From: a virus
Virus record (IMG/VR): IMGVR_UViG_3300003322_000675
Coordinates: 1-29,026 of that record
Strand: one strand, 5' to 3'
Length of the DNA stretch: 29,026 nucleotides
In this document: piece after piece, positions 1-29,026 of the stretch
How positions within the stretch are numbered: the stretch's first letter is position 1
Layout of the letters: each line of letters starts with the position of its first letter
Position numbers and translations under genes: made by a program
The notes under the pieces: model-generated
Seen by the model: the letters and a program-made list of their open reading frames with translations, nothing else
The model's database searches: none
What the model was told of the DNA's origin: nothing

Positions 1-3000
1 ATCGACGGTGATCTCGCCGCCGCCGCGCAGGGTCACCGGCGGTTCGTCTAACGTCTGAAAAACCGGAATTTCTCGCTCGACGACCGAATCGTCATACAAA
101 GTGCTCGAATATTTGCGCATCACGAACTGCGCTTTCGGCAAGCCTTTATCGAGATCGTCGTAATCGATGTCTTCGATCCGAACGGGCAAATTGACCACGC
201 TCGCGCCCGCGTCCGACACGCAAACGACGTCGCCTTCTTCCAAAAACAAAGCTTCGCGGTCAGATTCGTTTTGATAGAAAAAATCGGCGTCGCGCTGTTC
301 GGCCAAAGCGCCGGACATAATTCGATACGCCTGATGAAAACTGTCGATGCCCGAGCCGTCAAGCTCGAGCTTGTTTTCTTTTTTGACCTTGGCGATATGC
401 GCCTCGTCACGCAGGGTCAGCTCGACCAATCTAAAGTCCTGAGTGGCGTCGCGAAAAGATAATTTAACGAGGTTCGTCGACTCTTCGCGCCGTCCCAGAA
501 TAAATTTGTAAGTGTCTTTAAGCACGTTCGCCGAATCGAGATTTGTGCGAATCGAACCCTTGTCCGAAAAAACATATTCGACGCGCAAAACTTCGGTGCC
601 GGTTCGATTGAAATCGTTCGGCAAGGCGGCGTTGAGCGTCGGCAAGGATTCGATCACGAAGCCCGAACCGTCGTTCGTCGAATGATAACGAAGCTTGGCC
701 GAGTCTTTTTCGGGCGATACATACCAGATCACCGAATCGGCCCCAGCGGGCAGCGTGAGCGCGTCGACCGTGATTTTCTGATCGGCCGTCAATGTCACCG
801 ACGCGACCGGCGAGATCAAAGTGCGGCCGTTAGCGTTTTCGAAAGCATAGGCAATTTTGTACACGCCCGCCGCCAGCGCGCCCGATGCGGTCGCCGTCAG
901 ATCGGGCGCGGCCGGCGGGTTGGCGAGCGGCGCGGGATGGTCGTAAGTCAGATCGTTGTCGAGCGCGAGCGCGCCGAATTTGGCAGTGATCGAAACTTCG
1001 GCCGAACCCGGAACCCAGGCCGCCGCGAATTTGCGGCGCAGCCGGGGATGCGCATTGATCGAACCGTAAAAAAATCCGGCCAGCGTTTCGACGGTATCGA
1101 ACTCGTTAGCGATCACCGCGATTTCTTCGCCGTCAAGCGCGATCGAATTTATATCTTCGCCGGTCAGAACGTCGTCGATCGTCAACAGCGCCAACGCCGG
1201 AACACTCGCGCCGTCGCAGCCCGCAAACGGCGTGACGGTGATGTTTTCGCTTGCTTCCAGTTCGACATCGTTCTGCGCTTCGTCGTACGTGGCCGCCGTG
1301 ACTTTTCTGACTTCCGAGAGAACCGAATGCGGCTGAACCAGAACCGAGCCGCGCAAAGACGCGATCCACGGAGAAACATCATCGAGATCGAGCGTGTCGC
1401 CGCCGGCGGCGATCGTTCCGAGGCCGAGCGCGAAATCGGCCGGCTTTTTATGCTTGAGATTGATCTTGCCGTCAAAGCCCTGCGTCAAAAACATTCGCGA
1501 CGACGGTAAAACGGCTTCGTTGAGCCAATCCCAGAGTTTTTGCTGTTTGTTGGCGACGCCGTTAAAGGTGTACCGGCGACGCAAAAAAGTGCTCAGGTTT
1601 ATGCGCGGCGTTTCATCCGGCGTCGGCGGATCGGGAAAATCCGGCGGCTCGATCGGGATCAGATCGTCATATTCGCTCGGCGTCACGTTCTTGCCGAAGA
1701 CGTCCGCAGCTTCGGCATCGCCATTTAAATATTTTAAATAATCGGTCGTCACCGAGCCCGTCGGCGTCAACAGCCCCGAGCTCGAAAGATTGGCTTCGCG
1801 AAAGCCCGTCGGCGCAAAAATCAAATCGGAAAAAGATTTATCGAATAAAAACTCCTGATTATATTTATAGGCGTCGACGAACGATTGAATATTGAGCCAA
1901 TCTTCGGTCAGATTTTCGAAATGCTCGCTCAGCAAACAATATCTCACGAGCGCGGCGGCGTTGTCCGACCAATCTTCGACCGCGAAATTGTCGTCTTCGT
2001 CAAGGATTTCGACGATCAGCGTCAAGAGCAGCGCCGCGATGTCGGGCGCGGGATCGGTTTCAGAGGCCGCCGTGCCCGACCAATACGTGCCGATCCAAGC
2101 CGTATTCGCATAATAACCGTTGGCCGTCCATCCGCTTTCGGGGATCGGAATTTGCTCGTACGGCGTCGGGCCCAAATTCGGCGGGTAACCGTAACGTTTA
2201 TGAAGCGTCCCGAACTGCTGAAAGCGGTAATCGGTCGAGTAGATGCGCAAATATTCTTTTATTTTGCCTTCGCAAAATGCGGTGATGGCCTTAATGAGCT
2301 CGCCTTCATCCTGATAAGCCAGGTGAGTGCCCAAAATCTGCACGCGCCCGAAACAGAACGGCAAATCTTTGTTGGTGTCGATATCCGACACGCTCGACCA
2401 TTGCAGGCGTTCGTAAACCGTTTTTTTGATGAGACCGAAAAGGTAGCTTTTGCGGCGCGGGTAAATCGTCGTGCCGTATGCCGGGGAATAAACGAAGCCC
2501 TCGAAATTCGGATCGGACGGCGCGCGCCCCTTGGCGTCGTTCGGCGTGAATTTGCGGCGCGGGATCTCGGGCGCGAGACTGCCGAAAATCTGCTCGGCTT
2601 CGATCGTCATCGACTCCTGCGAGCCTTCTTTCGGCTTCAGACAGCGCCCGGTGAAGAAGATAAGGCTCGACGCTTCTTCATCCGTCAAACTGCGCGAAAC
2701 GAGCCGTACGACCATGATTTTGCCCTCGAAGCCGCCGCCCGAGAGCTCGAAATATGCCGCATCGCCGCCGAGGTTGTCGATCGTCACCGAAAAAGTGTTT
2801 TTTTCTTTTTTACCCGAGCGTTTTACTCTGCCGAAATTCGTGACGAGCTTTTGATACTCGAATCCGAAGAGACTCAGGTTTTCAACGTTCGTGAGCCGCA
2901 AAATAGCATCCGCAGAATCAAAAGGCGGCGCCGCGCCGTCGGCGTAAAATTCGACGACGCAGTTATTATCTAACCCGTCAAGAACAATTTGGCGCAAAGT

Positions 3001-3018
3001 ATTCGATGGCTGAAACAC
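1..3018 (-). CDS. Tail hub / tail-tip protein, C-terminus cut by window edge
   Basis: Open for 1006 codons with no stop, running off the left edge. It is the largest protein in the tail-tip region and lies after the tape measure and adsorption genes, the usual place of the central tail hub or host-specificity protein. The N-terminal part (about 1-120) looks like a beta-rich baseplate-type domain opening TLRQIVLDGLD. Residues about 698-780 match a beta-sandwich module common in phage tail proteins (pattern ATASGALAAGVYKIAY followed by PAGADSVIWYV). Function is assigned from position and architecture, not from a catalytic motif. The start is uncertain: I chose GTG at 3018, 35 bases after the previous stop, but the frame stays open to an ATG at 3117 that would overlap the upstream gene. 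No clear Shine-Dalgarno precedes either start. Confidence 0.75.
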   Translation of the reverse strand, partial: MFQPSNTLRQIVLDGLDNNCVVEFYADGAAPPFDSADAILRLTNVENLSLFGFEYQKLVTNFGRVKRSGKKEKNTFSVTIDNLGGDAAYFELSGGGFEGKIMVVRLVSRSLTDEEASSLIFFTGRCLKPKEGSQESMTIEAEQIFGSLAPEIPRRKFTPNDAKGRAPSDPNFEGFVYSPAYGTTIYPRRKSYLFGLIKKTVYERLQWSSVSDIDTNKDLPFCFGRVQILGTHLAYQDEGELIKAITAFCEGKIKEYLRIYSTDYRFQQFGTLHKRYGYPPNLGPTPYEQIPIPESGWTANGYYANTAWIGTYWSGTAASETDPAPDIAALLLTLIVEILDEDDNFAVEDWSDNAAALVRYCLLSEHFENLTEDWLNIQSFVDAYKYNQEFLFDKSFSDLIFAPTGFREANLSSSGLLTPTGSVTTDYLKYLNGDAEAADVFGKNVTPSEYDDLIPIEPPDFPDPPTPDETPRINLSTFLRRRYTFNGVANKQQKLWDWLNEAVLPSSRMFLTQGFDGKINLKHKKPADFALGLGTIAAGGDTLDLDDVSPWIASLRGSVLVQPHSVLSEVRKVTAATYDEAQNDVELEASENITVTPFAGCDGASVPALALLTIDDVLTGEDINSIALDGEEIAVIANEFDTVETLAGFFYGSINAHPRLRRKFAAAWVPGSAEVSITAKFGALALDNDLTYDHPAPLANPPAAPDLTATASGALAAGVYKIAYAFENANGRTLISPVASVTLTADQKITVDALTLPAGADSVIWYVSPEKDSAKLRYHSTNDGSGFVIESLPTLNAALPNDFNRTGTEVLRVEYVFSDKGSIRTNLDSANVLKDTYKFILGRREESTNLVKLSFRDATQDFRLVELTLRDEAHIAKVKKENKLELDGSGIDSFHQAYRIMSGALAEQRDADFFYQNESDREALFLEEGDVVCVSDAGASVVNLPVRIEDIDYDDLDKGLPKAQFVMRKYSSTLYDDSVVEREIPVFQTLDEPPVTLRGGGEITVD

Positions 3019-3053
3019 TTGATTATTATAGTTTTGACGCGCGGCGCTTAAAT

Positions 3054-3725
3054 TTAATATGCGATGTTCGTCAGCGGCGGCGCGAATTTGTTGCCGATCA
3101 CGGTCTGCGACTCGCATTGGGCGACGACCGTCCCCGTAAGCGCCTGCGAAATGACGGTCGCGCCCGCGCCGTTGACCTTGATCGTGAACTGGGTCGCCCC
3201 GGTTTTCTCCAACCGGATAATATCGCCGTCGGCATAGGCGACGGCAAATTGCAAAAAGCCCGCCTGATTATCGATCTGGCTGTTAGAGTAAGTGTAAATA
3301 AAATTACCGAGCGAATCCGTCAGCCGGATGTGAAAAGAAGCATCACCCGCGATTGATTCGAACTCCAGATAATCGCCGACGTTCGTAAATTGCGGCACGA
3401 CCTCGGCCGCGTACGGCGAAGCGTCGTTGCCGGTCGCTTCGAGTGAATAATCGCCGTTGAGCACCCACCCGGTTTGCAAGTAATCCGTCCAGGGCAGCGA
3501 AATAACCGGCGTCGTGTAAATTACCGGGTTCGACCAATCCGACACGTTGCCCCAATGGTCGACGGCGCGGATCTCGACCGTGTACTCCGTATCGGCTTCG
3601 AGACCGGTTTTTAAATACGACAACACGCCACCCGAGTCCGGCACTTCCATCCCGAGTCCGGCGTTAATTATTTCGTCCGTGAACGTGCCGCCGTTGAGTC
3701 TGATTTCGTATCGCGCGACCGCCAT
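3054..3725 (-). CDS. Tail protein beginning with half an FN3 domain
   Basis: 223 residues, with ATG four bases after the beta-helix gene stop; the same frame is open further upstream, but that would overlap the neighbour heavily. Residues 2-72 read as the second half (strands C to G) of a fibronectin type III domain: VARYEIRLNGG, then TGLEADTEYTVEIRAVD, then WGNVSDWSNPV. The first FN3 strands are missing here. A matching first half ends the protein coded at 4705-6177. Residues about 74-223 form a second beta-rich domain, possibly carbohydrate-binding, with no motif I can name. FN3 and lectin-like modules are common on phage tail surfaces, where they bind weakly to cell-surface glycans. A role in adsorption is inferred from this and from its place between the beta-helix protein and the tail hub. 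Confidence 0.7.
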   Translation of the reverse strand: MAVARYEIRLNGGTFTDEIINAGLGMEVPDSGGVLSYLKTGLEADTEYTVEIRAVDHWGNVSDWSNPVIYTTPVISLPWTDYLQTGWVLNGDYSLEATGNDASPYAAEVVPQFTNVGDYLEFESIAGDASFHIRLTDSLGNFIYTYSNSQIDNQAGFLQFAVAYADGDIIRLEKTGATQFTIKVNGAGATVISQALTGTVVAQCESQTVIGNKFAPPLTNIAY

Positions 3726-3729
3726 ATTT

Positions 3730-4701
3730 TTAAACCACCGTGACCGTAATGCCGGGAGATTGTAATAGTTTGAGCGTCGTGCCGGCGTCTTTTTCGACGC
3801 GATACGGCGCGCTTTCGTCGGTGTCCTTGCCTTCGCCAATGATCGTCACGTTGCCGCAATTGACGAGCTTCACATGCGGCTTATCGACGTTGTTGTAACC
3901 GACGTGGCACTGGCGAATGATGGCGTGTTCCACGTTTTCGAGATAGATCCCCGAAGACGACCCGCCCGACGAAATATTGAACCGGCACTGATCTATTTCG
4001 ACTTTTTCGTAATCGGTGATCGAAATGCCTTTTTCGGACGCCTCATCGAAACGACAGTTTCGAATGATGATCGCCGATTTATTCGCGCCGACGGCCTCGA
4101 GGTTCGGGTTTTCGGCGACGATCCAACCCGCGCCGTCCGGCGATTTCGAATGATAAATATCGTCGAACTGAAAATAATCGAGAAAATCGCAGTTTTCGAT
4201 CAGCGCGCTAAACGCCCCGTCGACCCAGATGCATTTTGCCGCGTTGCCCGAAAGGATCGAATCGCGAATCACGAACTGCGTTCCCTGCTGAACCCGAAAA
4301 ACGCTGCCGCCTTTAAGGCCGATAAAAAACGAGCGTTCGACCGTCGCCCTGATGCAGCCGTTCAAAACGATCGCGTCGACGCAATCGGTCGCGATCGGCG
4401 GCGTGGTATCGCCGTCGCCCATCACAACCAGATCGCGAAGCGAAAGCATACATTTATCGCCAAAGTTGAAGGCCGCAGCAGACGGCGAATTATGAACGGT
4501 AATTCTTTTCGACCAATCGCCGCGAATCGCGAGCGGCACCTGATTGCCGGAATTGGTAAACGTCGTCATGCCGCCGAGCAGCATGTCGGCGTCGATAAAA
4601 ATCTCGCCGCCCGTTCCCTTGACCGCGTTCCACGCCGCATCGAGCGCCGGCGTCCAGTTGCCGCCCGAAACGCTTCCCGAATAAGTTGAAATATTAGCCA
4701 T
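3730..4701 (-). CDS. Right-handed beta-helix tail protein
   Basis: 323 residues. Short repeating rungs rich in I/V, N and C dominate residues about 95-290 (for example IIIRNCRFDEASEKGISITD, VEIDQCRF, AIIRQCHVGYNN), the pattern of parallel beta-helix (pectate-lyase-like) phage tail proteins that bind or cleave surface polysaccharide. The N-terminus (WTPALDAAWNAVKGTGGEIFIDAD) resembles the cap segment that opens such helices. No catalytic residues can be assigned, so enzyme activity is unknown. It sits in the same reading frame as the upstream gene, separated from it only by TAA TAA. An AGGAG lies eight bases before the ATG, inside the end of that gene. Its position, between two proteins that each carry half of an FN3 domain, suggests it was inserted there. 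Confidence 0.75.
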   Translation of the reverse strand: MANISTYSGSVSGGNWTPALDAAWNAVKGTGGEIFIDADMLLGGMTTFTNSGNQVPLAIRGDWSKRITVHNSPSAAAFNFGDKCMLSLRDLVVMGDGDTTPPIATDCVDAIVLNGCIRATVERSFFIGLKGGSVFRVQQGTQFVIRDSILSGNAAKCIWVDGAFSALIENCDFLDYFQFDDIYHSKSPDGAGWIVAENPNLEAVGANKSAIIIRNCRFDEASEKGISITDYEKVEIDQCRFNISSGGSSSGIYLENVEHAIIRQCHVGYNNVDKPHVKLVNCGNVTIIGEGKDTDESAPYRVEKDAGTTLKLLQSPGITVTVV

Positions 4702-4704
4702 TTA

Positions 4705-6177
4705 TTAAACTCCTAAATAATCGTCGCCCGTTTCAGATCCGTAAGCTTCTTCGTCGGCTGCCGGATACCAGGTAATGAGCATTTCGCTAATCGAAGTGCC
4801 GGAAACGTCCAAACCGCCGGGCACGTCCGGCACGTACGGATCGGGCGTAAAATATGCCGAGATCGTATTGCTGACGGCTTCGTTGCCCGACTCGTCTTCG
4901 CCGGTGACGTAAAAACTGTTCACGCCCTCGACGATCTCGGCCACGTCGACGGGAAGCGTGAAAAAGCCGGTCGCCGTCGATACGGGCGATCCGTACGCGA
5001 CACCGTTGACATAGAGCTGCAAGCTTACAAATTCGCTGACGTCGCTGAGCGTGCCGGCCACGTTCACCACGCCGACGCCGAGCGTCGCCGAGATCAAATT
5101 AATTTCGGGCGACTCGTCGTCGATCGGGTTCGCATAACCGAACTTAAATTGCGAAATGGTAAAAACCGCGTTGTTTTTCGTGCGGCTCAAATGCCCTTCG
5201 TGAGTGCGGTTGTAATCTTCGACCCGCATATTTGTCCAAGTTTTGCCCGAACGGTAATCGAAGAAATTAAAAGTTTGGACGAGCCGCACGTTTTCGGCGA
5301 AGGCGTCCCAGATCTGCACCTGTTCGGCGGTTAGATTATTTAAGCCGATTTCGAATTTACGCGGCGGCAAATCGTTGGTCTGGTTAAAAGTTTTGCTTTC
5401 GTCCGCGTATGTATGCGAATGCGTGACGGCTTTAAAATCGAGCGGCGGCGCGTAAAAGCGCGAATAGGTGGGAAAGCCCTTGATTAAAAGATTTCGCGGA
5501 AAAAGCAAAGTTTTGTTCAAAGCTTCCCAGAGCCGCGCGCGCAAATCGGCGTAAAGCCGGATCTTTTCGAGCTCTAAACCCGTTTTTATTTGCGAGTAAC
5601 CGATTACGGCAAAAACCTTTCCCGACCATTTGCGCGCGCTGAAATCGCGATCCTGACCGATCTGTAAAGAATCTATCGCGATGCCGCCGGGGATAATCAG
5701 TTCAACGAGCTCGGGCACGTTCGACATCGGGGCCTGCATATTGTTCGCCGCGTACAAAACGCCCGATTTTCGATATTCGGCATCTGAATAGCCGAAATCG
5801 AAAAACCTGGTCGTGCCCGGATCGCCCGCCAAAATCCCCAAATCGGCTGCCATCGGCGAGATCAGCCCCTTGTACCCGTCGCCGCCCGCCGGAAACGCCG
5901 CCGCCGAATAACCGGCGATCACGAACAAATGGCGCAGCGTTCCCGAAGCTTCGGCGCTAAGCGGGTCGTTCGATCCGTCGAAATTAATATACTGCTCGCC
6001 GGTTCTCAGGTTTTTCCATTCGGGAAAATTAGCCGCGACCGAAAGCGTGAACGCGCCCCAATCGTCGCGCACCGCTTCGACGTCTTCGCCGTCCTGCGCG
6101 TTCGGTTCGTCGAGTGAATGCCAGAACAAAAGATCGTCTTTCGGAATGAGCTCGGTAAGATAAACAATTCTTGCCAC
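4705..6177 (-). CDS. Lectin-like tail protein ending in half an FN3 domain
   Basis: 490 residues from a GTG start; no Shine-Dalgarno is evident. Residues about 10-215 look like a concanavalin A/LamG-type sandwich (LLFWHSLDE, QYINFDGSND, then KWSGKVFAVIGYSQ). Residues about 240-350 form a further domain (FEIGLNNLTAEQVQIWDAF, FNFFDYRSGKTW) reminiscent of distal-tail modules. About 355-448 is an Ig-like domain (LYVNGVAYG, VEGVNSFYVTGEDESGN). Residues 450-475 (PDVPGGLDVSGTSISEMLIT, then WYPAAD) match only the first two strands of an FN3 domain; the protein then ends with 15 unrelated residues. It is the first gene after the tape measure and the repeat-bearing gap, so it is probably a distal-tail or adsorption protein. 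The domain assignments are by eye. Confidence 0.65.
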   Translation of the reverse strand: MARIVYLTELIPKDDLLFWHSLDEPNAQDGEDVEAVRDDWGAFTLSVAANFPEWKNLRTGEQYINFDGSNDPLSAEASGTLRHLFVIAGYSAAAFPAGGDGYKGLISPMAADLGILAGDPGTTRFFDFGYSDAEYRKSGVLYAANNMQAPMSNVPELVELIIPGGIAIDSLQIGQDRDFSARKWSGKVFAVIGYSQIKTGLELEKIRLYADLRARLWEALNKTLLFPRNLLIKGFPTYSRFYAPPLDFKAVTHSHTYADESKTFNQTNDLPPRKFEIGLNNLTAEQVQIWDAFAENVRLVQTFNFFDYRSGKTWTNMRVEDYNRTHEGHLSRTKNNAVFTISQFKFGYANPIDDESPEINLISATLGVGVVNVAGTLSDVSEFVSLQLYVNGVAYGSPVSTATGFFTLPVDVAEIVEGVNSFYVTGEDESGNEAVSNTISAYFTPDPYVPDVPGGLDVSGTSISEMLITWYPAADEEAYGSETGDDYLGV

Positions 6178-6259
6178 AGAATAAATTTTATTGAATTTGC
6201 CGTTGCTTATTTTGGGCGGGTCTGGTAAATTGACGGTAGATTTTTGAAGAAAGAAAATG

Positions 6260-6307
6260 AAAGTAGCAAAGTAGCTTTTCCTATAGAGAATGCTACTTTG
6301 CTACTTT
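6260..6307. repeat. 48-bp palindromic element, copy 1 (variant octamer)
   Basis: The left arm AAAGTAGCAAAGTAGC (6260-6275) and right arm GCTACTTTGCTACTTT (6292-6307) are perfect 16-bp inverted repeats. Each arm is two tandem copies of an octamer (AAAGTAGC). The 16-base spacer is centred exactly on CTATAG (6281-6286). Total length and centre match the three other copies, but the octamer differs from theirs (AAAGTGTA). Confidence 0.9.
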
Positions 6308-6317
6308 GAAAAACTCG

Positions 6318-6365
6318 AAAGTAGAAAAGTGTAATCCCTATATAGTAAATACACTTTTACACTTT
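6318..6365. repeat. 48-bp palindromic element, copy 2
   Basis: The right arm (6350-6365) is two tandem TACACTTT octamers. The left arm (6318-6333) pairs with it except at two positions, where it reads AAAGTAGA instead of AAAGTGTA, like a hybrid between the copy 1 and copy 3/4 types. The element is centred on the palindrome CTATATAG (6338-6345) and lies 10 bases from copy 1. On its right it carries the tail also found beside copy 4: 15 bases, then AAATCAACAACTTA. Confidence 0.85.
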
Positions 6366-6396
6366 GCCACAAAACTAATAAAATCAACAACTTACA
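6357..6396. repeat. Direct repeat, first copy (element tail)
   Basis: Begins TTACACTTTGCC inside the right arm of palindrome copy 2 and continues through TAATAAAATCA to TTACA. About 32 of 40 bases match the second copy, which starts 70 bases further right. The same tail, reverse-complemented, lies beside palindrome copy 4 near 24.8 kb. Confidence 0.75.
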
Positions 6397-6426
6397 CACA
6401 TTCTCAGAAAACTGAGATAAAAATCA

Positions 6427-6466
6427 TTACACTTTGCCGCAACCTTAATAAAATCAGTTATTTACA
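6427..6466. repeat. Direct repeat, second copy, overlapping the tape measure stop
   Basis: A half-copy of the element: a single arm octamer (TTACACTTTGCC), then the tail with TAATAAAATCA and TTTACA, but without a palindrome. It runs into the last codons and stop of the tape measure gene, so the 3' end of that gene is partly built from repeat sequence. Confidence 0.7.
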
Positions 6467-9102
6467 AGCTTTTTGATCGCGTCGCGGGTTTTGCCGTTTT
6501 TGTCGACCTCAATCGTGAAAAATTCTCCGAAAAGACCTGATTTATCATTAATGATGATCTGTGTTTGCGGCACGGTCGCCGAAGTATTCCGCGCCAAATC
6601 AATGATCTGTTTATCCCGATTCGAGCTGTACACATCGCCGCCGCTGCCCGCATCGTTCGACCGACTGGTCTGTGACCCATACCCGCCCGAAGTCTGCCGC
6701 TTGAATGCATCGCCCGCCACCGCCCGCCCGGCAATCGCCGCCACGCCCGCGATCGAACCGTAAAGCGCCGCCGCCGTAAAATGCGCCGTCGCCTCGGCCG
6801 GATTAAAGAAAAGCGACGCAAAGCCCGCCGCGAGCTCATAAATGGCCTTTACGGCCGCTTCAGCCGCAATGGTCGCGAGCGCCGAAGCCAAGATCTTGCG
6901 CATCACGGCCGGACCGGTATCGCCATAGAGCACCCACGTTTCGACGACCGAACCGATCGCTTGCGCCACGCTTTGAAAAGCATTTTCGAGCATTCCGGCA
7001 AAATCCGCGAACATCGACGCGAGCGTCGGCAACGTTTCCTGCGCGACGCCGAAAAATCGTTCAAGGCTATCCGTCCAACCGTCAAACAGCCCCGGCTCGC
7101 CGCCGGCGTTGGCTCTGCCCGGCGTGATATTGGGGTTCGTGCCACCGGGAGTTAAGCCCTGATTTAATTTGTCTTTTTCTTCCTGAATTCTTTGGAGAAC
7201 TTCGATCGCCCGGTCACCAGTTTTAGTCATCCGTTCATCAAGCTCGTCAAGATCTTCCAAAGATTTAATTTGAAGTTCGGCCAATAATCGGCTACGTTCA
7301 ACAATTAAATTTTTATATTCTTCAGAACCTTCTTTTTGCCGATCAATTAAAAGATTAATCAGATTTAATTCACGCACGGCGAGATCTTGTTTAAAATCAA
7401 AGATTTTTTGAGCCGATGTTTGAGCGTCCGCAGTTCGACCGCCTTCGATGGCCGCATCAAAATCCCGTTTTTCAAGAGCAATACGCCTTTCAAGTTCGGC
7501 TTTCCAAACTTCAAACTTTCTTTTTTCGTTCGCTTCAAAAATCTTTAAACTTTCATCCGACTGTTTTTTCTGAGTTTTGGTGATAAGTTCTTGTGTTTCG
7601 TTTTGGGTTTTTACGAGCCGCTCGTTTGTTTCGGTTTCGCGCGCGAGCTGCTGATCTTTGAGTAGCTGGCGTTCGTTGGCCGTTTTCTTTTCATTGTCGG
7701 CGATCTTGTTTTCGACATCGGCCAGAGACTTTTCGGCTTTTTGACGTTCGGACAAAAACCAGCTATTTAATTCGCGCAAATTATCTTGAAAATCTTCGAC
7801 GTTATCGGTTTTTGCAAATTGATCTTTAAGCGCCTGTAAACTATCGCCGTAAAGTTTTGATAATTTATCGAAATAATCCTTTCTGATTTGCAGAAGCGCC
7901 GCCGCATCGCGTTTGGCGCGCTCCTCGCGCTCTTTCTGGGCTTTTTCCTCTTCTTTGCGTTGTTTCTCAAAATCGGCGAGCGCGTTCGGGTCGAACGGCT
8001 TCGGTTTGTTGACGCCGAGCGTTGCGCCAGGCTGTCGTCCTTCTTCCAGAATTTGAAACGACTGAGATTGTCCTACCTGATTAAAATTTTGTGCTGAACC
8101 GATCACGCCTTCCGACGCGCCGCTCGTCGTAATCCCCAAAATCACACGCGATAGGATCGGATGATTATTATAAAAATCGACGACTTCTTTAAACGCTTTG
8201 ATAACGCCCGAAATAACGTTGGCGGTCGTCGTTCCCCAGTCGATGACGGATTGCTTGTTGCGCGTGAACCAGGCGCTCAGATCGCGCATTCCGTCAGTCA
8301 GCACCGGCAAAAATTGAAACGCAAATTGATTAGCAAGCCCCTGCGCCTGCGCTTTGAGCGTGTCGAGCGTGTCGCCGAAATCGTCGGCCGACGCCGCGGC
8401 CTTGTCGTCGATCGCCACGCCGAGCTCTTTGGCGCGCGCGATGAGCCCCGCCATGTCGCCGTCGAAAGATTTAATAACGGGAATAATGTCAGCGCCGGAT
8501 TTGCCGAAAGCTTCGGTCGCCAATTTGATTGCAACGACCGGATTTTCGGCATCGGCAATGCGTTTGAAAACGATCGCCAGAGAGCCGTCGAGATCGTCGA
8601 TCGCTTTTTTCGGATCGAGCCCCAATCTGACCAATGAATCTTTGGCATTGTTCGAGCCCTCGGCGGCTTCGCCCAGAAGTTTCGCGAATTTGGTGACGGA
8701 ACCAGTGACGGCTTCAAGGCTCGAACCCGACTGATCGGCCGCAAATTTGAGCGACGAAAGCGTAGTCGCCGACAAGCCGGTTTTTTGAGAAGCGTCGAAA
8801 ATTGCACTACCAAAATCGGATGCTTGTTTCGCAAGGGCAAACAAAGTTACAGTCGCCCCCACTGCAACGGCTGCCATTCCTGCAATAGCTGCGCCGGCAA
8901 TGGGCATTGCTTTTCCTAAAAGTGCGGTTTGATCTGCAGATAGGCCAAGTTTACCGGCAAAATCGGTTAAAATATTGTCGCTGGTATTTTTAATGTCTTT
9001 GGTAGCTTTCTCAACATCGTCACGAAATTGCTTCACTTCGGGAGAAGCATCATTCTTACCCTTTAGATGAAAAAGTAAGCTGATTGAATCACTTCCAAGC
9101 AT
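6454..9102 (-). CDS. Tail tape measure protein
   Basis: 882 residues. This is the longest complete tail gene of the window after the portal fusion, and it sits directly after the two chaperone-like genes, the standard siphovirus order. Residues 65-93 are a small-residue hydrophobic segment (AMPIAGAAIAGMAAVAVGAT). About 370-640 is charged and heptad-like, strongly predicted coiled coil rich in K, E, Q and R. About 745-810 is a second hydrophobic, alanine-rich stretch. Tape measures set tail length and pass through the membrane during DNA entry; at the usual 0.15 nm per residue this one would give a tail of about 130 nm (inference). The ATG at 9102 follows a run of A with no strong Shine-Dalgarno. 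No peptidase or lysozyme motif was noticed. Confidence 0.92.
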   Translation of the reverse strand: MLGSDSISLLFHLKGKNDASPEVKQFRDDVEKATKDIKNTSDNILTDFAGKLGLSADQTALLGKAMPIAGAAIAGMAAVAVGATVTLFALAKQASDFGSAIFDASQKTGLSATTLSSLKFAADQSGSSLEAVTGSVTKFAKLLGEAAEGSNNAKDSLVRLGLDPKKAIDDLDGSLAIVFKRIADAENPVVAIKLATEAFGKSGADIIPVIKSFDGDMAGLIARAKELGVAIDDKAAASADDFGDTLDTLKAQAQGLANQFAFQFLPVLTDGMRDLSAWFTRNKQSVIDWGTTTANVISGVIKAFKEVVDFYNNHPILSRVILGITTSGASEGVIGSAQNFNQVGQSQSFQILEEGRQPGATLGVNKPKPFDPNALADFEKQRKEEEKAQKEREERAKRDAAALLQIRKDYFDKLSKLYGDSLQALKDQFAKTDNVEDFQDNLRELNSWFLSERQKAEKSLADVENKIADNEKKTANERQLLKDQQLARETETNERLVKTQNETQELITKTQKKQSDESLKIFEANEKRKFEVWKAELERRIALEKRDFDAAIEGGRTADAQTSAQKIFDFKQDLAVRELNLINLLIDRQKEGSEEYKNLIVERSRLLAELQIKSLEDLDELDERMTKTGDRAIEVLQRIQEEKDKLNQGLTPGGTNPNITPGRANAGGEPGLFDGWTDSLERFFGVAQETLPTLASMFADFAGMLENAFQSVAQAIGSVVETWVLYGDTGPAVMRKILASALATIAAEAAVKAIYELAAGFASLFFNPAEATAHFTAAALYGSIAGVAAIAGRAVAGDAFKRQTSGGYGSQTSRSNDAGSGGDVYSSNRDKQIIDLARNTSATVPQTQIIINDKSGLFGEFFTIEVDKNGKTRDAIKKLVNN

Positions 9103-9150
9103 TTTTTTATTTTAGAGATTTCACCTGCACTTATTTTCAGACACAAAAAG

Positions 9151-9384
9151 TTATAAAACATCGTCGTCATCGTCTTCGACGTCTTCTTCCGGCGGGAATT
9201 TAGCGGGATCGGCGCCGAGAATAATTGCAATGCCCTGCAATTGCAATTTAAGGCGCGCCGCTTCGCGTTTGTTGTCATAGCACTGAAGTAGGTAAGACAT
9301 TACGGCTTCGAACTCAAAAGCGGTCAATTCGTCCGTGATCTGCAAAATATCGGACGCCCGGCGACGCGAATCGCGGGCGATCAA
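9151..9384 (-). CDS. Tail assembly chaperone, second reading frame
   Basis: 77 residues from a TTG, ending in an acidic tail (EEDVEDDDDDVL). The frame is open without an ATG or GTG from base 9471, so it overlaps the last 50 bases of the upstream gene (stop at 9422) in the +1 (equivalently -2) frame. In lambda-like and many other phages the gene just before the tape measure is read through a programmed frameshift (gpG/gpGT), and the C-terminal extension recruits tape measure and tube protein. Size, position, overlap and the poor start codon all fit that arrangement. I do not see a classical -1 slippery heptamer. The alternative is independent translation from the TTG. Function is inferred from synteny. 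Confidence 0.6.
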   Translation of the reverse strand: MIARDSRRRASDILQITDELTAFEFEAVMSYLLQCYDNKREAARLKLQLQGIAIILGADPAKFPPEEDVEDDDDDVL

Positions 9385-9421
9385 CGCGAGATTTAATAAT
9401 TGGGCTTCATCCTTGAGAAGA

Positions 9422-9838
9422 TTACCGACGAAATTTATCAGCGTCGGCCTGTGAACCTCGCACGATAAAATTCATAAAAAATTCGAAATCTTCCGGTAAT
9501 ATCATTTCCGGCGTGATCGATTCGTCGGTTTCCGTGAGCGTGATTTTCGGTTCAATCAGATTGTTGAGCATGACGTCGCGCGTGATGCTCATGGCGGCGA
9601 TACCGAGCTGCATGATTTCGTCCTGGGTGAGTTCTTTTTGCGGCGAGTTTCTGACCGAATCGAGCTTGGTCAAAAGATGCATCGGCAATTGCCCCGAAAC
9701 GGCGTATTGTTTGATCTCGACCGGCAAATATTTCCAGATCGCACCCGATGGCATTTCGATTTCGAGCACGTCGCCTTTTTCAATTTTTTCCTGTTTTTTC
9801 TTTTCGACGATTTCTAAGTAGGCTTGCTTTGGATTCAT
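9422..9838 (-). CDS. Tail assembly chaperone, first reading frame
   Basis: 138 residues (MNPKQAYLEIVEKKKQEKIE, then ITPEMILPEDFEFFMNFIVRGSQADADKFRR with a stop directly after). It lies between the tail tube and tape measure genes and is followed by an overlapping open frame, the synteny of the tail assembly chaperone pair. It carries a lysine/glutamate-rich N-terminus and a mostly helical body, and no enzyme motif. Such proteins coat the tape measure before the tube polymerises and are not part of the finished virion. It ends AAA TTT CGT CGG TAA; a +1 slip near this stop would join it to the 77-residue frame downstream. Confidence 0.65.
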   Translation of the reverse strand: MNPKQAYLEIVEKKKQEKIEKGDVLEIEMPSGAIWKYLPVEIKQYAVSGQLPMHLLTKLDSVRNSPQKELTQDEIMQLGIAAMSITRDVMLNNLIEPKITLTETDESITPEMILPEDFEFFMNFIVRGSQADADKFRR

Positions 9839-9859
9839 ATGATTTTAGATAAAAAGAGC

Positions 9860-9890
9860 GGGAGCGCGAAGATGGCATTTCGACACTCCC
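9860..9890 (-). terminator. Hairpin after the tail tube gene
   Basis: GGGAG (9860-9864) pairs with CTCCC (9886-9890), with an inner CGAA/TTCG stem. On the - strand the hairpin is followed by GCTCTTTTT. It lies between tail tube and chaperone genes, where an attenuating terminator would let tube protein outnumber chaperone. The stem is bulged and the U run starts four bases late, so this is tentative. Confidence 0.4.
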
Positions 9891-9927
9891 TTTTGGAGAA
9901 ACATTTGAGAAGAGAAAAGAAGCAAAA

Positions 9928-10515
9928 TTATGTCTGCCACCACCAAGCGCCAAGCCGATCGTCGGCGGCGCGCGAGGAAATTCCCACGGCGTGAAACTCG
10001 ACGTCGATGCCGGCGCGAGTCTGACGCGACAAAGGAAATTCAATGTTGCTCATATTGTGGCCCGAATAGATATGAAAGACGGCGTATTTCGTCGAATCGG
10101 CGCGCGTCGCCGCGATGACGGCAATGCCGGTATCCGAAATCGTGCCTTCGCCGATTTTAAATTTCTTTTTGCCGGTCACGGTCTGCTGAGTGCCGACGCC
10201 GGCCGAGATCGCGGCGAAAACGTCCGCATCGAGAATCTGCGCGGCCTTGCATTTAATCATCATGCCGACCTGGCTGACAGTGCGCGCGAGCGATTCTTTG
10301 TACTCGTCGAAAAACTCTTCCTCTTCGGTTTTCGAGATCGTGCAGACCGCGCCGTTTTCAGTCAGACCGATCAGTTTCGCGTTCGGATTCTCGGTCGCGT
10401 CCGGAACGCCCGACGTGAGCGTCGTTTCGGCGCCGGCGGCCGGCACGGCCAACCCGACGTAAATCATGCTCGGCCCTTTCTGGGTTTTCGTGTAATCAAC
10501 TGTATTAAGTGCCAT
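9928..10515 (-). CDS. Major tail tube protein
   Basis: 195 residues (MALNTVDYTKTQKGPSMIYV, later EEEEFFDEYKESLARTV, KFKIGEGTISDTGIAVIAAT). Length, beta-rich composition and the place just before the chaperone pair and tape measure fit the tube protein that stacks as hexameric rings to form the non-contractile tail. The central stretch containing EEEEFFDEYKES resembles the loop region of phage tube proteins of this class. No Ig-like C-terminal extension is present: the protein ends shortly after FHAVGISSRAADDRLG. Identification rests on synteny and general resemblance rather than a diagnostic motif. Confidence 0.7.
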   Translation of the reverse strand: MALNTVDYTKTQKGPSMIYVGLAVPAAGAETTLTSGVPDATENPNAKLIGLTENGAVCTISKTEEEEFFDEYKESLARTVSQVGMMIKCKAAQILDADVFAAISAGVGTQQTVTGKKKFKIGEGTISDTGIAVIAATRADSTKYAVFHIYSGHNMSNIEFPLSRQTRAGIDVEFHAVGISSRAADDRLGAWWWQT

Positions 10516-10547
10516 TTTTTAGCCTCACAAAAAATCGAAATAATAAA

Positions 10548-10853
10548 TTATTTTACGTTGTTCAAAACGGTGTTGATTTTCGCACGAACGGCGTTGTAAT
10601 GAGCGCGCCTTTTTTCGTCTTCCGAAGTTTCGCCCTCGACCGTCGCCGGATCGGGGATCGCAAAACCGCCGAAAAACGGATCGTCGTAATGCTTCGACGT
10701 AAATTCGCCGTAACTGCCGGCCTTGGCAACCGCGTCGAGCGCCTGCTGCCATTTGTCGCCAAATAAATCTTTGGCTTTTTTAACGCCGAAATTGCGCCCG
10801 ATCTGCGCGATAAAATCAACCTTTTCAGTTTTTGTTTCGTCTGTCTTTGCCAT
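10548..10853 (-). CDS. Small tail-region protein, unknown
   Basis: 101 residues from an ATG four bases after the stop of the preceding gene; the same frame is open upstream, but the extension is low-complexity and would overlap that gene. It is highly charged and mostly helical (MAKTDETKTEKVDFIAQIGR, FGDKWQQALDAVAKAGSYGE), with an aromatic/proline patch HYDDPFFGGFAIPDP in the middle. I do not recognise the family. It lies between the putative tail terminator and the tube protein, a slot that in siphoviruses often holds a small morphogenesis or connector accessory. Confidence 0.6.
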   Translation of the reverse strand: MAKTDETKTEKVDFIAQIGRNFGVKKAKDLFGDKWQQALDAVAKAGSYGEFTSKHYDDPFFGGFAIPDPATVEGETSEDEKRRAHYNAVRAKINTVLNNVK

Positions 10854-10857
10854 ATTT

Positions 10858-11379
10858 TTAACCTGGATAATTGCTGAACTCGCAGAGCCAGTTGACCTGA
10901 ATCGCAAATTTCTGCATAAACTGCGTGCCGTTGGTTCGAAGAAAATCGAATGTCGTTTCGATCGAGATCAAAGCGCCCGCACTAAAAACAATTTTAGAGT
11001 TATTTTCGAGGCTTGTTTTGGGAATGTTTTTGGTCATCGATTCGAACGCCATCGCATACTTTGAAGCGGCGACGGCAAGCCATGCCCGGTCGCCGCTGAC
11101 AAGCTCGATCGAATACTGCAAAGCGATCTCGGTTTGCGAAATATCTTCCCCGGTTTCCGAAGCGTACTGAATCCGGTTGAGCAGACACGCCGGGAAGACC
11201 GTCGGCGTATGCTCGTTGAGAAAAAAGCTCGTGTCGGCGACCGGCGGCAAGACGGGACTCGCGCCGTCGTTTGCCCAGTCGAGCGCATCCGTCTGATTGG
11301 CTTTGAACCAATCAAAAAGATTGACACCGATAATTCTCGGATCAAAAGTTTGAAATTCTATTAAATCTTCCCAAGCCAT
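10858..11379 (-). CDS. Putative tail terminator / head-tail joining protein
   Basis: 173 residues (MAWEDLIEFQTFDPRIIGVN, later YSIELVSGDRAWLAVAASKY, ETTFDFLRTNGTQFMQKFAI). The order connector, virion-morphogenesis protein, this gene, tail tube is the typical slot for the tail terminator protein that caps the tube and joins it to the head. Alternating beta and helix segments fit that small fold, but no signature residue supports it, so the name is positional. It starts two bases after the previous stop (TAAttATG), a junction used repeatedly in this operon. Confidence 0.5.
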   Translation of the reverse strand: MAWEDLIEFQTFDPRIIGVNLFDWFKANQTDALDWANDGASPVLPPVADTSFFLNEHTPTVFPACLLNRIQYASETGEDISQTEIALQYSIELVSGDRAWLAVAASKYAMAFESMTKNIPKTSLENNSKIVFSAGALISIETTFDFLRTNGTQFMQKFAIQVNWLCEFSNYPG

Positions 11380-11381
11380 AA

Positions 11382-11900
11382 TTACAAAATAATTCCCGAT
11401 TCGACCGGGATCTTGTCTTTGCGCATTATTTCGACCATTTTCTTTTGAATTTTCTTCATCATCGAAGTTTTTTGAATGTCTGAAAAATCAATCACTTTTC
11501 GCTGGGGCAATCTTTTGCCGCCGGTCTGGTGATAACGCGCATATTTTAAGCTCGTGCCGATCGTAATCCCGTCCTTTTGAATTTCGACGACCGAATCGCC
11601 GGTATGCCGCGTCAAAGATTTATAAAGCGCTTCGGTTGCGATGAGCGGCCCGGCGATCACGGCGAAAGTTCCGTATTTTTTTATTTTTTGGTATTCGGTG
11701 CTTTTGGCCAGCGGCTTCCATTTACCCGACGCGCCCGCCGCGCCGCCCGATTGAAATTGATCCTGTTCGATATGCCAAAACTCATCGCGAACCGTTTCCC
11801 AGACCGGCGTCAAATCGCCGAGATTAGCGTCGAGCCGCTTAAAAACGCGATCAAATTCTGCTTTGCCGTCGACAACCAAACTGATCCGGTAACTGCCCAT
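11382..11900 (-). CDS. Phage virion morphogenesis protein, Mu gpG-like tail completion family
   Basis: 172 residues. The family pattern is visible: an early amphipathic helix, W61 in SGKWKPLAKST followed by a lysine-rich segment, then GPLIATEALYKSLT (84-97), a beta strand ITIGTSLKYARYHQTGG (112-128), and PQRKVIDFS (132-140). In this family (Pfam phage virion morphogenesis, including Mu gpG) the segment order W-x-PL, LxxTGxLxxS, IGT..YAxxHQxG, R.xxxFS is conserved; here the TG of the second block is replaced by TEA. The product acts in head-tail joining or tail completion. It lies between the DUF6527-like gene and the putative tail terminator. Confidence 0.75.
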   Translation of the reverse strand: MGSYRISLVVDGKAEFDRVFKRLDANLGDLTPVWETVRDEFWHIEQDQFQSGGAAGASGKWKPLAKSTEYQKIKKYGTFAVIAGPLIATEALYKSLTRHTGDSVVEIQKDGITIGTSLKYARYHQTGGKRLPQRKVIDFSDIQKTSMMKKIQKKMVEIMRKDKIPVESGIIL

Positions 11901-11902
11901 AA

Positions 11903-12214
11903 TTAATCAATATTCGGCAAATCAACTGTTTCTCCTGCCAACTTATGAGTGCAATCCTCTAAAAATTGAATTTGCCCGTCTTTCACAAAAGAATGGCAAA
12001 CAAGCGGTGTAGGTTCGAATTTTTCACCGCGCATAATTTTTGCGCGTTGCTCATCTGTCAAATCTTGAGTACCTTTAACTAAAATCGAAGGCAAAACAGT
12101 CGGATTTTCAAAATCGCCGTTAAACGTCCAAATGTGCGGATCAATAAAGTGCGAACATTCGCACCCAGGACAATCAAAAAACAAAAGGTCGTTTTCAAGC
12201 TTTCGAACTTTCAT
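11903..12214 (-). CDS. DUF6527-like putative zinc-binding phage protein
   Basis: 103 residues. It has an N-terminal CPGCEC cluster (C15, C18, C20, with H22), then WTFNGDFENPTVLPSILV (29-46) and a C-terminal CHSFVKDGQIQFLEDCTHKL (73-92). This set of Cys/His positions and the FNGDxExPT..PS motif match small phage proteins that databases call DUF6527, sometimes mislabelled ammonia monooxygenase. The clustered Cys/His residues suggest metal binding (inference). The biochemical role is unknown. It starts two bases after the preceding connector gene and ends two bases before the morphogenesis gene, so it is co-translated with head-tail joining proteins although its family is not known as structural. 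Confidence 0.65.
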   Translation of the reverse strand: MKVRKLENDLLFFDCPGCECSHFIDPHIWTFNGDFENPTVLPSILVKGTQDLTDEQRAKIMRGEKFEPTPLVCHSFVKDGQIQFLEDCTHKLAGETVDLPNID

Positions 12215-12216
12215 AA

Positions 12217-12741
12217 TTAATTTGCCGAGCGTCCGTATTTATCTCTGAATTTTTTAATGATCGCGTTGGTCGTCGGCGATAGTTCAGTTTCGATCTCGAC
12301 ATCCGAGATTTTCGCGAACATCGGATCTTTGTTTCGAAAAAGATAATTGGCAAGCTCCTGCACGACGAGCTTTACTTCCGGCGGGATGGCGATAAAGCCC
12401 CAGCGCGCCGTCACCACGATCTCAGAATCTCTATCAAACGTGCCGTCTTTATAAATTAAAAATTCTTTGCGCAGCTTGTAATCGTCGGCGTCAAACACTT
12501 CATCGTCGATTAATACCTGCGTGATTGAATTTGCCACGAACGGCGGCAAACGCAGCATATCGATGTCGTTGCCGTCGAAAGTCAAGTCGGACGGATCGGC
12601 GTTTGCCGAGGCAAAGAAGTTTTCTTCAACGTCGCAAAGCAGATCGAAAAGCCGCGATGCTCCTTCGCAGTAAAAGCTTTGCGCATCTTCGTTGGCGGCT
12701 TCGGGCGCTTCGATGTTTAACGATTCGATATAATTCGCCAT
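12217..12741 (-). CDS. Head-tail connector protein, gp6-like
   Basis: 174 residues (FDLLCDVEENFFASANADPS, LPPFVANSITQVLIDDEVFD, YKLRKEFLIYKDGTFDRDSE, VVTARWGFIAIPPEVKLVVQ). The pattern of an early helix pair, a beta-sheet middle with WG.....P..vk.av..la, and a C-terminal helix resembles the gp6/adaptor class of connectors that bind below the portal ring. Here the middle insert IVVTARWGF and the PPEVKLVVQELANYLF helix are the best matches. Position between head genes and the tail-joining protein supports it. It begins one base after the previous stop. Confidence 0.6.
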   Translation of the reverse strand: MANYIESLNIEAPEAANEDAQSFYCEGASRLFDLLCDVEENFFASANADPSDLTFDGNDIDMLRLPPFVANSITQVLIDDEVFDADDYKLRKEFLIYKDGTFDRDSEIVVTARWGFIAIPPEVKLVVQELANYLFRNKDPMFAKISDVEIETELSPTTNAIIKKFRDKYGRSAN

Positions 12742-12742
12742 T

Positions 12743-12988
12743 TTAATTACAGGTCACGTAAGAAATCCGGCACACACCGACGATCTCCAGATCGTCTTTC
12801 GGATGATTGGTGCGAAATTGCTCCAGCGCGCCGTCGACGCCCGAAGTGCTTTCGACCGTTTCGCTGCGCTGCTCGCCGCAAGCCGTTCGAAAAACGATTT
12901 TCCAATCATTCGTCGGTCGAATTTGCGAAAACACCGCCACCGCCAAAAATACAAGTAAAACTAAAATTAAAATTGTCCTGCTTTTCAT
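12743..12988 (-). CDS. Small membrane or exported protein
   Basis: 81 residues. MKSR then about 17 hydrophobic residues (TILILVLLVFLAVAVFSQ) form a transmembrane helix or signal sequence; no lipobox cysteine is seen. The rest is polar with cysteines near residues 38 and 73 and at the penultimate position, so a disulfide-containing periplasmic or outer-face domain is possible. It is the first gene after the strong terminator at 13030-13074, so it may have its own promoter in the 40 bases upstream. A membrane microprotein at the head/tail boundary is out of place for a structural gene. A role in host envelope modification or superinfection exclusion is possible but unsupported. Confidence 0.6.
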   Translation of the reverse strand: MKSRTILILVLLVFLAVAVFSQIRPTNDWKIVFRTACGEQRSETVESTSGVDGALEQFRTNHPKDDLEIVGVCRISYVTCN

Positions 12989-13029
12989 AAATTCATTGTA
13001 AGAATTTCCAGAATTGCTTATTTTGAAAG

Positions 13030-13074
13030 AAAAAAAACACTGCTAAAAGTTTTTTCACTTTTGGCAGTGTTTTT
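13030..13074 (-). terminator. Strong intrinsic terminator after head genes
   Basis: An 18-bp stem (13033-13050 with 13057-13074) has a six-base loop and only one T-G wobble. On the - strand the stem runs into eight U (13037-13030). It lies 20 bases after the stop at 13095. The + strand also has a T run after the stem, so it could work in both directions. Confidence 0.85.
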
Positions 13075-13094
13075 AGAAAATGTGAAAGATATTT

Positions 13095-13565
13095 TTAGGC
13101 CGTACGCTCGAAAACAAGCGTCACGACCGGAAAAGTCACCGTATTGCCAAGCGTGCCGGTTACAGTTGCTGTAATTTTGATTCGGTCAGTTTCGGCCACG
13201 ACTTTATTACCGGCCGTTCCGTGAACGGTCAAAGTTTTTTTCGTGTTTGCCACGATCGCCGCACCACCGGTTGCTTTGGTCGTATTCACGCCCGCCGGAG
13301 TCGAAGCCAGCATCGCATTTGTTCCAAGCCCGTCCTGGCCTAAATTGGTCACGGTGAAGCTCGCATAATTCGTATCGCTCGTGGCAAGCGCGTCGACGCC
13401 CGAAAAATACGCGGCAACCAGTTTCCCGACGAACGGTGCATTAATGTACGCGTTAACCGAACCGGCGGCTGTCGGGATGGTCGGTAAGGGCACATTGATC
13501 GCCTGTCGCGATAAACCCAGGGCCGCAACAAATGTATTATCCGGCTTTTTTAATCGTGTTGACAT
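13095..13565 (-). CDS. Putative capsid decoration / head fibre-type protein
   Basis: 156 residues, rich in T, A, V, N and G with a beta-strand pattern (SGVDALATSDTNYASFTVTN, KKTLTVHGTAGNKVVAETDR, IKITATVTGTLGNTVTFPVV). The composition and alternating strands suggest an Ig-like or other beta-sandwich surface protein. It follows the capsid gene and the 86-residue protein and is the last gene before the strong terminator, a common place for head decoration proteins. I recognise no specific family. Its ATG overlaps the stop of the upstream gene by one base (TAATG), so the two are translationally coupled. Confidence 0.5.
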   Translation of the reverse strand: MSTRLKKPDNTFVAALGLSRQAINVPLPTIPTAAGSVNAYINAPFVGKLVAAYFSGVDALATSDTNYASFTVTNLGQDGLGTNAMLASTPAGVNTTKATGGAAIVANTKKTLTVHGTAGNKVVAETDRIKITATVTGTLGNTVTFPVVTLVFERTA

Positions 13566-13825
13566 TATTTTTCGCCCCCTTTCTCTTCGGGTTTTTCTGC
13601 CCCCTTGTTTTCGGACGGTTTCGCCGATTTATTATTTTTCGGCGGTTCGGCCTTTTCTTCCGGCTTTTCGTCCTTGACCAAACCGAGCTGCCGTGCTTTT
13701 GCCATCGGCAAAGGCGTACCGGCCCGCGCCAGAACAATTTCCCGGCCGTCATCTTTTTTTCGAATGACGTCCTCTTTCGGCACAAATTCGTTTGCCGACG
13801 TGGTGTTAATCCATTTACTAGCCAT
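13565..13825 (-). CDS. Small head-region protein with K/E/P-rich tail
   Basis: 86 residues. The first 50 (MASKWINTTSANEFVPKEDV, AGTPLPMAKARQLGLVKDEK) look folded; the last 35 are almost only K, E, P, N and G and should be disordered. An AAGGAG eight bases before the ATG is one of the best ribosome binding sites in the window, suggesting strong translation. The placement between capsid and the beta-rich protein suggests a virion accessory or scaffold-related part. No family is recognised. Confidence 0.55.
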   Translation of the reverse strand: MASKWINTTSANEFVPKEDVIRKKDDGREIVLARAGTPLPMAKARQLGLVKDEKPEEKAEPPKNNKSAKPSENKGAEKPEEKGGEK

Positions 13826-13868
13826 AATTTTTACTCCTTTTTAAGATAAAAGCGTGGGAGCGCTTCGA

Positions 13869-15134
13869 TTACGTCAGCGTATTGACGTCGACAAACCATT
13901 CCGGCTCGGTGACTTCAAGCGCGGCTCGAAGCTCGGCCAGGATCACGAGCGCGTTGCGGATGGCGAAATCGGCATGCTGTTCAAAGAAGCGAATTACCGC
14001 ATCTTCGCGCATGTAAAGCGTCGCGCCGCCGTTGAACGCGCCGACCAGACCGCGATTGGCGGTCAGCGCCAGATTTTCAACGACGCGAACGCGCCAGACG
14101 CGCTGCGCAACGGGATCGTACACGTTCATGTAATTACCGTTGTCGTCTTTGGTCAGCTCCATTTTTTCAGCGTCGGCCGGGTTGAGACAAACCGCATCGG
14201 CCACGCCGTACGCCAGCGAAATGTCGGTGATCGCGCGACGAATGGTGTCAAGCGCCGTATCGGTCGCCTCGTAGCGCGCCGATGCCGAACCCGCCGCCCC
14301 CGAGCGGGTTTGGATGCCCGAGGTGTTGCGAATACCTCGCAAATTCGGGGCCGTCCCATTGCCTGAAACGATCTGACCTTCAAGCCGGCGCTTCAAGCCC
14401 TGAATCATCTTCATGTCAATGAGGTTTCGAAGACGCGGCACGTCCGACAAAATATTGCGCGAAGCGGCGATCCAGTGGGCGATTGTTTGAACCGGCTCGT
14501 TTTTAAGCTCGAAGCTTAAATCCGATTCCGGTTTTAAGCCGAAATTGTCCGGCGTTTCACCGGTGTCCCATTCCTTGACTTCCGCCGCCGAATTGGTGAA
14601 ACCGGTCACCGCGACGAAATCGATCGAGCTCGACGTCGTTTGCGCAACGTTCATAATGTCGAGCAGTGTCGTCGGCGCGAGTCGCGCCTGATCGCGAATT
14701 TCGGTTTGACGTTCACTGAAGACCGTGACGCCGCCTGATGCGCCGACGCTTTCGCTTAAAGCTTTAACCTCGATCGCCGGGATGTCTTTCGGCGATCGAA
14801 AACCGGACTTTTGCGCCGTCTTGAATTCTTCCGAATTAACGAGTGTCACGCCCCATTTTTGAAAGCCGTTTTTTTGCGCGGGGACAAACGGCTGCTGTTT
14901 GGGCTCGCGTTCACCATCGGCAAATTTCGCGAGATCTTCGGCCTCGTAAAGCCGCTGAATTTCGCTTTTAAGTTTTTGCCCGTCCTCAAACATCTTGTCG
15001 TAGTTTTCTTTGTCCGACGGATCGACCGAGCCTTTTTCCTCAAACTCGGTTTCCATTTTTTCGCGCAGCGCCTTAAACGCCACGTTGTCTTTTTTGAGCT
15101 TTTGCTCCAAAAATTTAATATATTTGGTTGACAT
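13869..15134 (-). CDS. Major capsid protein, HK97 fold
   Basis: 421 residues. An N-terminal helical, charged segment (about 1-105, including EQKLKKDNVAFKALREKMET and a second helix through LAKFADGERE) resembles the delta/scaffold domain removed by the prohead protease. The mature part shows family features: SGGVTVFSERQTEIRDQARL near the start, SSIDFVAVTGFTNSAAEVKE, a conserved AHWIAASRNILSDVPRLRNL spine-helix region, and the end region RFFEQHADFAIRNALVILAE before the C-terminal WFVDV. It follows the protease gene by 10 bases, with GAGG before the ATG. The cleavage site between delta domain and mature protein cannot be set by eye; it is probably near residue 100. Confidence 0.93.
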   Translation of the reverse strand: MSTKYIKFLEQKLKKDNVAFKALREKMETEFEEKGSVDPSDKENYDKMFEDGQKLKSEIQRLYEAEDLAKFADGEREPKQQPFVPAQKNGFQKWGVTLVNSEEFKTAQKSGFRSPKDIPAIEVKALSESVGASGGVTVFSERQTEIRDQARLAPTTLLDIMNVAQTTSSSIDFVAVTGFTNSAAEVKEWDTGETPDNFGLKPESDLSFELKNEPVQTIAHWIAASRNILSDVPRLRNLIDMKMIQGLKRRLEGQIVSGNGTAPNLRGIRNTSGIQTRSGAAGSASARYEATDTALDTIRRAITDISLAYGVADAVCLNPADAEKMELTKDDNGNYMNVYDPVAQRVWRVRVVENLALTANRGLVGAFNGGATLYMREDAVIRFFEQHADFAIRNALVILAELRAALEVTEPEWFVDVNTLT

Positions 15135-15144
15135 ATTTCCTCAC

Positions 15145-15975
15145 TTAAAAATCTAAAAATTGTTCTTTGCGTTTTGCTTGTGCGAACCATTCAGAATTCA
15201 CAAGTGAAGTGCTGTTTTGAGCGGCTTCGGCTTCTTTCTTTGCGGGTTCGTTGCTGGTTTTTTCTTCGTCTTCATCGGCCATTTTCGGCTGACATTCGGC
15301 GCCGAGATCGACGGCGATTTTATGCATCTGGTTGAGCAAAGCCAGATCGCTTTCGGAGTTTCGGCGACCGGCTTTGATTTGTTCCTGATGCATTAAAAAT
15401 TGTTGGTAGAGAGCGCCCAGAGGTTGAAGCTCGAACTTAAAGCCTTTGACATTGCCGACGGTGGCCGGGTTCATGCCCCAATTTACGTCGCTCGTGTCGA
15501 AAAGCTTCAGCTCGCGCAGCTCGCGCACGCGGCGACTGCCGCCGGTGGGCAGCTTTTCGTCGGTGTAATCGCATTTGACGACGTCAAATGCGTAACTCAT
15601 CTCGTCGACGTCGCCTTTGTCGATCGCCGCGAGCACCCAGTTGGCGAGCTCGTTTTCGTAATATTCCCGAACGACTTTCAGCCCGCCGGTGATAACGCCG
15701 GCCGGGTATTGCGATTTGATTTCGTCGGGAATTTCATCCGCGCCGACTTCTTTGAGATCGACAATCGTCGCGATCGGCGGCAGATTTCCGTCGTGGTTCC
15801 ATAAATGCTTAACCCGCTTAGCGGCCTCAGCAATGGTTTTCGCGAACGCGCCCGGATGCGAACGATCGTCCCACGAATCGACGTTGCCGTGAATCGCAGC
15901 AAAACCGGTTCGCTTTCGGCCGGCAGCCTTAGCTTTGATATTCGAAAACTGAAATGCTTTGAAACTTCTACTCAT
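15145..15975 (-). CDS. Prohead maturation protease, HK97/U35 family
   Basis: 276 residues. Family motifs are in order: GFAAIHGNVDSWDDRSHPGA (24-43), catalytic His61 in HLWNHDG, catalytic Ser127 in GDVDEMSYAFDV, and an acidic third member probably at E155 in RELKLFD. The C-terminus beyond about 180 is a charged linker (KMADEDEEKTSNEPAKKEAE) that may act as a targeting or scaffold extension. It cleaves the delta domain of the capsid protein and itself during head maturation. It lies directly before the capsid gene and after the portal, as in HK97-type modules. Confidence 0.92.
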   Translation of the reverse strand: MSRSFKAFQFSNIKAKAAGRKRTGFAAIHGNVDSWDDRSHPGAFAKTIAEAAKRVKHLWNHDGNLPPIATIVDLKEVGADEIPDEIKSQYPAGVITGGLKVVREYYENELANWVLAAIDKGDVDEMSYAFDVVKCDYTDEKLPTGGSRRVRELRELKLFDTSDVNWGMNPATVGNVKGFKFELQPLGALYQQFLMHQEQIKAGRRNSESDLALLNQMHKIAVDLGAECQPKMADEDEEKTSNEPAKKEAEAAQNSTSLVNSEWFAQAKRKEQFLDF

Positions 15976-16034
15976 AGCATTTTCAGTGTAGATAAATTAA
16001 AAAAGGCTTGTTTTTGGAAGAAACAAATTTTGAA

Positions 16035-16211
16035 TTAATAAATTTCTTTGGTGTGATAATCAAATTCAGATTCTTTACAAATCAGATAATTACTTCGAAC
16101 CCATTCCCACCGAGAACAGGTCATGCCTTCGTACAAAAATTTGTACCATGTGCCGCCACGCAACTTTCGATACCATTTTTTATTACTGAAAAATAAATCG
16201 AAAAAAAACAT
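16035..16211 (-). CDS. Small protein between portal and protease, unknown
   Basis: 58 residues from an ATG two bases after the portal stop (TAAatATG). It opens MFFFDLFF and continues with NKKWYRKLRGGTWYKFLYEG, then SRWEWVRSNYLICKESEFDY. The W-x-R-K-x-R-G-G-x-W spacing followed by a W-V-R motif resembles small basic/aromatic phage proteins seen elsewhere, but I cannot name a family. The run of U after the start could make translation weak. It is accepted because it fills the gap exactly and is unusually rich in W and Y for a chance frame. Confidence 0.5.
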   Translation of the reverse strand: MFFFDLFFSNKKWYRKLRGGTWYKFLYEGMTCSRWEWVRSNYLICKESEFDYHTKEIY

Positions 16212-16213
16212 AT

Positions 16214-18889
16214 TTAATCCAAAATAACAACATGAAAACATCTGCACGATGAACCGCCGAGGCATTCGGGATTCGGGACGTCCGGCAAATCGTTTTCGTC
16301 GGCGCTTTCCGTGCCGTCGGCGTCTTCGCAGTATTCACATGTGTTGTTGTCCAGAATCGCGCTGTATTGGATTCTATCCCAATTTTCGGACTGATCCTTG
16401 ATCTCATCCGAACGGCCTTTCATAATCGCCGCATTCGCGCTGTTTTTGGCCAATTGGGTAACAAATGCCGAGCTTTCCCCGGCCAATCGTTTTTTTAGCT
16501 CGTCGAAAAATCCGGCGGCATCCAAACCGAGAATTTTGAGAGCCGTAAAAATATTCACCGCTCGCGCCTGAATCTCATTAATGACTTTCGAAATCACAGA
16601 ATCAGAAATACTCGCAATCCTTTCTTCGGCTTCGTCATCAAGTAAATCTTTAAACTCAATACCTGGTACTTTTGACTTAAGACTCGTCTGAGCATTTATC
16701 TCGCGCACGATCTGCTTTCTACCGCTCTGATATGCCCCGGATAAGGATTTGCGGACGGTTTTAGCCTGTTTTTCGTTTCTTTCGAGTGTCAGCCCGAAAA
16801 TAGTCTTTTCATCTAAATCTTTGGCAGAATTAACGGCTTGATTGATTAAAGCTTCGCGATATTTGAGCAGCGAAGTTTCAAGATTAACGCTTTGCGCGTC
16901 GAGCTCCGAAACGAGAGATTTTAGATCAATCAGTTTTTCGACGGCGTTCGGTTCGCGCGAAAGCATTAATCCGTCGAACTCAAAAGTTTTTTTTTGAGAC
17001 TTTGCGCCGATTAGTTTAATGACGGTTTTGTTTCGATTTTTATCGGAGAAAATAATTTTATCAAACGCGATCGTTTGCCCGTCGAAAGTCTCGTTGCCGA
17101 CATAATTCACGCCCTTCCCTTTTTTGACATAAGCCAAAGTAAGATGCGGCACATATTCCGGATGCGTGTCGGTCGTTTCGAGATTTTCCGAGATCAATTT
17201 ATTGAGAGCGTGAAGCTCGCTCGATTCGACATCTATTTTAACGACGTCGTAATTATTTTCGCCTTTGGCCGCAAAGATTGAAGTTTTGCGCAAGGTCACT
17301 TCGAACGGCGCGACGTCCGCTAAAAGCTCTTTGAGCTCGTCGGCATTGTCGGCGTGTAACCCGAATTTAATGGTGATATGCGGTTTATCTTCGCGCGGTT
17401 CCCAATCGAGATTATCTGCCAGATCTTCGTCCGCGATAAATTCTTTGCCGAACGCCAGAATTACTTTTTTTTCGGCTGCCGGTAAATCTACCTGAGTCGA
17501 AGAAAATTCGTGAACGGTCACGGCTTTTAACTGGAATCTTTTCGGCGGTTCTTTACCGTTCGGATCGTTTTGCGGTTCGTTTGGATTTGTGCCCTGCTGA
17601 ACCGGTTTCAAAGCGATCTGGGCGCGATTCTCGGGCGTGATGGCATCGACATTGATCGGCTGCAAATAATAATCGCCTTTCGGATCGGGTTTCTTCCCGA
17701 TCGCAGCGCGATATTCGTTTAGAGTGATACCGCCGGCCTGAAAATCTTTGCGTTCGCGATCATGCATGGCGTCGAGGTCTTCGGCCAAAGCGAGCATTTG
17801 CGACAGATCCCAACCGACACGAATTTTTTCGGCCGCAATGTCTTTGATGTCTTCGAATTCAGGCAATAAAAACCAGGTCAGCCATTCCCGAAGATGTTTT
17901 AATTCGGGCGAAATTTTATTTAAGAAAAAATCTTTTAAAGCACTTTTCGCCGTCGCGTTCTGGGTTGTGTGAAGATAGCCGACGTATGCCGAAACCAAAA
18001 TAGCCGGAACGCCGAAGATCCCGCAAATTCTCGCGTCGTTTTGGGCTCTGATGTTATCGGACGCCAATTCGTCAAGCTTCGACCCGAGCGCTTCGTAATC
18101 GGCGTTGTCGTCGATGATTTTCGTGCGGTTCGAGCGCGTCGTGCGGTTCCACAGCTTTTCTTTCATCGCTGCCTGTTCGGGCGAAAGCGTACGATTAAAT
18201 TTCAAGATGCCCGACGGCACGCCCGGCCCGGCTTCGTTGCTGTCGTTATCGAGAAAGGAATTAATATAATCCGTCAGATTTTCGTCGCCTGCGATGGTAT
18301 TGGCCGCAACTTGCAGCGGCGCGAGCCCGCCGAATTCGTCCGTCAGATCAGCGCGCCGACGAATGAGCATATCTTCGGGCGAGATGTCCTGCTGATAGCC
18401 GAGCGGATGAGTGTAAACGAATTTTTCGATGCTTCGCGTGCCGTAGTTAATATACGGCGTCACGCGATTTGGATTCAAAACATAAAATTCAGTCGGGACG
18501 GCCATCGGGCGCGGGCGAATAAGCCTGATATAAACAATACCGAGCGAATATTCGCTCTGGCACATTTTTTTGCGAAAATCCAAACCGATTTCCTGAGAGT
18601 TCGGCTTTTTCATCAAAGCCGCGAGCGGATGGCCCGAAACTTTTTCCCAATCGCCCTTATTGTTTTGTTTTTCAACGATCAATTCGGCGTCGTTCATGAC
18701 GTCGGCGATCTTCGTGATACAGGCAAAAGCGAGCTCGTTGCGGCGATAAAGATCGGCCAACTTTTCGCCGGAATAAATACCTCTGCCGCGCACATTCCAA
18801 CCGACAAACTGATAAAACGCCGCCGAATCGGTCAAAGAAATTAATTTCTTTTGGCCGAATATTTTTTGAATTGATTTAATTAAGCCCAT
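16214..18889 (-). CDS. Portal protein fused to 2H phosphoesterase-like and MuF-like domains
   Basis: 891 residues, about twice the usual portal. Residues about 40-420 are an HK97-type portal (NELAFACITKIADVMNDAEL, EFYVLNPNRVTPYI, RICGIFGVPAILVS, ITLNEYRAAIGKKP). Residues about 455-640 carry two H-x-T motifs, KPHITIKFG (His504, Thr506) and VPHLTLAYV (His582, Thr584), about 78 residues apart with alternating beta and alpha, the signature of 2H phosphoesterases (2'-5' RNA ligase/LigT superfamily). Residues about 660-891 are helical and end in a MuF/SPP1 gp7-type module with YSAILDNNTCEYC and ECLGGSSCRC (Cys851, 854, 876, 882, 884). The start overlaps the terminase stop (TAATG). The portal is the DNA gate; MuF-type domains enter or line the virion, so the middle enzyme could be packaged. 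That role is inference. Confidence 0.88.
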   Translation of the reverse strand: MGLIKSIQKIFGQKKLISLTDSAAFYQFVGWNVRGRGIYSGEKLADLYRRNELAFACITKIADVMNDAELIVEKQNNKGDWEKVSGHPLAALMKKPNSQEIGLDFRKKMCQSEYSLGIVYIRLIRPRPMAVPTEFYVLNPNRVTPYINYGTRSIEKFVYTHPLGYQQDISPEDMLIRRRADLTDEFGGLAPLQVAANTIAGDENLTDYINSFLDNDSNEAGPGVPSGILKFNRTLSPEQAAMKEKLWNRTTRSNRTKIIDDNADYEALGSKLDELASDNIRAQNDARICGIFGVPAILVSAYVGYLHTTQNATAKSALKDFFLNKISPELKHLREWLTWFLLPEFEDIKDIAAEKIRVGWDLSQMLALAEDLDAMHDRERKDFQAGGITLNEYRAAIGKKPDPKGDYYLQPINVDAITPENRAQIALKPVQQGTNPNEPQNDPNGKEPPKRFQLKAVTVHEFSSTQVDLPAAEKKVILAFGKEFIADEDLADNLDWEPREDKPHITIKFGLHADNADELKELLADVAPFEVTLRKTSIFAAKGENNYDVVKIDVESSELHALNKLISENLETTDTHPEYVPHLTLAYVKKGKGVNYVGNETFDGQTIAFDKIIFSDKNRNKTVIKLIGAKSQKKTFEFDGLMLSREPNAVEKLIDLKSLVSELDAQSVNLETSLLKYREALINQAVNSAKDLDEKTIFGLTLERNEKQAKTVRKSLSGAYQSGRKQIVREINAQTSLKSKVPGIEFKDLLDDEAEERIASISDSVISKVINEIQARAVNIFTALKILGLDAAGFFDELKKRLAGESSAFVTQLAKNSANAAIMKGRSDEIKDQSENWDRIQYSAILDNNTCEYCEDADGTESADENDLPDVPNPECLGGSSCRCFHVVILD

Positions 18890-20313
18890 TAAAATATTCC
18901 GGTCGAATCGGTATCATCCATCACTAAGTATCGAAATCCGTCATACGGATCGTCGCCGCCGCGCCCTTCGTCGTCGGCGTTGACTTTCAGCACGTCGCCC
19001 GGTTTCTTCGGATTGTGAATAAGCGCCGGCAGATTTTCGATCAGCATCGTGCATCTGCGATTTATTATAACGGTGGGTTTAATGCCTTGTTTTATATCGC
19101 CGAGAAGGGTCAGGATCTTACTCGCGCCGGGCTGCCGCGAAGTGTTTGCAGGATTCAAATAAACGCCGTGTTTTGTAAAAACGTCGGCTTTCGATTCGCC
19201 GGTCTGGCTGTTGACCTCGAAACAATCCGTTCCGGCCGCAATGTTACGAAGCTGCGACGGTTTTAAATTCCAGCGCTGGCACGTCGCGGCGATCTCTTTT
19301 GCGATCTGCTCATCAAGATGCTTTCGCACCGCGCATTCGTCGAGCACGTAGATTTTGCCCTCGTATTTGTACGCCAGATAAAAAACCGCCCAGTGAATAA
19401 AACCCCAGTCGAAGCCGCCCCAGGGCATTAAGTTTTCCCAGTTCGCCGCTAAAGATTTTGGCGTGAAAAAAGCCGAGTCCGGCGCCGTGTGCAGCTCGTA
19501 ATCGAATTTGTCGAAAAACTGCCCGGCGAAAACATCCCAATTGCCGTTGAGCCACGCTTCGCGCAGCCAGCCCGTCAGCGGTTCGAGTACGGTTTTTATG
19601 TAATCGGCATTTAATTTTTTATTGTCTTTGGCAGTTGCCGGAATAAATTTAGTTTGATTTTTTTTCTCTGTTTTATTTCTGAAAGGCGTAATGAATTTTG
19701 CCTTGAACCAACCGTGACCGATACCGCCCGGATTGCTCGTGTAATAACGTCGCGGTCGAAAACCGGGTTTCGCCGAACGATTACAGGTTTTTATTTTTTC
19801 GATTTTTGATTCCGATAACTGGGTGGCTTCTTCGATGACGATGATGTCGTATTCGAGCCCGAGATAATTATCAATGTCTTTTTCGTACTGAAAATGACCG
19901 AGCAAGATGCGCGAACCGTTCGGAAAAATGATCGTCGATTTTTGCTCTTTGAACCGGTGAGGTGTAGCAAATAAAACGGATTGGCGCAGATCTTCGATAG
20001 CTTCGTTGGCCGCTTTTGCAACCTTACGCAAAAACAAAACTTTGAGCCCCGGGATTCTCTGGCAATCGTCGAGCGCGACCTGCGCAAACGTCGCGTGAGT
20101 TTTGCCGGGCCCGCGCGCGCCGCCAAAGCCGATGTCGATTGCTTCGCCGCCCAGGTCAGCCGCCCGCGCCGCGGCGTGAAACTCCAGCTGTTTCGGCTGT
20201 GGCACATAACCGGCTTTCAAAAATCTTTCGATCGTATCCCGAGGAACGCCGAGCGCTTTGGCGAGGTGCAAAAACTCAATCGTGGATTTTGGAAATATCG
20301 GTTTGGCGATCAT
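18889..20313 (-). CDS. terL: Terminase large subunit
   Basis: 474 residues. ATPase domain: Walker A GFGGARGPGKT (62-72), Walker B YDIIVIEEATQ (155-165, Glu161/162), and coupling motif YYTSNPGG (190-197). RNase H-like nuclease domain: D302 in GGFDWGF, D363 in AAGTDCFE, and acidic cluster GGDDPYDGFRY (452-462). An N-terminal segment (about 10-40, ALGVPRDTIERFLKAGYVPQ) looks like a small helix-turn-helix added before the motor. It cuts concatemers and pumps DNA through the portal coded next. It overlaps the small membrane protein upstream by ATGA and the portal downstream by TAATG, indicating tight translational coupling. Confidence 0.96.
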   Translation of the reverse strand: MIAKPIFPKSTIEFLHLAKALGVPRDTIERFLKAGYVPQPKQLEFHAAARAADLGGEAIDIGFGGARGPGKTHATFAQVALDDCQRIPGLKVLFLRKVAKAANEAIEDLRQSVLFATPHRFKEQKSTIIFPNGSRILLGHFQYEKDIDNYLGLEYDIIVIEEATQLSESKIEKIKTCNRSAKPGFRPRRYYTSNPGGIGHGWFKAKFITPFRNKTEKKNQTKFIPATAKDNKKLNADYIKTVLEPLTGWLREAWLNGNWDVFAGQFFDKFDYELHTAPDSAFFTPKSLAANWENLMPWGGFDWGFIHWAVFYLAYKYEGKIYVLDECAVRKHLDEQIAKEIAATCQRWNLKPSQLRNIAAGTDCFEVNSQTGESKADVFTKHGVYLNPANTSRQPGASKILTLLGDIKQGIKPTVIINRRCTMLIENLPALIHNPKKPGDVLKVNADDEGRGGDDPYDGFRYLVMDDTDSTGIF

Positions 20314-20510
20314 TTAACAAAAATCCAGAAATAAATAAAAAAAACAAAAAGAATTAAACCAAGCCAAAATATGAATGCTGATGAAATCATCTCAACAATG
20401 CCTTGATCGCTTAAATCTTCAGGACATTCGCAATCATCAAATAATTTCCCGCACGCCGGACACGGATGTTTCGGCTTAAGTCTTTCACTCGGTATTTGTT
20501 TCTCCAACAT
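20310..20510 (-). CDS. Small CxxC membrane protein between terminase genes
   Basis: 66 residues. The start was chosen at ATG 20510, with GAGGA ten bases upstream. It overlaps the end of the small terminase gene by 26 bases and the start of the large one by 4 (ATGA). HPCPACGKLFDDCEC (residues about 15-29) looks like a small zinc knuckle; ISSAFIFWLGLILFVFFIYF (about 43-62) is a transmembrane helix. No family is recognised. The double overlap, ribosome binding site and non-random layout (zinc motif then membrane anchor) support a real gene. Its job is unknown; membrane proteins are not part of known packaging machinery. Confidence 0.6.
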   Translation of the reverse strand: MLEKQIPSERLKPKHPCPACGKLFDDCECPEDLSDQGIVEMISSAFIFWLGLILFVFFIYFWIFVK

Positions 20511-20943
20511 TTTCTTTTTCCTCTTTTTTTTCTCCATAAACGCTGTCAATCGCCAACGTGATGTCTAAACTTAAATTACCCGACAGATTTTGATTAACAT
20601 CAACACGCTCGCGATAAACTTCGGGGCGTTTCGATTTTAGATAGAATTCCAAAAGCCGATCCGAAAACTCTTTAATGGTTTTTACCAGAACGCCTTTGTA
20701 AAAAATCGGTTTGTTATAGCCCTGAACAGATCGCCGGTAAAGCTCCTGTTCGGCGAGCTCGACAGATTTTTCAATCACGTCATCCCATGCTTGGGAAAAA
20801 CTTTCGTCATTTTTTTTGCGTTCGTAAACAGCGGCGCGAGAAATAACCGCGGCCTGACAAGCCTTCGAAACGTTGCCGTGAGTTGCCGACAGCTTTTTCA
20901 AAAACTTGGTGATTTGTTGCGGTGTTAAGTCTTTTCCCTGCAT
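20485..20943 (-). CDS. terS: Terminase small subunit (HTH)
   Basis: 152 residues. An N-terminal helix-turn-helix (about 5-45: LTPQQITKFLKKLSATHGNV, then SKACQAAVISRAAVYERKKN) precedes the conserved block FSQAWDDVIEKSVELAEQEL, YRRSVQGYNKPIFYKGVLV and FSDRLLEFYLKSKRPEVYRE. This order (AC.aAGISR..VY..R, F...W...e......E....RRaV.G, ys..LL.f.LK.rrP..Y) is typical of phage small terminases that recognise the packaging site. The acidic end (EKKEEKENVGETNTE) may contact the large subunit. It lies just before the large terminase gene. Confidence 0.85.
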   Translation of the reverse strand: MQGKDLTPQQITKFLKKLSATHGNVSKACQAAVISRAAVYERKKNDESFSQAWDDVIEKSVELAEQELYRRSVQGYNKPIFYKGVLVKTIKEFSDRLLEFYLKSKRPEVYRERVDVNQNLSGNLSLDITLAIDSVYGEKKEEKENVGETNTE

Positions 20944-20970
20944 ATAATGTCTTTTTTGTCTGTTTTAAAA

Positions 20971-21399
20971 TTATCTGATACACGCGCAGCCTTTACGTTT
21001 TGAATAAATGAGCTGCTGGTTCGCCGAGCCGCCGATTGTATGCCGCTTACGGCCGAAGATCAGCCCGCGTTCATTTAATTCGGCAAGAAGCTCGCGCACT
21101 TTGAGCGCGGTAAAATGCGACTGCTCTTCGATCTCGGCCCACGTATGGCAGCAAGTCTCGATGCACGTTAAAACGAGCTCCAATTGTTTTTCATTGTCGA
21201 GAGAAGAGACCGATTTGATGTCGCGAACCGTGCGGGCGAGATAGTGATCGAATTCGCGTTCGGATGGCGAAAGCGAGCGACGAAACTTGTTGATTTTCGA
21301 AACAAGCCGTTTGCCCGCCGACTCGGCGCTGGGCGCATCCGGTAAAATCTCGAAATCTTCAAACAAAAACGGTTGGTATATCATTGATTCGGCAAACAT
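20971..21399 (-). CDS. Winged-helix-like DNA-binding protein
   Basis: 142 residues. Residues about 30-75 are charged and helical (FRRSLSPSEREFDHYLARTV). About 78-135 read as a winged helix: ETCCHTWAEIEEQSHFTALK, VRELLAELNERGLIFGRKRH, then a beta wing ending in LIYSKRK. It is the first gene after the perfect hairpin at 21458-21490 and immediately before the terminase genes, so it may be a late-gene regulator or a packaging accessory. An internal Met at residue 6 (ATG 21384) is an alternative start. An inverted repeat (21383-21395 with 21432-21443) overlaps its start and could be an operator, possibly its own. Confidence 0.6.
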   Translation of the reverse strand: MFAESMIYQPFLFEDFEILPDAPSAESAGKRLVSKINKFRRSLSPSEREFDHYLARTVRDIKSVSSLDNEKQLELVLTCIETCCHTWAEIEEQSHFTALKVRELLAELNERGLIFGRKRHTIGGSANQQLIYSKRKGCACIR

Positions 21400-21443
21400 A
21401 ATTTTCTATAATCAGTTTTGGCGATCGCATATTGCCGAACAAT
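21383..21443. promoter_or_regulatory. Inverted repeat over the start of the late module
   Basis: ATTGATTCGGCAA (21383-21395) and TTGCCGAACAAT (21432-21443) are inverted repeats with one extra base, around an 8-bp palindrome GCGATCGC (21421-21428). They cover the leader and first codons of the winged-helix-like gene. The layout looks like an operator, but no promoter hexamers are clear. Confidence 0.35.
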
Positions 21444-21457
21444 TATGTTTTTCCGTG

Positions 21458-21490
21458 AACGTCTTTGAGTCTGATACCCTCAAAGACGTT
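21458..21490. terminator. Perfect 12-bp hairpin between early and late modules
   Basis: AACGTCTTTGAG (21458-21469) and CTCAAAGACGTT (21479-21490) are perfectly complementary with a nine-base loop. It begins four bases after the stop of the 76-residue gene on the - strand. The T run (TTTTTCTATATTT) follows on the + strand, not on the - strand, so as a classical terminator it favours rightward transcription although no rightward gene is seen. It may work as an RNA-processing or factor-dependent site for leftward mRNA. Confidence 0.55.
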
Positions 21491-21493
21491 TTT

Positions 21494-21724
21494 CTATATT
21501 TCAAATTTCGGTTCAAATATTTTTATCTCCGATAAATGAACCGACCCGGTTCTGCCGCGCTGCTCAACTAATAAAAGCGGATCGCTTGAATTGTCTAACG
21601 TGCGTAAAATAATTACTTGGTGACCGCAAGGAAAATCACCGACTTTTTGATTTGTTTCGGCAACGTGCCCCAAAGCCTTTGAAGCCTTTTTAATTCGTAA
21701 TTCTTTTATTTTTCGTCGACGCAT
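21494..21724 (-). CDS. Small protein, unknown
   Basis: 76 residues. The start at ATG 21724 is preceded by GAGGA and overlaps the end of the upstream gene by 19 bases; a longer in-frame start would overlap it fully. The N-terminus is strongly basic (MRRRKIKELRIKKASKALGH); the rest looks like a small beta-barrel (HQVIILRTLDNSSDPLLLVE, GRTGSVHLSEIKIF). A basic tail plus small barrel would suit nucleic-acid binding, but this is only compositional. It is the last gene before the hairpin that separates the early and packaging modules. Confidence 0.55.
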   Translation of the reverse strand: MRRRKIKELRIKKASKALGHVAETNQKVGDFPCGHQVIILRTLDNSSDPLLLVEQRGRTGSVHLSEIKIFEPKFEI

Positions 21725-22224
21725 AATTTCCTCATCTTCAACCCGCCGCCGGGGATCAAAAAATAAACGAGCCACGCCTGAACCGGATTGCAGGTGAAAG
21801 CGATTTTTGTATTTTCGGGATGCGAAATATAAACCAAATCGCAATCTGCCCATTTATCGAAATTACCGACTTTAACGCTCCGTACGCCGGCCCGGTAAAC
21901 ATAGACGTGCGAATCGACATAAGCGTCCAGAACGGCTTTTATCGCTTCGTCCGACATCTGCCCTGCGCTGTGCCGTAAAATCGCCTCACAGACGGCCAAT
22001 TCATCGAAAAACGCCCGCTCGGTCGGCATTAACAAATCGAACTCTTCGACCGAAAACAGTCGTGAATCCCGCTCGACTTCCGGCCGGTTCGAAGCGCGAT
22101 CGTAAACCGCGCCGATATACTTAATAACCCGTTCGAGCGTCGGCTTAGTTTTTTCAGACAAAAACACTTCCCGCAAATCGATCGCCGGATAAACAACCTG
22201 TAATTTTGGAACCAAACTAGGCAT
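21706..22224 (-). CDS. Conserved-looking early protein, unknown
   Basis: 172 residues (MPSLVPKLQVVYPAIDLREV, then IKYIGAVYDRASNRPEVERD, LMPTERAFFDELAVCEAILR). It is helical in the first 120 residues, then shows strand-like segments with HPENTKIAFTCNPVQAWLVY near the end. No motif or family is recognised. Its ATG overlaps the stop of the 49-residue gene (TAATG), and its end overlaps the next gene, so it is embedded in a translationally coupled string running on from the vWA gene. Confidence 0.6.
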   Translation of the reverse strand: MPSLVPKLQVVYPAIDLREVFLSEKTKPTLERVIKYIGAVYDRASNRPEVERDSRLFSVEEFDLLMPTERAFFDELAVCEAILRHSAGQMSDEAIKAVLDAYVDSHVYVYRAGVRSVKVGNFDKWADCDLVYISHPENTKIAFTCNPVQAWLVYFLIPGGGLKMRKLCVDEK

Positions 22225-22373
22225 TATTCTGAAATCAATATTTTGAAACTTTGTCCCGTATTTAAGACGACTTCTATTTCGCCGGTTCGTGCAATTTCCT
22301 GAACGGCTTGAACGTTATCCGCATCGTCGTTTAATAATTCAATCAAATATTCTTCAAAATCTTCTAAACTCAT
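22224..22373 (-). CDS. 49-residue microprotein coupled to its neighbours
   Basis: 49 residues, MSLEDFEEYLIELLNDDADN then VQAVQEIARTGEIEVVLNTG and QSFKILISE. It is acidic, with an N-terminal helix of E/D/L and a short C-terminal beta pair. It begins three bases after the vWA gene stop, with GGAG eight bases before the ATG, and its TAA overlaps the next ATG (TAATG). The snug fit and ribosome binding site argue that it is real despite its size. The function is unknown; it could be a partner of the vWA protein. Confidence 0.6.
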   Translation of the reverse strand: MSLEDFEEYLIELLNDDADNVQAVQEIARTGEIEVVLNTGQSFKILISE

Positions 22374-22376
22374 CTT

Positions 22377-22940
22377 TCACGCTCCTATCAATCTCGTGAT
22401 ATTTTCGCTGAGCAGATTTAATTGCCCGGTTTGATTGACGATCGACACGCCGCCGGTCGCCATCGAAAGGCGGCGCAAAAATTCGCGCCCCGCGCCGTCT
22501 TCCCGGCCGACGTAGATCGTGTCGATCTTCGACGTGAATTTCGCGGCCGCGGCGAGCGCGCCGCTTTCGTCGTCGGGTTCGCCGTCCGAAACGAGCACCA
22601 TTTTGATGCCGCAGCCGTCGGCCATTTTCATCATGTCGAGCGCGCCCGTCATATCCGTGCCGCCGCCCTGGTACACCGGAACGCCGGCCGGGCAGAACTG
22701 CGATTTATTCGAAAACGCGCAAACGGCGATTTCGCCCTCGTTTTCGTTCTGAAGCCGTTTCAACTGCTCGACTGCCGCATCATACCGGCTTTGATCGTCC
22801 GAAGCGTCCCGCGCGCTCATACTGCCCGAAACGTCTACCATCACGAGGCACTTACAATTCAAAAACGCCGTCGCCAAAGATTGATTATTTTTTCTCGCCA
22901 CCGCTCCCAAAGAGCCCTGAATAATTTGATTATTTGCCAT
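22377..22940 (-). CDS. von Willebrand factor A (vWA) domain protein
   Basis: 187 residues, almost only the vWA domain. The metal-ion-dependent adhesion site is intact: DVSGS (Asp36, Ser38, Ser40), Thr95 in GGGTDMTGAL and Asp119 in VSDGEPDD. There is no signal peptide or membrane helix, so it is cytoplasmic. GGAG lies eight bases before ATG, and it starts two bases after the previous stop. Cytoplasmic bacterial vWA proteins usually work with a MoxR-type AAA ATPase; none is coded here, and the nearest neighbours are a GNAT-like protein and a J-domain protein. It may assemble or remodel a complex, phage or host, but its target is unknown. Confidence 0.88.
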   Translation of the reverse strand: MANNQIIQGSLGAVARKNNQSLATAFLNCKCLVMVDVSGSMSARDASDDQSRYDAAVEQLKRLQNENEGEIAVCAFSNKSQFCPAGVPVYQGGGTDMTGALDMMKMADGCGIKMVLVSDGEPDDESGALAAAAKFTSKIDTIYVGREDGAGREFLRRLSMATGGVSIVNQTGQLNLLSENITRLIGA

Positions 22941-22942
22941 CG

Positions 22943-23602
22943 TTAATTCTCCAAAATATTTAATTTATGCTTGTAAAAATGCTTTCTCGCCATTTCGAGA
23001 ACAAGGCATAGCCTTGTTCTAATTTTAGAAATCAAAGAAGTTTGTTCGTTGCAGATCGTGCAAACGCAAACATCGTCGGAACCGACGAGCTTGATTTGAA
23101 CGTGCTTCCAAAAACTCTGATTTTTCTTAACGTCTTTCCAAAATAATTTCTCAGCCATTTTTACTTCTTTGTCCGCTAATTTTTCCAAAACTATTAAGCC
23201 GGATTTTGTTCGCCGCCCTGTTCGTCGCCATCCCGCCATAATGAAGCAATAACCGGGATTACTGGATTTAATTTTTTTCGCATTGACATAGGTATAATGC
23301 CTTTCACCAGGCCAGCAGAAATCAGCGACTCGGTCAGCCTGTCGGATAAGCTCAGACGAGAGATACGGGCTTTCGTTTCGGAAGATCGCGCAGTTGATGC
23401 CCTGTTCGCCCGCATCGTCGATAAACTTTCGCCAAACAAAGTAGGCGTCGCCGTCGAAGGTTCGAAGCGCAATAACTTCGCCGGGGCCGACGCATTGCGT
23501 TCGTTTTCGCCCGTCTTTGTATTTGTAGGCCGAATAATGTCTTTCATAAAATTCCAGTAAACCGGCGTCGCCGTCTTTCGTAAGCCACCAAAACAATGTC
23601 AT
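22943..23602 (-). CDS. GNAT-like conserved phage protein with C-terminal extension
   Basis: 219 residues. I prefer ATG 23602 (ATGA overlap with the J-domain gene) over a GTG two codons earlier. Residues about 15-140 match a conserved phage pattern: GPGEVIALRTFDGDAYFVWR, INCAIFRNES, SSELIRQAD, RHYTYVNAKKI, SNPGYCFIMAGWRRTGR, SGLIVLEK. The NPGYCF..AGWR segment recalls GNAT-type acetyltransferase-like folds, but the acetyl-CoA loop is not clear, so activity is uncertain. The last 75 residues (MAEKLFWKDVKKNQSFWKHV, then VCVCTICNEQ) look like a separate addition with a CxxC. A perfect 10-bp hairpin lies in the last part of the gene (22998-23020). Confidence 0.65.
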   Translation of the reverse strand: MTLFWWLTKDGDAGLLEFYERHYSAYKYKDGRKRTQCVGPGEVIALRTFDGDAYFVWRKFIDDAGEQGINCAIFRNESPYLSSELIRQADRVADFCWPGERHYTYVNAKKIKSSNPGYCFIMAGWRRTGRRTKSGLIVLEKLADKEVKMAEKLFWKDVKKNQSFWKHVQIKLVGSDDVCVCTICNEQTSLISKIRTRLCLVLEMARKHFYKHKLNILEN

Positions 23603-24453
23603 ACCCACATCAGCGAAAAACTGTCGCCGTCCCAGTAAGAAACCATTATTTGACCGTAATCATTGGTGATGTCGCGCCATTCGAGAACCTCTTCAACAAT
23701 TAGCTGGCCGAGCTCGCGCCGCGCTTTTACGCGCAAGTCGCCGCACCGGAACGGCGGCACGAAAGACGCGTATTTCGAGGCCTGCGGAGTCATTTTGGCC
23801 ATTCGTTCAAACGCGAGACCGGCGTTGTATTTGTTGCGTAATTCTTGATTCGAAAGCACGTCGTAAGCCTGTTTGATCTTTTCGAACATCTCGCGCGCGT
23901 TCTCTTCGCGGCAGATGTCGGGATGCCAGACGCGCGCCGCTCTTTTATAAGCCGTCTTGATCTCGACGCCCGACGCCTTTTCGTCGCATCCCAGAAGCCC
24001 GTAGAGCGTCCCGGCGTTTTTGTCGGTCTGTTTGAACCAGGCGCGCAGAACGCTTTCGGGGATCTTCGCCGACCACGAACCCGAAGCGTGAACGTTCGAA
24101 ACCTCGGCCTTGCAGTTGGCGACGTAATCGGCGCGAAACTCGCAGATAAAGCTCTCGGCCGCGGCGCCGATGATTGTCGGCAAAACACAGTCGCCGCCGT
24201 AATGCTCGTCGCAGAGCCGCTTTAATTCGCCGCCGTAAGCCGCGCCGACGAGCCAGCATTTCGAAGTGTTGTCCCACGCCCGCGCCGTTGCCGGGATATA
24301 ATTTTTGAGTTGCTCGACGAATTTCGCGTTGTACGGCGACCGGACTTTATACCCGCCGTTCTCGGCCGTGATCGCCACGGCCGGCGAACTGCCCGAGCTT
24401 CTCCCGCAAGCGAAAAGCGTCCCCTGATTTCCCATATTTACTAAGATTGCCAT
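23599..24453 (-). CDS. HARP-like plus J-domain (DnaJ-type) protein
   Basis: 284 residues. Residues 149-213 are a J-domain: TLYGLLGCDEKASGVEIKTA, the essential HPD at 177-179 (VWHPDICREE), then FEKIKQAYDVLSNQELRNKY. The J-domain stimulates Hsp70 (DnaK) ATPase, so it could redirect host DnaK to phage complexes. Residues about 36-90 (YKVRSPYNAKFVEQLKNYIP, RAWDNTSKCWLVG) resemble the HARP domain, known for DNA annealing in SMARCAL1-type proteins; this is my reading of a short pattern. The C-terminal 60 residues are unknown. GGAG precedes the ATG, and the leader directly adjoins the tail of palindrome copy 3. It lies downstream of the primase-helicase, so a part in replisome assembly is plausible. 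Confidence 0.82.
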   Translation of the reverse strand: MAILVNMGNQGTLFACGRSSGSSPAVAITAENGGYKVRSPYNAKFVEQLKNYIPATARAWDNTSKCWLVGAAYGGELKRLCDEHYGGDCVLPTIIGAAAESFICEFRADYVANCKAEVSNVHASGSWSAKIPESVLRAWFKQTDKNAGTLYGLLGCDEKASGVEIKTAYKRAARVWHPDICREENAREMFEKIKQAYDVLSNQELRNKYNAGLAFERMAKMTPQASKYASFVPPFRCGDLRVKARRELGQLIVEEVLEWRDITNDYGQIMVSYWDGDSFSLMWV

Positions 24454-24499
24454 CTATTTTCTCCAAAAAGTTAAATGTTGTAATCATTGGCTTTGCGCC

Positions 24500-24547
24500 A
24501 AAGTGTAAAAGTGTAATCGCCTATAGTGAATTACACTTTTACACTTT
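24500..24547. repeat. 48-bp palindromic element, copy 3
   Basis: Perfect 18-bp arms AAAGTGTAAAAGTGTAAT (24500-24517) and its complement (24530-24547), with a 12-base spacer CGCCTATAGTGA centred on CTATAG. The right arm supplies the last codons and TAA stop of the 85-residue gene. The left flank carries a degenerate form of the shared tail and then the leader of the J-domain gene. Confidence 0.92.
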
Positions 24548-24796
24548 TTGATTCTCACTCGGCGCCGCTTTCGATTTATTGGCCGCCAAAACGTCTTCGG
24601 CAAGCCCCACAATTTCTTTGAGTATGAAGGCAGCCTTTTCCGCGTCGATTCGAATTTTCAATCTTTCCTCGCCGCCATCGTGTTCGTTCAGGCAAAATTG
24701 CAATTCAATTTCGCTGTCCACGACGCTGGGCCGAACAAACAGTTCCATTCCTTCATCATTCAATTCGTCGTTAAAGCTTAAAATTTTTCCCGTCAT
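24539..24796 (-). CDS. 85-residue protein flanked by inverted 48-bp palindromes
   Basis: 85 residues from ATG 24796, preceded by AGGAG ten bases upstream; an in-frame extension to 24868 would read through palindrome copy 4 and is rejected. It opens MTGKILSFNDELNDEGMELF, continues with strands (SEIELQFCLNEHDGGEERLK, IRIDAEKAAFILKEIVGLAE) and ends in a polar tail whose final KV-stop is coded by palindrome copy 3. A small alpha/beta fold is likely; the family is unrecognised. It follows the primase-helicase gene, so a replication accessory or a regulator acting on the flanking palindromes are the obvious hypotheses; neither is shown. Confidence 0.65.
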   Translation of the reverse strand: MTGKILSFNDELNDEGMELFVRPSVVDSEIELQFCLNEHDGGEERLKIRIDAEKAAFILKEIVGLAEDVLAANKSKAAPSENQKV

Positions 24797-24846
24797 TGTT
24801 TTTTTTCTCCTAAAAATTAAGTTGTTGATTTCAGGTGGCTTGCGGC

Positions 24847-24894
24847 AAAGTGTAAAAGTGTAATTCACTATAGGCGATTACACTTTTACACTTT
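24847..24894. repeat. 48-bp palindromic element, copy 4
   Basis: Arms identical to copy 3 (24847-24864 and 24877-24894), with spacer TCACTATAGGCG, the exact reverse complement of the copy 3 spacer; the whole 48 bp is therefore copy 3 inverted. It lies five bases after the primase-helicase stop. On the - strand it is followed by 15 bases, AAATCAACAACTTA and then the ribosome binding site of the 85-residue gene. Confidence 0.92.
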
Positions 24895-24899
24895 CGCCT

Positions 24900-26876
24900 C
24901 TAATCGTCGTCTTTGTCGTAAAAATTCTTTGGTTTTTGTACCGAACTTGTCTTCAAATCTTTGCCGCAATACTGACCGTGTTTCGGGCGCTCGATAAAAC
25001 CGTCTTTGAAAAGTTCGTTAAGGGTTTTCTTCACCATATCCGAGCCGAACTGGTCTTCAAATTTCGTGATAACGTCGGCGGTCGAAACGGTGTCGGGATA
25101 AACGATGGTTTCGAAAAACGCGCGTAAGACCTGATAAGCCGTTTTCTTCGGCGGCGGCGGGACGATGGTCGTGTGGTGAAACCAGCGATCGTCTTTGAGC
25201 GCAAAAACTTCCCGGTAATTTTGCCCGCCGTCGGTTTTGCGTTTGGCGCATTCGACCGTCACCGGCTCGCCTTTCGAGACGTCGCCGAACATATTTATTA
25301 CCGTTCGCGAAAGCGCCTGAAGCGCCGACGCGCCGCGCCCGGCATGAACGCCCGCCGCTTCGATCTCGGTCTGTTTGCCTTTGCCGTAATGGTGCGCGAA
25401 CAAAAACGCGCAGTCGCCTTTCGAAGCCATCTTCAAAAGCGGCTTGATAACTTTTTTCGTGACCTCGGCGTTCGAATTTTCGTCGTTCAAGTCATACGCG
25501 GCCGAAACGTTGTCGACGAAAATAAACTCGACGCCGTTTTGTTGGATCAAACTGTTCGCCCATTTCTCGTGCGTGTTGAATTGAAAGAGCTCGCCGCCCA
25601 TCAGCCCTTTTGGGATCACTATTAAATTTTTCTTGATGACGTCTTTTTCAAGCGGCGTAAAAATTTCGAACATTTCGGCGAGATCGCGCTGAACGTCCTG
25701 AGCATCGGATTCGAAATCGAAATAAGCTATCCGGATCGGCCGGCCGCCTTCGTAGAACGGCAGAAACGCGCGGCCCGCGGCCATGCAGAGCCCGACGTTG
25801 CGCAGCAGGGTCGTTTTTCCGGCATTGGTAGCGGCTTGAATTATCGCGATGTCTTTTTTGCCGATGTGAAAACTCAAAATCTCTTTCGGCTCGAAAACGG
25901 TCGTCAAAAGATCGCCGAGCAGGTAAGGCTTTAACGTGTTTTCGTAGTCGGGCGCGCCCGGGTCGTCGTCGCTGACCGGCGCTTGTTGAATATTAGGCGC
26001 ATAGCGGCCGATCGAGCGCGCGATTTGATTGACTTCCGCGTCGTCGAGCGGCGGTTTGCAAAGCCGCTGATTCTCGGCTTGAAGGGCGTAATAGATCGAA
26101 TCTTCCGAAAAGCCGTGATGCCGCATTGCGCCCGCTAAAGCAATGAGCGTATTGTTTCGGGAGCCGAAATTGATCGCGTCCGGCACTTTCAAGCCGTCGG
26201 CGGGCGGGGGAACGAAAAGACCGTTTGCACTGGCCTGCGCATGGCCGTTTCCGTTCCCATTCTGCGAGCCATGGGTTGTCACAGAATTCAATTTTTCGAC
26301 CCATTCGGCCGGGAATTCCAAAAGCGTCGAGACGTCGTTCAGAAATTCATAATTTTTACCCGAAACGTGAAGACTCGGCGGCGCGACCACATAGCCGCCT
26401 TCACCGCGGACGTCGATAAACTCGGCCAGCTTTGAAGTCGAGTTTTTGATGATCTGCCCGGCCGGCAACTTATAATAAAAATGCAGCCCGCCGCCGGTTT
26501 TGATCTCGGGCGTCGATTCGAAAACGTCCTGATCAATATCGCCGATATATAAATCGAAAATATTGCCGCCTTTAGCTTCGTCGATGTCGAGAACGACGAG
26601 GCCCGAAACGCTGCCGGTCGCGATGCCGATATTGGCGCAAGGCATTCCCAATGCGCCCCACCATGCTCGAATTTGCGCTTCGTCTTTGGTCGCGTCCAGA
26701 ACGCCGCGCGGCACGAGCGACGCGACCGGATGCTTGCCGGGGCTTTTGCAGTCGGCCTTTTGGCACGTGCAGGCGCCCGTTTCGATCGAATGGCACGGAA
26801 ACACCGGCCATCCCCACTCGCGGGCGTAATTGAGCGCGAATTCTAAAATCGTGATTTGTCGAGTTTCTGGCGTCAT
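24900..26876 (-). CDS. Bifunctional primase-polymerase / RepA-like AAA helicase
   Basis: 658 residues. Prim-Pol domain about 10-195: a zinc-type cluster CTCQKADCKSPGKHP (36-50), metal-binding VLDID (95-99), GGGLHFYY (128-135) with the catalytic-site His, and VRGEGGYVVAPPS (156-168). A helical linker about 235-292 (FGSRNNTLIALAGAMRHHGF, DDAEVNQIARSI) resembles primase C-terminal domains. RecA/RepA-like ATPase from about 330: Walker A AATNAGKTT (348-356), FDFES (386-390), Walker B FIFVDN (451-456), and FLFAHHYGKGKQ with the following RGASALQALSRT. The last 90 residues look like a winged helix (TADVITKFEDQFGSDMVKKT). It should unwind and prime phage DNA at the fork. The nearby palindromes are candidate origin sites. 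Confidence 0.92.
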   Translation of the reverse strand: MTPETRQITILEFALNYAREWGWPVFPCHSIETGACTCQKADCKSPGKHPVASLVPRGVLDATKDEAQIRAWWGALGMPCANIGIATGSVSGLVVLDIDEAKGGNIFDLYIGDIDQDVFESTPEIKTGGGLHFYYKLPAGQIIKNSTSKLAEFIDVRGEGGYVVAPPSLHVSGKNYEFLNDVSTLLEFPAEWVEKLNSVTTHGSQNGNGNGHAQASANGLFVPPPADGLKVPDAINFGSRNNTLIALAGAMRHHGFSEDSIYYALQAENQRLCKPPLDDAEVNQIARSIGRYAPNIQQAPVSDDDPGAPDYENTLKPYLLGDLLTTVFEPKEILSFHIGKKDIAIIQAATNAGKTTLLRNVGLCMAAGRAFLPFYEGGRPIRIAYFDFESDAQDVQRDLAEMFEIFTPLEKDVIKKNLIVIPKGLMGGELFQFNTHEKWANSLIQQNGVEFIFVDNVSAAYDLNDENSNAEVTKKVIKPLLKMASKGDCAFLFAHHYGKGKQTEIEAAGVHAGRGASALQALSRTVINMFGDVSKGEPVTVECAKRKTDGGQNYREVFALKDDRWFHHTTIVPPPPKKTAYQVLRAFFETIVYPDTVSTADVITKFEDQFGSDMVKKTLNELFKDGFIERPKHGQYCGKDLKTSSVQKPKNFYDKDDD

Positions 26877-26936
26877 AAATTTTGCTCAAATAATCTTTCG
26901 AATGCCGGAACACTCGAAAGATTCAATCAACAAAAA

Positions 26937-27530
26937 TTAGAACGGAATGCCATCGTTTGCGGCTGCAGCTGCCGGCGGCTGCATCAGATTCGGCGCGACT
27001 TGATTCGACGGCGACGGTTGCGCGCCGGCCGCGGCTTGCGCATTGGCTTGATTAACTAACTCTTGTTTTGTTTTGTAATTTTCCGCTTGTAATTCGGGCA
27101 TTCCGTGAACCAGCGGCATGATTGAGCCGATATTGGCAAAGATTTTTTCACCCTGTTTGGTGTGAACGATGCTGATAAGAGCATTACGCCCCGTTAAATC
27201 GACATCGACCCCCGGCGGGCGTTTTTCGGCATCGGTCAGATCGTGGCCGCGCCACGAAAGCAAAAACTTTCTGAGACTGGCTTTTTCCCCGAGTACCAAA
27301 TTAAACGGTTGCGAACGAACTTCGAACCGCGTCCCGGATTCCGGATCGATCTGGTTGATCTGAAAAACATATTGAATTTCGTGCGTGTTGACCGGTTCAT
27401 CCGCCCCCGTGTCTTTGTTTTTATAGATCCGGTTTTTATATCCCAAATCCAACACTTCGCAGCACACAGCCTGAAACTGCCCTTGCGGGGCTAACTTAAA
27501 TGATTCTTTAGCTTCTGCGTATATTGCCAT
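26937..27530 (-). CDS. Single-stranded DNA-binding-like protein
   Basis: 197 residues. The first 130 look like a beta-rich OB-type core (SFKLAPQGQFQAVCCEVLDL, HEIQYVFQINQIDPESGTRF, DLTGRNALISIVHTKQGEKI). Residues about 150-190 are a low-complexity linker of A, Q, P and N, and the protein ends NDGIPF, close to the DDDIPF tip by which SSB proteins recruit partners. The conserved phage segment GEKASLRKFLLSWRGHDLTD lies in the middle. It is next upstream of the primase-helicase gene, so it probably coats single strands at the fork. GGAG lies ten bases before ATG. No recombinase of the Erf or RecT type is coded in the window. Confidence 0.72.
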   Translation of the reverse strand: MAIYAEAKESFKLAPQGQFQAVCCEVLDLGYKNRIYKNKDTGADEPVNTHEIQYVFQINQIDPESGTRFEVRSQPFNLVLGEKASLRKFLLSWRGHDLTDAEKRPPGVDVDLTGRNALISIVHTKQGEKIFANIGSIMPLVHGMPELQAENYKTKQELVNQANAQAAAGAQPSPSNQVAPNLMQPPAAAAANDGIPF

Positions 27531-27804
27531 ATTGCTTATATCTCCTATATTTGTAATTTGTAATTTGAGCCCTTAGGCTTTTTAGAGCTTTTCGCTCAAT
27601 GAGAAGCGCGTTTGACGGTAGTTTTGAAAAAGACAGGTATTTTCAAAACTTTTTTTCACGCGCTTCCGATTCAACGAAAGGCAGGTGTGAAGCAAATTAG
27701 ACTTAAAAACCTCACACCTTTCTTGCAATTCTCGAACGCCAAAGCCGGAGTTAGTTTTATTTAGCGTTCGATACATCAAAGAGCAGCTCCGGCAAACTTT
27801 TTAA
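27531..27804. ncRNA. Structured non-coding region, possible pseudoknot RNA or origin
   Basis: A 274-base gap with no convincing gene but five inverted-repeat pairs: TCGAACGC/GCGTTCGA (27732-27739, 27764-27771), GCCGGAG/CTCCGGC (27744-27750, 27787-27793), AGGTGTGA/TCACACCT (27683-27690, 27712-27719), GAAGCGCGT/ACGCGCTTC (27603-27611, 27658-27666) and, nested in the last, AGTTTTGAAAA/TTTTCAAAACT (27620-27630, 27640-27650). The first two pairs interleave as in an H-type pseudoknot. It could be the leader RNA of the SSB gene, a small RNA or a replication origin; strand and role are not known. Confidence 0.5.
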
Positions 27805-28146
27805 TTATTGCGGTTCTCTTTTCAATTCCGCCTGATTTTTGGTTTCGATCCGATCTTCGACAGCGCGTTGCAAATCAATCGTCCTGCCGGGACAAGTGTT
27901 GGCCATCCGAAGCGCGCAAACAACAAAATCTGCCACATACCGATCAACTTCATCAGGTGTAAATTCACTTCCGCCGTGCTCTGCATCATTAACGACCGCC
28001 GCGAGTTTTCCAGCGGCTTTCTGAACGTGCAAAAGCGCGTGCCCAAAATCCTTGTGTGTTATCGGTGAACTACGAAAATCACGATGGTAATGAACTGTCC
28101 ATGGTAATTGAGTTTGCAGTTCTCTAATTGTCAAATCTTTGCCCAT
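27805..28146 (-). CDS. MazG-like nucleotide pyrophosphohydrolase-related protein
   Basis: 113 residues from ATG 28146 with AGGAG just upstream; a longer in-frame start would overlap the HNH gene. The sequence is all-helical: HKDFGHALLHVQKAAGKLAA, then EVDRYVADFVVCALRMANTC, then IDLQRAVEDRIETKN. The helix order, the E..RY.ADF second helix and the final IDL..AVE.RI..KN resemble MazG-type all-alpha NTP pyrophosphatases, which clean nucleotide pools or lower ppGpp. The first-helix EExxE signature is degenerate (HVQKAAGKL), so catalysis is doubtful. The fold assignment is by eye. Confidence 0.5.
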   Translation of the reverse strand: MGKDLTIRELQTQLPWTVHYHRDFRSSPITHKDFGHALLHVQKAAGKLAAVVNDAEHGGSEFTPDEVDRYVADFVVCALRMANTCPGRTIDLQRAVEDRIETKNQAELKREPQ

Positions 28147-28166
28147 ATTGCTCCTATGTTTCTTTT

Positions 28167-28508
28167 TTAAATCAATCCAAATAAACCGCGCTCGGCGTCT
28201 TTCTTGGCAATCGTGTTTTTCTTTCTGACCGCAACGTGCTTGTCGCGATCGAGCGCCAAATGACACGCCTGACAAAGCGCGAGAACGTGGCTTGGTTTGG
28301 CGCATTTAACGCCGTACGATCGCCGACACCGGCACACGCCGCCCGGGTTGTCAAGATGCGCGACCGTGAGCACGACTTTCGAGCCGCGCGCGTTTATCGT
28401 TCCGTTTTCAATACCGCATTGCTCGCAAAAATTACCCGCCCGCTCGAAGCGAATATACTTGCTAAACTGCGCCCAATAAGGCGGGTAATTTTTGCGATTG
28501 AATGCCAT
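28167..28508 (-). CDS. HNH endonuclease-like protein
   Basis: 113 residues. A CxxC pair (C28, C31 in FCEQCG), the ββα-metal core VVLTVAHLD with His51, a second zinc pair CQAC (C79, C82) and the HLALDRDKH end (H83, D87, H91) are all visible. This is the small phage HNH type with two zinc pairs and a TVAHLD strand. HNH proteins in this size range can be packaging cofactors, homing nucleases or nicking enzymes; here it lies in the early region away from the terminase genes, which weakens a packaging role. The last residues, KDAERGLFGLI, match endings seen in similar phage proteins. Confidence 0.82.
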   Translation of the reverse strand: MAFNRKNYPPYWAQFSKYIRFERAGNFCEQCGIENGTINARGSKVVLTVAHLDNPGGVCRCRRSYGVKCAKPSHVLALCQACHLALDRDKHVAVRKKNTIAKKDAERGLFGLI

Positions 28509-28538
28509 TTATTTAACAACTTTCGTTCTTTTCCGACC

Positions 28539-29026
28539 TTACCCTTTATGCAATCCGAAAAACGAGCAAAACTCTGCGTTACCGTACTGGTTGGCTGTAA
28601 CTTTGCCGATTTCCTGGATTGTAAAAAACTTTTTGGCGATTCTTTTTTCGGTAAGAAAATGCTTTACGCCCGCCGCGCAGGCGCCCGTTACCACTCTGTA
28701 AACTTCAATCGCTTTTTGAAACGGCAGTTTTTTATCGATCGACAGTCCTGCGTACTCGGATTTGTCCCGGTTCGAGATTTTGTAGATCAAATCCTCTTTC
28801 GCTTCTTTAACGGTGGCGCCGTGAGCGTATCTGCCCTGGCCGTCAGATACCAAAAAATAGCGATTATCTTTATTAACGTCCTTTAATTTCCAGACGTTGC
28901 CTTTCCGGCTGACTACTTCCGAAAATCGGCCGTCACATTTTATGTATTTCCCTTTTTTCCACGACATAAACGGAATGTTTTTATCGTCATAGTCGCTGGA
29001 ATTGAAGCCTTCGGGAATCGAGGTCA
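28539..29026 (-). CDS. Leucine-rich-repeat-type phage protein, N-terminus cut by window edge
   Basis: 161 residues, open to the right edge; the first visible residues TSIPEGFNSSDYDD look like the last of a set of leucine-rich repeats of the LTSIPEGFN type. After it comes a conserved C-terminal domain: KYIKCDGRFSEVVSRKGNVW, YFLVSDGQGRYAHGATVKEA, KEDLIYKISNRDKSEYAG, KAIEVYRVVTGACAAGVKHF and GKVTANQYGNAEFCSFFG. This pairing occurs in phage proteins of unknown function. An ATG at 28967 could start a 142-residue form without repeats, but the open frame upstream that fits the family argues that it is internal. The function is unknown. Confidence 0.7.
   Translation of the reverse strand, partial: TSIPEGFNSSDYDDKNIPFMSWKKGKYIKCDGRFSEVVSRKGNVWKLKDVNKDNRYFLVSDGQGRYAHGATVKEAKEDLIYKISNRDKSEYAGLSIDKKLPFQKAIEVYRVVTGACAAGVKHFLTEKRIAKKFFTIQEIGKVTANQYGNAEFCSFFGLHKG

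Follow-up and report, generated by a model that had tools for sequence, protein, structure and literature searches.

The palindromes and the genes beside them

The window, meaning the whole stretch of DNA analysed here, is a 29,026-base virus record whose main phage genes lie on the minus strand. A first-pass annotation had described four inverted repeats of 48 bp in it, and we confirmed all four: every arm comprises two octamers, and the centre reads CTATAG or CTATATAG (Table 1). The junction between the tape-measure gene and the gene that follows contains copies 1 and 2, and copy 3 precedes a DnaJ-domain gene. Copies 1 to 4 have 21, 19, 21 and 21 of 24 positions paired, and none of 200 dinucleotide shuffles of the window gave a palindrome with at least 19 of 24 pairs. 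Folding as single-stranded DNA yielded -16.4, -7.5, -15.3 and -16.1 kcal/mol for copies 1 to 4, with z-scores of -8.1, -4.2, -9.1 and -9.2. The imperfect member is copy 2, in which the left outer octamer is AAAGTAGA and the centre CTATATAG. The octamer AAAGTGTA occurs exactly 12 times in the window, each time inside one of the two clusters. Copy 1 has AAAGTAGC in its place and copy 2 is a hybrid, possibly reflecting a second specificity or a decaying site.

Table 1. Palindromes, flanking boxes and neighbouring genes in the window
Feature	Position	Strand	Details
Copy 1	6260..6307	.	iteron AAAGTAGC, centre CTATAG
Copy 2	6318..6365	.	mixed iterons AAAGTAGA/AAAGTGTA, centre CTATATAG
Copy 2 flank GCCACAA + box AAATCAACAACTTA	6366..6394	+	inverted relative to the 24.5-kb cluster
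Truncated fifth copy	6428..6465	+	one octamer (TACACTTT) + GCCGCAA + box AAAATCAGTTATTTA
Copy 3 flank GGCGCAA + degenerate box	24460..24499	-
Copy 3	24500..24547	.	between the 109-aa ORF and the DnaJ-domain gene
Small ORF between copies 4 and 3	24539..24796	-	no family match
Copy 4 flank GCCGCAA + box AAATCAACAACTTA	24818..24845	-
Copy 4	24847..24894	.	AAAGTGTA x2 - CTATAG - inverted x2; starts 5 nt after the end of the Prim-Pol gene
Prim-Pol / PriCT_1 / AAA_25 primase-helicase, proposed initiator	24900..26876	-	Pfam E 5e-38, 2e-16, 2e-21
Primase-helicase C-terminal segment, probable winged helix, proposed iteron reader	24903..25169	-	hmmsearch MecI E 0.014 (weak)
197-aa protein upstream of the primase-helicase	26937..27530	-	phrog_862 E 1.5e-6

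The repeat unit exceeds the palindrome, as copies 2, 3 and 4 continue on one side into GCCRCAA or GGCGCAA and a AAATCAACAACTTA-like box. A stricter box pattern, AAATCAANNNNTTA, is confined within the window to the two palindrome clusters. Copy 3 is the exact reverse complement of copy 4 and the outer flanks of both point the same way, so that the 12-bp centre (CGCCTATAGTGA or TCACTATAGGCG) is flipped relative to the co-directional flanks, as if the inside of the palindrome had been turned around. GC skew was uninformative as an origin marker, since it tracks gene orientation or is monotonic.

Models of the primase-helicase itself are poor. The AlphaFold model of the whole protein has a mean pLDDT of 61.8, too low for use, and the helices of its C-terminus score 41-62; an HHalign comparison of this C-terminus with that of RepA-type helicases was not significant (probability 5.9). 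The sole PDB profile matched by the Prim-Pol alignment was that of a vapE-like protein, along the ATPase region (E 1.6e-8). By synteny, the 197-aa protein holds the position of an annotated ssDNA-binding protein in Roseobacter phage CRP-823. The 109-aa ORF has a more plausible start at ATG 24796, and its TAA stop is supplied by copy 3. Genes for a DnaJ-domain and a von Willebrand A-domain protein (22377-24453) adjoin the replication gene, a pairing also seen in MW202444 (L007), L185, L187 and L190, and make up a putative chaperone-like phage module. An imperfect inverted repeat with 34-nt arms (26871-26944) spans the start of the Prim-Pol gene.

Conservation in the phage family of the window

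Relatives were obtained by a terminase search; a single-sequence search with the Prim-Pol gave none. The true relatives L185 (record G001) and L187 have Prim-Pols 64-71% identical to that of the window, and relatives that share the palindrome junctions are about 50% identical in terminase. L187 carries two AAAGTGTA palindromes inside the interval from Prim-Pol to DnaJ, with deviating cores (CGTAAG, CTATACC). In G001, whose Prim-Pol is 64% identical, AAAGTATA iterons surround CCTATATAGG about 20 nt after the Prim-Pol gene, and a second copy lies just before the tape-measure gene, ~18 kb from the first and in inverted orientation as in the window. The proposal in the first-pass annotation that the palindromes form a functional unit, and did not arise by chance, is thus supported, since both L187 and L185 keep palindromes at the same junctions. 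Its claim of a constant length and centre survives in part: the layout is kept in relatives, but iteron sequence, length and exact core vary.

Other records show that the element is not universal and may not be fixed in place. G003 has the tape-measure-side copy only (AAAAGGTA iterons, CTATATAG core, box AAAATCAACACTTTA) and lacks the element beside Prim-Pol, and G004 has one copy, in the structural-gene region. No CTATAG palindrome was found in L184, L186 and G007, some of them fragments, which have related terminases and no detected Prim-Pol; the element therefore follows the replication protein and not the structural genes, and its position may shift. L007 has no such element despite a related Prim-Pol (36% identical). 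A further terminase relative contains a perfect 44-bp palindrome (L191:19750-19793) centred on CTAAATATTTAG and free of iterons.

Recurrence beside phage helicases

Scans with the exact octamers matched two virus contigs and two contigs of a bacterial genome collection, the bacterial matches being unrelated single-octamer hairpins that resemble terminators. A looser AAAGTGTA pattern matched 13 contigs, with L187 alone as a true relative. In the two virus contigs, GTGTAAAA iterons lie around GCCTATAGGC ~110 nt after an AAA_25 helicase gene. We fetched 80 relatives of this helicase and found that the architecture recurs repeatedly with other iterons (GTAGAAA, GTATGAAA, ACTACAAA, TGTCCTAA, GTACCA, GTCGGAAA and others) around CTATAG, CTTTAG, CTTAAG or similar cores. 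Prim-Pol proteins with the domain order of the window, such as that of L009, have GGGACA versions. Across phages the iteron varies and the core is mostly CTATAG, CTTTAG or CTATATAG.

Of 155 phage loci that encode a RepA/Prim-Pol-type helicase, 67 were positive in a strict detector for a 2+2 inverted-iteron palindrome no more than 420 nt 3' of the stop codon of the helicase, compared with 3 of 2,860 control windows; many loci are close relatives and not independent, so these counts overstate the number of separate events. This detector replaced a looser hairpin detector, which was dropped because it matched too many controls (37/864). A sequence-free scan for any 6-mer repeated twice and then inverted twice returned 81 clusters from helicase loci totalling 1.41 Mb and one from simulated sequence, and nearly all of the 81 lie 30-250 nt 3' of the helicase stop. 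Cultured phages with the element are Roseobacter CRP-823, Alteromonas PB15, Idiomarinaceae 1N2-2 and Rhizobium 16-3, with a looser arrangement in Salicola CGphi29. It is absent from BFK20 (L094), MW202475 (L096) and the Salmonella locus L097.

Further repeat arrangements were seen at several loci. Three distant AAA_25 loci (L084, L087, L089) have dense GC-rich repeats after the stop (CCGGAC, CGGGAC, GTGACA), at 10-14 copies per 380 nt and lacking a clear CTWTAG core. Five further loci (L206, L209, L210, L211, L215) have a short ORF ending in ...AEMLNVTRATLYSWSK, which is HTH-like, followed by TATACACTTTTTATACACTTTTTATACACTTTT repeats, the first of which apparently contains the stop codon of the ORF. 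In L208, L212 and L214, GTGTAACA repeats adjoin AAAATCAGCAACTTA, a box identical to that of the window.

Strand polarity of the core

Perfect hairpins with a TTTA loop occur at 0.622 per kb downstream of the helicase versus 0.012 per kb elsewhere, a difference of ~50x based on 21 distinct cases. The complementary TAAA loop was found in three distinct cases, none with iterons. A palindrome that acts as double-stranded DNA needs no preferred strand, and the TTTA loop may therefore be read as single-stranded DNA, in the manner of the ssi sites of RSF1010. The box is polar as well: AAATCAANNNNTTA downstream of 13 helicases, the window included, was in the sense orientation 13 times and antisense 0 times, with about 0.24 expected.

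Iterons change together with the C-terminus of RepA-type helicases

We compared iterons and C-termini in 53 distinct RepA-type helicases, in which no Prim-Pol domain was detected and which fall into 14 iteron classes. In pairs with 97-100% identical ATPase regions, the C-termini are 80-88% identical if the iterons differ and 92% identical on average if they are alike. The gap persists at lower ATPase identity, with C-terminal identities of 0.68 versus 0.81 and of 0.46 versus 0.74 for differing and agreeing iterons. A residual test by label permutation gave p=0.0005 for iteron against C-terminus; two ATPase segments served as controls, of which one had no effect and the other a smaller one (0.048 against 0.073), so the signal is partly phylogenetic. 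Stronger evidence for co-variation comes from the near-identical pairs L060/L062, L063/L069 and L046/L051.

In the recognition helix, NKR accompanies G-initial iterons, whereas loci with ATACCA have NKS or NKN there, or in a few cases NES; two separate close pairs, L060/L062 and L064/L065, are among the examples. AlphaFold models the RepA-type C-terminus as a winged helix with pLDDT 85-97, mostly above 90, and the ATPase has its greatest structural similarity to RSF1010 RepA (1g8y). Collectively, the co-variation suggests that the C-terminal winged helix of the helicase sets iteron specificity in the RepA-type relatives, and by extension the same may apply to the Prim-Pol of the window. We also considered whether the GTG within AAAGTGTA is a primase start. 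NrS-1 and pRN1 primases begin at GTG (PMC8718748, PMC4234260), but most relatives' iterons contain no GTG, and the idea was rejected as a general rule.

Alternative explanations

We consider it likely that the palindromes are iteron-plus-hairpin elements of a replication origin, with the octamers bound by the C-terminus of the phage's own Prim-Pol/RepA-type helicase. Among the four hypotheses of the first-pass annotation, replication-origin iterons for the primase-helicase is favoured; a plain regulator site, a terminator and a mobile palindrome fit less well.

The palindromes could instead be operators at several gene junctions for a dimeric or tetrameric transcription regulator of the phage, a repressor or a late activator. 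Multiple dispersed copies, two of them adjoining the tape-measure gene, and dyad symmetry about an AT-rich centre speak for such operators, as do promoter-like matches at 6356-6384 and 6426-6454, although the matches are near shuffle expectation (3 vs 1.3 +/- 1.2) and none lies at 24.3-25.0 kb. In relatives, however, the site tracks the 3' end of the helicase gene and not promoters, and the identity of the iteron co-varies with the helicase's own C-terminus. RepA-type loci hold up to 14 iteron copies in 380 nt, which would be unusual for an operator. We regard a regulator operator as unlikely.

Stable hairpins directly after the stop codons of the Prim-Pol gene and the 109-aa ORF, together with the hairpins of one octamer and a T run that occur in unrelated bacterial genomes (L182), might point to a transcription terminator or RNA-processing hairpin at gene ends. 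This is very unlikely. A terminator search detected no terminator-like site (GC-rich stem then T run) at either cluster, which also lack a U tract, and an Rfam scan gave no match to curated families. A terminator would leave the direct iterons outside the hairpin and the co-variation of iteron and protein unexplained, and in relatives a copy lies upstream of the tape-measure gene instead.

It is highly improbable that a small REP- or MITE-like palindrome has been spreading in phage genomes, even though a single 29-kb record contains four and a half copies and has an extended repeat with flanks in which the centres of copies 3 and 4 are flipped. The corresponding junctions are occupied in relatives about 50% identical in terminase, and relatives show the same layout in another sequence, an outcome not expected if a mobile element had been copied; moreover, scans with the exact pattern returned only the two virus contigs and two unrelated bacterial hairpins noted above. 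Least probable of all is a site for site-specific recombination or telomere resolution, for which the constant short core in a long palindrome and the tandem pair at 6.3 kb might argue. Tandem pairs, variable iterons and the presence of four copies in a genome do not suit a telomere. Neither an integrase nor a protelomerase was recognised in the window proteins that were scanned, and two related records, MW202444 (L007) and CRP-823, carry an annotation as circular.

Comparison with known origins

The origin reading is best described, we infer, as an origin of the SaPI/pRN1/P4 type, in which an initiator helicase is followed just downstream by iterons and a hairpin, in this case with a helicase of the RecA-fold RepA type and a hairpin core that is conserved and strand-polar. 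The oriV of RSF1010 combines RepC iterons, the RepA helicase, the RepB' primase and the ssiA and ssiB hairpins for strand-specific priming. A separate protein, RepC, binds the iterons there, whereas iteron binding is apparently fused to the helicase in the phages. Phage P4 has two separated sites, ori and crr, comparable to the two separated repeat clusters of the window and its relative G001; its repeats are laid out differently, its sites are closer together than in the window and its primase is of the TOPRIM type, in place of which the window has Prim-Pol. The P4 alpha protein is a primase-helicase whose C-terminal winged helix binds the ori repeats (summarised in PMC4234260).

In the Sulfolobus plasmid pRN1, the replication protein is a Prim-Pol whose C-terminus forms a winged helix, and an essential stem-loop begins 54 bp downstream of its gene; the authors proposed a like layout for Bordetella phage BIP-1 (PMC4234260). 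The window shares this layout, with a Prim-Pol (E 5e-38) and a downstream hairpin (z about -9). It differs in having AAA_25 and iterons, where pRN1 has an SF3 helicase and, according to its authors, no iterons; the pRN1 stem-loop, at ~100 nt with a large loop, is also unlike that of the window (PMC4234260).

According to PMC7581432, pairing of an initiator helicase with an iteron origin downstream is established for SaPI and has biochemical support for Cch2 of SCCmec, the C-terminal domain of the helicase binding short iterons directly downstream of its own gene. The window shares iterons directly 3' of the helicase gene, with copy 4 lying 5 nt after the stop. As described, the SaPI and Cch2 helicases would belong to another family than the AAA_25/RecA-fold RepA type indicated here, and the passages compared describe no 2+2 palindrome centred on CTATAG or CTTTAG; the Cch2 iteron AAGTG given there resembles the window octamer, as a short-motif match only (PMC7581432). 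In the PLE satellites of Vibrio cholerae, the DNA-binding domain of the RepA initiator and the origin iterons swap together, with an origin-directed nuclease as a plausible selective force (PMC8263062). PLE differs in its initiator, a RepA_N protein that has an N-terminal reader and is not a helicase-primase, and in its three semi-palindromic iterons of ~30 bp (PMC8263062). The element described here differs from those of SaPI, pRN1 and PLE apparently in the type of helicase, in a 2+2 palindrome whose polar core stays constant and, within the family of the window, in the presence of two distant sites.

A proposed origin and its mechanism

In the origin that we propose, the octamers would be sites for the C-terminal winged helix of the primase-helicase encoded beside copy 4. 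The inverted octamer pairs would bring together two helicase assemblies that face each other across the core, CTATAG or CTATATAG, which is AT-rich and may melt or extrude as a hairpin and so permit helicase entry and the start of a primer. We would place the origin proper at the 24.5-24.9 kb pair, and the inverted 6.3-kb pair beside the tape-measure gene could be a second origin or a control site like P4 crr, acted on by the same protein. CRP-823, PB15, 1N2-2 and L009 each have a single iteron cluster, in contrast to the two of the window, and the second cluster needs further explanation.

A broader reading, which we put forward tentatively and hold to be somewhat short of an even chance, is that these phages represent a so far undescribed class of origin, with a RecA-fold helicase of the RSF1010 RepA type fused to a winged helix that reads freely exchangeable iterons. 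The strand-polar core (loop TTTA, TATA or TATATA) would then be constant because it is a primase start or helicase-entry site. The two sites in the family of the window, ~18 kb apart or roughly half of a ~39-kb genome, would act together, and iteron and reader would change in step, with origin-directed nucleases or competing elements as a possible selective pressure. Literature searches, which covered sources other than subscription journals, returned no earlier description of the sequence or of such an origin in RepA-type phages.

These findings raise the questions of whether the constant loop is the primase start site and why the family of the window has a second site beside the tape-measure gene. 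Natural pairs of near-identical helicases that differ in iteron and winged helix (NKRQ with GTACCA, NKSQ with ATACCA) make the switching of recognition directly testable. A rule for locating replication origins in many uncultured phages would also follow: immediately 3' of a RepA/Prim-Pol helicase gene, search for 2+2 inverted-iteron palindromes whose core is of the CTWTAG type.

Follow-up and report, generated by a model that had tools for sequence, protein, structure and literature searches.

A paper of 2017 (PMC5512222) already reports 2H phosphoesterase domains joined to MuF or to portals, and its available text proposes either an RNase role or the degradation of oligonucleotides, to counter nucleotide signals; such fusions appear again in 2022 (PMC9503650), in passages that propose packaging, injection and the countering of such signals. 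A second point of reference is Acb1, which cleaves CBASS signals with an H-x-T/H-x-T tetrad, the same as that of the protein described here, with the bases stacked on Y12, W74, F107 and W147 and adenine read by E141 (PMC9117128).

We analyzed a viral DNA stretch of 29,026 nucleotides (IMG/VR record IMGVR_UViG_3300003322_000675), hereafter the window, in which one gene had been predicted to encode portal, 2H-like and MuF-like parts in a single protein. The original prediction had doubted whether the 2H insertion was a described system; judging from the available text of the two papers, which name 2H-MuF/portal fusions in general terms, both the portal-2H fusion and the counter-signalling idea are already in print as a kind. 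What is added here is the spread of the 2H domain over several portal families and a terminase-2H-portal gene order, neither of which is found in the available text of those papers.

Portal, 2H domain and MuF-like end in one protein

The fusion gene lies on the minus strand (16214-18889, with its ATG at 18889 and its stop ending at 16214) and encodes a protein of 891 amino acids. It is preceded on the same strand by the gene for the terminase large subunit (18889-20313; PF04466, E 1.5e-12; phrog_979, E 1.9e-29), whose stop codon shares one base with the ATG of the fusion gene (TAATG). Downstream, again on the minus strand, are genes for an S78 prohead protease (15145-15975; PF04586, E 2.2e-11; phrog_80, E 1.4e-25) and an HK97-type major capsid protein (13869-15134; PF05065, E 2e-31; phrog_10, E 1.1e-49), followed by connector genes. 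Past the connector genes, an 882-aa ORF (6454-9102) has neither a Pfam nor a PADLOC match and perhaps encodes a tail protein; elsewhere in the window, a DnaJ-domain protein (23599-24453, E 7.6e-18) adjoins a primase-polymerase gene (24900-26876). PADLOC gave no match for the fusion protein.

The three predicted parts were all recovered. Residues 54-397 (17699-18730, minus strand) form a portal domain (PF04860, E 4.7e-36; phrog_12 portal, E 3e-44). The Phage_portal profile scored 125 bits, above its cut-off of 39.1, and this score, together with the terminase, protease and capsid genes alongside, identifies the portal as HK97-type. At the other end, residues 811-891 (16217-16459, minus strand) carry the five cysteines that had been predicted (C851, C854, C876, C882 and C884), the remaining three of the protein (C57, C110 and C289) being in the portal part. 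The Phage_Mu_F model PF04233 matched residues 811-884 (E 1.8e-4) at 22.7 bits, below its curated cut-off of 29.6, and for this reason we call this end MuF-like rather than MuF. The assignment is strengthened by the five cysteines, which follow the pattern C851-x2-C854 ... C882-x-C884 with a helical leader common to accepted MuF domains, and by a profile comparison of the C-terminus with those domains (hhalign E 3.8e-5, probability 71).

Between these parts is a 2H phosphoesterase domain (residues 460-630; 17000-17512, minus strand), matched by PF13563 at residues 500-591 (E 3.9e-11), by LigT_PEase (E 1.5e-8) and by phrog_755, named 'RNA ligase' (E 1.2e-8). It contains two H-x-T motifs where they had been predicted, in the contexts H504-I-T506-I (H504-I-T506 at 17372-17380, minus strand) and H582-L-T584-L (H582-L-T584 at 17138-17146, minus strand). 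Two H-h-T-h motifs 60-110 residues apart were obtained in 2 of 20,000 shuffles of the fusion protein. The domain is bordered by two linkers that have low confidence in a full-length model, one rich in Pro, Asn and Gln (residues 409-461; 17507-17665, minus strand) and the other at residues 628-671; with a pTM of 0.33, this model is too poor to place the domains.

Among the proteins of the phage collection, the nearest full-length relative has 618 residues and no 2H insert (UOF76901.1, from Bacteriophage sp. ctLpZ231, MW202444). Its portal aligns with residues 55-467 (27% identity), that is up to about the first linker, and its MuF domain with residues 664-891 (29% identity); its gene has the same neighbours, namely terminase, protease and capsid. 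Since a portal-MuF protein exists without it, the 2H domain, as judged from this alignment, is an accessory, inserted after the portal core and ahead of the MuF-like part.

Fold and conservation of the 2H domain

The window 2H domain alone gave no matches among viral contigs, where a two-row alignment was needed to open the family, and a plasmid search for relatives gave no match. Scanning IMG/VR with sequence patterns yielded 406 relatives. The best 80 were retrieved, and conservation was scored in 69 non-redundant relatives; it should be noted that these were picked by closeness to the query alignment and that counts within the set are not population frequencies. Invariant in 69 of 69 were H504, T506, D548, P581 and H582, all absent from the search patterns, and G510, T584, A586, Y587 and G591, where the patterns contained T584, A586, Y587, K589, G591 and G593, whose conservation is partly by selection. 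The same applies to the signature strand of the subfamily, FSSTQVD (residues 462-468; 17486-17506, minus strand), in which S464, T465 and Q466 are conserved in 88%, 90% and 97% of the relatives, respectively, with FSSTQV itself part of the search pattern.

An AlphaFold2 model of the domain built from 11 sequences (pLDDT 83.7, pTM 0.78) matched 118 PDB chains at Z >= 5, with CPDase, LigT and Usb1 at the top (Deinococcus CPDase 15.3, Thermus TT0787 14.9, E. coli LigT 14.6 and Usb1 14.0). LigT, AKAP18 and Acb1 had been named in the original prediction as the structures to compare, and the model has the 2H fold they share, with Z scores of 12.1 for AKAP18 and 12.7 for FBB1 Acb1. The whole-domain alignment to LigT and CPDase implies that the two H-x-T motifs probably oppose each other across one pocket.

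Sequence profiles gave a different order. When a profile of 12 relatives was compared with solved structures, the top match was the Acb1 of Burkholderia phage BCSR5 (E 2.9e-9), followed by B. subtilis YjcG (E 1.2e-4), with FBB1 Acb1 at E 0.0097. All 12 members of the profile matched the Pfam Acb1 model at E-values up to 0.01. The window domain scored 24.1 bits with this model (PF23474) and did not reach the cut-off of 27, which is exceeded by some relatives, e.g. L076 with 35.3 bits. Membership of the 2H superfamily is thus settled, but the subfamily is not, the sequence leaning towards Acb1 and the structure towards the cyclic phosphodiesterases.

Alignment to T4 Acb1 placed W74 at F539 (F in 68 of 69 relatives) and F107 at H576 (H in 42, Y in 12 and F in 9 of 69). 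Y12 probably corresponds to S464, the first strand having been aligned by eye, while W147 and E141 were not alignable. An aromatic residue is thus kept at one of the three mappable stacking positions; His predominates at the second, and the third probably has Ser. As far as this alignment goes the substrate cannot be read from the mapped base-contact residues.

Association with portals and other head genes

The fusion partners of the subfamily to which the window domain belongs (signature "[FY]SSTQVNLP") are portals of four families (one match marginal), MuF, a prohead protease and giant polyvalent proteins. There are 17 portal fusions in the set of 69 relatives. HK97-type portals are joined to 2H in the window, L058, L053, L036 and L090, and in L010 with a weak portal score. 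Mu-type portals are joined to it in L050, L052, L057, L072 and the near-copies L032 and L033, some of these portal matches being under the curated cut-off (L050, L033) and L032 being assigned by its likeness to L033. The PF06381-type portal is the partner in L066, L075, L094 and L097, and a lambda-type portal in L059, the marginal case, at 0.1 bit under the cut-off. MuF and 2H occur together without a recognised portal in L049, L012 and L093, and many other relatives are in polyvalent-type proteins of 1,500-3,600 residues.

L011, L051 and L081 each have a stand-alone 2H gene that is flanked by the large terminase gene on one side and a T4-like portal gene on the other. The huge-phage record L002 has a stand-alone 2H gene between putative terminase and portal ORFs, assigned by place and likeness rather than by profile, and in L045 the gene comes after the terminase. 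No terminase or portal neighbours of the 2H gene were seen for L031, L085, L091 and L096.

In the 2H tree, the window domain is nearest to polyvalent copies and not to L058. A tree forcing the HK97-portal fusions together was 42 log units worse (AU p 0.064); a single origin of all these fusions is thus disfavoured on the tree, though not rejected at 5%. We take the fusions as independent because the portal families differ, and not from the HK97 tree test.

Other arrangements were seen in the same survey. In L035 (5305-8007), a prohead protease S77-like domain (below cut-off) is followed by the same 2H subfamily, and in L068 (3654-6534) the end of a portal ORF shares 56 bases with a 2H ORF that is read in another frame, so that the two are either a coupled pair of genes or one fusion with a frameshift. 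L057 (4687-7998) encodes a protein of 1103 aa that combines a Mu-type portal with the same 2H domain, with DUF5661 and with the catalytic core of a type IB topoisomerase, and L075 (537-4340) one of 1267 aa that has 2H together with a PF06381-type portal and a zeta-toxin-like kinase. The cultured Tunturiibacter phage Tunturi_5 has gp321 (L100, 4606-8694), with SprT-like, 2H, ART-PolyVal and GNAT domains, near a head-tail connector gene; gp321 is annotated as a MutT/NUDIX hydrolase, and a Nudix match is absent among those listed.

Possible roles and comparison with known systems

The explanation we favour, with confidence a little short of even, is that of an active phosphodiesterase tethered to a working portal and acting against host nucleotide signals, mainly in the producing cell. 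The computation shows the domain composition, a 2H fold whose catalytic tetrad is invariant, weakly structured linkers on both sides and the repeated association with portals. The fusion protein would be a working portal subunit with the 2H phosphodiesterase inserted before the MuF-like end, and catalysis would be metal-independent, via the two H-x-T motifs. In known portals the C-terminal side faces inwards, which suggests that the 2H domain is on the capsid-lumen side. The substrate may be a host nucleotide signal, either a cyclic or a 2'-5' linked oligonucleotide, and second-messenger defences such as CBASS would be blunted by its cleavage.

The main site of action would be the producing cell, where late-made portal subunits would be exposed to the cytoplasm as heads assemble; the next cell is a possible second site, if the prohead protease frees the 2H domain for ejection. 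Action at DNA entry, as originally proposed, is doubtful: the portal is expected to remain with the capsid, outside the cell, at infection, and the intact fusion is thus unlikely to act in a newly infected cell. It is more plausible that the domain acts in the producing cell, or once released by proteolysis, than that an intact portal does so at entry, and the producing-cell route is favoured because it requires no extra assumption. There are reports, cited in a review (PMC10419184), of CBASS escape mapping to a capsid gene; that producing-cell action would fit them is speculation.

The main and serious rival to signal cleavage is RNA processing, which is possible although we lean against it. 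The domain would open 2',3'-cyclic phosphate ends, like LigT and CPDase, or trim RNA, like Usb1; in variants of this idea it would heal tRNAs cut by host anticodon nucleases or degrade host RNA. Consistent with this, the top fold matches are CPDase, LigT and Usb1, all with higher scores than Acb1, and the Pfam, PHROGs and NCBIfam names are 2'-5' RNA ligase or RNA 2',3'-cyclic phosphodiesterase. Some relatives also have RNA-related partners: a 1574-aa protein (L012, 4290-9014) combines MuF and 2H with a CCA-adding enzyme (PolyA_pol head, HD), which hints at work on RNA ends, and the polyvalent-type protein L004 unites 2H with the RNase domain PBECR1. The available text of PMC5512222 also puts forward an RNase role. 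Against RNA processing, the best solved match of the sequence profile is a phage Acb1, and RNA ligases are found in only 4 of 50 subfamily records (PF09414 in three, RtcB in one), a count that includes fragments and has no background rate and that agrees with the remark in PMC5512222 that these 2H versions were never seen with RNA ligases; because they are so rare, RNA repair is not an obvious partner of 2H. Signal cleavage counts in its favour this Acb1-leaning profile, the fold matches, the invariant H504, T506, H582, T584 and D548, the fusions to portals, MuF and a prohead protease, and the stand-alone copies near the portal.

A further proposal, on the unlikely side, concerns delivery and is compatible with either substrate: the prohead protease would cut the linkers, and the 2H(-MuF) piece would be packed, ejected with the DNA and act on entry. 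Downstream of the fusion, the first head gene with an annotation is that of the S78 protease, both linkers are of low confidence in the model, and QLK-A in the first linker (453-456) seems similar, as matched by eye, to a VK-A just ahead of the conserved core of the capsid protein. The same 2H subfamily is present in giant polyvalent proteins, for which the available text of PMC5512222 argues injection. However, a conserved protease site sought by eye in the portal-2H linkers of the fused proteins was not found, and the full-length model on which the linkers are judged is the poor one described above. Finally, a structural role, in which 2H helps the portal crown to pack or to contact DNA or RNA while its catalysis is unimportant, would suit an accessory domain but is very improbable, because the invariance of the full tetrad in 69 diverged relatives in many protein contexts is not expected of filler.

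Returning to the signal phosphodiesterase, a wider version of it is that a distinct 2H subfamily has repeatedly been joined to unrelated portals, or kept beside the portal gene, because it works there, concentrated where heads are assembled or within them, silencing signalling defences locally; in this full form we consider it rather unlikely. If defence signals are indeed cut, a counter-defence would be built into an essential virion part instead of a separate protein, and the repeated attachment of the same domain to portals of different families would be explained. The survey yields concrete testable proteins, one of them in a cultured phage (Tunturi_5).

Globally, the window 2H domain resembles Acb1 (T4 57B, Erwinia phage FBB1, Burkholderia phage BCSR5) in its fold, its HxT/HxT tetrad and its phage origin. 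Acb1, however, is an enzyme on its own, some 150 residues long, whereas the window domain is joined to a portal, has longer ends and the FSSTQV strand, and presents only part of the Acb1 base-stacking residues. The structures of LigT/ThpR and of plant or Deinococcus CPDase match the whole domain, with Z 13-15 across some 150-164 residues, but these proteins are only 13-18% identical to the window domain and are cellular, without a tie to virion proteins. The fusions in the available text of PMC5512222 and PMC9503650 share the general architecture of the window protein, and the role proposed for them is also the one considered here, a counter to host nucleotide signalling or an RNase. The 883-aa protein of L058 (IMGVR_UViG_3300020215_000430) has the same portal-2H-MuF order and is 31% identical over 873 aligned columns; it comes from a separate phage, on a short contig of 8.7 kb, and is otherwise of the same kind as the window fusion.
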